A stretch of 64,000 nucleotides of DNA from Streptomyces sp. NBC_00513 (GTDB taxonomy: Bacteria > Actinomycetota > Actinomycetes > Streptomycetales > Streptomycetaceae): NCBI RefSeq assembly GCF_041431415.1, contig NZ_CP107845.1:6138001-6202000 (forward strand). The letters run 5' to 3'. The position numbers were made by a program, and so were the translations under genes. A model generated the notes under the pieces. The model worked only from the letters and a program-made list of their open reading frames with translations, had not been told where the DNA came from and searched no databases. Within the stretch, counting starts at the first letter, position 1, and each line of letters starts with the position of its first letter. This document shows positions 1 through 64,000 of this stretch, in pieces.

Positions 1-294
1 GAGCGCACCGTCGTACGCCGCCACGTACTGCGCGGAGCGCTGGGCACCGTCGTCACCCAGGCCGGTCTGGCCCTCTCCGGGCTGATGGTCTGCACGATCC
101 TCGTGGAGTCCGCCTTCGGCCTCGGCGGGCTCGGCGAGTTCCTCGCGAAGTCCGTGACCGTCAAGGACTTCCCCGTCGTCCAGGCGATCTCCCTGCTGAC
201 CATCGCGCTGTTCGTGCTGGTCAACCTCGCCGTCGACCTCGTCCACCCGCTCATCGACCCCCGGGTCCGGCTCGGCACCAGGAGCTCCGAATGA
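1..294 (+). CDS. Oligopeptide/dipeptide ABC transporter permease (DppB type), C-terminal part
   Basis: The gene starts upstream of the window; 97 residues of its C-terminal end are visible, read from base 1 to the TGA at 292-294. It would be one of the two membrane permeases of a peptide importer. The visible part has two hydrophobic segments separated by a loop with the Glu/Gly-rich pattern (VESAFGLGGLGEFL) typical of the end of DppB/OppB permeases, and it ends shortly after the last membrane segment, as that family does. Its stop overlaps the start of the next permease gene (ATGA), so both are surely co-transcribed and probably translationally coupled. The order permease-permease-ATPase-ATPase matches opp/dpp operons. 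The substrate-binding protein gene is probably just upstream, outside the window. The substrate itself cannot be read from the sequence; nickel or other small ligands are possible. Confidence 0.9.
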   Translation, partial: ERTVVRRHVLRGALGTVVTQAGLALSGLMVCTILVESAFGLGGLGEFLAKSVTVKDFPVVQAISLLTIALFVLVNLAVDLVHPLIDPRVRLGTRSSE

Positions 295-1154
295 CCGCAC
301 TCCTGCTCCGGCCCGCGGCCGCGCGGACCAAGGCCCGCAAGGCCGCCGGCGGTGCCTGGCTCCACCGGATCTGCCTCGGCTTCGCCGTCCTCGTCGTGCT
401 GGTCGCGTTGGTCGCCCCCTGGCTGGCGCCGCACGACCCGAACGCCGTCGACTTCGGGGCCTCGCTCGCCAACCCCACGCCCCACCTGCCGCTCGGCGGC
501 GACATCAGCGGCCGCGACACCCTCTCCCGTCTCATCGTCGGCGCCCGCACCTCACTCCTCGGCCCGCTCGGCGTCGTCGTCCTGTCGACCCTCCTCGGGG
601 TGGTCATCGGCGTCACCGCCGCCTGGCGCGGCGGCTGGGTCGACGCCCTGCTCTCCCGGACCAGTGAACTGCTGCTCGCCTTTCCCGGGCTGCTCCTCGC
701 CATGCTGCTCGTCTCGCTGTACGGGCGCGGGCTGATCGCCCCGATGGTCGCGTTGTCCCTCGCGTACACGCCGTTCGTCAGCCGGCTCGCCCGCAGCCTC
801 GCGCTGTCCGAGGTCGGCAAGCCGTACCTCGCGGCGTACCGGGTGCAGGGCTTCTCCGGGGCGTGGATCTGTGTACGCCACCTCGTGCCGAACATCGCGC
901 CCGTCGTCCTCGCCCAGTCCACCGTCAACTTCGGCTACGCCCTCCTCGACCTGGCCGCCCTGTCCTTCCTCGGCCTCGGCGTGCCACCCCTCACCCCCGA
1001 CTGGGGAGCCATGATCAACGACGGCCAGTCCGCCATCCTCGACGGGGCGCCGCTCTCCGCGCTCGCCCCCTGCCTCGCGGTGATCCTCACCGTCGTCGCC
1101 TTCAACGTCGTCGGCGAGCGCTTCGCCGACCGGGTCTCGGGGCGCGCCGCATGA
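291..1154 (+). CDS. Oligopeptide/dipeptide ABC transporter permease (DppC type)
   Basis: This 287-residue membrane protein is the second permease of the importer. It has a long first membrane segment (about residues 25-45), a periplasmic loop with the family pattern HDPNAVDF, and further segments from about residue 90 on. The cytoplasmic EAA-type loop that docks on the ATPases falls around residues 185-205 (following SEVGKPYLAAYRVQG). Length and order fit the DppC/OppC family. The start ATG overlaps the stop of the previous gene, and its own stop overlaps the next ATG. No regulatory signal is seen inside the operon. Confidence 0.92.
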   Translation: MTALLLRPAAARTKARKAAGGAWLHRICLGFAVLVVLVALVAPWLAPHDPNAVDFGASLANPTPHLPLGGDISGRDTLSRLIVGARTSLLGPLGVVVLSTLLGVVIGVTAAWRGGWVDALLSRTSELLLAFPGLLLAMLLVSLYGRGLIAPMVALSLAYTPFVSRLARSLALSEVGKPYLAAYRVQGFSGAWICVRHLVPNIAPVVLAQSTVNFGYALLDLAALSFLGLGVPPLTPDWGAMINDGQSAILDGAPLSALAPCLAVILTVVAFNVVGERFADRVSGRAA

Positions 1155-2083
1155 GCCCCGTACTCGAAGTGGAACGGCTCCACCTGACGCTGCCCGGCTT
1201 CCCGCGCCCCGTGCTCGCCGGAGTCGACCTGACCGTCGAAGCCGGCGAGACCGTCGCCCTCGTCGGCGAGTCCGGCTCCGGCAAGTCCCTCACCTCCCGC
1301 TCCGCGCTCGGGCTGCTGCCGCCCGGCGCGGAGGTCTCGGGATCGGTGCGGGTCGCCGGCCGGGACGTGCTGACGATGGCCCCCGCCGCGCTCCGCGAAC
1401 TCCGCTCCCACACCGCCTCGATGATCTTCCAGGACCCGCGCGCGGCAATGAATCCGCTGCGTCGCCTCGGCGACTTCCTCACCGAGGGGCTGCGGCACGC
1501 GGGCGTCGAGGTCCCCGACGGACGGCTCGCCGAACTCCTCGACGCGGTGGGCCTGCCCGACCGGGTCCTGCGCCAGTACCCCCACGAACTGTCCGGCGGC
1601 ATGCTCCAACGCGTCATGATCGCCTCCGCGCTGCTGCCCGGACCCCGGCTGCTGCTCGCCGACGAACCCACCACAGCCCTCGACACCACCACCCAGGCCG
1701 AGACCATCGCCCTCCTCGCCCGGCTGCGGGAACGCGAGGGCTGCGGGCTCCTGTTCGTCACCCACGACCTGGAACTCGCCGCCGCGATCAGCGACCGGGT
1801 CCACGTCATGTACGCGGGCCGCATCGTGGAGACCGGCCCCGCCGCCGCCCTCTTCGAACACCCCCGGCACCCCTACACGAGGGCGCTCCTCGCGGCGACC
1901 CCCCGCCTCGACGCGCCCCCCGGACCCCTCGCCTCGATCGCCGGCCGGCCGCCGGACCTGCGCACGACCGTCACCGGCTGCGCCTTCGCCCCGCGCTGCG
2001 CCCGCGCCACGGATCTGTGCGCCGCCGAGGTCCCGACCCCGCGCTCCGGCGTGGCCTGTCACCACGCGGAGGTGCTCTCGTGA
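1151..2083 (+). CDS. Peptide ABC transporter ATP-binding protein (DppD type)
   Basis: This 310-residue ATPase is one of the two nucleotide-binding subunits of the importer. Walker A (GESGSGKS) is at residues 39-46, the signature is LSGGMLQR, Walker B plus D-loop is LLLADEPTTALD, and the H-loop is FVTHD. The C-terminus carries the oligopeptide-transporter extension with a Cys-rich stretch (CAFAPRCARATDLC) seen in OppD/DppD proteins. The ATG at 1151 overlaps the permease stop. A longer in-frame reading exists upstream but would run through the permease gene, so the coupled ATG is preferred. Confidence 0.92.
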   Translation: MSPVLEVERLHLTLPGFPRPVLAGVDLTVEAGETVALVGESGSGKSLTSRSALGLLPPGAEVSGSVRVAGRDVLTMAPAALRELRSHTASMIFQDPRAAMNPLRRLGDFLTEGLRHAGVEVPDGRLAELLDAVGLPDRVLRQYPHELSGGMLQRVMIASALLPGPRLLLADEPTTALDTTTQAETIALLARLREREGCGLLFVTHDLELAAAISDRVHVMYAGRIVETGPAAALFEHPRHPYTRALLAATPRLDAPPGPLASIAGRPPDLRTTVTGCAFAPRCARATDLCAAEVPTPRSGVACHHAEVLS

Positions 2084-2883
2084 GTGCGGTACTGGAAGTC
2101 CGCGGCCTGGGTCGCGCCTACGGCGCCGTGCGCGCCGTCGACGACGTCTCCTTCCGCGTCCCGGCGGGCTGCTCGCTCGGCATCGTCGGCGAGTCCGGTT
2201 CGGGCAAGACCACCACGGCCCGGATCGTGACCGGCCTGGAGCCGGCCGACGCGGGCGAGGTCCTCGTACGGGGCCGGCTGCGGGCCCCGTCGGTGCGCGG
2301 CCGGGCCGCCCGACTGCACCGGGCCCGCGAGGTACAACTGGTCTTCCAGGACCCGCTGCTGTCGCTGGACCCCCGGGTCCCGGCGGGCGAGGCGGTGCGC
2401 GAGACCCTGCGGCTGCACTTCCCCGACCGCGATCCCCGGCCCCGGGTCGCGGAACTCATGGAACAGGTGGGCCTCGGCGACCGGGAGGCGGCGGCCCGAC
2501 CGCGCGAGCTGTCGGGCGGCCAACGTCAGCGGGTCGCCATCGCGCGGGCCCTCGCGGTGGAGCCGGCGGTGCTGGTGCTGGACGAGGCGGTGGCGGCCCT
2601 GGACGTCTCCGTGCAGGCGCAGATACTGAACCTGCTCGCGGAGATCCGCGCCCGCACGGACATCGCGTACCTGTTCATCACCCACGACCTGGGCGTCGTA
2701 AGGGCGGTGACCGACTCGCTGGTCGTCATGCGGTCCGGCCGGATCGTCGAACAGGGCGCGACGGCCACGCTGCTGTCCGCCCCCGAGCACGCGTACACCC
2801 GGCTGCTGCTGGATTCCGTGCCCCGCCCCGGCTGGGACCCGGCCGCCATCGCGGCCCGACGGCGGCCGGCCGCGGGCCACTGA
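2080..2883 (+). CDS. Peptide ABC transporter ATP-binding protein (DppF type)
   Basis: This 267-residue protein is the second ATPase of the importer. It starts at a GTG that overlaps the previous stop (GTGA). Walker A (GESGSGKT) is at about residues 37-44, the signature is LSGGQRQR, Walker B is VLVLDEAV followed by AALDVSVQAQ, and the H-loop is FITHD. The DEAV form in place of the common DEPT is normal for the DppF/OppF group. It lacks the Cys-rich tail of its partner. It is the last gene of the operon; a strong hairpin follows 58 bp after the stop. Confidence 0.92.
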   Translation: MSAVLEVRGLGRAYGAVRAVDDVSFRVPAGCSLGIVGESGSGKTTTARIVTGLEPADAGEVLVRGRLRAPSVRGRAARLHRAREVQLVFQDPLLSLDPRVPAGEAVRETLRLHFPDRDPRPRVAELMEQVGLGDREAAARPRELSGGQRQRVAIARALAVEPAVLVLDEAVAALDVSVQAQILNLLAEIRARTDIAYLFITHDLGVVRAVTDSLVVMRSGRIVEQGATATLLSAPEHAYTRLLLDSVPRPGWDPAAIAARRRPAAGH

Positions 2884-2940
2884 GCGTCCGCCCCGGTCGC
2901 CGGGGGGCGGTCGGGGCGGTGACGCACCCCGCGCACGACA

Positions 2941-2978
2941 AAGCGCCGGGTCACGGGACCGTCCGTGACCCGGCGCTT
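2941..2978. terminator. Strong hairpin after the peptide importer operon
   Basis: A perfect 16-bp inverted repeat (2941-2956 against 2963-2978) with a 6-base loop, beginning AAGCGCCGGG. It lies just after the last importer gene. AA before and TT after the GC-rich stem allow termination on either strand. Confidence 0.85.
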
Positions 2979-3283
2979 CGGTTGTGACCGCCCGACGGTG
3001 CGAGGCTGGCGCGACAGGACGTTCGCACCGCCGGGCGGAGTGTTGGGGGAGGGTGTTCCTCCTCGGGTACAGGGGACTCTGTGCATGGCCCCTGTACGGA
3101 AGGAAGAGGCTGGGACCGCGGCGGGCGGCGACGAGAACTCCGGCACCGTCTCCCTCAGGTCGAGAGACGGGCCTCGGAACCCATTACCACCGCACTGGCT
3201 CGCACGCCCGCCACGGTCCTCGTCCTGCCCCCACCGCGTACCACCCCTCATCCGGGTCCGCGGTGCGGGCTCAGCACCCGGGA

Positions 3284-3300
3284 CCTGACCTCCCGTCAGG
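3284..3300 (-). terminator. Possible katA terminator
   Basis: A 6-bp stem (CCTGAC/GTCAGG) with a 5-base loop, 22 bp downstream of the katA stop codon on the minus strand. It is short, so termination here is only moderately likely. Confidence 0.45.
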
Positions 3301-3321
3301 CCCCCGGTACAGTTGAGCGGC

Positions 3322-4779
3322 TCAGGCGTCGCGCAGGGCGCGGACGGCCTCCTCGACGCGCTTGCCGTAGTCGGCGTCCGCGGCGTGGAAGTGAGCCAGG
3401 TTCTTCTCGATGACGTCCTCGATGGTGACCTGGGACAGGCCGCCGGCGATGTTCGCCACCAGACGCTGCTTCTCGGCCTCCGACATCAGGCGGTAGAGCT
3501 CACCGGCCTGGAAGAAGTCGTCGTCCTTGGTGTGGGCCGGGGCCTCGTGGGTGCCCGTGTAGCCGGAGACGGCCTTCGGGGCGCCGAGCGCCAGACCGGT
3601 CTCGGCCGGGCCCCGGTACGAGTTGGGCTCGTAGTTCTTGTCGTGGCGCGAGCCGTTGCGCAGCGCCATGACGCCGTCGCGGCCGTAGTTGTCGGCCGTG
3701 GTCGCCTTCGGGGCGTTGACCGGCAGCAGGGTGTGGTTGACACCGAGGCGGTAGCGCTGGGCGTCGGCGTACGCGAAGAGACGGCCCTGGAGCATCTTGT
3801 CCGGCGAGGCGGTGATGCCCGGGACGAAGTTGTTCGGGGAGAACGCGGACTGCTCGACCTCGGCGAAGACGTTGTCCGGGTTGCGGTCGAGGACCAGACG
3901 GCCCACGCGCTGCAGCGGGTAGTCGCTGTGCGGCCACACCTTGGTGAGGTCGAACGGGTTGAAGCGGTAGTCCGCGGCCTCGGAGGCCGGCATGACCTGG
4001 ACGTAGAGGGTCCAGCTCGGGTTCACGCCGCGCTCGATCGCCTGGAGCAGGTCGGTCTGGTGCGAGTTCGCGTCCTTGCCGACGAGCTCGGCGGCCTGGT
4101 CGCCGGAGAGGCTGCGGACGCCCTGGTTCGTCTTGAAGTGGTACTTGACGAAGAAGGCCTCGCCCTGGGCGTTGGTCCACTGGTAGGTGTGGGAGCCGTA
4201 GCCGTTCATGTGGCGGTAGGACGCGGGGATGCCGCGGTCACCCATCAGCCAGGTGATCTGGTGCGTGGCCTCGGGGGCGTGCGCCCAGAAGTCCCAGACG
4301 TTGTCCGGCTCCTGCTTGCCCGTGAAGGGGTCGCGCTTCTGCGAGTGGATGAAGTCGGGGAACTTGATCGGGTCCTTGATGAAGAACACCGGGGTGTTGT
4401 TGCCGACGAGGTCGTAGTTGCCCTCTTCGGTGTAGAACTTCAGCGCGAAGCCGCGCGGGTCGCGGACGGCGTCCGCGCCACCGAGGGAGTCCGCGACGGT
4501 GGAGAACCGCAGGAAGGTCTCGGTCTTCTTGCCGACCGTGTTCAGGAACGCGGCGCTGGTGTAGGCGGTGACGTCGTCGGTCACCTCGAAGTGGCCGTAC
4601 GCGGCCGAGCCGCGGGCGTGCACCACACGCTCCGGGATGCGCTCCCGGTTGAAGCGGGCGAGCTTCTCAAGGAGCTGCTGGTCCTGGACCAGGAGCGGGC
4701 CACCGACGCCGGCGGTGGCGGAGTTCTGGTTGTCGGCGACCGGGGCGCCGGACTCGGTCGTCAGCGTGCGCTTCGACAT
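3322..4779 (-). CDS. katA: Catalase (monofunctional haem catalase, small-subunit clade)
   Basis: This 485-residue enzyme breaks down hydrogen peroxide in the cytoplasm. The distal haem histidine is in RVVHARG (His54), the essential Asn is in NNTPVFF, and the proximal haem Tyr is in the RLFAYADAQRYRLG motif near residue 340. The length matches clade 3 small-subunit catalases. The ATG at 4779 has a good ribosome-binding site (GGAAGG); an in-frame ATG at 4827 lies inside an operator-like repeat and is less likely. The gene heads a leftward purine/glyoxylate group and carries two operator-like palindromes in its promoter. Because urate oxidase makes H2O2, removing that peroxide is the natural role, but this is inferred from context. 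Confidence 0.96.
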   Translation of the reverse strand: MSKRTLTTESGAPVADNQNSATAGVGGPLLVQDQQLLEKLARFNRERIPERVVHARGSAAYGHFEVTDDVTAYTSAAFLNTVGKKTETFLRFSTVADSLGGADAVRDPRGFALKFYTEEGNYDLVGNNTPVFFIKDPIKFPDFIHSQKRDPFTGKQEPDNVWDFWAHAPEATHQITWLMGDRGIPASYRHMNGYGSHTYQWTNAQGEAFFVKYHFKTNQGVRSLSGDQAAELVGKDANSHQTDLLQAIERGVNPSWTLYVQVMPASEAADYRFNPFDLTKVWPHSDYPLQRVGRLVLDRNPDNVFAEVEQSAFSPNNFVPGITASPDKMLQGRLFAYADAQRYRLGVNHTLLPVNAPKATTADNYGRDGVMALRNGSRHDKNYEPNSYRGPAETGLALGAPKAVSGYTGTHEAPAHTKDDDFFQAGELYRLMSEAEKQRLVANIAGGLSQVTIEDVIEKNLAHFHAADADYGKRVEEAVRALRDA

Positions 4780-4818
4780 GGTGACCTTCCGTACGGGAAA
4801 CTGCTGACGGAATGCATC

Positions 4819-4833
4819 TTCCGTCATGCGGAA
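4819..4833. promoter_or_regulatory. Predicted AllR operator at katA (TTCC-N7-GGAA)
   Basis: The perfect palindrome TTCCGTCATGCGGAA lies just downstream of the katA -10. It shares the TTCC-N7-GGAA pattern with sites at hyi, aceB, allR and allB. It also forms part of a larger repeat (4805-4826, TGACGGAA/TTCCGTCA). Assignment to AllR is an inference from the shared pattern and the allR neighbourhood. Confidence 0.7.
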
Positions 4834-4835
4834 CA

Positions 4836-4875
4836 GCCTAATTTCGGCGTGAACTCGACGTCAACAGTTTGTTGA
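4836..4875 (-). promoter_or_regulatory. katA promoter with overlapping second palindrome (TCAACA-N3-TGTTGA)
   Basis: Read on the minus strand, TTGACG (4859-4864), a 17-bp spacer and TTAGGC (4836-4841) form a housekeeping-type promoter. The perfect palindrome TCAACAGTTTGTTGA at 4861-4875 overlaps the -35. A nearly identical arrangement precedes the urate oxidation operon. Confidence 0.65.
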
Positions 4876-4998
4876 AAGAAAGAGTGTGGAGAGGAAATCC
4901 GGACGGTGCCGGCGCTTGGGCGCGACAGGACAGGTGTCAGCACCGGCACCATCCGGAAACTCAGGTCCCCCTGGGGGGAAGGGCGTTCGGATCCGTGA

Positions 4999-5898
4999 TC
5001 AGATCTGCGCGCCGGAGAGGCGCTCGACCGCGCGGAGCAGGGCGGAGTGGTCCAGGCCACCGTCACCCTGGGCGCGCAGCGAGGCGACGAGCTGGGCGAC
5101 GACCGCGCCGACCGGGAGGGCCGCACCCACATTGCGGGCGGCGTCGGTGACGATGCCCATGTCCTTGTGGTGCAGGTCGATCCGGAAGCCGGGCTTGAAG
5201 TCGCGGTTCAGGAAGTTGTCCTTCTTGCGCGTCAGCACCGTGGAGCCGGCCAGACCGCCGTTGAGAACGTCCAGGGCGGCGGTGAGGTTCACGCCGGACT
5301 TCTCCAGGAAGACGACGGCCTCGGCGCACGCCTGGATGTTCACCGCGACGATGAGCTGGTTGGCGGCCTTCACCGTCTGGCCGGAGCCGTGCGGGCCGCA
5401 CAGGACGATGGTCTTGCCGAGGGCCTCCAGGACCGGCAGGGCCTCGTCGAAGTCGGCCTGCTCGCCACCCACCATGATCGACAGCACGGCCTCGATGGCG
5501 CCGGCCTCGCCGCCGGACACCGGGGCGTCGATGACGCGGATGCCCTTCTCGGCGGCGTTCTTGGCGAGGTCGATCGAGGTCTGCGGGGTGATCGACGACA
5601 TGTCGATGATCAGCGCGCCGGACTTCGCGTTCTTCAGGATGCCGTTCTCGCCGTAGGCGATGGCCTCGACCTGCGGGGAGGCGGGCACCATCGTGATGAC
5701 GACGTCGGCGTCCTTGACGGCCTCGGCGATCGAGCCGGCCGCGGTGCCGCCGGCGGCGGCGAGGCGGTCCAGCTTGTCCTGCTCCAGGGTGAAGCCGGTG
5801 ACCGAGTAGCCGGCCTTCAGGAGGTTCTCGGCCATGGGGGAGCCCATGATGCCGAGACCGACCCAGGCGATCGACGGGAGGGCAGCGGGGTTGCTCAT
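4999..5898 (-). CDS. glxR: 2-hydroxy-3-oxopropionate (tartronate semialdehyde) reductase
   Basis: This 299-residue NAD(P)H enzyme would reduce tartronate semialdehyde to D-glycerate in the glyoxylate/allantoin branch. The Rossmann motif GLGIMGSPMAENL is at residues 14-26, the substrate motif DAPVSGG at 124-130, and the catalytic lysine of the beta-hydroxyacid dehydrogenase family is in SGQTVKAANQ (Lys177). Length is typical. It lies between katA and hyi, all on the minus strand. The 75-bp gap to hyi has no clear promoter, so hyi-glxR is likely one transcript. Paralogues such as 3-hydroxyisobutyrate dehydrogenase are similar; the neighbours decide the name. Confidence 0.92.
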   Translation of the reverse strand: MSNPAALPSIAWVGLGIMGSPMAENLLKAGYSVTGFTLEQDKLDRLAAAGGTAAGSIAEAVKDADVVITMVPASPQVEAIAYGENGILKNAKSGALIIDMSSITPQTSIDLAKNAAEKGIRVIDAPVSGGEAGAIEAVLSIMVGGEQADFDEALPVLEALGKTIVLCGPHGSGQTVKAANQLIVAVNIQACAEAVVFLEKSGVNLTAALDVLNGGLAGSTVLTRKKDNFLNRDFKPGFRIDLHHKDMGIVTDAARNVGAALPVGAVVAQLVASLRAQGDGGLDHSALLRAVERLSGAQI

Positions 5899-5973
5899 GA
5901 TGAGGGTCCTTCTCTTAATGCTTTGTACGAAAAGTGCGTGAGGTGCCTGGCTGATCGCCCGGACTTGGTCCGC

Positions 5974-6807
5974 CTACTTCGCGGCGCGGGCCTCGGCCGG
6001 CAGCCACGCGAAGGAGGCGGCGGCGTCGGCGGCCTTGTACTCCAGGCCTACGTAGCCCTCGTATCCGGCCTTCCTCAGCTGGTCGAGCAGCTCCTCCAGG
6101 GGCAGCTCGCCGGTGCCGGGGGCACCGCGTCCGGGCTTGTCCGCGATCTGGACGTGCCCGGTCTTGGCGGCGTACTTTTCGATGACCTCGGAGAGGTCCT
6201 CATCGTTCATCGCCAGGTGGTACAGGTCGAGGAGGAACTTGGCGTTGCCGAGGCCGGTGGCCTCGTTCACCTTGTCCACCACCTCGATGCCGGCCGGCGC
6301 GCTCACCAGGGGGTAGAGCGGCGACTCGGGCTTGTTGAGGGTCTCGATCAGGAGGATCGCGCCCACGCGGTCCGCGGCCCGGGCGGCCACGACCAGGTTC
6401 TCCAGGGCGAGCTCGTCCTGGACGGCCGGGTCGACGCCTTCCACGCGGTTTCCGTAGAGGGCGTTCAGCGCCTTGCAGCCGACCGAGGCCGCGAAGTCGG
6501 CGGCCACGTTGATGTTGGCGTTGAAGCGCTCCGACTCCTCACCGGGGACCGAGACCGCGCCGCGGTCGGGACCCGGCAATTGGCCGGCGTAGAAGTTCAG
6601 GCCCACCAACCGGGTGCCGGCGTCCTCAAGAGCCTTCTTGAGGGCGTCGAGCTCCGCCTGGGCGGGAGTGGGGGTCTCGATCCAGGGCCACCACAGCTCG
6701 ACCGCGGTGAAGCCCGCCGCGGCGGCGGCCGCGGGACGCTCCAGAAGCGGGAGTTCCGTGTAGAGGATCGAAAGGTTTACATCGAAGCGCTGGTCCGTGT
6801 ATCCCAT
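5974..6807 (-). CDS. hyi: Hydroxypyruvate isomerase
   Basis: This 277-residue TIM-barrel enzyme of the AP-endonuclease-2/xylose isomerase-like superfamily interconverts hydroxypyruvate and tartronate semialdehyde. The N-terminus (FDVNLSILYTELP) and the metal-site segments (LLIETLNKPESPLYPL and FLLDLYHLAMNDEDL) are those of Hyi. The ATG at 6807 is chosen because GGAAGGAG lies about 10 bases upstream; an upstream ATG in the same frame lies in operator sequence. The AllR-type palindrome at 6824-6838 overlaps this ribosome-binding site, so repressor binding would block both transcription and access to it. Confidence 0.93.
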   Translation of the reverse strand: MGYTDQRFDVNLSILYTELPLLERPAAAAAAGFTAVELWWPWIETPTPAQAELDALKKALEDAGTRLVGLNFYAGQLPGPDRGAVSVPGEESERFNANINVAADFAASVGCKALNALYGNRVEGVDPAVQDELALENLVVAARAADRVGAILLIETLNKPESPLYPLVSAPAGIEVVDKVNEATGLGNAKFLLDLYHLAMNDEDLSEVIEKYAAKTGHVQIADKPGRGAPGTGELPLEELLDQLRKAGYEGYVGLEYKAADAAASFAWLPAEARAAK

Positions 6808-6823
6808 GAGGGGTGTGCGCTCC

Positions 6824-6838
6824 TTCCGTATTGCGGAA
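6824..6838. promoter_or_regulatory. Predicted AllR operator at hyi (perfect palindrome)
   Basis: TTCCGTATTGCGGAA, TTCC-N7-GGAA, with CTTCCG/CGGAAG 6-bp arms. It overlaps the hyi ribosome-binding site. A weaker copy, TTCTGCTTGATGGAA, lies at 6845-6859, exactly 21 bp away (two helix turns). A -35-like TTGACA for hyi is at 6883-6888 on the minus strand. Confidence 0.7.
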
Positions 6839-6844
6839 GTTGTT

Positions 6845-6859
6845 TTCTGCTTGATGGAA
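6845..6859. promoter_or_regulatory. Secondary AllR-type half-degenerate site at hyi
   Basis: TTCTGCTTGATGGAA differs from the TTCC-N7-GGAA pattern at one base. It lies on the same helix face as the main site (21-bp centre-to-centre spacing), which would allow cooperative binding. Confidence 0.45.
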
Positions 6860-6932
6860 GACTGCATCGAGGTTCGCGTGGCTGTCAAGTGCGGACTGCC
6901 GAAACCTGCGGAGCGCGGGGTAGCTTGACCGC

Positions 6933-7184
6933 GTGCGATTGAGAGTGGAATTCACGACCGAGCCCTTCGATCTCGAAGAGGCCCCCGCCCATGCCGTGGC
7001 CGCTCGCGAGGTCATCCAGAAGGCGCGGCTCGACGCGGTGGACGTCGGCCCCTTCGGCAACACCGCCGAGGGCGGGTCCGAAGAGGTGCTCACCGCCGTT
7101 TCCGCGCTCCTGCGCGATGCGCTGGAGGCCGGAGCCACGCGCGTCTCGCTCCAGGTGAACGTGATCCGGGAGGAGACCCCGTGA
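6933..7184 (+). CDS. Small MTH1187/DUF77-like (thiamine-binding-type) protein
   Basis: This 83-residue ferredoxin-fold-like protein aligns by eye with the MTH1187/YkoF-type thiamine-binding family: a short beta start (RVEFTTEPF), then VAAREVIQKA, a GPFGNTAEGG turn, EEVLTAVSALLRDALEAGATRVSL, and a final strand. Ligand binding is not shown by sequence alone. The GTG start at 6933 is 7 bases after a TAGCTT -10 box, so the mRNA is probably leaderless. The stop overlaps the GTG of the next gene. It is transcribed away from hyi and towards the urate operon. I infer a co-expressed partner of the following HTH protein; the function is unknown. Confidence 0.75.
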   Translation: MRLRVEFTTEPFDLEEAPAHAVAAREVIQKARLDAVDVGPFGNTAEGGSEEVLTAVSALLRDALEAGATRVSLQVNVIREETP

Positions 7185-7564
7185 CCGAGCCCCGCGACCA
7201 CCCGTTCGTCACCGCGGTCAAGCCGCTGGTCGACGCCATCGGCGGCGAGCTGATGGATCCCTCCCTGGCGCAGCCCGACGACGTCGTGCTCACCTGGGAG
7301 GGTCAGGACCTGCTGGCCGTGCGCCTGCCCCAGCTGTCCGACTCGCTGGACCACATCCTGGCCGCGCTGGAGCGACGCCACGGCGTGCCCCTGGCCCGGC
7401 TCGACCGGAAGTCCAAGCAGGACGTGGTGCGCATATTGGAGGCGCGTGGCGCCTTCTCCGTGCGGCACGGGGTGGAAACGGTCGCGGGCGCCCTGGGGGT
7501 AAGCCGCTTCACGGTCTACAACTACCTGAACAGGGAAAACCCGAACAAGAACAGCCAGGAGTGA
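7181..7564 (+). CDS. HTH regulator with YheO-like (HTH_22-type) C-terminal domain
   Basis: This 127-residue protein starts at a GTG coupled to the previous stop. Residues about 80-120 (KQDVVRILEARGAFSVRHGVETVAGALGVSRFTVYNYLNRE) form a clear helix-turn-helix of the kind found at the C-terminus of YheO/DagR-like regulators, recognition helix SRFTVYNYL. The N-terminal 70 residues are a small unassigned domain that may sense a ligand. A terminator with a T-run follows at once, and the urate operon promoter starts beyond it. This gene is the nearest candidate for the factor that binds the TCAACA-N3-TGTTGA palindrome, but that is a hypothesis from position only. Confidence 0.75.
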   Translation: MTEPRDHPFVTAVKPLVDAIGGELMDPSLAQPDDVVLTWEGQDLLAVRLPQLSDSLDHILAALERRHGVPLARLDRKSKQDVVRILEARGAFSVRHGVETVAGALGVSRFTVYNYLNRENPNKNSQE

Positions 7565-7588
7565 ACGGCGTCTGACGCACGGTGACGA

Positions 7589-7621
7589 GCCGCCGCCCGA
7601 TTCACCCGGGCGGTGGCTTTT
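7589..7621 (+). terminator. Rho-independent terminator after the HTH gene
   Basis: An 11-bp stem (7589-7599 against 7607-7617, one G-T pair), a short loop, then TTTTG. It separates the two-gene regulatory unit from the urate operon. Confidence 0.8.
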
Positions 7622-7635
7622 GTGTACGCGAAGTT

Positions 7636-7675
7636 TCAACAAAGTGTTGACGCGGTGTTGTCGAGGGCGTTAGCT
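7636..7675 (+). promoter_or_regulatory. Urate operon promoter with palindrome TCAACAAAGTGTTGA
   Basis: TTGACG at 7647-7652, a 17-bp spacer and TTAGCT at 7670-7675. The perfect palindrome at 7636-7650 overlaps the -35, matching the katA promoter almost base for base (TTTCAACAAA, then G or C, then TGTTGACG). No TTCC-N7-GGAA site is present here. Confidence 0.65.
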
Positions 7676-7717
7676 ATGCGCAGCCCGTCAAGCAACAACA
7701 GGCCACGGAGGCCTACC

Positions 7718-8224
7718 GTGACTTCGAGTCCGACCCCGGGTCTCACCCGGTTCAACGCCTTGGACGACAGCGCGGCCACGGCCGAACTGCACGAGGTCTG
7801 CGCCAGCTCGGCGTGGGGGAGCAAGCTGCTCGCCCAGCGCCCCTTCACCACCGCCGACGCCCTGTTCTCGGCCAACGAGTCCGCCATGGCGGAGCTCACC
7901 GCCGAGGACCTGGCCGAGGCGATGGGGGGCCACGCGCCGATCGGCCGGCCGAAGCCGGGAGACCCGACCTCCGCCCGCGAGCAGCGTGGCATGGCCGGTG
8001 CCTCGGAGGACCTCAAGAACGAGCTCCTCGAACTGAACCTGGCGTACCAGGAGAAGTTCGGCCACGTCTTCCTCATCTGCGCCACCGGTGCGACCGGTGA
8101 GTTCATGCGGGACGCGGTCAGGATCCGGATCGACAACTCGCCGGAAGCGGAGCGGGAAATCGCCCGCGGCGAGCTCGTCAAGATCAACCGGATCCGCCTG
8201 ACCCGCCTCGCAGAAGGAGAGTGA
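7718..8224 (+). CDS. uraD: 2-oxo-4-hydroxy-4-carboxy-5-ureidoimidazoline (OHCU) decarboxylase
   Basis: This 168-residue enzyme catalyses the last step from urate to S-allantoin, decarboxylating OHCU. The catalytic His is in GGHAPIG (His72), followed by the conserved Glu-Gln pair (AREQRGM, residues 86-92), the KFGHVFLICATG strand, and the RIDN motif containing the substrate Arg/Asn near residues 140-145. The GTG at 7718 has GGAGG 5 bases upstream; an in-frame ATG further upstream has no ribosome-binding site and lies in the promoter. It is the first gene of the uraD-uraH-urate oxidase operon. Confidence 0.94.
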   Translation: MTSSPTPGLTRFNALDDSAATAELHEVCASSAWGSKLLAQRPFTTADALFSANESAMAELTAEDLAEAMGGHAPIGRPKPGDPTSAREQRGMAGASEDLKNELLELNLAYQEKFGHVFLICATGATGEFMRDAVRIRIDNSPEAEREIARGELVKINRIRLTRLAEGE

Positions 8225-8231
8225 GCACGCC

Positions 8232-8636
8232 ATGAGCACCGAGACCACCGCGTCGGTGTCCACGCACATCCTGGACACCAGCATCGGCAAGCCCGCCGAG
8301 GGCGTCGCCATCTCCCTGTCGGCCCGTACGGGTCCGGGCGGCGAGTGGGCGGCCCTGGGCGGCTCCGCCACCGATGCGGACGGGCGTTGCAAGGACCTGC
8401 CGGCCCTGCCGGAGGGCACCACACACGTGCGTCTCGACTTCGAGACCGAGACGTACTTCCTGAACAAGCACAGTTCGAAGAAGCAAGCCGAGGCGCAGCA
8501 GGACGCCCCCCGCGTAAGGGACAGCGGTGCGTTCTTCCCGGAGGTCACCATCACCTTTGCGGTGAACCCGGGCGAGCATTACCACGTACCGCTGCTGCTC
8601 AACCCGTTCGGCTACTCCGTTTACCGAGGGAGCTAG
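8232..8636 (+). CDS. uraH: 5-hydroxyisourate hydrolase (transthyretin-like)
   Basis: This 134-residue enzyme hydrolyses 5-hydroxyisourate to OHCU. The N-terminal STHILD motif (active-site His12), the central RLDFETETYF region and the C-terminal YRGS signature of HIU hydrolases are all present; YRGS separates the enzyme from true transthyretins. The ATG follows AAGGAGAG and lies 8 bp after the uraD stop. It is translated as part of the urate operon. It is slightly longer than many homologues because of a Lys/Gln-rich insert around residues 78-90. Confidence 0.95.
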   Translation: MSTETTASVSTHILDTSIGKPAEGVAISLSARTGPGGEWAALGGSATDADGRCKDLPALPEGTTHVRLDFETETYFLNKHSSKKQAEAQQDAPRVRDSGAFFPEVTITFAVNPGEHYHVPLLLNPFGYSVYRGS

Positions 8637-8641
8637 CAGAC

Positions 8642-9565
8642 ATGCCCACGATTCTCGGCCAGAATCAGTACGGGAAAGCAGAGAACCGCGTAGTCAAGAT
8701 CACGCGGGACGGCGACACCCACCACATCAAGGACCTCAACGTCTCGGTCGCCCTCTCCGGCGACATGGACGACGTCCACTACTCCGGCTCGAACGCCAAC
8801 GTCCTGCCGACGGACACCACCAAGAACACGGTGTACGCGTTCGCCAAGGAGTACGGCATCGAGTCCGCCGAGCAGTTCGGCATCCACCTGGCGCGTTGGT
8901 TCGTCAACAGCCAGGAGCCGATCCAGCGCGCGCGCATCCGGATCGAGGAGTACTCCTGGTCCCGGATCGCCACCTCCGACGCCAACTCCAAGTTCATCGG
9001 GTCGGACGAGGTCAACCACTCGTTCGTCCGTGAGGGCATGGAGACCCGCGTCACCCAGATCACGTACGACGGCACCAACTGGGAGGTCATCTCCGGCCTC
9101 AAGGACCTCGTCGTCATGAACTCCACGAACTCCGAGTTCTGGGGTTACGTGAAGGACAAGTACACGACCCTGAAGGAGGCCTACGACCGCATCCTGGCCA
9201 CCCAGGTGTCGGCTCGCTGGCGCTTCAACTGGTCGGACGACGAGCAGCGGATGCCCAACTGGGAGAAGTCCTACGCCGAGACCCGCAAGCACATGCTTCA
9301 GGCCTTCGCGGAGACCTACTCCCTGTCGCTCCAGCAGACCCTGTACCAGATGGGTTCGCGCATCATCAACCACCGTTCGGAGATCGACGAGGTCCGCTTC
9401 TCGCTCCCGAACAAGCACCACTTCCTCGTCGACCTGGAGCCCTTCGGCCTCAAGAACGACAACGAGGTCTACTTCGCCGCGGACCGCCCCTACGGTCTGA
9501 TCGAGGCGACGGTCCTCCGCGACGGCGTTGACGCCCGTATCCCCGTGGACATGACCAACCTCTGA
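8642..9565 (+). CDS. pucL: Urate oxidase (cofactor-free uricase)
   Basis: This 307-residue enzyme uses O2 to convert urate to 5-hydroxyisourate and H2O2, with no cofactor. It shows two tandem T-fold halves. In the first, Lys13-region KAENRVVK and the TDTTKNTVYAFAK segment supply the catalytic Lys/Thr pair; the second half has ARWRFNWSD and SLQQTLYQMGSRIINH with the substrate-binding Arg and Gln. Length is normal for bacterial uricases. The start lies 5 bp after the uraH stop. A hairpin at 9578-9604 follows. Its peroxide product explains the catalase gene nearby. Confidence 0.96.
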   Translation: MPTILGQNQYGKAENRVVKITRDGDTHHIKDLNVSVALSGDMDDVHYSGSNANVLPTDTTKNTVYAFAKEYGIESAEQFGIHLARWFVNSQEPIQRARIRIEEYSWSRIATSDANSKFIGSDEVNHSFVREGMETRVTQITYDGTNWEVISGLKDLVVMNSTNSEFWGYVKDKYTTLKEAYDRILATQVSARWRFNWSDDEQRMPNWEKSYAETRKHMLQAFAETYSLSLQQTLYQMGSRIINHRSEIDEVRFSLPNKHHFLVDLEPFGLKNDNEVYFAADRPYGLIEATVLRDGVDARIPVDMTNL

Positions 9566-9577
9566 CGAGCACGCGCG

Positions 9578-9604
9578 TCCCGGGGCTCCGCAGTGGCCCC
9601 GGGA
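9578..9604 (+). terminator. Hairpin after the urate operon
   Basis: A perfect 9-bp stem TCCCGGGGC/GCCCCGGGA with a 9-base loop, 13 bp after the uricase stop. No T-run follows. Confidence 0.6.
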
Positions 9605-9755
9605 TCGGCGCGACACTCTTCAACTTCCTTAATCGGCACCCGGACGCAACACACGGGGCGGCAGTACTGTCAGCTGTCAAGGCCCCCGGCTCCGGCACTC
9701 AAATCCCCTGGGTTTTGCCGTGCCCGTACCGCCACTGAAAGCACGAGGAAGTCCC

Positions 9756-11159
9756 ATGGCAGCATCGGCAGCCCAGGACAGCGCCGTCGAGCGCATCGTC
9801 ATCGAGAACTGTGCCATCGCGACCGTTGACGCGAACGACACCGAGTACGCCTCGGGTCACGTGGTCGTCGCCGGCAACAAGATCGAGTCGATCGGTGCGG
9901 GCAAAGCCCCCGAGAACCTCGCCAACGTGGTCCGCCGCATCGACGGCACGGGTCACCTCGTCACCCCGGGTCTGGTCAACACGCACCACCACTTCTACCA
10001 GTGGATCACCCGTGGTCTGGCCACCGACCACAACCTCTTCAACTGGCTCGTCGCCCTGTACCCGACGTGGGCGCGCATCGACGAGCAGATGACGTACACG
10101 GCCGCCCAGGGCTCCCTGGCGATGATGGCCAAGGGCGGCGTCACCACCGCCATGGACCACCACTACGTCTTCCCCAAGGGCTCCGGCGACCTCTCCGGCT
10201 CGATCATCCGCGCCGCGTCCGAGATGGGCGTCCGCTTCACCCTGGCCCGCGGATCGATGGACCGCAGCGTCAAGGACGGCGGCCTGCCGCCGGACCACGC
10301 CGTCGAGACCCTCGAAGGCGCGCTCGCCGACACCGAGGCGACCGTCAAGAAGCACCACGACCACTCCTTCGACGCGATGACCCAGGTCGCCGTCGCCCCG
10401 TGCTCCCCCTTCTCGGTCTCCACCGAGCTGCTGAAGCAGGGCGCCGAGCTGGCCCGCCGGCTGAACGTGCGCCTGCACACGCACGGCTCGGAGACCGTCG
10501 AGGAGGAGCAGTTCTGCAAGGAACTGTTCGGCATGGGCCCGACCGACTACTTCGAGTCGACCGGCTGGCTCGGCGAGGACGTGTGGATGGCGCACAGCGT
10601 CCACATGAACGACTCCGACATCGCCGCGTTCGCCCGCACCAAGACCGGTGTGGCGCACTGCCCGTCCTCCAACGCCCGTCTGGCCGCCGGCATCGCCCGC
10701 GTGCCCGACATGCTGGCCGCCGGCGTACCGGTCGGCCTCGGCGTGGACGGCACCGCCTCCAACGAGTCCGGTGAGCTGCACACCGAGCTGCGCAACGCGC
10801 TGCTCATCAACCGCCTGAACCCCGTCCACCGCGAGCGCGCACTGAACGCGCGCCAGGCCCTGCGCCTGGGTACGTACGGCGGCGCCCAGGTCCTCGGCCG
10901 CGCCGACAACATCGGTTCGCTGGAGGTGGGCAAGCTCGCCGACCTGGTGATGTGGAACGTCAGCACGCTGGCGCACTCCTCCATCGCCGACCCGGTCACC
11001 GCGCTCGTCTTCGGCGCGGCCGCACCGGTCACCCTCTCGCTGGTCAACGGCAAGCAGATCGTCGAGAACAACCGACTGCTCTTCGCCGACGAGGACGCGA
11101 TCGCCGTGTCCACGCGGGAAGAGGCCCAGCGCCTCGCGCGGCTCTCCGCGCAGGCCTGA
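9756..11159 (+). CDS. 8-oxoguanine deaminase (amidohydrolase superfamily)
   Basis: This 467-residue enzyme is predicted to deaminate 8-oxoguanine to urate, feeding the adjacent urate pathway. The metal site is in NTHHHFYQWITRG (His77, His79), with further ligands or acid residues in RLHTHGSE (His243), MAHSVH (His280) and GLGVDGTASNE (Asp331). The HHHFYQ pattern and the length match characterised 8-oxoguanine deaminases better than guanine or cytosine deaminases, but an isoguanine or other guanine-type substrate is possible. The ATG at 9756 has AGGAAG upstream. A 190-bp gap and hairpin separate it from the uricase operon, so it probably has its own promoter. Confidence 0.85.
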   Translation: MAASAAQDSAVERIVIENCAIATVDANDTEYASGHVVVAGNKIESIGAGKAPENLANVVRRIDGTGHLVTPGLVNTHHHFYQWITRGLATDHNLFNWLVALYPTWARIDEQMTYTAAQGSLAMMAKGGVTTAMDHHYVFPKGSGDLSGSIIRAASEMGVRFTLARGSMDRSVKDGGLPPDHAVETLEGALADTEATVKKHHDHSFDAMTQVAVAPCSPFSVSTELLKQGAELARRLNVRLHTHGSETVEEEQFCKELFGMGPTDYFESTGWLGEDVWMAHSVHMNDSDIAAFARTKTGVAHCPSSNARLAAGIARVPDMLAAGVPVGLGVDGTASNESGELHTELRNALLINRLNPVHRERALNARQALRLGTYGGAQVLGRADNIGSLEVGKLADLVMWNVSTLAHSSIADPVTALVFGAAAPVTLSLVNGKQIVENNRLLFADEDAIAVSTREEAQRLARLSAQA

Positions 11160-11531
11160 TCCCCCGGAGTCCGGTCGGGGGGGACGGCCCTCGACCGGCG
11201 GCCGCGGACCCGAGCGGGGTCCGCGGCAGCCGTTCCCGGGAAGCGCCCGAGGTCAACACCGAGGGCGCCCCCGGGGGCGGTGACTCGTGACACTCTCACG
11301 GCGCGCACCACCATCGGCACGCCACCGCGTCACGCCACGGCCCGCGGGCTCCCACGCACCGCGGCATTCCGTGGGAACGACTCGGGCGAATCGTTTCCGC
11401 ACCCCGTGCGTCCCTCACACCCCCTCGGGACGGCACCTCCACAACTTCACAACGGCTCGACTAGCACCGCTTTCGCACCACCTCCCAGACACCCACGTCC
11501 CTGCCGACGTGTTACCCGACCGGAGGAAGCC
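11160..11531. other. Gap between deaminase and purine permease genes
   Basis: About 370 bp. It holds the hairpin at 11201-11227 and presumably the permease promoter. No TTCC-N7-GGAA or TCAACA palindrome is present. The permease reading frame is open through most of this stretch, but without a ribosome-binding site before 11532. Confidence 0.6.
11201..11227 (+). terminator. Hairpin after the deaminase gene
   Basis: A perfect 11-bp stem GCCGCGGACCC/GGGTCCGCGGC with a 5-base loop, 42 bp after the stop codon. Confidence 0.6.
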
Positions 11532-12926
11532 GTGGCCGCAACGCCCAGGTTTCGCAAAGATGCAGTCGCAGTACCGGAGGAGACGCACCCGGTCGACGAG
11601 ACCCTGCCTCCGCTGAAAATGTTCACGAGCGGTCTCCAACACGTGGCCGCCATGTACGCGGGTGTCGTCGCCCCGCCCATGATCGTCGGACCCGCCGTCG
11701 GTCTCTCCGCCACCGAGACGGCCTTCCTGATGGGCGCCTCGCTCTTCACCGCCGGCCTCGCCACCCTGCTCCAGACCCTCGGGTTCTGGAAGATCGGCGC
11801 CAAACTCCCCTTCGTCAACGGCGTCTCCTTCGCCGGTGTCACCCCGATGATCGCCATCGGCAAGGGGGAGGGGGTCGACGCCATCCCCGTCATCTTCGGT
11901 GCGATCATCGTCGCCGGACTCCTCGGCTTCCTGGCCGCCCCCTACTTCGGGAAGCTCGTCCGCTTCTTCCCACCCGTCGTCACCGGCACGGTCATCACCC
12001 TGATCGGCGTCTCACTGCTCCCGGTGGCGTTCAACTGGTCGCAGGGCGGCAACAGCACCGCCTCCGACTACGGATCGATGCAGAACATCGGCATGGCCGC
12101 CCTCACCCTGGCGATCGTGCTGGTCATGCGGAAGTTCCTGCGGGGCTTCCTCCAGCAGATATCCATCCTGCTCGGCCTGGTCGTGGGCACCCTCATCGCG
12201 ATCCCGCTGCACATGACGAACTTCGACGCCATCCGCGACGCGGACATCGTCGGCTTCCCCACCCCGTTCCACTTCGGCGCCCCGCAGTTCCAGGTCGCGG
12301 CCATCATCTCCATGTGCATCGTGATGCTGGTCTGCATGACCGAGTCCACCGCCGACATCCTGGCCCTCGGCAAGATCGTGGGCCGTCCGGCGGACGCGAA
12401 GACCATCGAGGGCGGCCTGCGCGCCGACACCCTCGGCAGCGCCGTCAGCCCGCTGTTCAACGGCTTCATGTGCAGTGCCTTCGCCCAGAACATCGGACTC
12501 GTCGCGATGACCAAGGTGCGCAGCCGGTTCGTCGTCGCGGCCGGCGGCGGCATCCTGATCCTGCTCGGCCTGTGTCCGGTGGCGGCCTCCGTGATCGGCG
12601 TGGTGCCGCTGCCCGTGCTCGGCGGCGCCGGCATCGTCCTCTTCGGCTCGGTCGCCGCCAGCGGCATCCAGACCCTGGCGGGCGCCGCCATGGAGAAGGG
12701 CGAGAACGCCCTGATCGTGGCCGCCTCGGTCGGCATCGGCCTGATACCGATCGCCGCCCCCGGCTTCTACCACGCCTTCCCGAAGGACCTGTTGGTCGTC
12801 CTCGACTCCGGCATCAGCACCGGCTGCGTCGTGGCGATCCTGCTCAACCTGGCCTTCAACCACCTCGGCGCCAAGAAGAAGGACGAGGCCGCACAGGCCA
12901 CGTCGGAACCGGCGTTCGTGCACTGA
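11532..12926 (+). CDS. NCS2-family xanthine/urate permease
   Basis: This 464-residue integral membrane protein has about 14 hydrophobic segments and imports a purine base, most likely xanthine or urate, by cation symport. Family marks are LQHVAAMYAGVVAPPMI at the start, SFAGVTPMIAIG, ESTADILALGKI (with the conserved Glu of TM8) and the NCS2 signature QNIGLVAMTK. The QNxG form with this context favours xanthine/urate over uracil. The GTG at 11532 is chosen because GGAGGAAG lies 5 bases upstream. A large inverted repeat after the stop separates it from the convergent AsnC-type gene. Confidence 0.93.
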   Translation: MAATPRFRKDAVAVPEETHPVDETLPPLKMFTSGLQHVAAMYAGVVAPPMIVGPAVGLSATETAFLMGASLFTAGLATLLQTLGFWKIGAKLPFVNGVSFAGVTPMIAIGKGEGVDAIPVIFGAIIVAGLLGFLAAPYFGKLVRFFPPVVTGTVITLIGVSLLPVAFNWSQGGNSTASDYGSMQNIGMAALTLAIVLVMRKFLRGFLQQISILLGLVVGTLIAIPLHMTNFDAIRDADIVGFPTPFHFGAPQFQVAAIISMCIVMLVCMTESTADILALGKIVGRPADAKTIEGGLRADTLGSAVSPLFNGFMCSAFAQNIGLVAMTKVRSRFVVAAGGGILILLGLCPVAASVIGVVPLPVLGGAGIVLFGSVAASGIQTLAGAAMEKGENALIVAASVGIGLIPIAAPGFYHAFPKDLLVVLDSGISTGCVVAILLNLAFNHLGAKKKDEAAQATSEPAFVH

Positions 12927-12950
12927 GGCCGGACCCCCGGCCGGCGCGCG

Positions 12951-12993
12951 GCGGTGAGTACGCCACCCACTGCGGGTGTGGCGTACGCACCGC
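12951..12993. terminator. Bidirectional terminator between permease and AsnC-type genes
   Basis: A 16-bp stem (12951-12966 against 12978-12993, one mismatch) around an 11-base loop, between two convergent genes. Confidence 0.75.
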
Positions 12994-13085
12994 CGCGCGC
13001 CCGTGCTCCCCCACGGGTCCGCGTCCGGCGGCGCGGCCCACTCCCCGGGACCGCCCCGGACCGACCGCCCGTACCCCCGCCGGCA

Positions 13086-14141
13086 TCAGGCCGCGCGCGT
13101 CGGCTCCGTCCAGATGTCCGGGAGCACCGTGCGCACGCGTCGCCCCTCCTGGTCCAACTCCTGCGCCTCCGACTTGCGCACGTGGAGCGCCACCGCCGAG
13201 TCGGTGACCCGCATCGCCGGCAACCGGCGCGAGAGGTCCGAGGTGTAGTGGGCCAGCTCCGCGATCGTGCGCAGCCGCGCACTGATCATGAAGTTCCAGG
13301 GCCCGCTGACGGACATGCAGGTCCGGGTCTCGCGTAACCCGATCGCCGCCGCCGCGCAGTCGGCCACCTCGTGCTCGGGCACCTCCGCCCACAAGGTCGC
13401 CGACACCGGCCAGCCCGAGACCCCCGAGGCCATCGCGCAGCTGTAGCGCAGGCCCTGCCCCGCCTCCAGCCGGCCCAGCCGGCGACGCACCGTGGACTCG
13501 CTCATGCCGGTCTCCCGCGCCAGCGAGGCCACGCTGCGTCGCGCGTCCGAAGCCAGCGCCAGCACCAACGGCCGGTCCTCCTCGGTCATGCTCGACGGCG
13601 CCGGGCCGGCGAGGGCCGCCGACGACGTGGAGCGGCGGGTCCGCCCGGTCAGCTGATCGATCTGGAGGGGGGACAGTTGATCCAGGCGCCACCGGTCGGG
13701 GGCGCTGTGCACCGCCGTCACCATCGACGACCGGGTCGCGCCCACCCCGGGGATCCGCTGGACGCGGAACGACAGGTAGCGGTACAGCGTGTGCAGGTTC
13801 GGGACGGCCACGAACGCCAACAGGTCACGGGCGCCCGTGGTGTGCTGCACGCCGAGCGTGTGCGGGTCCCCGACCAGCGCCGCGCCGACCGCCGGGGCGG
13901 TGCCGGCGGCGCAGGTCACCTCCACCCAGGCCATGCAGGGCGACTGGTTGCCCGTACGCAGCCCCAGCCCCGATATCCAGGCCTCACCGGCCCCCGTCAT
14001 GCGCTCCCAGCGGCGGGCCAGCGTGTCGGGGCGGGCGCCGAGCACCGGCCCCAACCGCTCCCAGCTCGCCCGGGGCGCGAGCTGGAGTGCGTGGACGAGC
14101 GCCCGGTCGGTGTCGTCCACGGCGGAAATGGCCGCGTGCAT
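13086..14141 (-). CDS. Tandem Lrp/AsnC-family transcriptional regulator
   Basis: This 351-residue protein contains two AsnC-like units in one chain. The first winged helix is at about residues 8-45 (DDTDRALVHALQLAPRASWERLG), with a RAM-like effector domain at about 70-140. The second winged helix is at about 185-225 (DRPLVLALASDARRSVASLARETGMSESTVRRRL), with a second RAM-like domain to about 320. The second HTH is much closer to consensus. The ATG at 14141 has GGGGAAGG upstream. It is divergent from the AfsR-like ATPase gene, so the 128-bp gap probably serves both. The amino acid sensed is unknown; a lysine-type signal is conceivable given the saccharopine-dehydrogenase-like gene nearby. Confidence 0.88.
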   Translation of the reverse strand: MHAAISAVDDTDRALVHALQLAPRASWERLGPVLGARPDTLARRWERMTGAGEAWISGLGLRTGNQSPCMAWVEVTCAAGTAPAVGAALVGDPHTLGVQHTTGARDLLAFVAVPNLHTLYRYLSFRVQRIPGVGATRSSMVTAVHSAPDRWRLDQLSPLQIDQLTGRTRRSTSSAALAGPAPSSMTEEDRPLVLALASDARRSVASLARETGMSESTVRRRLGRLEAGQGLRYSCAMASGVSGWPVSATLWAEVPEHEVADCAAAAIGLRETRTCMSVSGPWNFMISARLRTIAELAHYTSDLSRRLPAMRVTDSAVALHVRKSEAQELDQEGRRVRTVLPDIWTEPTRAA

Positions 14142-14269
14142 ACCTTCCCCCTGGTGGTTCTCCCGGTCGCGGGTCGGAAGACCGGACTTTCCGCAGATCA
14201 TCTCTCTTTGTGCACCGAACCGATGAATCCGACGGTGGTGCGCGAGTACAGGACGTCGCGGGAGGACGC

Positions 14270-16264
14270 GTGGGTGACCCCGAAGCGTGCGCGCGCCGCA
14301 CCGTGCCCGCGGAGCTGTCCGATGTCGTCGGCCGGGACCGGGAGACGGCCGCCACCGCCGAACTGCTCGCCGCCGGACGGCTGGTGACCCTCACCGGACC
14401 CGCCGGCATCGGCAAGACCCGGCTCGCCGTGCGCACCGTACGCGCCCTGACCGCCGCCGACGGCGCCGACACCGTGTGGGTGGAGCTGTCCACGCTCCCC
14501 GAATCCCGTTGGGCGGTGATGGAACACGAACTGGTCCACGGGCTCGACGGCCGTGAGGTGCTTCTGGTGCTCGACGGCTGCGAACAACTGGGGGACAAGG
14601 CCGCACGGGTGGTCGCGGACCTGATGGCCTGGCTGCCCCGGGCCCGCATCCTGGCGACCTCCCAACGACGGCTCGACCTGCCGGGCGAAGCCGAGCTCGC
14701 CGTCCCGCCGCTGTCCCTGCCCGCCGAACCCCGGGACCCCGCCGCGCGGCAACCGGCCACCGCGATCGTCGGCTCCGCCGCGGTGCGGCTCTACGAGGAA
14801 CGCGCACGCGGCGCCGACCCCTTCTTCGAGCTCACCGACGCCAACGCCGCCGCCGTCGCCGCCCTGTGCCGAGCCCTCGACGGCATCCCCGGAGCACTGG
14901 AACTCGCCGCCGGGCGCGCGCACCGGTACCCGCCCCTGGAAGCCCTGCGCCGCCTGACCGCCGACCCGCTGACCTTCCTCGCCGGCGGCGCCGGTCGCGC
15001 CACCCGCGTCGACGCCGAGCGCACCCACCGACTCGCCTCCCCGGCCGAACGCCTCCTGTGGGAACGGCTCTCCGTCTTCGCCGGCCCCTTCGACGCGGCC
15101 GCCGTCGCCGACGTGTGCGGGTTCGGGGAACTCACCCCGGACACGGCCGTGGAAGCCCTGGCCCGACTGGCCCCCGCCCTGCTCGCGGACGAGGAGCGCC
15201 CCGGCCGGCACCGACTGCCCCTGTCCGTACGCGCCCACGCGGCCATGCGTCTGGCCCGCCGGCCCGGAGACGACGGGACCACCGTCGCCCTGCGCCACCA
15301 GGAGCGGTGTCGCTCGCTCGCGGAACGCGCCGCGCGACTGTGGCGGGGTGGCGCGCAGAGCGAGGCGCGCGCCCTGGCCCTGGCCGAACTCCCCGAACTG
15401 CGCGCCGCGATGAACCCGCTCGCCGTCGGTTCGGGCGCCGCCCTGGAACTGGCCGTCACCCTGTGGTTCCTCTGGTCGGCCTGCGGGCTCCCGGCGGAGG
15501 GCCGGTGCCACCTGGAGCGCGCCCTCGCCCTGCACCCGCGGCCCCGGCCGGCCCGCGCCCTGTGGCTGACCGCCTGGCTGACGGCGATCCTCGACGGGAC
15601 GGACGGTACGGACCCGCTGCTGGTGGAGGCGTGGAGTGCCGCCGTGCGCGAAGGAGACGACGCCTGCCTGGCGCGGCTCGCGCACGTTCGCGGCACGATC
15701 GCGCTCTGGGAACGCCGCCACGAGAGCGCTGTCGCCGAGTACCGGGAGGCGCTGGAACTGCTGCCCGCCGGGACCGGGTCCGGCCCCGGCCCCGGTCGGG
15801 AGGTGTTCCGGGCCGCCCTCGCACTGGCCCTCGCGCACGTGGACCCGCTCGCCGAACCGTCGACGGAGCCGCTCGTCGATCCGCTCGCCGATCCGCCCGG
15901 CGGGCGTCGCGACCCGTGGGCCCGTTCCTGGGCGAGCCACGCCTCGGCCGTGCGCCTGGCCCGCCAGGGGCGTACCGATGCGGCTCGTACCGAGGTGCTG
16001 CGCGCGCTGGAGACACAGTCGGCCCTGGGCGACCGGACCGGCCGCGCATTCTCGGCGGAGCTGTTGGCCGAGTTGGAGGCGGGCCAGGGCCGGTACGCGC
16101 GATCCGCCCGGCTCCTCGGTTCGGTCTCCGGGGCCCGCCCGGCGGCCGCCCGCCCGCCGCGCGCCCTGGACGTCCTGGGGGACCGGATGCCCGAGGAGGA
16201 ACGCCGGGCGGCGTACGCGGAGGGCGCACGGATCGGACCGCGAGCGCTGCTGCCTGAATTCTGA
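14270..16264 (+). CDS. AfsR/NB-ARC-like ATPase with TPR-like C-terminus, no DNA-binding domain
   Basis: This 664-residue protein resembles the central part of AfsR/SARP and LAL regulators. A VVGRDRE entry motif is near residue 20, Walker A is TGPAGIGKTR near residues 40-50, Walker B is VLLVLDGCE near 100, and a RILATSQRRLDLPGE sensor follows. An NB-ARC-like helical region runs to about 330, followed by an Ala/Leu/Glu-rich TPR-like tail. No SARP, LuxR or other HTH is found at either end. The start is uncertain: GTG at 14270 has GGGAGGA close upstream; other GTGs at 14236-14239 are possible. It may act as a signalling ATPase partner rather than a DNA-binding regulator. Confidence 0.75.
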   Translation: MGDPEACARRTVPAELSDVVGRDRETAATAELLAAGRLVTLTGPAGIGKTRLAVRTVRALTAADGADTVWVELSTLPESRWAVMEHELVHGLDGREVLLVLDGCEQLGDKAARVVADLMAWLPRARILATSQRRLDLPGEAELAVPPLSLPAEPRDPAARQPATAIVGSAAVRLYEERARGADPFFELTDANAAAVAALCRALDGIPGALELAAGRAHRYPPLEALRRLTADPLTFLAGGAGRATRVDAERTHRLASPAERLLWERLSVFAGPFDAAAVADVCGFGELTPDTAVEALARLAPALLADEERPGRHRLPLSVRAHAAMRLARRPGDDGTTVALRHQERCRSLAERAARLWRGGAQSEARALALAELPELRAAMNPLAVGSGAALELAVTLWFLWSACGLPAEGRCHLERALALHPRPRPARALWLTAWLTAILDGTDGTDPLLVEAWSAAVREGDDACLARLAHVRGTIALWERRHESAVAEYREALELLPAGTGSGPGPGREVFRAALALALAHVDPLAEPSTEPLVDPLADPPGGRRDPWARSWASHASAVRLARQGRTDAARTEVLRALETQSALGDRTGRAFSAELLAELEAGQGRYARSARLLGSVSGARPAAARPPRALDVLGDRMPEEERRAAYAEGARIGPRALLPEF

Positions 16265-16385
16265 GCCCCCGTTCCCGCTGCCGCGCTCCTTGCCGAACGC
16301 CATCGGTGAACGGACTCTGATGGTCGGTCACATGTTGCACGCGGACGTCCGTCGAGGCGTCCTGAGCAGACAGGTGGTACCGCCG

Positions 16386-17507
16386 ATGGCAGATGTGCCG
16401 CAGTTGTGGATGCGCAACGAGACACGCCTCACCGAACGAAGGGCCCCGCTCACCCCCCAGGACGCCGGACGGCTCGTCCGGCAGGGCGTACGACTCACCG
16501 TGGAGGACTCCGACCACCGCGTCTTCCCCCTCGCCGCGTACGTGGACGCCGGCTGCCGCGCCGCACCCGCCGGATCCTGGGCGGACGGGGCCGCACCCGA
16601 GTCCGCGTACGTCCTGGGCCTCAAGGAACTCCCGCCGACACCCGAGCTGTTGCACCACCGACACGTGTACTTCGGGCACGCGTACAAGGGCCAGGCCGAG
16701 GCCCCGGCGCTGCTGGAGCGGTTCGCGGCGGGCGGCGGGACCCTGCTCGACCTGGAGTACCTGGCCGACGCCCAGGGCCGCAGGCTCGCCGCCTTCGGGT
16801 ACTGGGCGGGCTACGTGGGCGCGGCGCTGGCCGTGCTCCAGGCGCGGGGGCTGCTCGAAGGCCCGCTGACACCGATGCCCCGGGCCGAACTCGACCGCCG
16901 ATTACGCGCCTCGCGAGCCGTTCCCCCACCCGACGGGGTACAGCTGCGGTCCATCGTGATCGGAGGGTACGGGCGCAGCGGGCGCGGCGCCTGCGACGCC
17001 CTGGTCACCGCCGGCGTACGGGTCACCCGGTGGGACCGCACCGACACCGCCCACCTGGACCGCGCCGCCCTGCTCGGCTGCGACGTCCTGGTCAACGCGG
17101 TGCTCACCACCCGACCCGTACCGCCCTTCCTCACCTCCGCCGACCTGGACGGCGGGCCCGGCCGTGACGGGCGACGCCTCTCGGTGATCGCCGACATCAC
17201 CTGCGACACGGGTTCGCCGCTGCACCTGCTGCCCGTCTACGACCGGCTCACCGACTGGACGACCCCGGCCCGCCGGCTGGTCGACGGCCTGCGACCGCTC
17301 GACGTCATCGCCATCGACAACCTGCCGTCCCTCCTCCCGGCCGAAGCCGCCCGGGCGTTCTCGGCGGACCTGCTGCCCAAACTGCTGGCCCTGGGGACCG
17401 GTACCCCGGACCCCGATTGGCTGCGCTGCCGGGAGGCCTTCACCGAGGCCATGACCACACTGCGACCGACCTTCGTCCGCGACGGCGACGAGCAACCCGC
17501 CGCATAG
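16386..17507 (+). CDS. Saccharopine dehydrogenase-like protein (fungal LYS1 type, NAD+, lysine-forming)
   Basis: This 373-residue protein resembles fungal LYS1 saccharopine dehydrogenases and more distantly alanine dehydrogenase. The N-terminal half carries the family pattern LWMRNETRLTERRAPLTP with the catalytic-type Lys/His region (LGLKELP near residue 80, VYFGHAYKGQ near 100), then GTLLDLEYLAD and FGYWAGYVGAALAV. The NAD-binding glycine motif is IVIGGYGRSGRG at about 190-200, and the DITCDTGSPLHL segment is near 270. Bacteria normally make lysine by another route, so the real role is likely lysine degradation or a related opine reaction. The ATG at 16386 is supported by AGGTGG upstream. 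Confidence 0.8.
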   Translation: MADVPQLWMRNETRLTERRAPLTPQDAGRLVRQGVRLTVEDSDHRVFPLAAYVDAGCRAAPAGSWADGAAPESAYVLGLKELPPTPELLHHRHVYFGHAYKGQAEAPALLERFAAGGGTLLDLEYLADAQGRRLAAFGYWAGYVGAALAVLQARGLLEGPLTPMPRAELDRRLRASRAVPPPDGVQLRSIVIGGYGRSGRGACDALVTAGVRVTRWDRTDTAHLDRAALLGCDVLVNAVLTTRPVPPFLTSADLDGGPGRDGRRLSVIADITCDTGSPLHLLPVYDRLTDWTTPARRLVDGLRPLDVIAIDNLPSLLPAEAARAFSADLLPKLLALGTGTPDPDWLRCREAFTEAMTTLRPTFVRDGDEQPAA

Positions 17508-17563
17508 GCCCTGGACGGCCCGCCCCGGTCGGGGTCGGGGGTCGGGGGTCGGGCATCCGCCCC

Positions 17564-17604
17564 GGGCACGGAACCCGGGCCTCCCGGCCGCGGGTTCCGC
17601 GCCC
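17564..17604. terminator. Bidirectional terminator between convergent genes
   Basis: A 14-bp stem (17564-17577 against 17591-17604, one mismatch) between the dehydrogenase gene and the convergent esterase gene. Confidence 0.7.
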
Positions 17605-17639
17605 CTCGCGCGCGAGGGCGGTTCCTACAGGGGCGGTTC

Positions 17640-18830
17640 CTACGGGGCGGGCGTCAGGTACATCCCGCTCTGGTCGCCCCCGGCGGTGTTCTTGCAACTG
17701 TCCCGGGACGTCGCCGGCCGGGCCGCGGCCAGGGCCAGGCAACGTCCGGCGGCCAGTTGCCCGAAGTGGTTCGGGTGCATGGACTCCTGGATCAGTCCCT
17801 GCGTCTCACTGCTGTCGATCCAGCGCGCCCACTCGCTCGTCCGTGCGGACGCGGCGGTCGTGGAGGTCACCTGCCTGCTGGCCTTCGCGCACACCTCGCG
17901 CCCCTGCATCATGTCCCGCAGGTCCAGGAACTGCACGCCCTTGGCGGCGGCCACCGCGCCCAACCGATCGGCGATCTGCGGCACCAGCGCGTCCCGCGCC
18001 CAGTCGGAGTCCCGGTTCCAGAAGGGGCAGCCGCCGGAGTTCAACCGGCTCCAGTCGCTCTGCGGGTACCGGTTCTCGGCGCCCCGCGGGATCGGCGAGG
18101 GGTAGGACTGCAGGACGACGCGGTACGAGGAGTCCGCGTACCCGGCGCCGCGCATCACCGCCCGGATCTCGTCGACGGACTTGCCCACCTTGGCCATCAC
18201 CCCGTCCATCTTCCCGTCGACGGACTCCTGTTGGTCGTCGTGGCAGTAGGAGCCCCAGAGGACGAAGTCGAAGGCGCACTCCTCGATGATGTCGGCGAAG
18301 CCGAGATCGTTCCCGCCGATGGACAGCACGATCACCTTGACGTCGTGGCTCGCGGCCACGGCGGCGAGCTGATCGGCCTGCGGGGCCTCGCCCTTGAAGG
18401 ACACCCCGCCGTTGGACGCCCGGAAGACGTTGTCCGACACCGCCCCGGAACACGCCAGGTTCACGGCCACGTCGGCGATCGGCCCGGCGCTGCGCACCTC
18501 GGCCGAGTCCGACCGGTGGCAGCCGCCGGCGGTGGCGCCGTACACCTTGGAGGGATCGTAGGAACTGCCGCTGATCCAGGCCCGGTCGGTGCCGTTGCGG
18601 CTGCCGCCGTTGGTCAGGCTGTTGCCCTTCCACCGGCCGGCCTCGCCGGAGATGTAGCTGTCGCCCAGGGAGACCACCGCGGTGGGCCCGTTGCCCGGGC
18701 TCGCCGCGGACGTTCCCGCCCCGCCGGTCACGATCGCGGCGGCGGTGAGGGGGAGGATCAGTGCGGCCCCGGCCAGTCGTCGCACACGACTGCCGGTCCG
18801 GCCCTTGCCGGTGTTGCGGAATCCGATCAC
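17640..18830 (-). CDS. Secreted GDSL/SGNH-family esterase or lipase
   Basis: This protein has about 396 residues and an N-terminal export signal: basic residues, a hydrophobic run LAGAALILPLTAAAIV, and an Ala-rich cleavage area. SGNH motifs are SLGDSYISGEAG (nucleophile Ser near residue 60), a GGNDLGF block with the oxyanion Asn near residue 165, and the C-terminal catalytic pair in SMHPNHFGQ. Several cysteines suggest disulfides, as in secreted Streptomyces lipases. The GTG at 18830 is chosen for AGGAG seven bases upstream; a GTG 24 bp further up is the alternative. Substrate is unknown. Confidence 0.85.
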   Translation of the reverse strand: MIGFRNTGKGRTGSRVRRLAGAALILPLTAAAIVTGGAGTSAASPGNGPTAVVSLGDSYISGEAGRWKGNSLTNGGSRNGTDRAWISGSSYDPSKVYGATAGGCHRSDSAEVRSAGPIADVAVNLACSGAVSDNVFRASNGGVSFKGEAPQADQLAAVAASHDVKVIVLSIGGNDLGFADIIEECAFDFVLWGSYCHDDQQESVDGKMDGVMAKVGKSVDEIRAVMRGAGYADSSYRVVLQSYPSPIPRGAENRYPQSDWSRLNSGGCPFWNRDSDWARDALVPQIADRLGAVAAAKGVQFLDLRDMMQGREVCAKASRQVTSTTAASARTSEWARWIDSSETQGLIQESMHPNHFGQLAAGRCLALAAARPATSRDSCKNTAGGDQSGMYLTPAP

Positions 18831-19165
18831 TGCGGAACTCCTGCGGTCTGCCACGCCGGTGCCCGGAGGAACTCCGGTGCACGGCTGGGGAAGTGGGGAT
18901 TACCGCCGGCGCCGGTGGCATCGGAAAGGTGACACGGCGCCGCATGTTACCGCTAGGTACGCGCAGATCACGATGAGGTAACGCCCGATCGTTCGGTCGG
19001 TCCACGCGTCTCGCGTCCCGGGCTCGCCCGACCTGATTCCGCCGCCCGGCGCGGCGCGGTCGCGGGGCGGATGACGTGAAAAGGCCCCGCCCCCAAGCCC
19101 TTGGGGCGGCGGGGGCGGGGCTTCGTACTCGGCTGCTGTGCGTTTCAGCCGAAGACGCGGGTGGG
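18831..19165. other. Gap between esterase and malate synthase genes
   Basis: About 335 bp, holding the esterase promoter region and the malate synthase terminator at 19081-19123. I see no gene or recognised RNA. Confidence 0.55.
19081..19123 (-). terminator. Terminator after aceB
   Basis: A GC-rich stem, AAGGCCCCGCCCCC against GGGGGCGGGGCTT, flanked by A and T residues, 43 bp downstream of the aceB stop on the minus strand. Confidence 0.8.
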
Positions 19166-20785
19166 TCAGCCGGTGAGCTGGTCGTACGCGGGGAGGGTGA
19201 GGAAGTCCGCGTAATCGGCGTCGAGGGAGACCTGGAGCAGGAGGTCGTGGGCCTGCTGCCACTTGCCGGAGGTGAAGGCCTCCTCGCCGACCTCGGCGCG
19301 GATGGCGGCCAGTTCCTCGGTCGCGATCTTGCGGGTCAGGTCGGCCGTGGCCGTCTCGCCGTTCTCGAAGACGACCCCGGCGTTGATCCACTGCCAGATC
19401 TGCGAGCGGGAGATCTCGGCGGTGGCCGCGTCCTCCATCAGGCCGAAGATGCCGACGGCGCCCAGGCCGCGCAGCCACGCCTCGATGTAACGGATGCCGA
19501 CCTGGACGGCGTTGCGCAGGCCCTCGTAGGTCGGCTTGGCGTCCAGCGAGTCGATGGCGATCAGCTCGCCCGCGGCCACCGAGACGTCCTCGCGCAGCCG
19601 GTCCTTCTGGTTGGGCTTGTCGCCGAGCACCGCGTCGAAGGAGGCCATCGCGATCGGGACCAGGTCGGGGTGGGCGACCCAGGAGCCGTCGAAGCCGTCG
19701 CCGGCCTCGCGGTCCTTGTCGGCCTTGACCTTCTCGAACGCGACCTTGTTGACCTCGGCGTCCTTGCGGGACGGGATGAAGGCCGCCATGCCGCCGATGG
19801 CGTGCGCGCCGCGCTTGTGGCAGGTCCTGACCAGCAGTTCGGTGTACGCCCGCATGAAGGGGGCGGTCATCGTCACCGCGTTGCGGTCCGGCAGGACGAA
19901 CTTCTGGCCGCCGTCACGGAAGTTCTTCACGATGGAGAAGAGGTAGTCCCAACGGCCCGCGTTGAGGCCGGCCGCGTGGTCCTTGAGCTCGAAGAGGATC
20001 TCTTCCATCTCGTAGGCCGCGGTGATCGTCTCGATCAGGACGGTCGCGCGGACGGTGCCCTGCGGGATCCCGACGTAGTCCTGGGCGAAGACGAAGATGT
20101 CGTTCCAGAGGCGGGCCTCAAGGTGCGACTCCGTCTTCGGCAGGTAGAAGTAGGGGCCCTTGCCGAGGTCGATGAGGCGCTGGGCGTTGTGGAAGAAGTA
20201 CAGGCCGAAGTCGACGAGCGAACCGGAGGCCGGGCCGCCCTCGAAGCGCAGGTGGCGCTCCTGGAGGTGCCAGCCGCGCGGCCGCATCACGACGGTGGCG
20301 AGTTCGTCGGCGGACTTCAGCGCGTACGCCTTGCCGGTGCGGGGGTCGGTGAAGTCGATGCGACGCTCGTAGGCGTCGATCAGGTTCAGCTGGCCGAGGA
20401 CGACGTTCTCCCAGGTGGGAGCGGAGGCGTCCTCGAAGTCGGCGAGCCAGACCTTGGCGCCCGAGTTCAGGGCGTTGATGGTCATCTTGCGGTCCGTCGG
20501 ACCGGTGATCTCCACGCGGCGGTCGTTCAGCGCGGCCGGGGCCGGCGCGACCTTCCAGTCTCCCTCGCGGACCTGTGCGGTGTCCGGGAGGAAGTCGAGG
20601 GTGGAGGTCCGGGCGATCTCGGCGCGCCGCTCGCCGCGTCGGGCGAGGAGCTCCGCGCGGCGTGGGGCGAACCGCCGGTGGAGCTCGGCCACGAAGGCGA
20701 GGGCCGCTTCGGTGAGGACCTCGTCCTGCCGGGGCAGGGGCTCGGCGTCGACGATGGCCAGCGGGGACGGCGCTGGTGCGGACAT
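19166..20785 (-). CDS. aceB: Malate synthase A
   Basis: This 539-residue enzyme condenses glyoxylate with acetyl-CoA to malate. Characteristic segments are the VWLADFEDA block, VVMRPRGWHLQERH (catalytic Arg), ATVLIETITAAYEMEEIL (metal Glu), FSIVKNFRD, and the late catalytic Asp in GLMEDAATAEISRSQIWQW. The length is that of the A isoform (about 530), not the G isoform (about 720). The ATG at 20785 has GAAGGAG eight bases upstream. Its promoter carries both palindromes found at other allantoin genes, so it most likely serves glyoxylate released from purines, not only acetate growth. Confidence 0.96.
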   Translation of the reverse strand: MSAPAPSPLAIVDAEPLPRQDEVLTEAALAFVAELHRRFAPRRAELLARRGERRAEIARTSTLDFLPDTAQVREGDWKVAPAPAALNDRRVEITGPTDRKMTINALNSGAKVWLADFEDASAPTWENVVLGQLNLIDAYERRIDFTDPRTGKAYALKSADELATVVMRPRGWHLQERHLRFEGGPASGSLVDFGLYFFHNAQRLIDLGKGPYFYLPKTESHLEARLWNDIFVFAQDYVGIPQGTVRATVLIETITAAYEMEEILFELKDHAAGLNAGRWDYLFSIVKNFRDGGQKFVLPDRNAVTMTAPFMRAYTELLVRTCHKRGAHAIGGMAAFIPSRKDAEVNKVAFEKVKADKDREAGDGFDGSWVAHPDLVPIAMASFDAVLGDKPNQKDRLREDVSVAAGELIAIDSLDAKPTYEGLRNAVQVGIRYIEAWLRGLGAVGIFGLMEDAATAEISRSQIWQWINAGVVFENGETATADLTRKIATEELAAIRAEVGEEAFTSGKWQQAHDLLLQVSLDADYADFLTLPAYDQLTG

Positions 20786-20927
20786 ATCTGTCACTCCTTC
20801 AGCGGCGGTGCCTGGCGGCCGCGGGGGAATGCTCGCGCGAGACGGCACGCAGTGCCGTCGGGTGTGGAGAGTTCCGGGATACGGTCGCGGGCGCCGTCTG
20901 TGGGTTCAGGGCGCTTCTGACCAGTGG

Positions 20928-20967
20928 ATAGTAATTTCCTCATGGTGGAAGTTCAATGGTTTGTTGA
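20928..20967 (-). promoter_or_regulatory. aceB promoter with two overlapping operators
   Basis: On the minus strand, TTGAAC (20951-20956), exactly 17 bp, then TACTAT (20928-20933). The spacer is filled by the AllR-type site TTCCTCATGGTGGAA (forward, 20936-20950). The second element, TCAATGGTTTGTTGA (20953-20967), overlaps the -35. A repressor bound here would block RNA polymerase directly. Confidence 0.7.
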
Positions 20968-21059
20968 TATCGAGATTCTCCGGGTCGACAGATTCCGCCG
21001 ATCGGTGGCCCTGGGTGCCATGGTGGTCACGCCCCGCTGCTTCCCGCCGGCCCGCCGAT

Positions 21060-21674
21060 TCATGCGAGTCGGGCCAGGTCCGGCGGCGTGTCGATGTCCC
21101 AGGCCTCCGCGATGTCCCCGCACTCCACCAGGGTGAGCTCCCCGGCATGCCGCTTCAGATGGACCCGAGCCCCCCGGTCGCCGGTCGCGGTCTCGGCGAT
21201 GTCCGCCCAGCGGTCCGCCCCGAACAGCACCGGATGCCCCCGCTCGCCGTCGTACGCCGCGGCGGCCAGACTCGCGGGCGACCGGTACGCCGCCAGCACC
21301 CGGGCCACCGCCGCCGCCCCGATGCCCGGCTGATCCACCAGGGACACCAGCGCCGCGTCCGCCCCCGCGCCGGCCAGCGAGGCGAGCCCGACCCGCAACG
21401 AGGACCCCATGCCCTCGGCCCAGTCCGGGTTGTCCACCACCACGCAACCGGTCAGGTCGGCGCGCTCGCGCACCTCGGCCGCCGAGGCCCCCAGCACCAC
21501 GTGCAGCGGGCCGCAGCCCGCCTCGCGCAGCACCCGGACGGCGTTCTCCACGAGCGGGCGGCCGCGGTGGGCGAGCAGCGCCTTGGGGCGGCCACCGAGA
21601 CGGCGACCGCCCCCGGCGGCGAGCAACAGGCCCGCGATCACCGGGGCGGGACGGGAGGAGGTGTTGGCTGACAT
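21060..21674 (-). CDS. MobA/MocA-like nucleotidyltransferase
   Basis: This 204-residue protein has the NTP-transferase fold: LLLAAGGGRRLGGRPKAL near residues 15-32, DNPDWAEGMGSSLRVGL near 80-96, and VSLVDQPG (metal Asp) near 112. It is closest to MocA-type molybdenum cofactor cytidylyltransferases, which mature the cofactor of xanthine dehydrogenase-family enzymes. That would link it to purine breakdown, but no such dehydrogenase is in the window, so the link is inference. No clear ribosome-binding site precedes the ATG at 21674; the 3' part of a small upstream reading frame overlaps its start. Confidence 0.8.
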   Translation of the reverse strand: MSANTSSRPAPVIAGLLLAAGGGRRLGGRPKALLAHRGRPLVENAVRVLREAGCGPLHVVLGASAAEVRERADLTGCVVVDNPDWAEGMGSSLRVGLASLAGAGADAALVSLVDQPGIGAAAVARVLAAYRSPASLAAAAYDGERGHPVLFGADRWADIAETATGDRGARVHLKRHAGELTLVECGDIAEAWDIDTPPDLARLA

Positions 21675-21877
21675 GACAGTGATTCTCGCCCCTGGACCGA
21701 ACCGCGCGGGCGCCGAGCCAGGATCCCGCGCACGGCGGCGGCCAAGGCCGGCACGGCCGCCGAAACAACCGGCACGGCGGCGGACACGGCGGCGGCCACG
21801 GCCGGGAAGCGCAACGGCTCCGAGATCCGCTGCTCCACGGCGCTCACCCGGGCTCGTTCCTCGCGATCGGTCAGCAT
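21638..21877 (-). CDS. Possible small Ala/Val-rich membrane protein divergent from mocR
   Basis: This 79-residue frame starts at an ATG with AAGGAGA nine bases upstream, a convincing ribosome-binding site. After a charged N-terminus (MLTDREERARVSAVEQR) comes a hydrophobic stretch rich in Ala and Val (about residues 24-50, AVAAAVSAAVPVVSAAVPAL), then a basic/Pro-rich tail. It would be a single-pass membrane peptide. It is divergent from the MocR gene, with that regulator's likely operators in between, and overlaps the start of the nucleotidyltransferase by 37 bp. MocR regulators often control a divergent gene, which supports it being real; the overlap argues against. Confidence 0.45.
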   Translation of the reverse strand: MLTDREERARVSAVEQRISEPLRFPAVAAAVSAAVPVVSAAVPALAAAVRGILARRPRGSVQGRESLSCQPTPPPVPPR

Positions 21878-21892
21878 GTCGGCGTCTCCTTG

Positions 21893-21957
21893 CCAATCGG
21901 GGGCCAATACGGCGAGTCTGGTCCTCGATTGGCCTGGCGGGCAGAGCCAATCGGGGG
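21893..21957. promoter_or_regulatory. Four CCAATCG-type repeats, likely MocR operators
   Basis: CCAATCGGGGG at 21893-21903 and again at 21947-21957, CCAATACGG at 21904-21912, and an inverted CGATTGG at 21926-21932. The last copy overlaps the mocR ribosome-binding site. Direct plus inverted repeats are typical of MocR-family sites. Confidence 0.65.
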
Positions 21958-21965
21958 AGGTTGGC

Positions 21966-23453
21966 ATGGCGAACGGTCCAGTGGTCCACCCGGCGGACAG
22001 AACCATCGGCAGCCGACGCCTCGCCGCGCTGCTGCCCGCCGAGGTACGGGCACGCCCCGGCTACCGCTCCCTCGCCGACGCCCTGCGCACCCTGATCCTC
22101 GACGGCCGCATCGCCCTGCGCGTCCGGCTGCCCGCCGAACGCGAACTCGCCGCTGCGGTCGGTGCGAGCCGGGCCACCGTCACCGGCGCCTACGACCTGC
22201 TGCGCGAGAGCGGCTACGCACGCAGCCGGCGCGGCTCCGGGACCTGGACCGAGCTGCCCGAGGGCCACGGGCCCGTCGCCGCTCTCCCGCTCGTCGGCGC
22301 CGGCGGGTACCGCCCGGACGGCGATCCCGGCATCGACCTGGCCATCGCCGCGATGGGCGCCCCCGAGGGCAGCCTGGAAGCGGCCCTGGCCTGGGCCGCG
22401 CCCCGCCTGCCCTCAGTGGCACGGCACCCCGGCTACCACCCGTTCGGCCTGCCGGACCTGCGCACGGCCGTGGCGGAACGCTTCACCCGGCGCGGACTGC
22501 CCACCCGCCCCGAGCAGATCCTCGTCACGGCGGGCGCCCAGCAGGCCTTCGCCCTGGTGGTGAGCCTGCTGTGCGGGGCGGGGGACCGGGTCGTCACCGA
22601 GAACCCGACCTACGCCAACGCGCTCGACGCGTTGCGGCACGCCCGACTGCGCACCGCGTCGATCGCCGTCTCCGATGCGGGCTGGGACATGGAGATCGCG
22701 GAGTCCACGCTGCGTCAGACCGTGCCGAGACTGGCGTACGTGATCCCCGACTTCCACAACCCGACGGGCTCCCTGATGCCCGAGGAGGACCGGCAACGCC
22801 TGCTGGAGGCCACCCGGCGCACCGGGACCTGGCTGGTGGTCGACGAGACCGTCGCGGACATCGCCCTCGACGTGCCCGCACCCGCCCCGCTCGCCTCCCT
22901 CGCGCCGCGCGGGGGAGCGGACCACGTCGTGACCATCGGGTCGCTGAGCAAGACCCACTGGGGCGGGCTGCGCGTCGGCTGGATCCGCGCCTCCGCCAAG
23001 ATGATCGCCGAGCTGACGGCCGTGCGGGTCGCGGCCGACATGACCGGCTCGGTCCTGGACCAACTCGTCGCGCTGCCGCTGCTGGAAGGGCTCGACGCGT
23101 CGCTCCCGACACGGCTCGGACAGCTGCGCGAGCAACGCGAGGCCCTCGTCCGTTCCCTCGAACGACACACCCCGGAATGGTCCTGGGAGCTGCCGCCGGG
23201 GGGCCTCTCGCTCTGGGTGGACCTCGGGGAACCGGTCAGCTCCGCGCTCTCCGAACGGGCCGCGGCCGCCGGAGTCCACATCGGGCGCGGCGCCCGCTTC
23301 GGAGTGGACCCGGGAACCTTCGAACACCGCCTGCGCATCCCGTACACGCTCCCGGCGGACCGCCTCGACGAGGGCGTCCGCCGGCTCGCGGCCGCCTTCC
23401 ACGACGGGGTGCCGCTGCCCCCGTCGGTGGAACGGCCGTACTGGGTCGCGTGA
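21966..23453 (+). CDS. MocR-family regulator (GntR HTH fused to class I aminotransferase)
   Basis: This 495-residue protein begins with a GntR winged helix (about residues 30-100: YRSLADALRTLILDGRI, then LPAERELAAAVGASRATVTGAYDLL). It continues as a fold-type I aminotransferase with LVTAGAQQAFALV, an IPDFHNPTG cofactor segment, and the PLP lysine in TIGSLSKTHWGGLRVGW. Such fusions sense PLP or an amino-donor compound, and many control B6, GABA or taurine genes. The ATG at 21966 follows GGGGGAGG. Likely autoregulated through the repeats upstream. The controlled pathway is not evident. Confidence 0.92.
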   Translation: MANGPVVHPADRTIGSRRLAALLPAEVRARPGYRSLADALRTLILDGRIALRVRLPAERELAAAVGASRATVTGAYDLLRESGYARSRRGSGTWTELPEGHGPVAALPLVGAGGYRPDGDPGIDLAIAAMGAPEGSLEAALAWAAPRLPSVARHPGYHPFGLPDLRTAVAERFTRRGLPTRPEQILVTAGAQQAFALVVSLLCGAGDRVVTENPTYANALDALRHARLRTASIAVSDAGWDMEIAESTLRQTVPRLAYVIPDFHNPTGSLMPEEDRQRLLEATRRTGTWLVVDETVADIALDVPAPAPLASLAPRGGADHVVTIGSLSKTHWGGLRVGWIRASAKMIAELTAVRVAADMTGSVLDQLVALPLLEGLDASLPTRLGQLREQREALVRSLERHTPEWSWELPPGGLSLWVDLGEPVSSALSERAAAAGVHIGRGARFGVDPGTFEHRLRIPYTLPADRLDEGVRRLAAAFHDGVPLPPSVERPYWVA

Positions 23454-23474
23454 GACGCCGCCGGCGGCCCCGCC

Positions 23475-24104
23475 CTACGGGGTGCGGATCAGCCGGCGGG
23501 TGGCCGCCGCGGCGACCGCCGCCGTGCGGGAGTCGACGCCGAGCTTCGCGTAGACGTGCACCAGGTGGGACTTGACCGTGGCCTGGCTGAGGAAGAGCCG
23601 CTTCGAGATCTGCTGGTTCGACAATCCGTCCGCGACCAGCTGGAGCACCTCCAGCTCCCGCTTCGTCAGCGCCTCCGCCGGCATCCGCATCCGGTCCATC
23701 AGCCGCAACGCCACCGCCGGGGCCAGCGCCGACTGGCCGGCCGCCGCGGTGCGGACCGCCGCCGCCAGCTCCTCCGGCGGGGCGTCCTTGAGCAGGTAGC
23801 CCGAGGCGCCCGCCTCCACGGCGGCCAGGATGTTCGCGTCCGTGTCGTACGTGGTCAGCACCAGCACCCGGGGTGCCTCCGGCCGGGCCGTGATCAGGGC
23901 CGTGGCCTGCGAACCGTGCATACCGGGCCCGAACTGGAGGTCCATCAGGACCACGTCCACCCCCGCCGAGGCGGCCAGCTCCACCGCCCGCTCGGCGGTG
24001 GCGGCCTCCGCGACGACCGCGAAGTCCGCCTCGGTGTCCAGCACCGCGCGCAGCCCCGCGCGGACCACCGGGTGGTCGTCGGCGAGCAGCAGCCGGATGG
24101 TCAT
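23475..24104 (-). CDS. NarL/LuxR-type response regulator
   Basis: This 209-residue regulator has a receiver domain (DDHP near residue 8; phosphoacceptor Asp in VVLMDLQF near 54; switch Thr in LVLTTYD; Lys in GYLLKDAP) and a C-terminal LuxR HTH (LTKRELEVLQLVADGLSNQQISKRLFLSQATVKSHL). The start ATG overlaps the stop of the kinase gene, so the pair is translationally coupled. The probable target is the divergent ABC exporter beyond the kinase. Confidence 0.94.
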   Translation of the reverse strand: MTIRLLLADDHPVVRAGLRAVLDTEADFAVVAEAATAERAVELAASAGVDVVLMDLQFGPGMHGSQATALITARPEAPRVLVLTTYDTDANILAAVEAGASGYLLKDAPPEELAAAVRTAAAGQSALAPAVALRLMDRMRMPAEALTKRELEVLQLVADGLSNQQISKRLFLSQATVKSHLVHVYAKLGVDSRTAAVAAAATRRLIRTP

Positions 24105-25285
24105 GACAGGGCCTCCGCGGGCAAGGGCAGGGTGACGGCCACGGCGGTGCCCTGGCCCGGGGCGGACTCGACGGTGAACAGCCCGCCCAGCGTCTCGGCC
24201 CGCGAGCGCATCGCCGGCAGACCGAAGCCGCCCTCGCCGGACGGCGCCGACGAGGGGTCGAAGCCCAGACCGTCGTCCACGACGTCCAGGGTGACCGAGG
24301 TGTCCATGAAGGTCAGGGTGATCTCCGCGCGGCCCGCGCGGGCGTGCCGGACCACATTGGCCAGCGCCGACTGCGCGATCCGCAACAGGGCCACCTCGTA
24401 CGGGGTGGGCAGGATCCGGGGGGCACCACTCAGCGAGAACCGCACGCGCGGCCCGGGAGCCGCGGTGCAGAGGCGTTCCAGCGCCGCGGCGAGGGAGCCG
24501 TGCTCCAGGTCGGGAGGCGTCAGGGCGCGGACGAAACGGCGCGCCTCGGCGAGGTTCTCCTGCGCGGCCTCGCGGGCCCGGCCGATGTGCTCCAGCGCGG
24601 GCGCGCCGGCGGGGAGCGAGCGCTCGGCGGCCCGCAGCAGCAGCTGGATCGAGCTCAGGCCCTGGGCGAGGGTGTCGTGGATCTCCCGGGCGAGGCGTTC
24701 GCGTTCGGCGAGGATCCCCGCGCCCCGCTCGGCGGCGGCCAGCTCGGCCCGGGTGGTGATGAGTTCCTCGATCAGCTCCCGGCGGCGTTCGCTCTCCCGG
24801 TACAGGGCCTGGTAGCCGAGGACCGTGGCCACGGCGACGGCCCCGCCGAGCAGCGGGCCGAGGAAGGCCCCCGGCGTGGGGGTGCTGCTGTGGGCGAGGA
24901 ACCCGCCGATCGCCGCGCAGGCCGTGACGGCGACGGCCGCGACCCCCCAGCGCAGCCGCAGCAGGTGCAGTTCGAGGAAGTACAGCGGGAAGGCGATCCA
25001 CAGCCCGTCCGGGGAGACCACGAGCAGCGCGGCCCACGCCGCGCCGAGCAGGGCCAGCCACACCGCTCCGGCGCGCGGCGAGCGGTCCACCACGGGAGCC
25101 GCGGCGCCCGCCACGTACACGGCGGCGAACAGCGCGCACGCGGCGACCGCCCACCCGGCGCGGGGCACGTCGTCGGCGACGGCGCGTCCCGCGGCCAGCG
25201 CGAGCAGCCCGAAGAGCAGCGCGTGCAGGCACAGCCGCAGGACGCGGGAGACGGGGGTCAGGGGGCGGGATTCCGGAGCAACCAT
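24101..25285 (-). CDS. Sensor histidine kinase (HisKA_3, NarX/DesK type)
   Basis: This 394-residue kinase has about five or six membrane segments in its first 150 residues and no large extracellular domain, so it probably senses something within or at the membrane. The dimerisation/phosphoacceptor box is RERLAREIHDTLAQGLSSIQ near residues 195-215. The ATPase domain shows an N-box-like ALANVVRHA and G boxes DDGLGFD and GGFGLPAMRSR. The ATG at 25285 lies 9 bases after a TACGCT -10-like box and has no ribosome-binding site, so a very short leader is likely. It is divergent from the ABC exporter. Confidence 0.92.
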   Translation of the reverse strand: MVAPESRPLTPVSRVLRLCLHALLFGLLALAAGRAVADDVPRAGWAVAACALFAAVYVAGAAAPVVDRSPRAGAVWLALLGAAWAALLVVSPDGLWIAFPLYFLELHLLRLRWGVAAVAVTACAAIGGFLAHSSTPTPGAFLGPLLGGAVAVATVLGYQALYRESERRRELIEELITTRAELAAAERGAGILAERERLAREIHDTLAQGLSSIQLLLRAAERSLPAGAPALEHIGRAREAAQENLAEARRFVRALTPPDLEHGSLAAALERLCTAAPGPRVRFSLSGAPRILPTPYEVALLRIAQSALANVVRHARAGRAEITLTFMDTSVTLDVVDDGLGFDPSSAPSGEGGFGLPAMRSRAETLGGLFTVESAPGQGTAVAVTLPLPAEALS

Positions 25286-25419
25286 GGCCCGACCAGCGTA
25301 AGTGGGGGTCCGCCGGCCCCGGTCAACCAAAAGATTGATGTACGGGGCGTCCCTTCGACACGAGGATCCCTACCGTGGCGCGATGCCGTGTGTCCACGGT
25401 GAACACCAGGGTGGGGGAC

Positions 25420-26505
25420 ATGTTCGTCGCATGGAGAGATCTACGGTTCGCCAAGGGCCGCTTCGCCCTCATGGGCTCGGTCGTCGTGCTCATCACCCTG
25501 CTGGTCGGCCTGTTGTCCGGACTCACCTCGGGCCTGGCCCGGGAGAACATCTCGGCGATCACGGGACTGCCCGCCTCACACCTGTCGTTCGCGGCGCCCG
25601 CCGGGGACCAGGACGTGTCCTTCACCAACTCCCGGATACCCGAGAAGGCCTGGCTGGCCTGGCGCGAGCGACCTGGCGTCACATCGGCGGAGCCGATCGG
25701 CATCCGCACCACCAACGCGGTCTCGGGTGAGCGCACCGCGGCCGTCTCGGTCTTCGGCGTCGATCCGGCGGGCCGCCTCGCCCCCCGCGGATCCGCACTC
25801 ACCCAGGGGCAGGTGGTCCTGACCGAGAAGGCCGCCGAGGAACTCGGCGGGCTCGCGGCCGGCGGGAAGCTCAGGATCGGCGCGCTCGAACTGTCCGTCG
25901 CGGCCGTCTCCGGCACCGCCTCCTTCAGCCACACCCCGGTCGTCTGGATGGACCTGAACGACTGGCAGCGCGTCGGCAACCCCGGCACCTCCATCGACAC
26001 CGTCGCCACCGTCATCGCCCTGGAAGCGTCCGGGGCGGACCTCGCCGCCGGCGACGCGAGCGCCGGTACCCGGACCGCGACCGTCGACGACGCGCTGTCC
26101 GCGATCGGCTCCTACACCTCGGAGAACGGCTCGCTCCAGCTGATGCGCGGCTTCCTCTTCGCGATCTCCGCCCTGGTCATAGGCGCCTTCTTCACGGTGT
26201 GGACGATCCAGCGCGGCGGTGACGTCGCCGTGCTGAAGGCACTGGGTGCCTCCACCGCGTACCTGCTGCGGGACGCCCTCGGTCAGGCGGTGGTGATGCT
26301 CGCCGTCGGGACCGGACTCGGTACGGCCCTCGCCGCCGTTCTCGGAGCGCTGATCAGCGGCGGCGACGTGCCCTTCGTGCTCGACGCGGCCACCGTGCTG
26401 GTCCCCGCGGCCGTCATGATCGCGCTCGGCGCGCTCGGAGCCGCCCTGTCCATCCGGCGGATCACCGCCGTAGACCCGCTGACCGCACTCGGGAGCGCCC
26501 GATGA
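25420..26505 (+). CDS. ABC exporter permease (FtsX/MacB/DevC type)
   Basis: This 361-residue permease has one N-terminal membrane segment (about 12-40), a large extracytoplasmic domain (about 45-250), and three C-terminal segments of the FtsX domain (from about 255), including the coupling region GGDVAVLKALGAS. It is smaller than MacB and resembles DevC-like permeases that work with a separate ATPase. The start is at the ATG with GGGTGGGGGA upstream; GTGs 30-45 bp upstream are alternatives. Its stop overlaps the ATPase ATG. Role inferred: export of, or resistance to, an envelope-acting compound, regulated by the divergent two-component system. Confidence 0.88.
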   Translation: MFVAWRDLRFAKGRFALMGSVVVLITLLVGLLSGLTSGLARENISAITGLPASHLSFAAPAGDQDVSFTNSRIPEKAWLAWRERPGVTSAEPIGIRTTNAVSGERTAAVSVFGVDPAGRLAPRGSALTQGQVVLTEKAAEELGGLAAGGKLRIGALELSVAAVSGTASFSHTPVVWMDLNDWQRVGNPGTSIDTVATVIALEASGADLAAGDASAGTRTATVDDALSAIGSYTSENGSLQLMRGFLFAISALVIGAFFTVWTIQRGGDVAVLKALGASTAYLLRDALGQAVVMLAVGTGLGTALAAVLGALISGGDVPFVLDAATVLVPAAVMIALGALGAALSIRRITAVDPLTALGSAR

Positions 26506-27185
26506 CCCTGCTCGTCCACGACGTCACGCTCACCTACCCGGACGGCGACGGCCGGCTCACCGCCCTCGACGCGGTCGCCCTGGAGGCGCCGGCGGGCACC
26601 CTGACCGCCGTCATCGGGCCTTCGGGCTCCGGCAAGTCCAGCCTGCTCGCGGTCGCCGCCACCCTGGTCACCCCGGACGCGGGCCGGGTCGTCGTCGCCG
26701 GCCGGGACACGGCCCGGCTCAGCGCCGCGCAGAAGTCCGCGCTGCGCCGAGAGGAGATCGGCATCGTCTTCCAGCAGCCCAACCTGCTCGCCTCGCTCAC
26801 CGCCGCCGAGCAGCTCCAGGTGATGGCCCACCTGTCGGGGCGGCCGGCCAAGCGGCTGCGCCGGCGGGCCCTGGACCTGCTGGACGCGGTGGGCATGGCC
26901 GACAAGGCCGACAAGCGCCCGCACCAGCTCTCGGGCGGGCAGCGCCAGCGCGTCAACATCGCCCGCGCCCTGATGAACGAGCCCGCCGTGCTGCTGGTGG
27001 ACGAGCCGACCAGCGCCCTGGACCACGAGCGGGGGGCGGCCGTACTGGACCTCCTGGTCACCCTCACCCGCGAGCGGTCCACCGCCACGGTGCTGGTCAC
27101 CCACGACCACGCCCACCTGGAGCGCGTGGACCGCACGATGACGATGACGGACGGCCGCCTCACGGAGACGGCCCCGGCCCGCTGA
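26502..27185 (+). CDS. ABC exporter ATP-binding protein (LolD/MacB type)
   Basis: This 227-residue ATPase is the partner of the preceding FtsX-type permease. Walker A is GPSGSGKSS near residues 38-46, the Q-loop FQQPNLLASLT is typical of LolD/MacB, the signature is LSGGQRQR, Walker B is [12 protein letters not shown], and the H-loop is LVTHD. The ATG overlaps the permease stop. A strong terminator follows five bases after the stop. Confidence 0.94.
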   Translation: MTLLVHDVTLTYPDGDGRLTALDAVALEAPAGTLTAVIGPSGSGKSSLLAVAATLVTPDAGRVVVAGRDTARLSAAQKSALRREEIGIVFQQPNLLASLTAAEQLQVMAHLSGRPAKRLRRRALDLLDAVGMADKADKRPHQLSGGQRQRVNIARALMNEPAVLLVDEPTSALDHERGAAVLDLLVTLTRERSTATVLVTHDHAHLERVDRTMTMTDGRLTETAPAR

Positions 27186-27189
27186 CGTG

Positions 27190-27237
27190 CGAAGGCCCCG
27201 GCCCGCCCCCTTCGAGAAGGGCGGTCCGGGGCCTTCG
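27190..27237. terminator. Strong bidirectional terminator
   Basis: A long hairpin, CGAAGGCCCCGG near 27190 against CCGGGGCCTTCG ending at 27237, with inner pairing GCCC/GGGC and a CGAG loop. It lies between the ABC exporter and the convergent allR. Confidence 0.85.
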
Positions 27238-27248
27238 CGTACGGGTCC

Positions 27249-28052
27249 CTACGCGGGATTCTGGCTCTGCAGGGCCACCGACAGCTCGGCGGCGATCCCC
27301 TGGAGGATCGGCACGATCGAGTCCGTCAGCGCCTCGGTCACCCGGCCCGCGGGGCCCGAGATGGAGATCGCGGCGGCGGTCGGCGAGTTCGGCACCGACA
27401 CGGCCAGGCAGCGGACTCCTATCTCCTGCTCGTTGTCGTCGACCGCGTAGCCCACCTTGCGGACCTGCTCCAGGGCGTCCAGGAAGCCCTCGGGCGTGGT
27501 GATGGTCTTCTCGGTCGCGGCCGGCATCCCGGTGCGCGCCAGCAGCGCGCGCACCTCGTCCGCGGGGGTGTACGCGAGCAGCGCCTTGCCCACGCCCGTG
27601 GAGTGCGGCAGCACCCGGCGGCCCACCTCCGTGAACATGCGCATGGAGTGCTTGGACGGCACCTGGGCGACGTAGACGATCTCGTCCCCGTCGAGCAGGG
27701 CCATGTTCGCGGTCTCGCCGGTCTCCTCGACGAGCCGTGCGAGGTAGGGACGGGCCCACGTGCCCAGGAGGCGGGAGGCTGATTCGCCGAGACGGATCAG
27801 CCGGGGGCCGAGGGCGTACCGTCGGTTGGGCTGCTGCCGGACGTAACCGCACGCCACGAGGGTGCGCATGAGGCGATGGATGGTGGGCAGCGGCAGACCA
27901 CTGGCGGCGGAGAGCTCGCTGAGGCCGACCTCGCCCCCGGCATCGGCCATGCGTTCGAGCAGATCGAAGGCGCGCTCAAGGGACTGGACGCCACCCCCGG
28001 CGGCGGTGGGCTTGGCGGAAGCGTCGGTGGTGCTGGCGCTGGACGTCGGCAC
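27249..28052 (-). CDS. allR: IclR-family repressor of allantoin genes
   Basis: This 267-residue regulator has an IclR winged helix at about residues 20-80 (VQSLERAFDLLERMAD, then GLSELSAASGLPLPTIHRLMRTLVACGYV) and a C-terminal effector domain (LVEETGETANMALLDGDEIVYVAQV; LPHSTGVGKALLAY; GYAVDDNEQEIGVRCLAV). It is divergent from allB-alc, the usual AllR position. The GTG at 28052 has GAAAGGA eight bases upstream; a TTG at 28082 is the alternative but sits at the likely transcription start, 6 bases after a TAGGCT box. Glyoxylate or allantoate-type effectors are known for AllR proteins. The TTCC-N7-GGAA palindromes are its probable targets. Confidence 0.9.
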   Translation of the reverse strand: MPTSSASTTDASAKPTAAGGGVQSLERAFDLLERMADAGGEVGLSELSAASGLPLPTIHRLMRTLVACGYVRQQPNRRYALGPRLIRLGESASRLLGTWARPYLARLVEETGETANMALLDGDEIVYVAQVPSKHSMRMFTEVGRRVLPHSTGVGKALLAYTPADEVRALLARTGMPAATEKTITTPEGFLDALEQVRKVGYAVDDNEQEIGVRCLAVSVPNSPTAAAISISGPAGRVTEALTDSIVPILQGIAAELSVALQSQNPA

Positions 28053-28237
28053 GGGCGCGGTCCTTTCGGTGCTGGCAGGCAAGGAATCAGCCTACCGGTC
28101 GGTCGGCGTCGGCCCTAGAGCCGGGGCACTGCCGTCCCCGCCGGTCAGAGGGGGTTTGTCCTGGTGGTGGACGTCCTCGGAAGTCAACCGCGCGACTCCC
28201 GATGGCGGTAGCTACATTCTGGATAGTGAAATCTTAA

Positions 28238-28252
28238 TTCCATCCTGTGGAA
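28238..28252. promoter_or_regulatory. Predicted AllR operator at allR (perfect palindrome)
   Basis: TTCCATCCTGTGGAA, perfect TTCC-N7-GGAA. It covers the -35 position of the minus-strand promoter whose -10 is CACTAT (28223-28228), which fits autorepression of allR. Confidence 0.65.
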
Positions 28253-28330
28253 ACATCCAATTGTGCCGTGCGTGGCTGGGTGGTCCGTCCGGGCGCTCTT
28301 GACTGGCCCCGGATCGGGGTGAAGACTCCG

Positions 28331-28361
28331 TCAACAGAACGTTGAATTTCGCTCTGTGGAA
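28331..28361. promoter_or_regulatory. Paired operators in front of allB
   Basis: TCAACAGAACGTTGA at 28331-28345 (one mismatch in the arms), followed one base later by TTTCGCTCTGTGGAA at 28347-28361 (TTTC in place of TTCC). They lie from the predicted transcription start to just before the ribosome-binding site GGGGAGG. Confidence 0.6.
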
Positions 28362-28379
28362 GTAGATGGGGAGGTTCCG

Positions 28380-29723
28380 GTGGCCGACGCGGCTGTGGAA
28401 CTGGTACTGCGCTCGACGCGCGTCATCACCCCCGAGGGGACGCGCGCCGCCTCGGTGGCCGTCGCCGGCGGGAAGATCACGGCCGTGTCGGAGTACGAGG
28501 CCGAGGTACCGGCCGGAGCCCGGCTGGAGGACTTCGGCGACGACGTCCTGCTCCCCGGCCTGGTCGACACCCACGTCCACGTGAACGACCCGGGCCGCAC
28601 CGAGTGGGAGGGCTTCTGGACCGCCACCCGCGCGGCGGCGGCCGGCGGCATCACCACCCTCCTCGACATGCCGCTGAACTCCCTGCCGCCGACCACCACG
28701 GTCGACAACCTCCGCGTCAAGCAGGAGGTCGCCCGCGCCAAGGCGCACGTGGACATCGGCTTCTGGGGCGGCGCGCTGCCCGACAACGTCAAGGACCTGC
28801 GCCCCCTGCACGACGCCGGCGTCTACGGCTTCAAGTGCTTCCTGTCGCCCTCCGGCGTGGACGAGTTCCCCGAACTCGACCAGGAGCGACTGGCCACGTC
28901 CCTCGCGGAGATCACCGGCTTCGGCGGCCTGATGATCGTGCACGCCGAGGACCCCCACCACCTGGACTCCGCGCCGCAGACCCCCGGCCCGAAGTACGCC
29001 GACTTCCTCGCCTCCCGTCCGCGCGACGCCGAGAACACCGCCATCGGGAACCTGATCGCCCAGGCGAAGCGGCTGAACGCCCGCGTGCACGTCCTGCACC
29101 TGTCCTCCTCCGACGCGCTGCCGCTGATCGCCGCCGCCAAGGCCGAGGGCGTGCGCGTCACCGTCGAATCCTGCCCGCACTACCTCACCCTCACGGCGGA
29201 GGAAGTCCCGGACGGCGCCAGCGAGTTCAAGTGCTGCCCGCCCATCCGCGAGGCCGCCAACCAGGACCTGCTGTGGGACGCGCTCGCCGACGGCACCATC
29301 GACTGCGTCGTCTCCGACCACTCGCCCTCCACCGCGGACCTGAAGACGAACGACTTCGCCACCGCGTGGGGCGGCATCTCCTCCCTCCAACTGGGACTCC
29401 CCGCGATCTGGACCGAGGCGCGGCGGCGCGGCCACACCCTGGAGGACGTCGTCCGCTGGATGTCCGCCGCCCCCGCCGCCCTCGCCGGGCTGGCCGACAA
29501 GGGCGCGATCGAGGTCGGCCGCGACGCCGACTTCGCCGTCCTGGCACCCGAAGAGACCTTCACCGTGGATCCCGCGGAACTGCACCACCGCAACCGGGTC
29601 ACGGCGTACGCGGGCAAGACCCTGCACGGCGTCGTGAAGTCCACCTGGCTGCGCGGCACGCGGATCGCCGACCACGGCACCCCGAACGAGCCCACGGGCC
29701 GACTCCTCGAAAGGCAGAACTGA
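28380..29723 (+). CDS. allB: Allantoinase
   Basis: This 447-residue cyclic amidohydrolase opens the hydantoin ring of allantoin to allantoate. The two-metal site is complete: DTHVHVND (His65, His67), the carbamylated lysine in [12 protein letters not shown] (Lys152), MIVHAED (His188), HVLHLSSSD (His240) and VVSDHSPS (Asp313). The [13 protein letters not shown] segment distinguishes allantoinases from dihydropyrimidinases. The GTG at 28380 has GGGGAGG five bases upstream; ATG 28356 lies inside the operator. It is followed by alc after 2 bp. Confidence 0.95.
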
Positions 29724-29725
29724 CA

Positions 29726-30853
29726 GTGGCACAGCGTTCAACTGGACCGGCTTCCTTCACCGGCAACGCGAACCCGTACGGAGGCGGCGACCCGTACGCG
29801 GACTACCGCACCGCGGACTTCCCCTTCACGCGGTACGCGAACCTCGCGGCCCGTGAGCTGGGCGCCGGTGTCATCGAAGCCAACGACGAGTTCTTCGCCC
29901 AGCGCGAGAACCTGCTGATCTCCGAGGCCGCCCACTTCGACCCCGAGGACTTCGGGCACAAGGGCAAGGTCATGGACGGATGGGAGACCCGCCGTCGCCG
30001 CGGCGTCTCCGCCACCCGGCCCTGGCCCACCGCCGAGGACCACGACTGGGCGCTCGTCCGCCTGGGCGCCCCCGGCGTCATCCGCGGCATCATCGTCGAC
30101 ACCGCCCACTTCCGCGGCAACATGCCGCAGGCCGTGTCGGTGGAAGGCGCCACCGTCGCGGGCTCCCCGACGGTCGTCGAACTCCTCTCCGACGACGTCA
30201 AGTGGACGACCCTCGTCGAGCGCACCCCGGTCGGCGGCCACGCGGCCAACGGCTTCGAGGTGAACGTCGAGCAGCGTTTCACGCACCTGCGCGTCAACCA
30301 GCACCCCGACGGCGGCATCGCCCGCCTGCGCGTCCACGGCGAGGTCGTCACCGACCCGAAGTGGCTCGCCGCGCTGGGCACCTTCGACGTGGTCGCCCTG
30401 GAGAACGGCGGCTCGGTCGAGGACGCCTCCAACCGCTTCTACTCCCCGCCGACCAACACCATCAACCCGGGCCGCTCCCGCAAGATGGACGACGGCTGGG
30501 AGACCGCCCGTCGCCGTGACAACGGCAACGACTGGATCCGCTACCAGCTCGTCGCCGACTCCGAGATCCGTGCCGTCGAGATCGACACCGCGTACCTCAA
30601 GGGCAACTCGGCCGGCTGGGCCTCGCTCTCGATCAAGTCGGGCGAGGAGGGCGAGTGGACGGAGTTCCTGCCGCGCACCCGCCTCCAGCCCGACACCAAC
30701 CACCGCTTCGTGCTGGACGCCCCGGCGGTCGGCACGCACGTCCGGATCGACATCTTCCCGGACGGCGGCTTCTCCCGCCTTCGCCTGTACGGCTCGCTGA
30801 CGGAGGCCGGCGCGGCCGCGCACGCCGCCCGCCACCAGGAGCTCGGCGGCTGA
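29726..30853 (+). CDS. alc: Allantoicase
   Basis: This 375-residue enzyme splits allantoate to ureidoglycolate and urea. It is built from two homologous beta-jellyroll repeats of about 160 residues; each starts with a DGWET-R-RR motif (about residues 82 and 256) and contains an RGxxxDTAxxxGN element (VDTAHFRGN; IDTAYLKGN) and an LRVxxxPDGGIARLR/RLR ending. The GTG at 29726 follows AAAGG and lies two bases after the allB stop, so the two are one operon. Urease and a ureidoglycolate-cleaving enzyme must come from elsewhere. Confidence 0.95.
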   Translation: MAQRSTGPASFTGNANPYGGGDPYADYRTADFPFTRYANLAARELGAGVIEANDEFFAQRENLLISEAAHFDPEDFGHKGKVMDGWETRRRRGVSATRPWPTAEDHDWALVRLGAPGVIRGIIVDTAHFRGNMPQAVSVEGATVAGSPTVVELLSDDVKWTTLVERTPVGGHAANGFEVNVEQRFTHLRVNQHPDGGIARLRVHGEVVTDPKWLAALGTFDVVALENGGSVEDASNRFYSPPTNTINPGRSRKMDDGWETARRRDNGNDWIRYQLVADSEIRAVEIDTAYLKGNSAGWASLSIKSGEEGEWTEFLPRTRLQPDTNHRFVLDAPAVGTHVRIDIFPDGGFSRLRLYGSLTEAGAAAHAARHQELGG

Positions 30854-30870
30854 CGCCGAACCCGTGACCG

Positions 30871-30943
30871 CCCCGGGGGCCGACACCCCCGGGGCCCGGT
30901 CGACCGCCCGACGGGGCGCACCACTTCAGGTGCGCCCCGTCGG
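30871..30943. terminator. Double hairpin terminator between alc and the SDR gene
   Basis: Two stems in a row: CCCCGGGGG/CCCCCGGGG (30871-30894), then a perfect 15-bp stem at 30908-30922 and 30929-30943 with a 6-base loop. They separate convergent genes. Confidence 0.85.
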
Positions 30944-30968
30944 CGTTCACCGGTCCGGTGCGTCGGGC

Positions 30969-31700
30969 CTACGCCGCGTGGCCGCCGTCCACCGAGAACT
31001 CGGCGCCCGTGACGTACGCGGCGTCCGCCCCCGCGAGGAAGGACACCATGGCGGCCACCTCCGCCGCCGTGCCGAAGCGGCCGAGGGCCGTCATCGACGC
31101 CTGCGGGGCGGAGTAGGGGCCGTCGGCCGGGTTCATGTCGGTGTCCACCGGGCCGGGGTGGACGAGGTTCGCGGTGATCCCGCGCCCGCCGAGTTCCCTG
31201 GCGAGCGCCTTGGTCAGACCGGTCAGCGCGGCCTTGCTCGTCGCGTACAGGGTGCCGCCCGGGCCCGGGACCCGCCGGGTGATGCAGCTGCCGATGGTGA
31301 TGATCCGCCCGCCGGAGCCCATGCTGCCCGCTGCCGCCCGGGAGGTCAGGAAGACCCCGCGGACGTTCACCGCGAGGACGCGGTCCACGTCCGAGAGGGC
31401 GAGTGCGTCGAGCGGGCCGAGCACCCCCACCCCGGCGTTGTTGACCAGTACGTCGAGCCTTCCGAGGTCCCGCACGGTCCGCTCCACCGCCCCGGCGGCC
31501 TCCGCGGCGTCGCCCGAGTCGGCTCGTACGGCCAGGCCGCGTCGGCCGAGGGCCTCGATGTCGGCGACGACCTTCGCGGCCGAGGTCGCGTCGTCGACGT
31601 AGGTGATCGCGACGTCGGCGCCGTCCCGCGCCAGGCGCAGGGCCGTGGCGGCCCCGATGCCGCGGCTGCCGCCCGTGACCAGTGCCACTGTGCCGTTCAT
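30969..31700 (-). CDS. Short-chain dehydrogenase/reductase, 3-oxoacyl-ACP reductase-like
   Basis: This 243-residue classical SDR has the cofactor motif TGGSRGIG (residues 9-16), NNAG near 86, the catalytic Ser in TIGSC near 138, and the YATSK Tyr/Lys pair near 151-155. The tail VTGAEFSVDGG is typical of FabG-like proteins. The Thr/Val after strand 2 (ITYVDD) and a following Ser suggest NADPH use. The substrate cannot be deduced. It is a single gene bounded by terminators; nothing ties it to the allantoin genes. Confidence 0.88.
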   Translation of the reverse strand: MNGTVALVTGGSRGIGAATALRLARDGADVAITYVDDATSAAKVVADIEALGRRGLAVRADSGDAAEAAGAVERTVRDLGRLDVLVNNAGVGVLGPLDALALSDVDRVLAVNVRGVFLTSRAAAGSMGSGGRIITIGSCITRRVPGPGGTLYATSKAALTGLTKALARELGGRGITANLVHPGPVDTDMNPADGPYSAPQASMTALGRFGTAAEVAAMVSFLAGADAAYVTGAEFSVDGGHAA

Positions 31701-31905
31701 GTGCTTCCTCCCGTTGGCGTCCGGCCGTGTCCGTCCGGCCGTCTCGTTCCGTAAGTCGTTGCGGGTTCAATGAAACGGTCGGCGAGGGAAACGGGCCGGC
31801 GGGAATCGGACCTCGCGTTCACGCGCGCCGCACCGATGAGTTCCGGGCGGCCGGGAAGTCTGAACCCGTGAAGACGGACGGACCGCGAACAAGGAGCGCA
31901 GAGCC

Positions 31906-32520
31906 ATGGGCAAGCTGACCCTCACCACCTTCCTCAGCCTCGACGGCGTGATGCAGGCACCCGGAGGTCCGGAGGAGGACACCAGCGGCGGCTTCCGGTA
32001 CGGCGGCTGGACCGTGCCGTTCGCCGACGAGGGCATGGGGGAGTTCGTCACGCAGGTCTTCGACCGCGCCGGGGCGTTCCTGCTCGGGCGCCGGACGTAC
32101 GAGATCTTCGCGGGGCACTGGCCGCGGTACACCGATCCCGCCGACCCGATCGCGAGCCGGCTGAACGGACTGCCCAAGTACGTGGCCTCGACCACCCTCA
32201 AGGAGCCCGCCTGGGCCGGGACCACGGTGATCGACGGCGAGCACCTCCAAGCCGAGATCACGCGGGTCAAGGACAAGCTGGAGGGGGAACTCCAGGTGCA
32301 CGGCAGCGGCGCCCTCGCCCAGTGGCTGCTGGCGCGCGATCTGGTCGACGAGCTGAACCTGCTGGTCTTCCCGGTGTTCCTGGGAACCGGGCGCCGACTG
32401 TTCCCGACCGGCGGCCTGCCGACCGCCTGCGAGGTGGTCGACTCCCGCACCACCTCGAAGGGCACGTCCATCCACACCTACCGCCCGGTGGGCCGGGCCG
32501 GCTTCGGCTCCTTCGCCTGA
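31906..32520 (+). CDS. Dihydrofolate reductase-family (RibD C-terminal domain) protein
   Basis: This 204-residue protein has the DHFR/RibD-C fold pattern: LTTFLSLDGVMQAP at the start, FLLGRRTYEIFAGHWP near 60-75, KYVASTTL near 95, the HGSGALAQWLL nucleotide-binding loop near 135-145, and LLVFPVFLGTGRRLFP near 155-170. Such stand-alone proteins are common in actinobacteria and their substrate is mostly unknown. The ATG has GGAGCG a few bases upstream. It is not part of an evident operon. Confidence 0.85.
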   Translation: MGKLTLTTFLSLDGVMQAPGGPEEDTSGGFRYGGWTVPFADEGMGEFVTQVFDRAGAFLLGRRTYEIFAGHWPRYTDPADPIASRLNGLPKYVASTTLKEPAWAGTTVIDGEHLQAEITRVKDKLEGELQVHGSGALAQWLLARDLVDELNLLVFPVFLGTGRRLFPTGGLPTACEVVDSRTTSKGTSIHTYRPVGRAGFGSFA

Positions 32521-32524
32521 CGGG

Positions 32525-32562
32525 CGGGGCGTCGGGTGGCGGGGCGTCGGGTGGCGGGGCGA
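32525..32562. repeat. Short tandem repeat, 15-bp unit
   Basis: GGCGGGGCGTCGGGT is repeated about two and a half times directly after the DHFR-like gene. It lies in the gap before the DMT permease. Possible slippage product; no function seen. Confidence 0.7.
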
Positions 32563-32678
32563 CTCCCACCCCGAGCGACCGGCAAACCGCTCGACCGGCG
32601 TGATCGCGCTCGGGTAGCGTGGTCACGCCCCGTGCGAGCCACCGAAGTCTCCACCCGCCTCCTGCCGTTGGAGAACCG

Positions 32679-33593
32679 GTGTCCACCGTCGCCGCACCCG
32701 CCCCCGTCGCCGCCCCCGGCAGAGCCTGGCTCGCCGATCTGCCGGTCCTGCTCGTCGCCGTCGTCTGGGGCGGCAGCTACCTCGCCGCCAAGGGGATCAC
32801 CACCACGCACACCGTGATCGCGGTGCTCGTGCTGCGCTTCGCGCTCGTCCTGCCCGTCCTCGTCGTCGTCGGACTGCGGCGGCTGCGCGCGCTGAACGCC
32901 GCCCAACTGCGCGGCGCCGGGCTGCTGGGCCTGGTACTCGGCGGGATCTTCCTGCTGGAGACCTACGGGGTCGTCCACACCTCCGCCACGAACGCCGGGC
33001 TGATCATCAGCCTGACCATGATCTTCACCCCGCTCGCCGAGGCCGCCGTACGGCGCGTGCGCCCCTCGACCGGATTCCTCGGCGCCGCCGCCGTGTCCGT
33101 CGCGGGCGTGGTGCTGCTCACCCAAGGGGCCGGCTTCACCGCCCCCGGCCTCGGCGACCTGCTCATCCTCGGCGCCGCCCTCGCCCGGACGCTGCACGTC
33201 CTGCTGATGGCCCGGATCAAGGCCGTCCAGGACGCCGACCCGCTCTCCCTCACCACGGTCCAACTCGGCGGCGCCGTCGCCGTGTTCGCCCTCCTCGCCC
33301 TGCTGCCCGGCAGCGGCGCGAACCCCTGGGAGACCGCCGTCGCATTCGATTCCCGCCAGTGGGCGGGGCTCGTCTTCCTGGCCGTCTTCTGCACCCTCTT
33401 CGCCTTCTTCGTCCAGATGTGGGCCGTACGCCGCACCTCGCCCTCCCGCGTCAGCCTGCTGCTGGGCACCGAACCCCTGTGGGCGGCCGCCGCCGGCATC
33501 GCGATAGCCGGTGAGCGGCTCGGCGCCGTCGGTCTCGTCGGGGTCGCGCTGGTGCTCGGCGGCACCGCCTGGGGTCGGCGCGCCGCAGCCTGA
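32679..33593 (+). CDS. EamA/DMT-family transporter
   Basis: This 304-residue membrane protein has ten hydrophobic segments in two five-helix halves, each with the EamA pattern (WGGSYLAAKGIT in the first helix; LLGTEPLWAAAAGIAIAGERLG near the end of the second half). Members export amino acids or metabolites; the substrate is not readable here. The GTG at 32679 has TTGGAGAA upstream; the in-frame ATG at 32619 lacks a ribosome-binding site. Confidence 0.87.
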   Translation: MSTVAAPAPVAAPGRAWLADLPVLLVAVVWGGSYLAAKGITTTHTVIAVLVLRFALVLPVLVVVGLRRLRALNAAQLRGAGLLGLVLGGIFLLETYGVVHTSATNAGLIISLTMIFTPLAEAAVRRVRPSTGFLGAAAVSVAGVVLLTQGAGFTAPGLGDLLILGAALARTLHVLLMARIKAVQDADPLSLTTVQLGGAVAVFALLALLPGSGANPWETAVAFDSRQWAGLVFLAVFCTLFAFFVQMWAVRRTSPSRVSLLLGTEPLWAAAAGIAIAGERLGAVGLVGVALVLGGTAWGRRAAA

Positions 33594-33647
33594 ACGAATG
33601 GCCGAAAGCCGCTCCTTCGAGGTCAACTACACGTCTAGGCTGACGAC

Positions 33648-34835
33648 ATGCCGGTTCTGGACCTCAGTACGATCGCCGAAGACTTCAACGAAAACCCGTA
33701 CCCCCACTACGCGCGGCTGCGGGAGATCGCCCCCGTTCACCGCGTCAAGGCGGTGGACGGGCAGGAAGTCTGGCTCGTCGTCGGTCACGACGAGGCGCGC
33801 CAAGCCCTGACCCACCCCGAGGTGTCCAAGAACTGGCTGACGTCCGGGCTCTACACCGACCGCGAGAAGACCGACGCCAGCGCCAACATGATGCGCGCCG
33901 ACCCGCCCCACCACACCCGGCTGCGCCGGCTGGTCTCGCGGTCCTTCGCCCCCGGCCGGATCGAGACCCTGCGGCCCCGCATCCAGCAGATCGTCGACGG
34001 GCTCCTCGACGACATGGCCGCCCTGCCCGAGCGTCGCGCCGACCTGATCGACGCCTTCGCCCGGCCGCTGCCCATGACGGTGATCTGCGAACTCCTCGGG
34101 ATACCGGAGGACGCCCGGGGCCCCTTCCACGAGTGGGTCACCGAGATCGTCTCGCCGACCGGGGTGGAGGCCGAGAACACGGCCCTGCGCGCGATGACCG
34201 CGTACCTGGCCGACCTGACCGACGCCAAGCTCGCCGAACCGGGCGACGACCTGCTCAGCGACTGGACCACCAGCCGCGGCGAGGACGGGGACCGACTCTC
34301 GCGGCAGGAACTGGTCGCCATGGCCTTCCTGATGATGATCGGCGGCCACGAGACCACCGTGCACCTGATCTCCAACGCGATGCGGGCCCTCTTCGCCCAC
34401 CCCGAGCAGCTCGCGGCCCTGCGCGCCGACCTCGACGGGCTCACCGACAGCGCCGTGGAGGAGGCCCTGCGCTACGACGGACCGGTGGAGACGGCCACCT
34501 TCCGTTTCGCCCGCGCGGACCTGGAGATCGGCGGCGCCCTGATCGAGGCCGGTTCTCCCGTCCTGGTCTCCCTCGCCGGAGCCGACCGGGACCCCGCCCG
34601 CTTCGCGCATCCCGACACCTTCGACATCCGCCGCCCGGGACGCGGCGGCGGCCACATCGCCTTCGGCCACGGCATCCACCACTGCGTCGGCGCCCCCCTG
34701 GGCCGACTGGAGGGCCGGATCGCGATCCGCTCGATCCTGGAGCGCTTCCCCGACCTGGAGGAGGAGCCGATCGAGCACGCGTGGGTGCCGGGCATCCTGG
34801 TCCGGGGCGTCCTCAGCCACCCGGTGCGCTGGTAG
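33648..34835 (+). CDS. Cytochrome P450 (CYP107-like)
   Basis: This 395-residue soluble monooxygenase has an I-helix oxygen-activation motif (IGGHETT near residue 229), an ExxR motif in EEALRYDG near 270, and the haem-binding loop FGHGIHHCVGAPLGRLE with Cys at about 347. Length and motifs fit CYP107-type enzymes of Streptomyces, which hydroxylate polyketides, drugs or other small substrates. No ferredoxin gene is adjacent. The ATG at 33648 is 6 bases after a TAGGCT -10 box with no ribosome-binding site, so translation is probably leaderless. Confidence 0.93.
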   Translation: MPVLDLSTIAEDFNENPYPHYARLREIAPVHRVKAVDGQEVWLVVGHDEARQALTHPEVSKNWLTSGLYTDREKTDASANMMRADPPHHTRLRRLVSRSFAPGRIETLRPRIQQIVDGLLDDMAALPERRADLIDAFARPLPMTVICELLGIPEDARGPFHEWVTEIVSPTGVEAENTALRAMTAYLADLTDAKLAEPGDDLLSDWTTSRGEDGDRLSRQELVAMAFLMMIGGHETTVHLISNAMRALFAHPEQLAALRADLDGLTDSAVEEALRYDGPVETATFRFARADLEIGGALIEAGSPVLVSLAGADRDPARFAHPDTFDIRRPGRGGGHIAFGHGIHHCVGAPLGRLEGRIAIRSILERFPDLEEEPIEHAWVPGILVRGVLSHPVRW

Positions 34836-34864
34836 CCGGCCGGGCGCCCGCGATGCCCCGCGGC

Positions 34865-35869
34865 TCACAGGTCCGGCAGCTCCTCCAACCGCACCCGGCG
34901 CCGCTCCCGCCGGGACAGCTCGCAGGCCTCCGCGATCCGGAGCGCGGCGAGCGCCTCGCGGCCGTCGCACGGATTGGGGCCCTCGCCGCGCACCAGCCGT
35001 ACGAAGGCCGCCAGCTCCGCCTCGTACGCGGGGGCGAACCGTTCCAGGAAGCCCGTCCACGGCTTGCTCGCCGCCGGCGGGCCGTGCGGCTCCGTCGAGG
35101 CGATCGGCGTACGGTCGTCCAGGCCCGTGGAGACCTGGTCCCGCTCCCCGGCGAGTTCCATCCGCACGTCGTACCCGGCGCCGTTGCAGCGGGTGCCGGT
35201 ACTGCTGACCAGCGTCCCGTCGTCCAGGGTGAGGACGGCCACCGCCGTGTCGACGTCACCGGTCTCCCGGAACACGGACGGACCCGCGTCCGACCCGGCC
35301 GCGTACACCTCGGTCACCTCGTGCCCGGTGACCCAGCGGACCATGTCGAAGTCGTGCACCAGGCAGTCCCGGTACAGCCCGCCGGAGCCGGCCAGATAGG
35401 CCGCGGTCGGCGGCGACGGATCGGCCGTCGTCGTCCGTACGGTGTGCAGCCGCCCCAGCGCACCCGAACGGACCAGCTCCCGCGCCGCGGCGTACCCCTC
35501 GTCGAAGCGGCGCATGAACCCCAGCTGGAGCACCCCGCCCAGCGCCGTGACCTCGCGCAGCACGCCCAGGGTGCGGGTCAGGTCCGGTGCCACCGGCTTC
35601 TCGCAGAACACCGGCAGCCCGCCGCGCACGGCGCGGACGATCAGCTCGGCGTGTCCGTCGGTGGAGCAGCACACGACGACCGCGTCCACGCCCCACGTGA
35701 AGACCTGCTCCACGGAGGGCGCGGCCGTCGCCCCCAACCGGTCCGCGAGCCGCGCGGCCCGCGCGGGGTCGACGTCGGCGAGCAGCAGCGAGCCGGCGTC
35801 CGGGTGGCGGGCCAGGGCGGCCGCGTGGAACGAGCCGATCCGGCCGGTTCCGATGAGCCCGATGCGCAT
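34865..35869 (-). CDS. Gfo/Idh/MocA-family dehydrogenase (inositol dehydrogenase-like)
   Basis: This 334-residue NAD(P) oxidoreductase has the Rossmann motif IGLIGTGRIGSFHA at its N-terminus, the EKP catalytic motif (FCEKPVAPD, Lys near residue 98) and the second-domain DFDMVRWVTG segment with its conserved Asp and nearby HD pair. It is nearest to myo-inositol 2-dehydrogenases, but sugar specificity varies widely. It is divergent from a sugar ABC importer, which suggests it oxidises the imported sugar or polyol. It has a textbook leaderless promoter on the minus strand: TTGACA (35899-35904), 17 bp, CACGTT, 6 bp, ATG. Confidence 0.88.
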   Translation of the reverse strand: MRIGLIGTGRIGSFHAAALARHPDAGSLLLADVDPARAARLADRLGATAAPSVEQVFTWGVDAVVVCCSTDGHAELIVRAVRGGLPVFCEKPVAPDLTRTLGVLREVTALGGVLQLGFMRRFDEGYAAARELVRSGALGRLHTVRTTTADPSPPTAAYLAGSGGLYRDCLVHDFDMVRWVTGHEVTEVYAAGSDAGPSVFRETGDVDTAVAVLTLDDGTLVSSTGTRCNGAGYDVRMELAGERDQVSTGLDDRTPIASTEPHGPPAASKPWTGFLERFAPAYEAELAAFVRLVRGEGPNPCDGREALAALRIAEACELSRRERRRVRLEELPDL

Positions 35870-35977
35870 GCACTCAACGTGACCCCGTATGGGGGACCTG
35901 TCAATCCGCCCGACGCCGCCCCGATGGGCTCCCGTGGTCCACTGTGGCGGATACTGGGCGGCTGGAACCGGAATGGA

Positions 35978-36006
35978 CCGCTTTGACATCGATCCGCTTC
36001 GACATC
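35978..36006 (+). promoter_or_regulatory. Direct repeat in front of the sugar importer operon
   Basis: CCGCTTTGACATC and CCGCTTCGACATC, 16 bp apart. The first copy contains a TTGACA-like -35. Candidate binding site for a sugar-responsive regulator, lying between the divergent dehydrogenase and importer genes. Confidence 0.45.
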
Positions 36007-36040
36007 CGAGAAGTGCAGGACAAGGGAAGGGCGCGGCGAC

Positions 36041-37060
36041 GTGGCTAGGGTTCGGACAGGGGTGCGCGTCGTGGGCGTCGTGCTCGCGGCGGTACTGGGC
36101 GCCTCCCTCGCGGGGTGCAGCAGTACCGGCGGCAAACGAGCCGAGGAGCGGGCGAAGGCCGCCGAGGCCGGCCGGCCCGCCGTGTCCACCCCGCGCTGGA
36201 CCTTCGCGATGGTCACCCACGCCGGAGACGGCGACACCTTCTGGGACATCGTGCAGAAGGGTGCCAAGGAAGCCGCGGCGAAGGACAACATCAAGTTCGT
36301 CTACGCCCACGACGACCAGGCACAACAGCAGGCCCAGTTCGTGCAGAACGCCATCGACCAGAAGGTCGACGGGATCATCGTGAGCCTGGCCAAGCCCGAC
36401 GCCCTCAAGGACGTCGTCGCCAAGGCCGTCAAGGCCGGCATCCCGGTGGTCACGGTCAACTCCGGATCCGCCCAGTCCGCCGAGTACGGGGCCCTGACCC
36501 ACATCGGCCAGGACGAGGAGATCGCCGGCGAGGCGGTCGGCACCGAGCTCGCCAAGCGCGGCAAGAAGAAGGCCGTCTGCGTCCTGCACGAACAGGGCAA
36601 CGTCGGCCACGAGCAGCGCTGCGCCGGGGCGAAGAAGACCTTCGGCGAGTCCGGCGGGGTCATGGAGAACCTCTACGTCGAGGGCACCAACATGCCCTCC
36701 GTCCAGTCGTCCCTCCAGGCGAAGCTCCAAGCGGACCCCTCCGTCGACGCGATCGTCACCCTCGGCGCGCCCTTCGCCGCCACCGCCGTCAAGGCCAAGG
36801 ACGCGGCGGGCAGCAAGGCCGAGGTGGACACCTTCGACCTCAATGAGTCAGTGGCCAGGGACCTCAAATCGGGCGCCCTCGGCTTCGCCGTCGACCAGCA
36901 GCCCTACCTCCAGGGGTACGAGGCCGTCGACCTGCTCTGGCTCAACCTCTACAACGCGAACGTCCTCGGCGGCGGCCGCCCGGTCCTCACCGGACCGGCG
37001 ATCGTCACCGGCGCCCAGGCCGCCGAGCTGGAGAAGTACATCAAGCGGGGCAGCCGATGA
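36041..37060 (+). CDS. Sugar ABC transporter substrate-binding lipoprotein (ribose/RbsB type)
   Basis: This 339-residue protein has a lipoprotein signal: basic start, hydrophobic [12 protein letters not shown], lipobox SLAGC with Cys near residue 27. The mature part is a type I periplasmic-binding (RbsB/Xyl) fold with [49 protein letters not shown] and [16 protein letters not shown] segments. It binds a monosaccharide or polyol and delivers it to the permease. The GTG has GGGAAGG nine bases upstream. The stop overlaps the permease ATG. Confidence 0.92.
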
Positions 37061-38093
37061 GCGCGACCGCCGGTGCGACGGTCGACGAACGGCTGGCCCC
37101 CACCTCGCTCGCGCGCCGTCTGCTGGCCCGCCCCGAGCTGGGCGCGGTCGTCGGCGCGGTCGCCGTCTTCGTGTTCTTCTCCTTCGCCGCGGACAGCTTC
37201 CTGCGGGCCTCCAGCCTGAGCACCGTGCTGTACTCGGCCTCCACCATCGGGATCATGGCGGTGCCGGTGGCCCTGCTGATGATCGGCGGCGAGTTCGACC
37301 TGTCGGCCGGCGTGATGGTCACCACCTCGGCGCTGGTCAGCTCGATGTTCAGCTACCAGATGACCGCGAACGTGTGGGTCGGTGTCCTGGTGTCCCTGGT
37401 GGTCACCCTGGCCATCGGCTTCTTCAACGGGTTCATGCTGACCCGCACCAAGCTGCCGAGCTTCATCATCACGCTCGGCACCTTCCTGATGCTGACCGGC
37501 CTGAACCTCGGCTTCACCAAGCTCATCAGCGGATCCGTCTCCACCAAGAGCATCGCCGACATGGAGGGCTTCTCCTCCGCGCGGGCCCTGTTCGCCTCCG
37601 AGTGGAACATCGGCTCGGTCACCCTCAAGGTCACCATCCTGTGGTGGTTCGCCCTGGTCGCCGTCGCGACCTGGATCCTGCTGCGCACCCGCGCCGGGAA
37701 CTGGATCTTCGCGGTGGGCGGCGGCGCCGACGCGGCCCGCGCGACCGGCGTACCCGTCGTGAAGACCCGCATCGGGCTCTACATGGGCGTCGCGCTCTGC
37801 GCCTGGATCTCCGGGCAGCACATCCTCTTCTCGTTCGACGTGGTGCAGTCCGGCGAGGGCGTCGGCAACGAGTTCCTCTACATCATCGCGGCCGTCATCG
37901 GAGGCTGTCTGATGACGGGCGGCTACGGCTCGGCCATCGGCTCGGCGGTCGGTGCCTTCATCTTCGGCATGACCAGCAACGGCATCGTGTACGCCCAGTG
38001 GAACCCGGACTGGTTCAAGTTCTTCCTCGGCGCGATGCTGCTGCTCGCCACGCTGCTCAACGCATGGGTCCGCAAGCGGGCGGAGGCGAAGTG

Positions 38094-38094
<1 letters not shown>
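37057..38094 (+). CDS. Sugar ABC transporter permease (RbsC/FrcC type)
   Basis: This 345-residue permease has about nine or ten membrane segments. The family pattern [14 protein letters not shown] and [19 protein letters not shown], and the coupling-loop area [14 protein letters not shown] are those of RbsC-like proteins. It overlaps both neighbours (ATGA upstream; one shared base downstream). Confidence 0.93.
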
Positions 38095-38986
<892 letters not shown>

Positions 38987-38990
<4 letters not shown>

Positions 38991-40153
38991 GCACGTACCG
39001 GGACTTCTCGCTCGCCCACCGGGGGTCGGCGCGGGGCACCGTCCTGCGGACCGTCGGGACCCGTGAGCGCCGGTCGCTGCTGACCGCCCCGCGGGTCCCC
39101 ACCGTCGGCATCGACATCGGCGGCACCAAGGTCATGGCCGGGGTGGTGGACGCGGACGGGGTCATCCTGGAGAAGATCCGGGCCGAGACCCCCGACAAGT
39201 CCAAGAGTCCCAAGGTCGTCGAGGACACCATCGTCGAGCTGGTCCTGGACCTCTCCGACCGCCACGACGTGCACGCGGTGGGCATCGGCGCGGCCGGCTG
39301 GGTGGACGCCGACCGCTCCCGCGTCCTGTTCGCCCCGCACCTCGCCTGGCGCGACGAGCCGCTGCGCGACGCCCTCCAGTCCCGGCTCGCCGTCCCGGTC
39401 ATGGTCGACAACGATGCCAACACCGCGGCCTGGGCCGAGTGGCGCTTCGGCGCCGGACGCGGCGAGGACCACCTCGTCATGATCACGCTGGGCACCGGCA
39501 TCGGCGGCGCCATCCTCGAAGGCGGCCAGGTCAAGCGCGGCCGCTACGGGGTGGCCGGCGAGTTCGGGCACATGCAGGTCGTCCCCGGCGGCCACCGCTG
39601 CCCCTGCGGCAACCGCGGCTGCTGGGAGCAGTACAGCTCCGGCAACGCCCTGGTCCGCGAGGCGCGCGAGCTGGCCGCGGCCGACTCCCCGGTCGCCTAC
39701 AACATCATCGCCAAGGTCGGCGGCAACGTCCACGAGATCACCGGCCCGCTCATCACCGAGCTGGCCCGCGAGGGCGATGCCATGTGCATCGAGCTCCTCC
39801 AGGACATCGGCCAGTGGCTGGGCGTCGGCATCGCCAACCTCGCCGCCGCCCTCGACCCCTCCTGCTTCGTCATCGGCGGCGGCGTCAGCGCCGCCGACGA
39901 CCTGCTCATCGGACCCGCCCGGGACGCGTTCCGGCGCCACCTCACCGGCCGCGGCTACCGCCCCGAGGCCCGGATCGCGAAGGCCCAGCTCGGCCCGGAG
40001 GCCGGCATGGTCGGCGCCGCCGACCTCTCCCGACTCGTCGCCCGGCGCTTCCGCCGGGCCACCCGCCGCCGGGTGGAGCGGTACGAGCGCTACGCGCAAC
40101 TGGGCCGCCGTGACCTCGGCGGCGCCAAGGACCGGGAGCAGGAACAGCAGTGA
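38987..40153 (+). CDS. ROK-family sugar kinase (glucokinase-like)
   Basis: This 388-residue kinase has the phosphate motif VGIDIGGTK near residue 40, the catalytic Asp in [16 protein letters not shown], the ITLGTGIGG motif, and the ROK zinc centre [15 protein letters not shown]. It is about 70 residues longer than typical Streptomyces glucokinase: an N-terminal extension of about 38 residues and a strongly basic C-terminal tail ([20 protein letters not shown]). It is coupled to the importer, so it probably phosphorylates the imported sugar. It lacks an HTH, so it is not a ROK repressor. Confidence 0.9.
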
Positions 40154-40740
40154 CCCCGCCCACCCTGCCCCACCAGGCTCCCGCTCCCGACGCGGAAGGC
40201 AGACCGCGGCCCCCGGCCGAGGACCGCCGACACGTGGTCCGGCGCCGCTGGATCACCGCGATCATCATCGTGCTGCTGATCGGGGTCCCCGCGGGCTACC
40301 TCGCGGTGTCCGCCCAGCAGAGCCGCCAGAGCGGCCGCGACAAGGCCGCCAAGGTCGGTGCGGTCCACGTGCGCCCGGCCTGGCCCTCCAAGGTCCAGCG
40401 CAGCATCTACGAGGTGCCGATCCCCGATCAGGCCTCGGCCGTCGGCTACCTGGAGACCAACAACTGGCACACCAGCCGGCTCTACACCGAGTTCGCCCTC
40501 ACCCCCGCGCAGTTGGACACCTTCCTGGCCGACGCGGGCACCCGTCGGGAGGCGTTGACCCGGGGGGTGTCGATCTCCGATCACGACGCCCGGATCGCCG
40601 GCTGGAACTGGAAACCGGACCATTCGTGGTTCGGCACCACCCTGGACGCCAAGGAACCCCGCCCCACCAGGGACATCACCGTCGACCTGAGCGACCCCGC
40701 GGTCCCCAGGGTGTACGTGGTCTCCACCGCCATCCCGTAG
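40150..40740 (+). CDS. Membrane-anchored protein of unknown function
   Basis: This 196-residue protein has a Pro-rich N-terminus, one membrane segment (about 34-52, WITAIIIVLLIGVPAGYLAV) and an extracytoplasmic domain of about 140 residues. It contains no motif I recognise. The start GTG overlaps the kinase stop, so it belongs to the sugar operon, but a transport role is not evident. The Trp-rich part (GWNWKPDHSWFG) and the repeated acidic/Thr strands suggest a small beta domain. Confidence 0.75.
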   Translation: MTPPTLPHQAPAPDAEGRPRPPAEDRRHVVRRRWITAIIIVLLIGVPAGYLAVSAQQSRQSGRDKAAKVGAVHVRPAWPSKVQRSIYEVPIPDQASAVGYLETNNWHTSRLYTEFALTPAQLDTFLADAGTRREALTRGVSISDHDARIAGWNWKPDHSWFGTTLDAKEPRPTRDITVDLSDPAVPRVYVVSTAIP

Positions 40741-40769
40741 CCGGGTCCGCGCGCCGCTAGCCTGGGATC

Positions 40770-41402
40770 ATGAAGCTCACCAAGCGGCTCCACTCCTGCG
40801 TCCAGTTGGAGAAGGACGGGCGCGTGCTCGTCATCGACCCGGGCGCCTTCAGCGAACCCGACGCCGGTCTGGGGGCCGACGTCCTGCTGGTCACGCACGA
40901 GCACCCCGACCACTTCGAGGAGGGCCGGCTGCGCGCCGCCCTCGAAGCGAACCCCGCCGCCGAGCTGTGGACCCTGCGCAGCGTCGCCGAGAAGCTGGCC
41001 CCGGCCCATCCCGGCCGGGTGCACACGGTGGGGCACGGGGACGCCTTCACCGCGGGCGGTTTCGAGGTGCGGGCCTACGGCGAGCTGCACGCCGTGATCC
41101 ACCCGGACATCCCCCGGGTCACCAACGTCGGGTTCCTGGTCGACGGTTCGCTCTTCCACCCCGGCGACGCGCTGACCGTGCCCGAGGCCCCCGTGGACAC
41201 CCTGATGCTCCCGGTGCACGCGCCCTGGAACAAGGTCTCCGAGGTGATCGACTACCTCCGCGAGGTCAAGCCCCGGCGCGCCATCGACATCCACGACGCC
41301 TACCTCGCCGACCTGGCCCGGCCGATCTACGACCTGGCCCTGGACAACCTGGGCGGCACCGACCACGGCAGGCTCACCGCCGGGGAGGCCACGGACCTGT
41401 GA
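40770..41402 (+). CDS. Metallo-beta-lactamase-fold hydrolase (UlaG-like)
   Basis: This 210-residue protein shows the metal-binding THEHPDHF motif near residue 43, a further His in GELHAVIH near 108, an Asp in FHPGDALT near 128, and a late His in DIHDAY. It is compact and resembles UlaG-like/L-ascorbate-6-P lactonase-type MBL proteins; the substrate is not known. The ATG follows a TAGCCT -10 box by 6 bases with no ribosome-binding site, so it is probably leaderless. Confidence 0.87.
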   Translation: MKLTKRLHSCVQLEKDGRVLVIDPGAFSEPDAGLGADVLLVTHEHPDHFEEGRLRAALEANPAAELWTLRSVAEKLAPAHPGRVHTVGHGDAFTAGGFEVRAYGELHAVIHPDIPRVTNVGFLVDGSLFHPGDALTVPEAPVDTLMLPVHAPWNKVSEVIDYLREVKPRRAIDIHDAYLADLARPIYDLALDNLGGTDHGRLTAGEATDL

Positions 41403-41432
41403 CCGTCGGTGCCGGGCGGTAGGTTGGGTGGC

Positions 41433-42212
41433 ATGCGTATCGCCACGTACAACGTCAATTCGATCACCGCCCGGCTGCCGCGCCTGCTGGCCTGGTTGGA
41501 GTCCTCCGGCACGGACGTCCTGTGTGTCCAGGAGACCAAGTGCTCCGCCGAGCAGTTCCCGCACGCGGAGCTCCGCGAGGCGGGTTACGAGGCCGCGGTC
41601 AACGCCACCGGCCGGTGGAACGGCGTGGCCCTGCTCTCCAAGGTGGGTCTCGACGACGTGGTGACGGGCCTGCCCGGCGGGCCCGACTACGAGGGCGTCC
41701 AGGAGCCCCGCGCCATCTCCGCCACCTGCGGCGGGGTGCGCGTCTGGTCGGTCTACGTGCCGAACGGCCGCGAGGTCGAGCACGACCACTACGGCTACAA
41801 GCTGGACTGGTTCCGCGCCCTGGCCGCCGCCGTCGCCGAAGACGCGGCCGGCCCCCGTCCGTTCGCGGTGCTCGGCGACTTCAACGTGGCGCCGACCGAC
41901 GAGGACGTGTACGACCCGGCGGTCTTCGCGGGGCTCACGCACGTCACCCCCGCCGAGCGCGCCGCCCTGGAGGCGCTGCGCGAGGCCGGTCTCTCGGACG
42001 TCTTCCCGCGCGCGCTCAAGTACGACCGTCCGTACACGTTCTGGGACTACCGGATGCTCGCCTTCCCCAAGAACAGGGGCATGCGCATCGACCTGGCCTA
42101 CGGGAACGCCCCCTTCGTCAAGGCCGTCACCGACGCCTACGTGGACCGCGAAGAGCGCAAGGGCAAGGGCGCGTCCGACCACGCCCCGGTCGTGGTGGAC
42201 CTGGACCTCTGA
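41433..42212 (+). CDS. xth: Exodeoxyribonuclease III
   Basis: This 259-residue DNA-repair nuclease cleaves at abasic sites and removes damaged 3' ends. Motifs are YNVNSITARLP (Asn), LCVQETK (metal Glu near residue 34), the Tyr in SVYVPNG, GDFNVAPTDEDVYD (Asp/Asn near 150), MRIDLAYGN and the final SDHAPVVVDL (His). Length is standard. The ATG is 7 bases after a TAGGTT -10 box, so the transcript is probably leaderless. Confidence 0.95.
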   Translation: MRIATYNVNSITARLPRLLAWLESSGTDVLCVQETKCSAEQFPHAELREAGYEAAVNATGRWNGVALLSKVGLDDVVTGLPGGPDYEGVQEPRAISATCGGVRVWSVYVPNGREVEHDHYGYKLDWFRALAAAVAEDAAGPRPFAVLGDFNVAPTDEDVYDPAVFAGLTHVTPAERAALEALREAGLSDVFPRALKYDRPYTFWDYRMLAFPKNRGMRIDLAYGNAPFVKAVTDAYVDREERKGKGASDHAPVVVDLDL

Positions 42213-42263
42213 TCCCTGCGCGCCCTGTGGCCGGCGGCGGATCCGGGTGCCAGGCTGGTTCGC

Positions 42264-42704
42264 ATGAACATCCCCTTCCTGGACAACTGGCTGAACCGGA
42301 ACGAGAAGGAACGGGGGGCGGGACTCGCCGCCGCCCTCGTGGATGATCCCGAGGGCGTCGCCGAGTTGTTCTCGGAGTGCGAGATGCTGCGCGCCCAGGC
42401 CCGCTCGGCAGGGCTCGAACTCGACGGGAGCCCGGCTTCGTTGGAGGCGCTCGACCAGCTGATGCCCCGCTGGCGACGGGACCCCGAGGCCGTGCCGTGG
42501 CTGGGCAACGACGCCGGCTTCTACCTCGGGACCGTGATCATCCGCACCATCCCGGGCACCGTCTGGCAGGTGTGGCCGAACGGGCAGCCGGTGATCCGGC
42601 TGGCCTCGGGCCGGGAGCTGAACGTGGTCGAGTCCGGGGTGTCGTGGGCGATGACCGGATCCCCGGAGTTGTCCCAGGCGTACGCCGAGGCCTCGGAGGG
42701 CTGA
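42264..42704 (+). CDS. Small actinobacterial protein of unknown function (DUF6278-like)
   Basis: This 146-residue protein starts MNIPFLDNWLNRNEKER and is acidic and soluble, with a helical first half and a beta-rich second half (WLGNDAGFYLGTVII, VWQVWPNGQPVIRLASGRELNV). It resembles conserved Streptomyces proteins I believe are grouped as DUF6278; that family name is from memory. The ATG is 7 bases after a CAGGCT box and may be leaderless. No operon partner. Confidence 0.7.
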   Translation: MNIPFLDNWLNRNEKERGAGLAAALVDDPEGVAELFSECEMLRAQARSAGLELDGSPASLEALDQLMPRWRRDPEAVPWLGNDAGFYLGTVIIRTIPGTVWQVWPNGQPVIRLASGRELNVVESGVSWAMTGSPELSQAYAEASEG

Positions 42705-42811
42705 TCTCCGGCGCCTTTATGCGGCATTTAGGCGTGTCGAGGCGAAGTGCCTTTCCACGGCTGGATAGTTTGCGCTGACCTCGACACACCGACAAGTGGG
42801 CAGGGCAGCGT

Positions 42812-43555
42812 ATGGCCGTCGATCCGTTGATCGAGCTGCGGGACGTCAACAAGCACTTCGGGCAGTTGCACGTGCTCCAAGACATCAACCTCACCGTCGG
42901 CCGCGGGGAGGTGGTGGTGATCATCGGCCCCTCCGGTTCCGGCAAATCGACCCTGTGTCGGGCCATCAACCGGCTGGAGACCATCGAGTCGGGAGCGATC
43001 ACGCTCGACGGGAAGCCGCTGCCGGCCGAGGGCAAGGAGCTGGCGGGACTGCGCGCCGAGGTGGGCATGGTCTTCCAGTCCTTCAACCTCTTCGCGCACA
43101 AGACCGTCCTCGCCAACGTCTCGCTCGCGCAGGTCAAGGTCAGGAAGCGCAAGAAGGACGAGGCCGACAAGCGCTCCCGCGAGCTGCTGGACCGGGTGGG
43201 CCTCGCCGACCAGGCCGAGAAGTACCCCGCCCAGCTCTCCGGCGGCCAACAACAGCGCGTGGCCATCGCCCGTGCCCTCGCCATGAGCCCCAAGGCCCTG
43301 CTCTTCGACGAGCCCACGTCGGCGCTCGACCCGGAGATGATCAACGAGGTGCTGGAGGTCATGCAGCAGCTGGCCGCGGAGGGCATGACCATGGTCGTGG
43401 TCACCCATGAGATGGGCTTCGCCCGCTCCGCCGCCAACCGCGTGGTGTTCATGGCCGACGGAAAGATCATCGAGGACCGCACCCCGGAGGACTTCTTCAC
43501 CGCTCCCGAGAGCGACCGGGCCCGGGACTTCCTCTCCAAGATCCTCAAGCACTGA
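42812..43555 (+). CDS. Polar amino-acid ABC transporter ATPase (GluA/GlnQ type)
   Basis: This 247-residue ATPase has Walker [10 protein letters not shown] near residues 38-46, Q-loop [16 protein letters not shown], signature LSGGQQQR, Walker [15 protein letters not shown] and H-loop VVTHEMGFA. These are all typical of glutamate/glutamine importers. It is the first gene of a four-gene operon (ATPase, binding protein, two permeases), the order of the gluABCD locus of corynebacteria and streptomycetes. Confidence 0.95.
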
Positions 43556-43565
43556 GGGGCCGGCC

Positions 43566-44504
43566 GTGACGCTCTCCCGTCGATCCCGTCGATCCCGTCG
43601 ATCCCGCCTGCCCGGGGTCCTCCTCGCCCTCGCCCTGCTCGCCTCCGCGGTCGGCTGCGGCAAGGACGGCAGCCCACCCGTCAAGGGGCCCCAGCCGGAG
43701 GACCTGCCCACTTACAAGGTCGCCACCGACTTCACCCTGCCCGAGTCCCCGACCTGGCAGCGGGCCAAGAAGCGCGGGCACCTCGTCGTCGGCGCCAAGG
43801 AGGACCAGCCGTACATGGGGGAGAAGGACCCCGCGAGTGGCCGCTACTCCGGCTTCGACATCGAGATCGCCAAGATGATGTCCGCCTCCCTCGGCTTCGA
43901 CCCCAAGACGATCGAGTTCAAGACGATCGCCTCCGCCAACCGCGAGACCGCCCTGCAGAACGGGCAGATCGACTACTACGTCGGCACCTACACGATCAAC
44001 GACAACCGCAAGAAGCAGGTCGGCTTCGCCGGCCCCTACTTCATGGCCGGCCAGTCCCTCCTCGTGCGCAAGGACGAGAAGGACATCAAGGGCCCCGGGG
44101 ACCTCGCCGGCAAGAAGGTCTGCTCCGCGGCGGGCTCCACCCCCTACCAGCGCCTCCAGAAGGAACACCCCGAGGCCGTGCTGGTCTCCTACGACACCTA
44201 CTCCGTCTGCGTGGACAACCTGCTCACCTACCAGGTCGACGCCGTCTCCACCGACGACTCGATCCTCCTCGGCTACGCCGCCAAGGTCCCCGACGAACTG
44301 AAGGTCGTCGGCGAGCCCTTCTCCAAGGAGCCCTACGGGATCGGTGTCCCGCGCGGCGACAACGCCCTGCGCTTCGCCCTCGACGACGCCCTGGCGGAGA
44401 ACGAGAAGAACGGCAACTGGAAGAAGGCGTACGAGGCCACGCTCGGCCTGTCCGGCGAGCCCGCCCCGACGCCACCACCCATCGACCGCTACCCGGCGAG
44501 CTGA
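43566..44504 (+). CDS. Glutamate-type ABC transporter substrate-binding lipoprotein
   Basis: This 312-residue lipoprotein has an Arg/Ser-rich start, a hydrophobic PGVLLALALLASAV and a lipobox VGC with Cys near residue 32. The mature protein is a type II amino-acid binding fold: HLVVGAKEDQPYMG, GRYSGFDIEIAKMMS, NGQIDYYVGTYTIND and LLTYQVDAVSTDDSILLGY. The Arg/Asp ligands for the amino-acid backbone are consistent with glutamate/aspartate. GTG start after GAGGGG. The signal-peptide codons contain a short tandem repeat. Confidence 0.92.
   Translation: MTLSRRSRRSRRSRLPGVLLALALLASAVGCGKDGSPPVKGPQPEDLPTYKVATDFTLPESPTWQRAKKRGHLVVGAKEDQPYMGEKDPASGRYSGFDIEIAKMMSASLGFDPKTIEFKTIASANRETALQNGQIDYYVGTYTINDNRKKQVGFAGPYFMAGQSLLVRKDEKDIKGPGDLAGKKVCSAAGSTPYQRLQKEHPEAVLVSYDTYSVCVDNLLTYQVDAVSTDDSILLGYAAKVPDELKVVGEPFSKEPYGIGVPRGDNALRFALDDALAENEKNGNWKKAYEATLGLSGEPAPTPPPIDRYPAS
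43578..43608. repeat. 9-bp tandem repeat in a signal-peptide coding region
   Basis: CGTCGATCC is repeated three times and then partially, encoding the repeated Arg-Arg-Ser of the lipoprotein's N-region. Being a multiple of three, copy changes would alter only the charge of the signal peptide. Confidence 0.75.
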
Positions 44505-44523
44505 GAGGAGCGGAGTCACCTCC

Positions 44524-45168
44524 ATGGACGTACTCACCGAGAACTTCGCGATCTACGGCAAGGGATTCCTCGGGACCCTGCAACTCACCTTCTACGCCTC
44601 CCTCCTCGCCCTGGTCCTGGGCTTCGTGATGTGCTCCTTCCGGGTCGCGCCCGTCGGATCCCTCCGGGTCTTCGGCACGGTCTGGGTCACCGTGCTGCGC
44701 AACACCCCGCTCACCCTGCTGTTCTTCGCGGTGCTGCTGGGCCTGCCGCGCTTCGGCATCGTGCTGCCCTTCCAGCTCTTCGCGATCCTCGCGCTCGGCT
44801 GCTACACCTCCGCGTTCATCTGCGAGGTGCTGCGCTCCGGCATCAACACCGTGCCCAAGGGGCAGGGCGAGGCGGCCCGGAGCCTGGGGATGTCCTTCGA
44901 CCAGACCCTCGGCACGGTGGTGCTGCCCCAGGCCTTCCGCTCCGTGATCCCGCCCATCGGTTCCACGCTGATCGCCCTCGCCAAGAACTCGGCCATCGCG
45001 GGCGCCTTCAGCGTCAACGAGCTGCTGGGCACCTACAAGACCCTCAACGAGCTGGGCTACAGCATCATCTGGACCTTCGTCTGGATCGCCGTGGGCTACC
45101 TGATCATCACCCTGTCCATCAGCGTTCTCTTCCACGTGCTCGAAAAGCGGTTCGGAGTCGCCCGATGA
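44524..45168 (+). CDS. Amino-acid ABC transporter permease (GluC type)
   Basis: This 214-residue permease has five membrane segments and the polar-amino-acid coupling loop EVLRSGINTVPKGQGEAARSLGMS. Typical length. The ATG at 44524 follows GAGAGGAG. It heterodimerises with the next permease, whose ATG overlaps its stop. Confidence 0.94.
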   Translation: MDVLTENFAIYGKGFLGTLQLTFYASLLALVLGFVMCSFRVAPVGSLRVFGTVWVTVLRNTPLTLLFFAVLLGLPRFGIVLPFQLFAILALGCYTSAFICEVLRSGINTVPKGQGEAARSLGMSFDQTLGTVVLPQAFRSVIPPIGSTLIALAKNSAIAGAFSVNELLGTYKTLNELGYSIIWTFVWIAVGYLIITLSISVLFHVLEKRFGVAR

Positions 45169-46049
45169 CCGCGCACACGCTCCACGGGGACCTGGAGTCC
45201 AACGCCCTCTACGACATCCCCGGTCCTCGGGCCCGGCGCCGGCACTTCCTCTACGGGGTCGTCTCCACGGCGCTGATCCTGTTGGTGCTCGGCTGGATCC
45301 TCTACCTGCTCTTCGACACCGACCAGTTCACCGCCGCCAAGTGGACCCCCTTCGAGTACAAGGGCATCCAGGAACTGCTGCTCAGAGGGCTCGGAAACAC
45401 CCTCAAGGCCTTCGCGTACGCCTCCGTGCTCTCGCTCGCGCTGGGCGCGGTGCTGGCCACCGGACGGATGTCGATCCACCGTCCGGTGCGCTGGCTCGCC
45501 ACGCTGTGCGTGGAGTTCTTCCGGGCGATGCCCGTCCTGGTGATGATCTTCTTCATCTTCGTCGCGCTGAAGGTCCAGCCGCTGCCGGCGCTGGTGGCGG
45601 GGCTGACCCTCTACAACGGCTCGGTGTTGGCGGAGGTCTTCCGCACGGGGATCAACTCGGTCGAGAAGGGACAGCGCGAGGCCGCGTACGCCCTGGGCAT
45701 GCGCAAGACCCAGGTGATGACCTTCGTCCTGGCCCCGCAGGCGGTCCGGGCGATGCTGCCCACGATCATCAGCCAGCTCGTGGTGGCCCTGAAGGACACC
45801 TCGCTGGGCTACCTGATCACCTACGAGGAGTTCCTGCACGCGGGCAAGCTGATCGCCTCGAACCTGGACTACGACCTGCCGTTCATCCCGGTCGTCATGA
45901 TCATCTCTCCCATCTACATCGGCATGTGCATGCTGCTGTCCTGGTTCGCCACCTGGGTGGCGCGACGGCAGCGGCGCAATCCGAAGACCGAGGCGGTCAC
46001 CGTCGCCCCGGCCGAACCGGGAACGGCGCTGCCGGGCGGACGCACGTAG
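45165..46049 (+). CDS. Amino-acid ABC transporter permease (GluD type)
   Basis: This 294-residue permease is the second membrane subunit. It has an N-terminal cytoplasmic extension of about 30 residues, a first membrane segment STALILLVLGWILYLLF, a soluble loop, and then the permease core with the EAA loop EVFRTGINSVEKGQREAAYALGM. The extra segment and C-terminal Pro/Ala tail are usual for GluD. It is the last gene of the operon. Only 45 bp separate it from a convergent secreted hydrolase; I see no strong hairpin in that gap. Confidence 0.94.
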   Translation: MTAHTLHGDLESNALYDIPGPRARRRHFLYGVVSTALILLVLGWILYLLFDTDQFTAAKWTPFEYKGIQELLLRGLGNTLKAFAYASVLSLALGAVLATGRMSIHRPVRWLATLCVEFFRAMPVLVMIFFIFVALKVQPLPALVAGLTLYNGSVLAEVFRTGINSVEKGQREAAYALGMRKTQVMTFVLAPQAVRAMLPTIISQLVVALKDTSLGYLITYEEFLHAGKLIASNLDYDLPFIPVVMIISPIYIGMCMLLSWFATWVARRQRRNPKTEAVTVAPAEPGTALPGGRT

Positions 46050-46094
46050 TCCGCCCGCGGCCCGAAGAGCCAACCCGCCCGGCGACAGCCGCGG

Positions 46095-47693
46095 TCACTG
46101 CTCGCGCAGCGGCACCGAGACGTACGAGGGATCGGTGCGCGGCGAGGAGAAGGTCAGCTGCGCGCCGGTGGGGTTGTGCTCGATGTAGAGCGGGTCGACG
46201 GTGTCCACGACCAGGGCGAGCCGATGGCCGGCCGGGACGTCGTAGGCGGTGGAGAAGAGGTCGAGGTCCACCCCGAAGGCCTGGTTGGGGGTCTTCCCGT
46301 GGAAGGTGTACGGGGCGTTGCTGACCAGCTTGCCGAGGCCGAGCGGGCCGACGTCGTAGAGGTAGGCGACGAAGGTGCCGTCCGCCTTGGTGGGCGTGAC
46401 GGTGGTGTGCACCTTGACCGTGCCGCGGACCCTGCGGACCGCGTCGTGGCGGTCCGACTGCCAGACGGCCGCGAAGGCGCGGGGGAGGAGCGGGATGGAG
46501 GCGACCGGGGGCGCCTTGACGAACTGGTCGAGGATGCTGGAGAGGAAGAGGGTGCCGCCGTTGGCGCCGGAGTCGACGTTGGCGAACACGTGCTCGCTGT
46601 CGGAGAGCGGCAGCCGCTGCGTTCCGCCCGAGCCGACCGACTTCCAGTCGGGGTAGCCCTCGTAGCCTTCGGTGCTGCGGGACTTGATCTGTACCGGGGC
46701 CTCGGAGTCCACGCCGTTGCGCTCGCCCTTGAGGTAGCGGTCGAACCAGCGGTGGGCGTTGGTCCAGGTGTCGTTGGGGAGCCCGAACAGGCCGGTGGCC
46801 TCGGCGGTGGCGTGGTCGCCGGGACGGAACTCCAGGCGCTTGGGGCCGGTCAGCTTCTCGAAGAAGTCCGCGTACTGGTTGGGCGGGAAGATGGTGTCCC
46901 CCCAGGCGTTGCCCAGCATGATCGCGGCGCCGTTGGTGTTGATGCGGTCCACCTCGTAGGCGGCGGAGCGCTTCTTGCCCCAGTCGATCATCTGCTGTTC
47001 GCGATCCAGCCGGGAGTCGAGGAAGTCGTCCAGGATCTGCTGGAGTTCGGGGCCGGGGCGGCCGGTGATCCGCCCGGCGACGCCGAGCATCCCGGCCGCC
47101 TGGCGGTGCTGGGTGCGGCCGGAGTAGATCGACTCGACGATGTCGGCCCAGCCGCTGAGCGCGACCACGGCCTTGATCCGGGGGTCGCGGGCCGAGGCGA
47201 GCAGGCTGATGCCCGCGCCGTAGGAGACCCCGCCGAGACCGACGCGTGCGGCGTCGGCCGGGGTGTTGGCGAGGGCCCAGTCGATGACGGCGGAGACGTC
47301 GGCGGTGTCCGCGGGACCGGCCGTCTCGATCTGCCCGCCGGAGAGCCAGAAGCCGCGGGAGGTGTAACTGACCACGACGTAACCGGAGTCGGCGAGCTTC
47401 TTGGCCTGCGCGACGTACTCGATCTGCGGCAGGCCCCAGCTGGTGGGCAGCACGATCAGCGGGTACTTCGCGCCGGCCCCGGCGCCCGCGGGAGTGAAGA
47501 CGTTGCCCTTGAGGGTGATGCCGCCGGAGCCGGGGATGTCGTGGAAGCGCAGTTCCGACGAGGCGTCGGAGGTGGCGGTGGGCCCGGTGACGGGCGCCGC
47601 CTGGGCCTGGTGGGGGGCCAGGCCCAGGGCGGTCGCCGCGAGCACGGCCGCCACGGTCGCTGCGGCCGCCGCGGTGCTGGTGGTGCGGACCAT
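46095..47693 (-). CDS. Secreted CocE/X-prolyl dipeptidyl-peptidase-type alpha/beta hydrolase
   Basis: This 532-residue protein begins with a Sec-type signal (basic start, Ala-rich hydrophobic stretch to about residue 25, then QAQAAP). The catalytic domain has the nucleophile elbow GGVSYGAG near residue 158, the acid in GNAWGDTIFPP near 270, and His in PGDHATAEA near 300. A C-terminal jellyroll of the X-Pro/CocE type follows from about 350. It would cleave an ester or dipeptide outside the cell; specificity cannot be assigned. Confidence 0.88.
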   Translation of the reverse strand: MVRTTSTAAAAATVAAVLAATALGLAPHQAQAAPVTGPTATSDASSELRFHDIPGSGGITLKGNVFTPAGAGAGAKYPLIVLPTSWGLPQIEYVAQAKKLADSGYVVVSYTSRGFWLSGGQIETAGPADTADVSAVIDWALANTPADAARVGLGGVSYGAGISLLASARDPRIKAVVALSGWADIVESIYSGRTQHRQAAGMLGVAGRITGRPGPELQQILDDFLDSRLDREQQMIDWGKKRSAAYEVDRINTNGAAIMLGNAWGDTIFPPNQYADFFEKLTGPKRLEFRPGDHATAEATGLFGLPNDTWTNAHRWFDRYLKGERNGVDSEAPVQIKSRSTEGYEGYPDWKSVGSGGTQRLPLSDSEHVFANVDSGANGGTLFLSSILDQFVKAPPVASIPLLPRAFAAVWQSDRHDAVRRVRGTVKVHTTVTPTKADGTFVAYLYDVGPLGLGKLVSNAPYTFHGKTPNQAFGVDLDLFSTAYDVPAGHRLALVVDTVDPLYIEHNPTGAQLTFSSPRTDPSYVSVPLREQ

Positions 47694-47837
47694 CTGTCGC
47701 TCCTCGCGTACGCCGGTGTCAAAGTGACCCGACGGTAACGGGAGGGGCTTACCGTAGGTAACCCGTGGGTAAGTTACGTACGAGTAACGATTGGCTGAAG
47801 TTCAACGCACCGGCCCGCGGCGGAGGGTGTCGCGTGG

Positions 47838-49082
47838 TCAGCCGCCCTGCGGCGCGCCGTTCAGCGCGCTCTTGGCCTTCCACTCGTCCCAGGACAGGTT
47901 CCACTCGCCGTACCCGTTGCCGATGTCCGCACGCCCCTTGGAACCGCTGCCGACGACCTCGAAGGGATCCCCGACCTGCGCCTGCTCGTAGAACGCCGCC
48001 GCGTTGGCGTCGCTCATGCCCACGCAGCCGGAACTGGCGTTGGCCCTGCCGAAGTTGGCGCTGTTCCACGGGGCGGCGTGCGCGTACATGCCCGACCAGG
48101 TCAACCGCATCGAGTAGTCGACCATCTTGTCGTAGGAGTCGCCCAGGCCCACCGTCTGGGAATCCATCCGGATGGTGCCCTCCTTCGCCATCACCACCAT
48201 GGTCCCGGACCAGGAGGCCTTCTGGCCGCCCGGGGTGCCGGCCGAGATCGGAATGGTCTTCACGACCTGGCCGCCCTCGGTGACCGCCAGCTTCCGGGTG
48301 TCGAGATCCACCTTGATCCGACGGTCCTTTCCGATCTTGAACTCGGTGGAGTAGTCCTTGGCGAACAGTCCGCCGCCCGCTCCGGAGTCGACGCCGTTCA
48401 GGTTCATCTCGACCTTCACGTCGGTGCCGGACTTCCAGAACTCCTTCGGGCGCCAGTCCACCCGGTCATTGCCGGAATAGTCCTTGAACCAACCCCAGGA
48501 ACCCTCGGTGTTGTTCGACGTGGTGACCTTCAGGTGCTTCTCCACCTCGGCCTTGTTCTTCACCGGGTTGTCGAACACGATCGAGACGGGCTGCGCCACA
48601 CCCACGACCGGGGTGACCCTGCCCGGATTGATCGTGACCTTGTTCACCTTGTCGGCCGCGGACGTCTTGAAACGGGCTTCCGCGCTCTGGCTCTCCGCGT
48701 TCTGCGCCTCGACCCGGTACTCGGACCCCGGCGACGCGTTGCGCTCCGACGTCCAGGTCCGGCCGTCGGCGGCTATCCGGCCGGCCAGTTCACCGCCCTT
48801 GCCGTCCGTCACCTTCACCCGGGCGAGCCTGCCGTCCGCGACGGTCACCGTGACCGGTTGACCTGCCTTCACCTCGCCGCCCGTCAGGTTGACCGAGATC
48901 GCCATGGCGGCCTTCTCGCCCTTCCCCGGCTTGCCGTCATCGGCCCCGGCGGAACCGGAACCGCCCCCGCAGGCGGTCAGTGCGAGGGCCGCCAGCGCGG
49001 CGGCGCCGGCCAGAGCGGCGGTTCGACCGCGCGCCCGCGTGAGGTGACGGCGCGACAGGTCGATACGGCGTGTGCGGCTCAA
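47838..49082 (-). CDS. L,D-transpeptidase lipoprotein with Ig-like domains
   Basis: This 414-residue lipoprotein has a Tat/Sec-like basic start, hydrophobic LAGAAALAALAL and lipobox LTAC with Cys near residue 37. Two Ig-like segments (about 60-260) are followed by a YkuD domain with the catalytic HAAPWNSANFGRANASSGCVGM region (His and Cys near 345-360). It makes 3-3 cross-links in peptidoglycan on the outer face of the membrane. The TTG at 49082 is chosen because GGAGGGG lies six bases upstream; an ATG far upstream has no ribosome-binding site. Confidence 0.92.
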   Translation of the reverse strand: MSRTRRIDLSRRHLTRARGRTAALAGAAALAALALTACGGGSGSAGADDGKPGKGEKAAMAISVNLTGGEVKAGQPVTVTVADGRLARVKVTDGKGGELAGRIAADGRTWTSERNASPGSEYRVEAQNAESQSAEARFKTSAADKVNKVTINPGRVTPVVGVAQPVSIVFDNPVKNKAEVEKHLKVTTSNNTEGSWGWFKDYSGNDRVDWRPKEFWKSGTDVKVEMNLNGVDSGAGGGLFAKDYSTEFKIGKDRRIKVDLDTRKLAVTEGGQVVKTIPISAGTPGGQKASWSGTMVVMAKEGTIRMDSQTVGLGDSYDKMVDYSMRLTWSGMYAHAAPWNSANFGRANASSGCVGMSDANAAAFYEQAQVGDPFEVVGSGSKGRADIGNGYGEWNLSWDEWKAKSALNGAPQGG

Positions 49083-49560
49083 CGGAAACCCCTCCGAAGT
49101 AATGATCGTCCGTAAAGGGAGAGTGCGTGCGGGGGTCCCGGGTTGCGGATTTCGCGAGAAAGATCGGCCACGGGCATGTGACATGGACCGCAGTGAATCC
49201 GGCAACCGAATGCCGGTTCCCGATCGGGAACCGAGCGGCGGAATGGGCGGACGTCCTTCCGGGCCCGGGTGAAAGGACTTTCGGCCCTCACCTCACGCAC
49301 CCCCCGGCTCCGGCGGACGAAGAATGCGCCGACAACGCGGCGGCCCGATTCCCGCCGGGTCCGCGGCCCCCTCGCCCCCTCGCCCCACCCACCGGATCCG
49401 ATGGGTACGACGCCCGCGGGGTACCCTCCCCCCTCGACCTCGGCGAACACACGTTCACCGCCGGTCGGATCGCCGAAGCACCAGGCAAGCGGGAGAGACC
49501 CTTGAACGGACACGACAGCACCGCGCGCGACCGGGCCCTCGCGGCCCCCCGTGCCCACCG
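49083..49560. other. Long gap between L,D-transpeptidase and murJ
   Basis: About 480 bp between divergent envelope genes. It holds the perfect 18-bp palindrome GGTTCCCGATCGGGAACC (49215-49232), preceded directly by CCGGCA/TGCCGG (49199-49216). It also has a 20-codon leader frame from a TTG at 49502 ending over the murJ start. No other gene is recognised. Confidence 0.55.
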
Positions 49561-49564
49561 GTGA
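49502..49564 (+). CDS. Possible 20-residue leader peptide coupled to murJ
   Basis: A short frame starts at a TTG with GGGAGAG upstream (residues MNGHDSTARDRALAAPRAHR) and ends in a TGA that overlaps the murJ GTG. It might couple murJ translation to its own, or be the remnant of a longer MurJ N-terminus lost by frameshift, since actinobacterial MurJ often has a long N-terminal tail. Confidence 0.3.
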   Translation: MNGHDSTARDRALAAPRAHR

Positions 49565-51234
49565 GCGCCCCCACCGAGACGAGACCGGCGCCGGGCGGCG
49601 CTCCGGCGGCGCCCGCCAAGAGCTCCGTGCTGCGCAGCGGTGCGCTGATGGCCGCCGGTTCGATCGTCTCGCGCGCCACCGGCTTCGTCCGTTCCGCCGT
49701 GGTCGTCGCCGCGCTCGGAACCCACTTCCTCGGTGACGGCTACGCCGTCGCCAACACCATCCCCAACATCGTGTACATCCTGCTGATCGGCGGCGCGCTC
49801 AACGCCGTCTTCGTCCCCGAACTGATCAAGGCGGCCAAACGCCACGAGGACGGCGGCGTCGCCTACACGGACCGACTGCTGACCGTCTGCGTCCTCGCGC
49901 TCCTCGCGCTCACCGCCGCCGCGGTCCTCGCCACGCCGTGGATCGTCCGGGCCTACGCGCCCGCCGGCTACAGCGCGGCCCAACTGGACACCACCGTGGC
50001 CCTGGCCCGGTTCTGCCTCCCGCAGATCCTCTTCTACGGGCTGTTCACCCTGCTCGGGCAGGTGCTGAACGCCCGGGGCCGGTTCGGGGCGATGATGTGG
50101 ACCCCGATCCTCAACAACCTCGTCCTCATCGCCGTCTTCGGTTTCCACCTGTACGTGTCCGTCGGCGGGGACGAGGTGCTGAGCGCGTCCGAGACCCGAC
50201 TGCTCGGCATCGGCACCACCGCCGGCATCGTCGTCCAGGCCCTCGCCCTGATCCCGTCGCTGCGCGGGGCCGGCTTCCGCTGGCGCCCCCGCTTCGACTG
50301 GCGCGGCAGCGGCCTCACCCGCCCGCTGCGCAACGCGGGCTGGCTCGTCGCCCTGGTCCTCACCAACCAGTTCGCCTACTGGGTCGTCACCCTGCTCTCC
50401 ACCACCGCCGGTCAACTGGCCGACGACTCCGGGGTCGCGGGCGGCGCCGGCTACGTCGCCTACAGCAACGCCTACCAGCTGTGGGTGGTGCCGCAGGGCA
50501 TCGTCACCGTCTCGCTGGTCACCGCCCTGATGCCCCGGATGAGCGCCTCGGCCTCCGACGGGGACCACGCCGCCGTCCGCCGCGACGTCTCGTACGCACT
50601 GCGCTCCAGCGCCGCCCTCGTCGTGCCCGCCGCCGCGATCTTCGCCGCCCTCGCCCCCTGGGTGACGGCGAGCGTCCTCCAGTACGGGCAGGTGGGGCCC
50701 GCCGACAGCGAGGTCATCGCCGGCATCCTCATGGCCTTCGCGCCCGGCCTGGTCGCCTTCTCGGCCCAGTACGTGCTCGCCCGCGGCTTCTACGCGCTCT
50801 CCGACACCCGGACCCCGTTCTTCCTGAACCTGGTCATCGTCGTGCTCACCGCGTCGCTGGCCTACACCGCCCACGCCCTGCTCCCGCCGCGTTGGGTCGT
50901 CACCGGCATCGCCGGCGCCACCTCCCTCGCCTACCTGGCGGGCGCCGCGGTCACCGCGTACGCCCTCGCCCGCCGGCTGGGCCCGCGCGCGGAGACCCCC
51001 GCCGGGGCCCGGACCACGGCGCTGCGCACCCACCTGCGGCTGCTTCTGGCCTGCGTGCCGGCGGCGGCCGCCGGATACGGGGCGGCCCTGGCGTGTGACG
51101 GGTTCGGCAGATTCGCCGCCGTCGGAGCGGGAACCGCGGCGCTCGCCCTGGTCGTCATCCTTCTCGCAGGGCCGCTGCGCCTGACGGAGATCACCGACCT
51201 GCTTGAATCCCTCCGCCGGAGAACGGGCCGGTAG
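49561..51234 (+). CDS. murJ: Lipid II flippase MurJ (MviN)
   Basis: This 557-residue protein has about 14 membrane segments and translocates lipid II for peptidoglycan synthesis. Family marks are GSIVSRATGFVRSAVVVAALG in the first helix, DGYAVANTIPNIVYILLIGGALNAVFVPELI, and the LPQILFYGLFTLLGQVLNARGRF stretch; the conserved Arg residues of the central cavity are present. It lacks the long cytoplasmic pseudokinase region seen in some actinobacterial homologues. GTG start. The start overlaps a small upstream frame. Confidence 0.93.
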   Translation: MSAPTETRPAPGGAPAAPAKSSVLRSGALMAAGSIVSRATGFVRSAVVVAALGTHFLGDGYAVANTIPNIVYILLIGGALNAVFVPELIKAAKRHEDGGVAYTDRLLTVCVLALLALTAAAVLATPWIVRAYAPAGYSAAQLDTTVALARFCLPQILFYGLFTLLGQVLNARGRFGAMMWTPILNNLVLIAVFGFHLYVSVGGDEVLSASETRLLGIGTTAGIVVQALALIPSLRGAGFRWRPRFDWRGSGLTRPLRNAGWLVALVLTNQFAYWVVTLLSTTAGQLADDSGVAGGAGYVAYSNAYQLWVVPQGIVTVSLVTALMPRMSASASDGDHAAVRRDVSYALRSSAALVVPAAAIFAALAPWVTASVLQYGQVGPADSEVIAGILMAFAPGLVAFSAQYVLARGFYALSDTRTPFFLNLVIVVLTASLAYTAHALLPPRWVVTGIAGATSLAYLAGAAVTAYALARRLGPRAETPAGARTTALRTHLRLLLACVPAAAAGYGAALACDGFGRFAAVGAGTAALALVVILLAGPLRLTEITDLLESLRRRTGR

Positions 51235-51273
51235 GGGGAGGAAGGCACCCGAACCGCACTGGATACTGATCGG

Positions 51274-51957
51274 ATGCCACGCGTACTGCTGATCGAGGAC
51301 GACCCTTCCATCCGGGAAGGGGTCGCCCTCGGCCTTCGCCGCAGAGGCCACGAGGTGAGCACCGCCGAGACCGGGGAGGACGGCCTGGCCCTGATGGCCG
51401 GCTTCCGACCCGAGCTGGTGCTCCTCGACCTCATGCTGCCGGGCATCAACGGAGTCCAGGTCTGCCGTCGCATCCGTGAGACCAGCCAGGTCCCCGTCAT
51501 CATGCTCACCGCGCGCGGCGACGACTTCGACATCGTCGTCGGCCTGGAGGCGGGCGCCGACGACTACGTCGTCAAGCCCGTCCGCACCGAGATCATCGAG
51601 GCCCGGGTCCGGGCCGTGTTGCGGCGCCTGGTCGCCCCGACCGACGGCCGCGCCGGGATCGAGCTGCACGGTGAGCTCGCCGTCGACCGCGCAGGTCTGA
51701 CCGTCGCGAAGAACGGCACGCACGTCCCGCTGGCCCCCAGCGAACTCAAACTGCTGCTGCACCTGTCGGCCGCCCCCGCGCAGGTCTTCTCCCGCCGGCA
51801 ACTGCTGGAGTACGTGTGGGAGCACAGCTACCACGGTGACGCCCGCCTCGTCGACGCCTGCGTCCGGCGCCTGCGCCACAAGATCGAGGACCCGGACGCC
51901 GCCCCCCGCTACATACAGACCGTGCGGGGCTTCGGCTACCGCTTCGGTCCCCTCTAG
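51274..51957 (+). CDS. OmpR-family response regulator
   Basis: This 227-residue regulator has a receiver domain (EDDPSIREG; phosphoacceptor Asp in LVLLDLMLPG near residue 53; Thr in IMLTARGD; Lys in DYVVKPVR near 104) and a winged-helix domain (LAPSELKLLLHLSAAPAQVFSRRQLLEYVW, then VDACVRRLRHKIE). It is followed after 8 bp by its sensor kinase and then a lipoprotein. The ATG at 51274 has no clear ribosome-binding site and is 6 bases after GATACT, so it may be leaderless. Regulon unknown; an envelope role is suggested by the neighbours. Confidence 0.93.
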   Translation: MPRVLLIEDDPSIREGVALGLRRRGHEVSTAETGEDGLALMAGFRPELVLLDLMLPGINGVQVCRRIRETSQVPVIMLTARGDDFDIVVGLEAGADDYVVKPVRTEIIEARVRAVLRRLVAPTDGRAGIELHGELAVDRAGLTVAKNGTHVPLAPSELKLLLHLSAAPAQVFSRRQLLEYVWEHSYHGDARLVDACVRRLRHKIEDPDAAPRYIQTVRGFGYRFGPL

Positions 51958-51965
51958 GGCGCCCG

Positions 51966-53417
51966 GTGGGACGCATCGCCCCGCTCGGCCTGCGGACCCG
52001 GTTGATCGCCGCCTTCCTGCTGGTCGCCGCGATCTGCGCGGTGACCACGGCCGCGCTGACGTACCAACAGGCCCGCACCGCGATCCTCAAGCAGACCCAG
52101 GACACCGCCGTCAGCACCCTGCGCGACCAGATCGACAACCAGGCGGTCCAACTGCCCTTCGACCGGCCGCAGCTCCAGAGCATGGTCACCGAACTGGGCC
52201 GGCGCGGCAAACCCCACTCCTGGGTGGTGTACGGCGAGTACGGCGACCTGAAGGCGACCTCGAACAACCCGGGCGGCCCCCTCGCGTCACCCCTCGTCGG
52301 CGAGGGGTTCCGCGAACAGATACGCCACACCCGGTCGGGCGCCTTCCAACGGGTCCGGGACGGCGAGGGCAACGCCATGCTCGCCGTCGGGATGCCCGCC
52401 GTCTTCGTCCACGACGGGTCCAACCGACCCACCGGCGCCGTCTTCTACGCCGTGATGCCCCTGAACACCGAGGAGCAGACCGTCAGCGCGATGGTCGACG
52501 CCGCCCAACAGGGCGCCGTCCCGGGCCTGGCCATCGCCGTCGTCCCCGCCCTGCTCGCCGCCCGCAGCGTACTGCGCCCCGTACGCCGCCTGCGCACCGC
52601 GGCCCAGCAGATGGGCCGGGGACAACTGGACACCCGGATCGAGGTCAGGGGAGCGGACGAGCTCGCCGGACTCGCCCGGACCTTCAACGAGACGGCCGGC
52701 GCGCTGGAACGCTCCGTGGAGGAACTGCGGCAGGCCGAGGTCCGCGCCCGCCGGTTCGCCTCCGACGTCTCCCACGAACTGCGCACCCCCCTCGCCGGGA
52801 TGCTCGCCGTCACCGAGGTGCTCGACGAGGACGCCGAGAGCCTCGACCCCGACACGGCCAAGGCCCTGCGGCTGATCAGCGCCGAGACCGGCAAACTCGC
52901 CGTGCTCGTCGAGGACCTCATGGAGATCTCCCGGTTCGACGCCCGCGCGGCCGAGCTCAACCTCGACGACGTCGACGTCGCCGAGGCCGTGGGCAAGACC
53001 CTGGAACGACGCCACTGGGACGACGACCGGGTGAGCGCCGAACTGCCCCCGCGAGTCCGTGCCCGGCTCGACCCGCGCCGCTTCGACGTGATCCTCGCCA
53101 ACCTCGTCGGCAACGCCCTGCGGCACGGCGGCGCCCCGGTCCGGATCACCGTCACCGCCCCGCCCCGCCCCGACGGCGACCGCCTGGTGATCGAGGTGGC
53201 CGACAGCGGGCCCGGCATCGCCCCCGAGGTACTGCCGCACATCTTCGACCGGTTCTTCAAGGCCGACGCGGCCCGGACCCGGTCCGCCGGCAGCGGCCTC
53301 GGACTCGCCATCACCCTGGAGAACGTCCGTCTGCACGGCGGCACCCTGCACGCCGCCAACGGCGCCGACGGCGGGGCAGTCTTCACCCTCGACATGCCCC
53401 TGGAGGCCCGCGCGTGA
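51966..53417 (+). CDS. Sensor histidine kinase (HAMP-HisKA-HATPase)
   Basis: This 483-residue kinase has a first membrane helix (about 12-32), an extracytoplasmic sensor region of about 130 residues, a second helix (about 172-190), a HAMP domain (RPVRRLRTAAQQMGRGQLDTRI), the H-box FASDVSHELRTPLAGML near residue 275, and N/G boxes (NLVGNALRHG; DSGPGIAPE; GSGLGLAI). GTG start 8 bp after the regulator stop. Its stop overlaps the lipoprotein start. Confidence 0.93.
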   Translation: MGRIAPLGLRTRLIAAFLLVAAICAVTTAALTYQQARTAILKQTQDTAVSTLRDQIDNQAVQLPFDRPQLQSMVTELGRRGKPHSWVVYGEYGDLKATSNNPGGPLASPLVGEGFREQIRHTRSGAFQRVRDGEGNAMLAVGMPAVFVHDGSNRPTGAVFYAVMPLNTEEQTVSAMVDAAQQGAVPGLAIAVVPALLAARSVLRPVRRLRTAAQQMGRGQLDTRIEVRGADELAGLARTFNETAGALERSVEELRQAEVRARRFASDVSHELRTPLAGMLAVTEVLDEDAESLDPDTAKALRLISAETGKLAVLVEDLMEISRFDARAAELNLDDVDVAEAVGKTLERRHWDDDRVSAELPPRVRARLDPRRFDVILANLVGNALRHGGAPVRITVTAPPRPDGDRLVIEVADSGPGIAPEVLPHIFDRFFKADAARTRSAGSGLGLAITLENVRLHGGTLHAANGADGGAVFTLDMPLEARA

Positions 53418-53920
53418 CCCCCGTACGCAGGGCCGTCGCCATCCTGGCCGCGCCGCTGACGCTGCTCACCGCGTGCGGGATCAAGGACACCCCCGTCGTG
53501 GAGATCGGCCGGCCCGGGGTGCTCACGGTCGCCGCCCCGCCCGACGCCGGCCTGCTGTACTTCGTCCTGCCCGACGGGCGCCTCGCACCGGTCCCGATCG
53601 CCGACGGGCCCGCGTACGGGCCGGGTGCCATGATCACCCTGTTGATGAACGGCCCCGACCCCGCGGCGAAGGCGGCCGGGCTGCACACCGAACTGCCCTC
53701 CTCGAACGCCCCGGGCAAAATCGACGGACGCCCGCTGACGCAGATGACCGGGGAGAGGTCCGTCCGGGTCCGACTGCCGTTCCCGGTGCGACCCCTGTCC
53801 GAGGCGGCCCGCCGCCAGGTGATGTGCACCGTCGTCTCCTCCGCCGGGATCCCGGCGGACGCCGAGGTCACCCTGGCCGGCCCCGACAGCGTCCTGGCAC
53901 CCGATCACTGCGGGTTCTAG
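53414..53920 (+). CDS. GerMN-like lipoprotein co-transcribed with a two-component system
   Basis: This 168-residue lipoprotein has lipobox LLTAC (Cys near residue 19). The mature part reads like a GerMN fold: LLYFVLPDGRLAPVPI, a stretch ending ALLMNGPDPAAKAAGLHTELP, then VRVRLPFPVRPLSEAARRQVMCTVVSSAG. Two late Cys residues could pair. The GTG overlaps the kinase stop. It may modulate the kinase from outside, as lipoproteins linked to MtrB or CseC do; that is inference. Confidence 0.82.
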   Translation: MTPVRRAVAILAAPLTLLTACGIKDTPVVEIGRPGVLTVAAPPDAGLLYFVLPDGRLAPVPIADGPAYGPGAMITLLMNGPDPAAKAAGLHTELPSSNAPGKIDGRPLTQMTGERSVRVRLPFPVRPLSEAARRQVMCTVVSSAGIPADAEVTLAGPDSVLAPDHCGF

Positions 53921-53998
53921 GAGGTCCCCTCGGATCGTGTCGCGCCGTCGGGTTCCGTCCTCTTGCGAGGCACGCGCCCCGACCGGCACCGTGACCCC

Positions 53999-55273
53999 AT
54001 GGCCCCCGCCCCCACGCACGGCGACGCGGACGTCCCCGACGTCTTCGACCCCCGCCTGTACGCCGAAGACATCCCGTACCGGCGCTACCGGCTGCTCCGC
54101 GACCGGCACCCCGTCGCCCGGCAGGCCGAACCGGAGGTCCTCGGCTGGCCCGCGGGACCCGGCTTCTGGGCCGTCACCCGGCACGCCGACGTCGTACGGG
54201 TCCTGCGCGAACACGCCACGTACTCCTCGTGGCTCGGCGCCACCCAGATCCGCGACCCCGACCCCGCCGACCTGCCCTTCCTGCGCCGCACCATGCTCAA
54301 CCAGGACCCTCCCGGGCACGGCCGGCTGCGACGGCTCGTCGCCCGCGCCTTCACCCCCGCCCGCGTCGACGCCTTCGCGGGCCGGGTGCGCGAGCGGGCC
54401 CGGACGCTGCTGCGCGCCGCCCGCGAAGGCGCCGAGGACGGGACCGCCGACCTGGTGTCCGCGGTGACCGACGAGTACGCGCTGCTCAACCTGACCGACC
54501 TGATGGGCATCCCGGCCGCCGACCGCGGCCTGCTCCTGGAGTGGACCGTACGGGTCATCGGCTACCAGGACCCCGACGACACCCCCGCACCGCTGCTCGG
54601 CCCGGACGGGAAACCCCTCAACCCCCGCTCCCCGGCACTGCTGGGCGAGATGTTCGGGTACGCCCGCGAACTGGCCGCCCACAAGCGGGCGCATCCGGGC
54701 GACGACGTGATGACCGCCCTCGCTGAAGCCGAACTGGAGCCGGCCGAACTGGAGATGTTCTTCTTCCTGTTGACCGTCGCGGGCAACGACACCGTACGCA
54801 GCGCCGCGCCCGGCGGCCTGCTCGCCCTGGCCCGCGACCCGGACGGCTATCGACGGCTCGCCGCGGGCGACGTGCCCATGCACCGGGCCGTGGACGAACT
54901 CCTGCGCGTCCACCCGCCCGTGCTCAGCTTCCGCCGCACCGCCTCCGTGGACACCGAACTCGGCGGGCAGCGGATCCGCGCCGGAGACAAGGTGGTGGTC
55001 TTCCACGCCTCCGCCAACCACGACGAGCGGGTCTTCACCACACCCGAACGGCTCGACCTCGGACGCGCGCACAACCCGCACGTCTCCTTCGGCGACGGAC
55101 CACACGTCTGCCTGGGAGCCCACTTCGCCCGGCTCCAACTGCGCATCCTCTACGAGGAGTGGCGCACGCTGATGCCCCCGCCCGAGTCCGCCGGGCCGCC
55201 GCGCCGGCTGGTCTCGAACTTCATCAACGGGATCACGCGGCTGCCGATGCGGGTGTCCGGGCCGACCGGGTGA
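53999..55273 (+). CDS. Cytochrome P450 (CYP124/125-like)
   Basis: This 424-residue monooxygenase has I-helix TVAGNDTVR (Asn-Asp in place of the common His-Glu) near residue 258, an ExxR motif DELLRVHPP near 297, and the haem loop FGDGPHVCLGAHFARLQ with Cys near 366. The AGN-x-T form is typical of sterol/fatty-acid side-chain hydroxylases of the CYP124/125/142 group. The start is ATG at 53999, 6 bases after CACCGT; an upstream ATG is less likely. The 3' end overlaps the convergent next gene by 41 bp. Confidence 0.9.
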   Translation: MAPAPTHGDADVPDVFDPRLYAEDIPYRRYRLLRDRHPVARQAEPEVLGWPAGPGFWAVTRHADVVRVLREHATYSSWLGATQIRDPDPADLPFLRRTMLNQDPPGHGRLRRLVARAFTPARVDAFAGRVRERARTLLRAAREGAEDGTADLVSAVTDEYALLNLTDLMGIPAADRGLLLEWTVRVIGYQDPDDTPAPLLGPDGKPLNPRSPALLGEMFGYARELAAHKRAHPGDDVMTALAEAELEPAELEMFFFLLTVAGNDTVRSAAPGGLLALARDPDGYRRLAAGDVPMHRAVDELLRVHPPVLSFRRTASVDTELGGQRIRAGDKVVVFHASANHDERVFTTPERLDLGRAHNPHVSFGDGPHVCLGAHFARLQLRILYEEWRTLMPPPESAGPPRRLVSNFINGITRLPMRVSGPTG

Positions 55274-55958
55274 CATCCGCCAACAGTTCCGCCACGTCCG
55301 GCCCGTAGGCGTCGGAGTTGACCACCTTGAGCACGACGCAGAAGGAGTCGCCGCCGAACTTGCGGGCCAACTCGCGGTGATTGCGCGCCAGATAGCGGGC
55401 GCCCGCCTGGTTGCTGATCGCGGTCTGTCCGGAGATCAGGAACACGGGCCTGGTCCCCGGTCCCGTCGTCAGCCGGGCCAGCACCACGTGGTCCACCAGG
55501 CCCTTGTTCCAGCGGTACGTCTCGTCGCCGACGACGATGGCGCCGCGGTCGGGACCCGCCTCCGTGCTGACGTCCACCCGGATGCCCGGCAGCATCGACC
55601 CCAGGTGGGCGGCCGTCCGCGCGTTGGAGACGGGACCGCCGACACAGAACTCGGCCCGCTCTCCGAAGCCTTGGCGGACCGTGTCCTGGGAGACGATCTG
55701 AAGGTTCGCGCCGCAGTCCTTGATCAGGGCGGATATCTCCAACAGCGCGAAGGCGTCGTTGCGATGCACCGACCCCTCGGTGCCACCCATCTGTCGGCCG
55801 ACCACGAACAGACAGTCGGAGCCCGAGGGCAGCCCGAAGAAGGCCTGCTTGCGGCGGAGCGTGCGGCGCCACAGGTAGGTGCGGGCGAACCAGCCGAAGC
55901 CGCCGCTGATGGCCGTGGCCATCACGCCGAGCACGATGTTGCGCACGTCGTCGTTCAT
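55233..55958 (-). CDS. Membrane-anchored protein of unknown function
   Basis: This 241-residue protein has one N-terminal membrane segment (about 5-25, IVLGVMATAISGGFGWFA), a basic patch (LWRRTLRRKQAFFGLP), then a cytoplasmic alpha/beta domain. That domain alternates strands and helices: SDCLFVVGRQMGG, DAFALLEISALIKDCGANLQIVS, FCVGGPVSNARTAAHLGSMLPG, GAIVVGDETY, PVFLISGQTAISNQAGARYLARNH. The GGP-SN and SGQTA-NQ-G segments look like nucleotide or sugar-nucleotide binding loops, but I know no family with this set. The ATG at 55958 has no strong ribosome-binding site. The 3' end overlaps the P450 gene. Confidence 0.8.
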   Translation of the reverse strand: MNDDVRNIVLGVMATAISGGFGWFARTYLWRRTLRRKQAFFGLPSGSDCLFVVGRQMGGTEGSVHRNDAFALLEISALIKDCGANLQIVSQDTVRQGFGERAEFCVGGPVSNARTAAHLGSMLPGIRVDVSTEAGPDRGAIVVGDETYRWNKGLVDHVVLARLTTGPGTRPVFLISGQTAISNQAGARYLARNHRELARKFGGDSFCVVLKVVNSDAYGPDVAELLADVTRSARTPASAAA

Positions 55959-56071
55959 GGCGCGGATGTTAACCCGAGCGAGGCCGTCCTGACGCGGGGG
56001 GCGCGGTGAAGTTAGAGTGCCGGCCTGGGCCTGTGGCACGGGGTCTGACAGGCCGTCGACTGGAGGTACGG

Positions 56072-57877
56072 ATGCGTCGTCCCGCCGCACGTCAATGGGC
56101 GCTGGTCGCCCTCGTCGGAGCACTGGTGTCCACCGGGGCGGCGGCGCCACCGTCGGCGCCGGCGGGCGGTGCCCCCGCGAAGGTCCCGGTGGCCGTCGGC
56201 CACGGCGGTGCGGTGGCCAGCGTCGACGCCGACGCCAGCGCCGCCGGCATCGCCGTCCTGCGCTCCGGCGGCAACGCGGTGGACGCGGCGGTCGCCACCG
56301 CCGCCGCGCTCGGCGTCACCGAGCCGTACTCCGCCGGGATCGGCGGCGGCGGGTACCTCGTGTACTACGACGCCAAGACCCGTCGGGTGCACACCATCGA
56401 CGGTCGGGAGACCGCCCCGGCGACGGCGGACGCCGGCCTGTTCCAGGAGAACGGCGTCCCCATCCCCTTCGCCGAGGGCCAGACCAGCGGGCGCGGGGTC
56501 GGCGTCCCCGGCACCCCGGCGACCTGGAAGAGCGCCCTCGACGCCTGGGGTTCGCGGCCACTGGGTCAACTGCTGCGCCCGGCCGAGAAGTTGGCCCGTG
56601 ACGGGTTCGCCGTGGACGCCACCTTCCGGGCCCAGACCGAACTGAACCAGGACCGCTTCAAGGACTTCCCGGCCACCGCGAAGCTTTTCCTGCCCGGCGG
56701 CTCCCTGCCGGTGGTCGGCTCCACCTTCAAGAACCCCGACCTCGCCGCCACCTACGCCGAGCTCGGCCGCAAGGGCACCGGGGCGCTCTACCGGGGACCG
56801 ATCGCCGAGGACATCGTGCGGGCCGTCCGCAAGCCCCCGGTGGACCCCGCCGCCACCCGCGTGGTCCGCCCCGGCGACCTGACCACCGGCGACCTGCGCG
56901 CGTACGCCACCAAGCGGCAGGCCCCGACCCGGGTGGGCTACCGGGGCCTGGACGTCTACAGCATGGCCCCGTCCTCCTCGGGCGGCACCACCGTCGGCGA
57001 GGCGCTCAACATCCTGGAGCGCACCGACCTGGGCTCGCTCTCCGAGGCGCAGTACCTGCACCGGTTCATCGAGGCGTCCCGGATCTCCTTCGCGGACCGG
57101 GGCCGCTGGGTCGGCGACCCGGCCGCCGAGGACGTGCCGACGCGGGAACTGCTCTCGCAGCGGTTCGCCGACAGCCGCGCCTGCCTCGTCAAGCCCGGCC
57201 AGACGCTGACCAGCCCGCTGGCCCCCGGCGACCCGCGCAATCCGGTGCCCTGCGCCACCACGGGCAAGGCCGCCCCGACCACGTACGAAGGGGAGAACAC
57301 CACGCACCTGACGGTCGCCGACCGCTGGGGCAACGTGGTGTCGTACACGCTGACCATCGAGTCCACCGGCGGCAGCGGGATCACCGTCCCGGGCCGAGGC
57401 TTCCTGCTCAACAACGAGCTGACCGACTTCTCCTTCGCCCCGGCCGCCCCCGGCGTCCCCGACCCGAACCTGCCCGGCCCCGGCAAGCGACCGCGTTCGT
57501 CGATGGCCCCGACCATCGTGTTGGAGCACGGCCGACCGGTGCTGGCCGTGGGCTCCCCGGGCGGTGCCACCATCATCACCACCGTGCTGCAGACCCTGCT
57601 CGGACACCTGGACCGCGGACTGCCGCTGGTCGACGCCATCGCGGCGCCGCGGGCCAGCCAGCGCAACCAGACGACGACCGAGCTGGAGCCGGGCCTGTGG
57701 AACAGTCCGGTGCGCGCCGAACTGGAGGCGATCGGCCAGGGGTTCCGGCAGAACCCGGAGATCGGCGCCGCCACCGGCGTGCAGCGGCTGCCGGACGGCC
57801 GCTGGCTGGCCGCGGCCGAGACCAGCAGGCGGGGCGGCGGCGCGGCGATGGTCGTCAACCCGCACGGCCGCCCGTAA
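56072..57877 (+). CDS. ggt: Gamma-glutamyltransferase (secreted)
   Basis: This 601-residue Ntn-hydrolase proenzyme breaks gamma-glutamyl bonds of glutathione-like compounds outside the cell. It has a signal peptide (hydrophobic WALVALVGALVS, Ala-rich cleavage area). The N-terminal part has SGGNAVDAAVATAAALGVTEPYSAGIGGGGYLVYY and DGRETAP; the self-cleavage site is ENTTHL with Thr410 as the new N-terminal nucleophile; the small-subunit GSPGG motif follows near 495. The RSSMAPT lid/substrate area is present. TGGAGG ribosome-binding site. Monocistronic, ending at a shared terminator. Confidence 0.95.
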   Translation: MRRPAARQWALVALVGALVSTGAAAPPSAPAGGAPAKVPVAVGHGGAVASVDADASAAGIAVLRSGGNAVDAAVATAAALGVTEPYSAGIGGGGYLVYYDAKTRRVHTIDGRETAPATADAGLFQENGVPIPFAEGQTSGRGVGVPGTPATWKSALDAWGSRPLGQLLRPAEKLARDGFAVDATFRAQTELNQDRFKDFPATAKLFLPGGSLPVVGSTFKNPDLAATYAELGRKGTGALYRGPIAEDIVRAVRKPPVDPAATRVVRPGDLTTGDLRAYATKRQAPTRVGYRGLDVYSMAPSSSGGTTVGEALNILERTDLGSLSEAQYLHRFIEASRISFADRGRWVGDPAAEDVPTRELLSQRFADSRACLVKPGQTLTSPLAPGDPRNPVPCATTGKAAPTTYEGENTTHLTVADRWGNVVSYTLTIESTGGSGITVPGRGFLLNNELTDFSFAPAAPGVPDPNLPGPGKRPRSSMAPTIVLEHGRPVLAVGSPGGATIITTVLQTLLGHLDRGLPLVDAIAAPRASQRNQTTTELEPGLWNSPVRAELEAIGQGFRQNPEIGAATGVQRLPDGRWLAAAETSRRGGGAAMVVNPHGRP

Positions 57878-57921
57878 GCCGTCTCTCGCGGATCGTGCCG
57901 GGGCCACCGGCCCCCGCGGAT

Positions 57922-57952
57922 CGTGCCGGGCCGCGGGGGCCGGCCCGGCACG
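57922..57952. terminator. Terminator shared by ggt and map
   Basis: A perfect 12-bp stem CGTGCCGGGCCG/CGGCCCGGCACG with a 7-base loop between convergent genes; its right arm abuts the map stop codon. Confidence 0.8.
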
Positions 57953-58720
57953 TCACGGGGTGGTCAGGATCCTGGGGCCGCCGGCGGTGATCGCGACCGT
58001 GTGCTCCGCGTGCGCGGCGCGACTGCCGTCCACGGTCCGCAGGGTCCAGCCGTCGGCGTCGCAGGTGTAGTCGTCGGTGCCTCCCGCGATCACCATCGGT
58101 TCGATCGCGAGGACCATGCCGGCGCGCAGCCTCATGCCGCGCCCGGCGGGACCCTCGTTGGGCACGCCGGGATCCTCGTGCATGGAGCGGCCGATGCCGT
58201 GCCCGCCGAACCCGTCCGGTATGCCGTAACCGGCGCCGCGGCAGACCGTGCCCACGGCGTGGGCGATGTCGCCGATCCTGTTGCCGGGCACGGCGGCGGC
58301 GATGCCCGCGGCCAGCGCGGCCTCGGCGGTCTCGATCAGTCGCAGGTCGGCCGGGCGGGCCCGGCCGACCGTGAAGCTCACCGCGGCGTCCCCGGCCCAG
58401 CCGCCCAGCTTCGCGCCGAAGTCGACGCTGACCAGGTCCCCGTCGCACAGCCGGTATCCGGTCGGGACGCCGTGCACGATCGCGTCGTTGACCGAGACGC
58501 ACAGCACGGCCGGGAAGGGCACGGGCGCGAACTGCGGCCGGTACCCCAGGAAGGGGGAGGTCGCGCCGGCCTCCCTGAGCACCTCGCGGGCCACCGCGTC
58601 CAGCTCCAGCAAGGAGACCCCGACGTCGGCGGCCTCCCGCGCCGCCGCCAGGGCCCGCCCCACGACCCGGCCGGGAGCGCGCATTTCCTCGATGTCTCGG
58701 TCCGTCTTCAATTTCACCAT
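57953..58720 (-). CDS. map: Methionine aminopeptidase, type I
   Basis: This 255-residue metalloprotease removes N-terminal Met. Metal ligands are the Asp residues of VSVDFGAKLGGWAGDAAVSF, the His in GGHGIGRSMHEDP, the Glu in LAIEPM and the Glu in HAEHTVAI. The substrate-side His is in DAIVHGVP. Streptomyces carry a housekeeping map in the ribosomal-protein region, so this is probably a second copy. Its -10 TATAGT lies 7 bases before the ATG (leaderless) and overlaps a palindrome shared with the divergent XRE regulator gene, so it is likely regulated rather than constitutive. Confidence 0.94.
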   Translation of the reverse strand: MVKLKTDRDIEEMRAPGRVVGRALAAAREAADVGVSLLELDAVAREVLREAGATSPFLGYRPQFAPVPFPAVLCVSVNDAIVHGVPTGYRLCDGDLVSVDFGAKLGGWAGDAAVSFTVGRARPADLRLIETAEAALAAGIAAAVPGNRIGDIAHAVGTVCRGAGYGIPDGFGGHGIGRSMHEDPGVPNEGPAGRGMRLRAGMVLAIEPMVIAGGTDDYTCDADGWTLRTVDGSRAAHAEHTVAITAGGPRILTTP

Positions 58721-58729
58721 GCCAATAAC

Positions 58730-58741
58730 TATACCGGTATA
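58730..58741. promoter_or_regulatory. Palindrome TATACCGGTATA between map and the XRE gene
   Basis: A perfect 12-bp palindrome overlapping the map -10 (TATAGT, minus strand). It stands out as an AT-rich patch in very GC-rich DNA and is the likely operator of the adjacent XRE regulator. Confidence 0.65.
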
Positions 58742-58784
58742 ACTTTAACGGGATGAAAATTGGGTCCCGGGGTAGGATGACCGC

Positions 58785-59036
58785 ATGGTCCGAACCCCCC
58801 TCACCCCCGAAGAGCGCGAGCGCGGCGAACGGCTGGGCGCGCTGCTCCGCGAGGCGCGAGGCCCGCGCAGCATGGTCGAGATCGCCGCGAGCGCCGGTCT
58901 CTCCGCCGAGACGCTCCGCAAGATCGAGACGGGTCGCGCGCCGACGCCCGCCTTCTTCACCGTGGCGGCCCTCGCCGGTGCCCTCGGCCTCTCCCTCGAC
59001 GACGTGATGCGGCGCTGCGCCTTCGTGCCCGTCTGA
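58785..59036 (+). CDS. Small XRE-family HTH regulator
   Basis: This 83-residue protein is little more than a helix-turn-helix of the Cro/CI type: GERLGALLREARGPRSMVEIAASAGLSAETLRKIETGRAPTP, then FTVAALAGALGLSLDDVM. It is divergent from map, with the palindrome between the two. The ATG lies 6 bases after TAGGAT with no ribosome-binding site, so it is probably leaderless. The inferred role is control of map and of itself. Confidence 0.88.
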   Translation: MVRTPLTPEERERGERLGALLREARGPRSMVEIAASAGLSAETLRKIETGRAPTPAFFTVAALAGALGLSLDDVMRRCAFVPV

Positions 59037-59223
59037 GTTCGCGCCCGTCCGGTTCGCCTCCGCCGGGGCCGGCCGCCTGGTCGAGCGGGTGTCGGCGGGT
59101 GCCGTCGAAGGGGCGACGAGGATACGCCTGATCGGCCCCGCGGGCCTGTCGTTCGAGCGGGACGATCGGCCGAACGGCCCAACGGGCGGTGGGGCCCGCG
59201 GGGCGCGGGGCAAGCGTGAGGGC

Positions 59224-59427
59224 GTGTCAGCCACGAACGCATCGAAGCGACTCGGATTCGGACTGCTCGGCGCCGTCCTCGCGAGCGGCCTGCTGCTCGC
59301 GGCCTGCGCCGTACCCGAGGGCCGAGCCCGTGTCGGGGATTCGGGGGAGGCGGTCTCCCGCCACCCGGGCGCCGTCGCCGTTCACGACCCGCTCCCGGCC
59401 CGGCCCGATCCGCGCGAAACCCCCTAA
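59224..59427 (+). CDS. Small lipoprotein of unknown function
   Basis: A 67-residue frame starting at a GTG with GAGGG upstream. It has a basic N-region (NASKRLG), a hydrophobic core (GFGLLGAVLASGLLL) and lipobox LAAC, followed by a short acidic/Pro-rich mature tail of about 40 residues. It looks like a real exported lipoprotein, but no family is recognised. The stop TAA overlaps the -10 box of the next gene. Confidence 0.6.
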   Translation: MSATNASKRLGFGLLGAVLASGLLLAACAVPEGRARVGDSGEAVSRHPGAVAVHDPLPARPDPRETP

Positions 59428-59436
59428 GCTCGGGGC

Positions 59437-59817
59437 ATGAACTTTGAGGAGCTCGGCCGGGGCAAGTACGTCAGCCTCACCACCTTCCGTAAGGACGGCA
59501 CCCCCGTCGCCACCCCCGTCTGGGCGGTGGCGGACGGGGGCGAGCTGTACGTGTGGACGCGCAGCGACTCCTGGAAGGTCAAGCGGATCCGCAACAGCGG
59601 CCGGGTCACCGTCAGCCCCTGTGATGTGCGCGGACGTGTCCAGGAAGGGGCTCCCGCACTGCCGGGCGAGGCGCGGTTGCTCGACGAGGCCGGGCTCAAG
59701 CGGGTGCGCGGGCTGATGATGCGCAAGTACACCTGGCAGTTCTGGTTGGTGGACGTGCCCGCCACCGTGGTGCGTCGCGGCAAGCGCCCGCACACCGCGA
59801 TTGCCGTCAAGCTTTGA
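59437..59817 (+). CDS. PPOX-class flavin/F420-dependent oxidoreductase
   Basis: This 126-residue split-barrel protein belongs to the pyridoxamine-5'-phosphate-oxidase-like superfamily: GKYVSLTTFRKDGTPVATPVWAVADGGELYVWT, then WKVKRIRNSGRVTVSPCDVRG. The 'F420-dependent, Rv2074-like' subgroup is the usual match for this pattern in actinobacteria. The physiological substrate is unknown. TAAGCT ends 6 bases before the ATG and there is no ribosome-binding site, so it is leaderless by sequence. Confidence 0.88.
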   Translation: MNFEELGRGKYVSLTTFRKDGTPVATPVWAVADGGELYVWTRSDSWKVKRIRNSGRVTVSPCDVRGRVQEGAPALPGEARLLDEAGLKRVRGLMMRKYTWQFWLVDVPATVVRRGKRPHTAIAVKL

Positions 59818-59862
59818 GGCTCCTGTAGTCCGCCTGTAACACGGGTGGGATCCAATGCGCCC

Positions 59863-61461
59863 ATGGAGACGGCGACTTCGCTGCTGATCGCTCAACTCGC
59901 TGAATATCTGCGCGGGTTGACGCGGAGACTGGATCCCGGGGCGGGCTGGTACGGGGAGTTCCTGCGCCGGGACCCCGACGGGATGCGGGCCTGCCTGGAC
60001 GGAGCCGCGATTCCCCCGTGGGACGTGGTGGAGTCCCTGCTGGGTGATGCCGGGGCCGTGGCCGGCGAGGTGGAGTACGCGGCCCGGCTGCGCGGCGCCG
60101 CCGCCGGGGCCTGGGACCGGGCCCCGGGCGGCGCGGGTGAACTGCGGACCCTGCTCCGTACGGCCGCCGCGCAGCGGGAGGCCTCGGAGGCGGCGCTGCG
60201 CAGCCTGACGGCCAGGCCGGCCGGCACGCCGGACCCGGTGGAGGCGGCCGCGCTGGCGCGGGAGGTGGCCTGGACCCGGGACGACGCCGCCCGGGCGGCC
60301 GGGCGGCACGAGGACCTCACGGCCCGGCTCGCCGCGCTTCCGATGAACCCGGCCGAGGTCCGGGAGTGGACGCGCTCGGACACCGCGTCCCCCGTCATGG
60401 CCGGTGAACCCCTGCCCGGGATGCCGCGGCGGCCCCCGGCGGCGCCCGCCCCGGTCGTCGAGGCGCCGCCCGGACCACCCACCCCGGAGCGGTCCCGCCA
60501 AGCCCCGGCCGCGGAGGCGACCGCCGCCCCGGCCGACGGTCCGTACGGCGAGGCGGCCCGGGGTCCGTACGGCGCGCCGGCCCCCGACCCGGCCCCCGAC
60601 CCGTCGCCCGGACCCGGCCGAGCCCCCGACGCGCCCCCGCCCCCGGGCCCTGCCGCTGCCGTGCCCCCGGCCCCCGCCCCCGCCGCGTCCCCGGTCGGTC
60701 GGGCCGAGGGGCGGTGGCTGCGCGGTGGCCGGCGCTCCGGGGGTGGTGCCCGGTACGCCGGGGCGGCGGAGCCCGCGCCGCCCGTCGACACCGCGCCGCC
60801 GGGCGGGCCGGACGGCGCGGCGGCCGTCGCCCCGCGCGGGGCCCGGTTCGGCCACCCGGAACCGAGGCGGCCCCGCCCCCCGGCCCCGGAGCCCGCGCCG
60901 CCCGGTCCGGAGCCGCGCGCGCCCGGCCCCGCCGGCCCCCGCCGCACCGCCGTGTTCGTCGCCGCACTGGCGGACCTCCGGGCACGGGGCCGCACCGGCG
61001 AGGCGCACGTCCTGCTGTGCGAGGCGGCGGCCTGGCCGGCCGAACTGCTGCCCGGGCTCGCCGCCGCGTTGACCCGCGCCGGGCTCACCGCCGACTGGGC
61101 CACCCTGCTCTGGGAGGCCGCCTCGCTTCCGCCCGAACGGCTCGCGGCCGCGGCGGCGGTCCTCGCGGTGGCCGGCCGGGACGCCGACTGCGACGCGCTG
61201 CTGCGCCAGGGCGTGGCCCGGCCCGCCGCCGAGATCGCGGAGGCCGCCCTCGCGCTCGGCGCGGCCGGTCGGGAACGGGAGGCGGACGCCCTGCTCGGCG
61301 CCTTCGTGCGGCTGCGCACGGCCGAGGAGTCGGCCGCTCTGGCGCGACGGGATCCGTACTGGTTCGCCCCGAGGTTGCTCCGGGCCGCGGGAGCCCTCCC
61401 GGGGACCCGACACCGGGACCTGACACATGCCCTGCGCGTGGCCGGTATCGCTACTCCGTAA
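59863..61461 (+). CDS. Large actinobacterial protein of unknown function with Pro/Ala-rich linker
   Basis: This 532-residue protein has three parts. The N-terminal helical region (about 1-165, with LLIAQLAEYLRGLTRRLD and long amphipathic helices) resembles the short N-terminal domain found in some Streptomyces regulators. The middle (about 170-365) is an extremely Pro/Ala/Gly-rich, probably disordered, linker. The C-terminal domain (about 365-530) is made of repeated helix pairs (for example VAALADLRARGRTGEAHVLLCEAAAW, PELLPGLAAALTRAGL, LAAAAAVLAVAGRDADC) like a TPR or HEAT-type solenoid. No enzymatic motif and no signal peptide. Function unknown. Confidence 0.75.
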   Translation: METATSLLIAQLAEYLRGLTRRLDPGAGWYGEFLRRDPDGMRACLDGAAIPPWDVVESLLGDAGAVAGEVEYAARLRGAAAGAWDRAPGGAGELRTLLRTAAAQREASEAALRSLTARPAGTPDPVEAAALAREVAWTRDDAARAAGRHEDLTARLAALPMNPAEVREWTRSDTASPVMAGEPLPGMPRRPPAAPAPVVEAPPGPPTPERSRQAPAAEATAAPADGPYGEAARGPYGAPAPDPAPDPSPGPGRAPDAPPPPGPAAAVPPAPAPAASPVGRAEGRWLRGGRRSGGGARYAGAAEPAPPVDTAPPGGPDGAAAVAPRGARFGHPEPRRPRPPAPEPAPPGPEPRAPGPAGPRRTAVFVAALADLRARGRTGEAHVLLCEAAAWPAELLPGLAAALTRAGLTADWATLLWEAASLPPERLAAAAAVLAVAGRDADCDALLRQGVARPAAEIAEAALALGAAGREREADALLGAFVRLRTAEESAALARRDPYWFAPRLLRAAGALPGTRHRDLTHALRVAGIATP

Positions 61462-61587
61462 CCACTTGAGTACCAATTCGCCCGCCCGATGACAGGAAAT
61501 GACCGCCTATCGACGTAGTGCGATCGACTACTCCAACCGCGCAAGGCGCTCTTGCCCCACGCTGTGACGCGGCCTACGTTCTACTCC

Positions 61588-61612
61588 CTACGCACACCGT
61601 CTACGTGCGTAG
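61588..61612. promoter_or_regulatory. Inverted repeat CTACGCAC-N9-GTGCGTAG before the pyrimidine operon
   Basis: 8-bp arms with a 9-bp spacer, 31 bp upstream of the start of the ureidopropionase-type gene. Further CTACG words nearby (61574, 61601) suggest a multi-part operator. Confidence 0.55.
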
Positions 61613-61643
61613 AAGTCGGCGTTCCCGTCGCGAGGAGCAGCTC

Positions 61644-62486
61644 ATGGCCCAAGTCGTCCGCGCCGCGCTCGTCCAGGCCACCTGGACCGGAGACACCGAG
61701 TCGATGATCGCCAAACACGAGGAGCACGCCCGCGCGGCGGCTGCTCAAGGCGCGCAGATCATCGGCTTCCAGGAGGTGTTCAACGCCCCGTACTTCTGCC
61801 AGGTGCAGGAGGCGGAGCACTACCGCTGGGCCGAGGCCGTCCCCGACGGCCCGACCATCCGCCGCATGCAGGACCTCGCCCGCGAGACCGGCATGGTGAT
61901 CGTCGTACCGGTCTTCGAGTTGGAGTCCGAGGGGTTCTACTACAACACCGCCGCCGTCATCGACGCCGACGGAAGCTATCTCGGCAAATACCGCAAGCAC
62001 CACATCCCGCAGGTCAAGGGCTTCTGGGAGAAGTTCTACTTCCGCCCCGGAAACCTCGGCTGGCCCGTCTTCGACACGGCCGTCGGCCGGGTCGGGGTGT
62101 ACATCTGCTACGACCGCCACTTCCCCGAGGGATGGCGTGCGCTGGGCCTGGCCGGCGCCCAGCTCGTCTACAACCCGTCCGCCACCTCCCGAGGGCTGTC
62201 CGCCTACCTGTGGCAGCTGGAACAACCGGCCTCGGCCGTCGCCAACGAGTACTTCGTCGCCGCCATCAACCGGGTCGGCCAGGAGGAGTACGGGGACAAC
62301 GAGTTCTACGGCACCAGCTACTTCGTGGACCCGCGCGGTCAGTTCGTCGGGGAGGTCGCCGGCGACAAGGAGGAGGAACTCCTGGTCCGCGACCTCGACT
62401 TCGGCCTCATCGAGGAGGTCCGCAACCAGTGGGCCTTCTACCGCGACCGCCGCCCCGACGCCTACGGAGGGCTCGTACAGCCGTGA
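61644..62486 (+). CDS. Nitrilase-superfamily amidohydrolase (beta-ureidopropionase/N-carbamoyl hydrolase type)
   Basis: This 280-residue enzyme has the nitrilase triad: Glu in IGFQEVF near residue 42, Lys in GKYRKHHIPQ near 115, and Cys in GVYICYDRHFPEGWR near 153. The CYDRHFPE form and the neighbours (class III aminotransferase, dihydropyrimidinase) point to N-carbamoyl-beta-alanine or a similar N-carbamoyl amino acid as substrate. The ATG at 61644 has GAGGAG upstream; an earlier in-frame ATG crosses the operator region. Its stop overlaps the next start. Confidence 0.9.
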   Translation: MAQVVRAALVQATWTGDTESMIAKHEEHARAAAAQGAQIIGFQEVFNAPYFCQVQEAEHYRWAEAVPDGPTIRRMQDLARETGMVIVVPVFELESEGFYYNTAAVIDADGSYLGKYRKHHIPQVKGFWEKFYFRPGNLGWPVFDTAVGRVGVYICYDRHFPEGWRALGLAGAQLVYNPSATSRGLSAYLWQLEQPASAVANEYFVAAINRVGQEEYGDNEFYGTSYFVDPRGQFVGEVAGDKEEELLVRDLDFGLIEEVRNQWAFYRDRRPDAYGGLVQP

Positions 62487-63778
62487 CCAACCCGATCCCC
62501 CTGCACAGTCGCCACCGCACCGTCATGCCCGACTGGCTCGCGCTCTACTACGACCGCCCCATCGAGCTCACGCACGGCGAGGGCCGCCACGTCTGGGACG
62601 CGGACGGCAACCGCTACCTCGATTTCTTCGGCGGCATCCTCACCACGATGACCGCCCACGCCCTGCCAGAGGTCACCAAGGCCGTCTCCGAACAGGCCGG
62701 GCGGATCATCCACTCCTCCACCCTGTACCTGAACCGGCCCATGGTCGAACTGGCCGAACGCGTCGCCGCCCTGTCCGGCATCCCGGACGCACGGGTCTTC
62801 TTCACGACCTCCGGCACCGAGGCCAACGACACCGCCCTACTGCTCGCCACGTCGTACCGCCGCTCCAACCAGATCCTGGCGATGCGCAACAGCTACCACG
62901 GCCGGTCCTTCTCCACCGTCTCGATCACCGGCAACCGGGGCTGGTCCCCGACCAGCCTCTCGCCGCTCCAGACGTACTACGTCCACGGCGCGGTGCGCAC
63001 CCGGGGCCCCTTCGCGGCGCTGTCCGACGCCGAGTTCACCGCCGCCGCCGTCGCGGACCTCGAAGACGTGCTCGGCCAGGCGCGCGGCGGAGTCGCCGCG
63101 CTCATCGCGGAACCCATCCAGGGCGTCGGCGGCTTCACCTCCCCGCCCGACGGCCTGTACGGGGCCTTCCGGGAGGTCCTCGACCGACACGGCATCCTCT
63201 GGATCAGCGACGAGGTACAGACCGGCTGGGGCCGCACCGGCGAACACTTCTGGGGCTGGCAGGCGCACGCCCAGAACGGCCCGCCGGACATCCTCACCTT
63301 CGCCAAGGGCATCGGCAACGGCATGTCCATCGGCGGCGTCGTGGCCCGCGCCGAGGTCATGAACTGCGTCGACTCCAACTCCATCTCCACCTTCGGCGGC
63401 TCCCCGGTCACCATGGCGGCCGGCGTCGCCAACCTCTCGTACCTCCTGGAACACGACCTCCAGGGCAACGCCCGCCGCGTCGGCGGCCTCCTCCTGGAGC
63501 GACTGCGCGCCGTCACCGCCGGCGTGCCCGCCGTACGCGAGGTACGCGGCCGGGGCCTGATGGCCGGCCTGGAGCTGGCGAAACCCGGCACCGACCGCGC
63601 CGACCCCGAAGCGGCCGCCGCCGTACTGGAAGCCGCCCGCGAACGCGGCCTGCTGCTCGGCAAGGGCGGCGGGCACGACACCAGCGTGCTGCGCATCGCG
63701 CCGCCGCTGTCCCTCACCGTCGCCGAGGCGGAAGAGGGCGCCGACATCCTCGAACAGGCCCTGCGCACCGCCCTCTAG
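62483..63778 (+). CDS. Class III aminotransferase (beta-alanine/AGXT2-like)
   Basis: This 431-residue PLP enzyme has an N-terminal HVWDADGNRYLDFFGGI, the phosphate-binding TSGTEANDTAL, ISDEVQTGWGRTGEHFWG with the cofactor Asp, and the PLP Lys in LTFAKGIGNGMSIGG near residue 273. It would transfer the amino group of beta-alanine (or 3-aminoisobutyrate) to a keto acid, after ring opening and decarbamoylation. GTG start overlapping the previous stop. Substrate assigned from operon context. Confidence 0.9.
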   Translation: MTNPIPLHSRHRTVMPDWLALYYDRPIELTHGEGRHVWDADGNRYLDFFGGILTTMTAHALPEVTKAVSEQAGRIIHSSTLYLNRPMVELAERVAALSGIPDARVFFTTSGTEANDTALLLATSYRRSNQILAMRNSYHGRSFSTVSITGNRGWSPTSLSPLQTYYVHGAVRTRGPFAALSDAEFTAAAVADLEDVLGQARGGVAALIAEPIQGVGGFTSPPDGLYGAFREVLDRHGILWISDEVQTGWGRTGEHFWGWQAHAQNGPPDILTFAKGIGNGMSIGGVVARAEVMNCVDSNSISTFGGSPVTMAAGVANLSYLLEHDLQGNARRVGGLLLERLRAVTAGVPAVREVRGRGLMAGLELAKPGTDRADPEAAAAVLEAARERGLLLGKGGGHDTSVLRIAPPLSLTVAEAEEGADILEQALRTAL

Positions 63779-63797
63779 CCCTCCGGGGGAGACGTAC

Positions 63798-64000
63798 ATG
63801 ACCACCCGCACCCTGATCCGCGACGGCCTCGTCATCACGGCCGCCGACGAGCTCCACGCGGACGTCCTTATCGAGGACGGCCGGGTGGCGGCGCTCGCGG
63901 CCCACGGCTCGGCCACCGCCGAGGCCTGGGCCTCACCCGACCGCACGACGGTGGACCGCACCATCGACGCGAGCGGGAAGTACGTCATCCCCGGCGGGGT
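63798..64000 (+). CDS. hydA: Dihydropyrimidinase/hydantoinase, N-terminal part
   Basis: The first 67 codons are visible; the gene runs off the window. The frame starts MTTRTLIRDGLVITAADE and continues to KYVIPGGV, matching the amino end of dihydropyrimidinases up to just before the metal-binding HTH/HVH motif. The ATG has GGGGGAG upstream and lies 19 bp after the aminotransferase stop. It opens dihydrouracil-type rings to N-carbamoyl-beta-alanine, the substrate of the first enzyme in this operon. Confidence 0.85.
   Translation, partial: MTTRTLIRDGLVITAADELHADVLIEDGRVAALAAHGSATAEAWASPDRTTVDRTIDASGKYVIPGG

Follow-up and report, generated by a model that had tools for sequence, protein, structure and literature searches.

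Streptomyces sp. NBC_00513 carries the palindrome TCAACA-N3-TGTTGA at promoters for urate and allantoin breakdown, in a region that also has a gene for an AllR-like regulator, and the question is which factor reads it. The original prediction, made on the same 64,000-nucleotide stretch of DNA (the window), placed the element at katA, the urate operon, aceB and allB and suggested a second factor acting with AllR, possibly in response to urate or nitrogen. What is new beyond that prediction is a named candidate regulator within the window, a coupled partner gene, the repressor-like placement of the sites and the finding of lineage-dependent sites.

The palindrome at four promoters

A pattern scan of the window confirmed the four elements at the positions and with the quality predicted (Table 1), namely two perfect copies, one with a single mismatch at allB and one with two mismatches at aceB. 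Sequence comparison of the katA element (minus strand) with the urate promoter also bore out the predicted agreement in 18 of 19 bases (TTTCAACAAA[C/G]TGTTGACG). The window contained two perfect matches to the TCAACA arms and three at no more than one mismatch, and 59 control palindromes with arms matched in base composition together gave no perfect match and averaged 0.017 matches at up to one mismatch. In the whole genome (8.6 Mb), four perfect matches and 23 at up to one mismatch were detected, as against none and six for the reversed control pattern. At up to three mismatches the window gave 33 matches versus a mean of 4.35 and a maximum of 13 in shuffled sequence, the majority of these weak matches lying away from the pathway promoters. 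The palindrome is real and far above the chance expectation. The aceB and allB copies are weak if judged from this single genome, and their backing comes from conservation.

Table 1. Genes and sequence elements of the window discussed in the text
Feature	Position	Strand	Remarks
katA, catalase	3322-4827	-	start possibly internal
Putative operator at katA, perfect	4861-4875		-35 TTGACG 4859-4864 and -10 TAGGCT 4835-4840, minus strand
UPF0045/Thiamine_BP-like small protein gene	6933-7184	+	4-nt overlap with HTH_22 gene; start read off the sequence
Candidate regulator, 127 aa, C-terminal HTH_22 (PF13309)	7181-7564	+	Pfam E 2.4e-20
Putative operator at urate operon, perfect	7636-7650		-35 TTGACG 7647-7652; -10-like TAGCTA 7671-7676
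Urate operon start	7718-9565	+	uraD 7718-8224; uraH 8232-8636; urate oxidase about 8639-9565
aceB, malate synthase	19166-20785	-	named by sequence recognition
Putative degenerate operator at aceB, 2 mismatches	20953-20967		-35 TTGAAC 20951-20956 and -10 TACTAT 20928-20933, minus strand
AllR-like IclR-family regulator	27249-28082	-	PF01614 and PF09339 above cut-off
Putative operator at allB, 1 mismatch	28331-28345		3 nt past AGACT; putative promoter TTGACT 28299-28304 / AAGACT 28322-28327
allB, allantoinase	28380-29723	+	start read off the sequence; named by sequence recognition

The names of uraH and urate oxidase rest on sequence resemblance and agree with the annotated Tsukamurella genes. 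The AllR-like protein reached no NCBIfam AllR cut-off.

With a loosened -10 pattern, -35/-10 pairs were found at katA, uraD and aceB, separated by 18, 18 and 17 nt, respectively, and in each case the right arm of the palindrome overlaps the -35. The overlap with a TTGACG -35 that had been described thus holds for katA and uraD, with TTGAAC in the same role at aceB; allB falls outside that description, as the same pattern found no hexamer pair overlapping its palindrome. In 19 of 28 Streptomyces, TTGAC-N16..19-AGACT ends 3-11 nt upstream of the allB palindrome, and since this promoter-like sequence ends just before it, the allB element probably covers the start region. A search of the urate promoter (7560-7740) at up to three mismatches found no AllR-like element of the TGGAAA/TTTCCA type, in agreement with the claim that this operon carries the palindrome only.

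Absence from orthologous promoters had been named as a finding that would speak against the element. The element was present at all four, leaving the claim unrefuted: at uraD, a perfect site lies 3' of the HTH_22 gene described below in 80 of 80 named loci, the katA site is kept in all 61 named loci in which the katA start was located, and the allB and aceB sites were found in 28/28 genomes (up to one mismatch) and 26/28 genomes (up to two mismatches). At aceB, the entire core promoter is also conserved, not the palindrome alone.

These data bear on the view that the palindrome is only a promoter feature, its right arm being the -35 and its left arm a product of chance, or else a site for AllR. 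The -35 TTGA indeed lies within the right arm at three promoters. This view is nevertheless highly improbable, because the left arm is conserved equally with the right, no -35 overlap exists at allB, and the AllR motif of Escherichia coli printed in PMC8222616, KTTGGAAWAWTWTTCCAAC, is a GGAA/TTCC palindrome from which the TCAACA-N3-TGTTGA arms differ. There is strong support for a further factor in addition to AllR, whereas its joint action with AllR and a response to urate or nitrogen would be possible extensions of this.

A candidate regulator and its coupled gene

The candidate regulator is a 127-aa protein whose gene ends 71 nt upstream of the urate-operon element. Its HTH_22 domain scored 72.8 bits (curated Pfam cut-off 29.6), it gave no PAS_6 match at E<=0.001, and it was the sole match found when the genome was searched with PF13309. 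The predicted recognition helix, SRFTVYNYL, occupies residues 109-117. The UPF0045-like gene adjoins the HTH_22 gene in 80 of 80 loci; the window protein scored 23.5 bits with PF01910 (match from 6939), short of the Thiamine_BP cut-off of 24.9, and its Tsukamurella relative scored 38.8 bits, above it. No published description was found in the literature covered, which consisted mostly of papers accessible without subscription. In Streptomyces, no palindrome was found upstream of the gene pair itself.

When loci were drawn evenly by class, a perfect site lay beside the HTH_22 gene in 26 of 28 from Streptomyces, and in the other two the site had relocated with uraD. The pair also adjoins urate genes and a perfect site in further actinobacterial genera, the association being kept in G291, G042, G290 and Tsukamurella despite different gene orders. 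In seven non-Streptomyces genomes lacking an HTH_22 orthologue, no element at up to three mismatches was found in the approximately 300 bp upstream of uraD. The allB site was absent from all six orthologue-positive genomes outside Streptomyces.

As far as sequences tell, the site usually accompanies HTH_22 relatives whose helix is [ST]R[FY]T[VIL]YN and does not accompany those with other helices. Among fresh loci the site accompanied this helix in 15 of 17 cases, 13 of the 15 being of one urate type, and other helices in none of five. For PAS-HTH_22 relatives the site was nearby in 6/10 with a similar helix versus 0/29 with other helices, counts which include the loci from which the rule was first drawn. 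Of four fresh PAS-type loci in the matching helix class, two had it.

The palindrome might instead be read by an unlinked transcription factor, the HTH_22 gene being a mere neighbour. The HTH_22 orthologue was not detected in 12 of 296 Streptomyces genomes and in G254, and two drafts without it retain sites: G466 has a perfect uraD site and an allB site with two mismatches, and G401 has a perfect site 44 nt upstream of its allB match. The other 11 genomes say little, because a search for allB at E<=1e-60 found nothing in them and none of their uraD matches exceeded 41% identity; such weak uraD matches, where present, had no element upstream. The absence test gives the regulator no support and counts slightly against it. 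A like perfect site also lies beside a cyclophilin-like gene near cydA in nine loci, and this one could belong to another factor. Even so, a mere neighbour is hardly to be expected, since the linkage persists in several genera with differing gene orders and sites also accompany HTH_22 genes away from urate clusters.

Further lineage-dependent sites were observed at ureABC and a nucleobase permease gene. A perfect ureA site was present in 2 of 16 orthologue-positive genomes (G000 and G152), and a further one was found in G195, which was not among the 16. Urease was rejected as a core regulon member and left outside the core claim because this site is lineage-specific. In four loci (L134, L141, L147 and L305), the 15-mer TCAACAGGCTGTTGA or its complement falls within a coding sequence resembling the MarR family, and it was taken as part of that sequence.

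Proposed mechanism and known systems

Since the sites lie over the -35 (uraD, katA and aceB) or just past a putative -10 (allB), the regulator is most likely a repressor. The HTH_22 protein could also bind as an activator that holds polymerase at the overlapped -35; the site centre is near the position generally known for class II activators, and the overlap by itself does not discriminate between the two modes. Activation is unlikely, as the -35/-10 pairs are well spaced and the allB element is differently positioned. A relative also behaves like a repressor: for the YheO-like Cj1387c of Campylobacter jejuni, PMC4519771 reports increased production of the adjacent Cj1388 in the mutant.

We thus favour, with a probability of about 0.72, the reading that the HTH_22 protein has TCAACA-N3-TGTTGA as its operator and would repress uraD, katA, aceB and allB with a UPF0045-like partner and a purine-derived inducer. 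The protein would be produced together with its UPF0045/Thiamine_BP-like neighbour, and its dimer would face the two TGTTGA half-sites with two SRFTVYNYLN recognition helices, blocking RNA polymerase at the -35 of uraD, katA and aceB and at the start region of allB. A purine-derived signal would release it; our guess for this inducer is urate or a nearby intermediate. We also guess that the UPF0045 partner may bind the signal, because the HTH protein, unlike its relatives, has no PAS sensor. Release would switch on urate oxidase together with the catalase removing its hydrogen peroxide, and AllR would form a second control layer at allB and aceB. More tentatively, and with rather less than even odds, the helix [ST]R[FY]T[VIL]YN might be a code for this palindrome across phyla and in any pathway, the PAS-less actinobacterial branch with its overlapping UPF0045 gene being a two-part (split-sensor) regulator of urate breakdown and protective catalase.

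Should this hold, a specific and testable regulator, with its operator, could be assigned to the urate half of purine breakdown in Streptomyces and related bacteria, and there would be an explanation for the shared control of urate oxidase and catalase. A family of regulators that has hardly been studied would gain a DNA code, and UPF0045 proteins might provide a transcription factor with a separate sensor subunit.

Among known systems, AllR (IclR family) controls the same allantoin pathway, and an AllR-like gene lies within the window. HbpS-SenS-SenR is reported to lower expression of the Streptomyces coelicolor urate genes hpxQTO (SCO6209-6211) in oxidative stress (PMC4991794); CCAGCCGCCGTCCGGT, the SenR site predicted there in front of SCO6209, bears no relation to the palindrome, and comparison by eye with the sites listed there gave no match to the SenR operator (CCGGGCCGCGTCCCGT-like). 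The C-terminal HTH_22 is common to the protein described here and to E. coli YheO and C. jejuni Cj1387c, which combine PAS_6 (PF08348) with HTH_22 (PF13309). DauR and DguR of Pseudomonas aeruginosa are also YheO-type regulators. The helix of E. coli YheO differs (SKHTVYLYI), and no palindrome match at up to two mismatches was found in 12 kb around yheO, whereas several PAS-type YheO-like members of the same helix class have the same palindrome nearby. Unlike its relatives at L315, L319 and L322, which have PAS_6, the 127-aa protein lacks this domain and has the coupled UPF0045 gene instead. Compared with the UPF0045/Thiamine_BP proteins MTH1187, YBL001c and TM0486, the distinguishing feature here is a gene that overlaps one for a DNA-binding protein.

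Occurrence of the palindrome in the window and the genome

The motif scan of the window located the palindrome TCAACA-N3-TGTTGA at all four promoters to which the original prediction had assigned it, namely those of katA, the urate operon (uraD-uraH-urate oxidase), aceB and allB. Two perfect matches were detected in the window, where none of 59 control palindromes with equal arm composition had any, and there were three matches at ≤1 mismatch against a control mean of 0.017; the exact-match count is the informative figure for the enrichment. The whole genome (8.6 Mb) contained four perfect matches, located at katA, uraD, the promoter of a urease gamma-subunit gene, and a site next to a cyclophilin-like gene in the vicinity of a cydA-like gene, both named by recognition of their sequences. 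The urease gene starts 62 nt past its palindrome, and the 15-mer there was identical to that at uraD, on the opposite strand. Perfect palindromes close to the start of a cyclophilin-like gene adjoining a cydA-like gene were also seen in eight other loci.

Coordinates of the elements and genes in the window and in fetched loci (L)
Feature	Sequence	Position	Remark
Partner gene	Window	6933-7184 (+)	UPF0045/Thiamine_BP-like
HTH_22 gene	Window	7181-7564 (+)	PF13309, 127 aa
katA element	Window	4861-4875	
Urate operon element	Window	7636-7650	
aceB element	Window	20953-20967	
allB element	Window	28331-28345	
8-oxoguanine deaminase	Window	9720-11159	After urate oxidase; NCBIfam PRK08203, 628.7 bits
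Xanthine permease	Window	11280-12926	Adjoins the deaminase gene
Lrp/AsnC-type protein	Window	13086-14201	Near purine permease; two matched stretches each for AsnC HTH and ligand-binding models
MocR-like regulator	Window	21966-23453	Between aceB and allB; NCBIfam MocR_like_YczR, 577 bits
Urease promoter element	L001	1501-1515	Genome scan: G000:C1:1521540-1521554
Cyclophilin-like gene element	L002	1501-1515	
NCS2-type uracil-xanthine permease element	L012	1501-1515	One mismatch; directly 5' of the gene, outside the window
Four-copy cluster, R. jostii pRHL1	L315	3951-4149	

Linkage of the HTH_22 gene to the conserved element

A gene for a 127-aa HTH_22-domain protein ends 71 nt before the urate element, and the genome search found no second HTH_22 protein. 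The protein was present in 284/296 Streptomyces of an even draw. Among 296 genomes drawn from the class, a close orthologue was found in 28/31 Streptomyces, 26 of the 28 having the site within the same fetched locus; in the other two (G086 and G262), uraD lay kilobases from the HTH gene and the site was located at uraD.

Of 391 loci encoding a relative of the protein, 80 were retained (79 titled Streptomyces and one 'Actinobacteria bacterium'). The element was kept in orthologous promoters. A perfect palindrome followed the HTH gene, at uraD, in 80/80 loci (79 at +430 to +627, one at +2293), and the site was present at katA at ≤1 mismatch in each of the 61 loci in which the katA start could be placed; the remaining 19 loci were uncountable. 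The site was also retained at allB (≤1 mismatch, 28/28 genomes) and aceB (≤2 mismatches, 26/28); the closest matches of two control palindromes had 3 mismatches at allB and, in a single instance, 2 at aceB. The allB element stands out because its flanks are poorly conserved, whereas aceB is the weaker case because its entire core promoter is conserved. The composition of the regulon is not fixed across genomes, as ureA had the site in 2/16 genomes tested (G195 additionally has one) and allB in 0/6 orthologue-positive genomes outside Streptomyces, where allB may sit inside a longer operon.

Outside Streptomyces, the association of gene and site persisted despite altered gene order. The partner and HTH_22 genes were followed by the site and uraD-uraH-uox in G291, the site preceded uox in G042 and G290, and in Tsukamurella tyrosinosolvens the pair was divergent from uraD-uraH-pucL with a perfect site in the roughly 114 bp that separate them. 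In seven non-Streptomyces genomes that have uraD but no orthologue, the stretch of about 300 bp upstream of uraD contained no match to the element at ≤3 mismatches. Two draft genomes (140 and 950 contigs) count against the HTH_22 protein as the regulator, each having sites while the orthologue was undetected: in G466 the site is perfect at uraD and has two mismatches at allB, and in G401 a perfect copy lies 44 nt upstream of the allB match.

The small partner gene lay directly 5' of the HTH gene in 80/80 loci, overlapping it by 4 nt in 77 and 1 nt in two, with one start not placed. It also adjoined the short regulator in 14/14 loci of a second family draw, in G290 and in Tsukamurella; a search of G042 at E≤1e-4 did not detect it. 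The Thiamine_BP Pfam match was just under the cut-off for the window protein and over it for the Tsukamurella protein. The partner fold was predicted with moderate confidence (mean pLDDT 68), and UPF0045 structures were among its best matches, tied with shell and PII-like proteins. Because of this gene coupling and the absence of a PAS domain from the regulator, our guess is that the partner is a sensor.

Recognition helix and site

The predicted structure of the HTH protein (mean pLDDT 84) combined a small helix-and-hairpin part at the N-terminus with a C-terminal HTH, in which residues 109-117 form the final helix. HTH_22 relatives with an N-terminal PAS_6 domain and a nearby site had the helix form [ST]R[FY]T[VIL]YN. 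Such sites accompanied the PAS-type genes of G283 (0 mismatches), Rhodococcus jostii pRHL1 (one at 1 mismatch, three at 2), R. erythropolis pLRE138 (1 mismatch) and the gammaproteobacterium Chimaeribacter arupi (two at 1 mismatch), and no site at ≤1 mismatch was found near genes with SRAT, SRAS, SRVT and other helices. The four R. jostii copies fall within 200 bp, about 0.8 kb past the PAS-HTH_22 gene, in the intergenic stretch preceding an amino-acid-permease-like gene.

This rule was post hoc, and was hence tested in a newly drawn family sample of 251 genomes, where 25 HTH_22 matches exceeded the cut-off and 20 of these belonged to the helix class. The site at ≤1 mismatch was present in 18/20 of this class versus 0/5 with other helices, or 15/17 versus 0/5 (p = 0.0008) after removal of three previously seen loci, counts that flatter the rule because the short urate type accounts for 13 of the 15 site-bearing loci, and a single genus, probably Tsukamurella, for 12 of the 14 urate-type loci of the draw. 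Control palindromes gave a match in 3 of 1000 locus searches. Among fresh PAS-type loci of the right helix class, 2/4 had the site (L326 and L328, not L324 and L327); pooling of all PAS-type genes, including the loci that suggested the rule, gave 6/10 versus 0/29 for other helices.

Probable mode of action and comparison with known systems

The HTH_22 protein likely binds the palindrome directly. The original prediction of a second transcription factor acting with AllR was supported in part, and is now tied to this candidate. In the promoters of uraD, katA and aceB, which have 17-18 bp spacing, the right arm and the -35 element overlap, and at allB a putative promoter TTGAC-N16..19-AGACT stops 3-11 nt short of the palindrome in 19/28 genomes. 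We infer that both placements fit a repressor better than an activator, and repression by the HTH_22 protein is the more likely mode. Urate oxidase produces hydrogen peroxide, so its joint pairing with a catalase makes sense.

The literature search, with thin coverage of subscription journals, found no published description of this regulator, and neither the palindrome nor these genes turned up under the terms searched in the accessible parts of PMC11538686 and PMC10717218. The Campylobacter jejuni relative Cj1387c was described as repressor-like toward its neighbour gene in the available portion of PMC4519771. The AllR motif, as presented in the accessible part of an IclR-family survey (PMC8222616), differs from the TCAACA palindrome. 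In S. coelicolor, hpxQTO was reported to be lowered in an HbpS-SenS-SenR-dependent manner, and the site predicted there, according to the accessible text (PMC4991794), also differs from the palindrome in the window.
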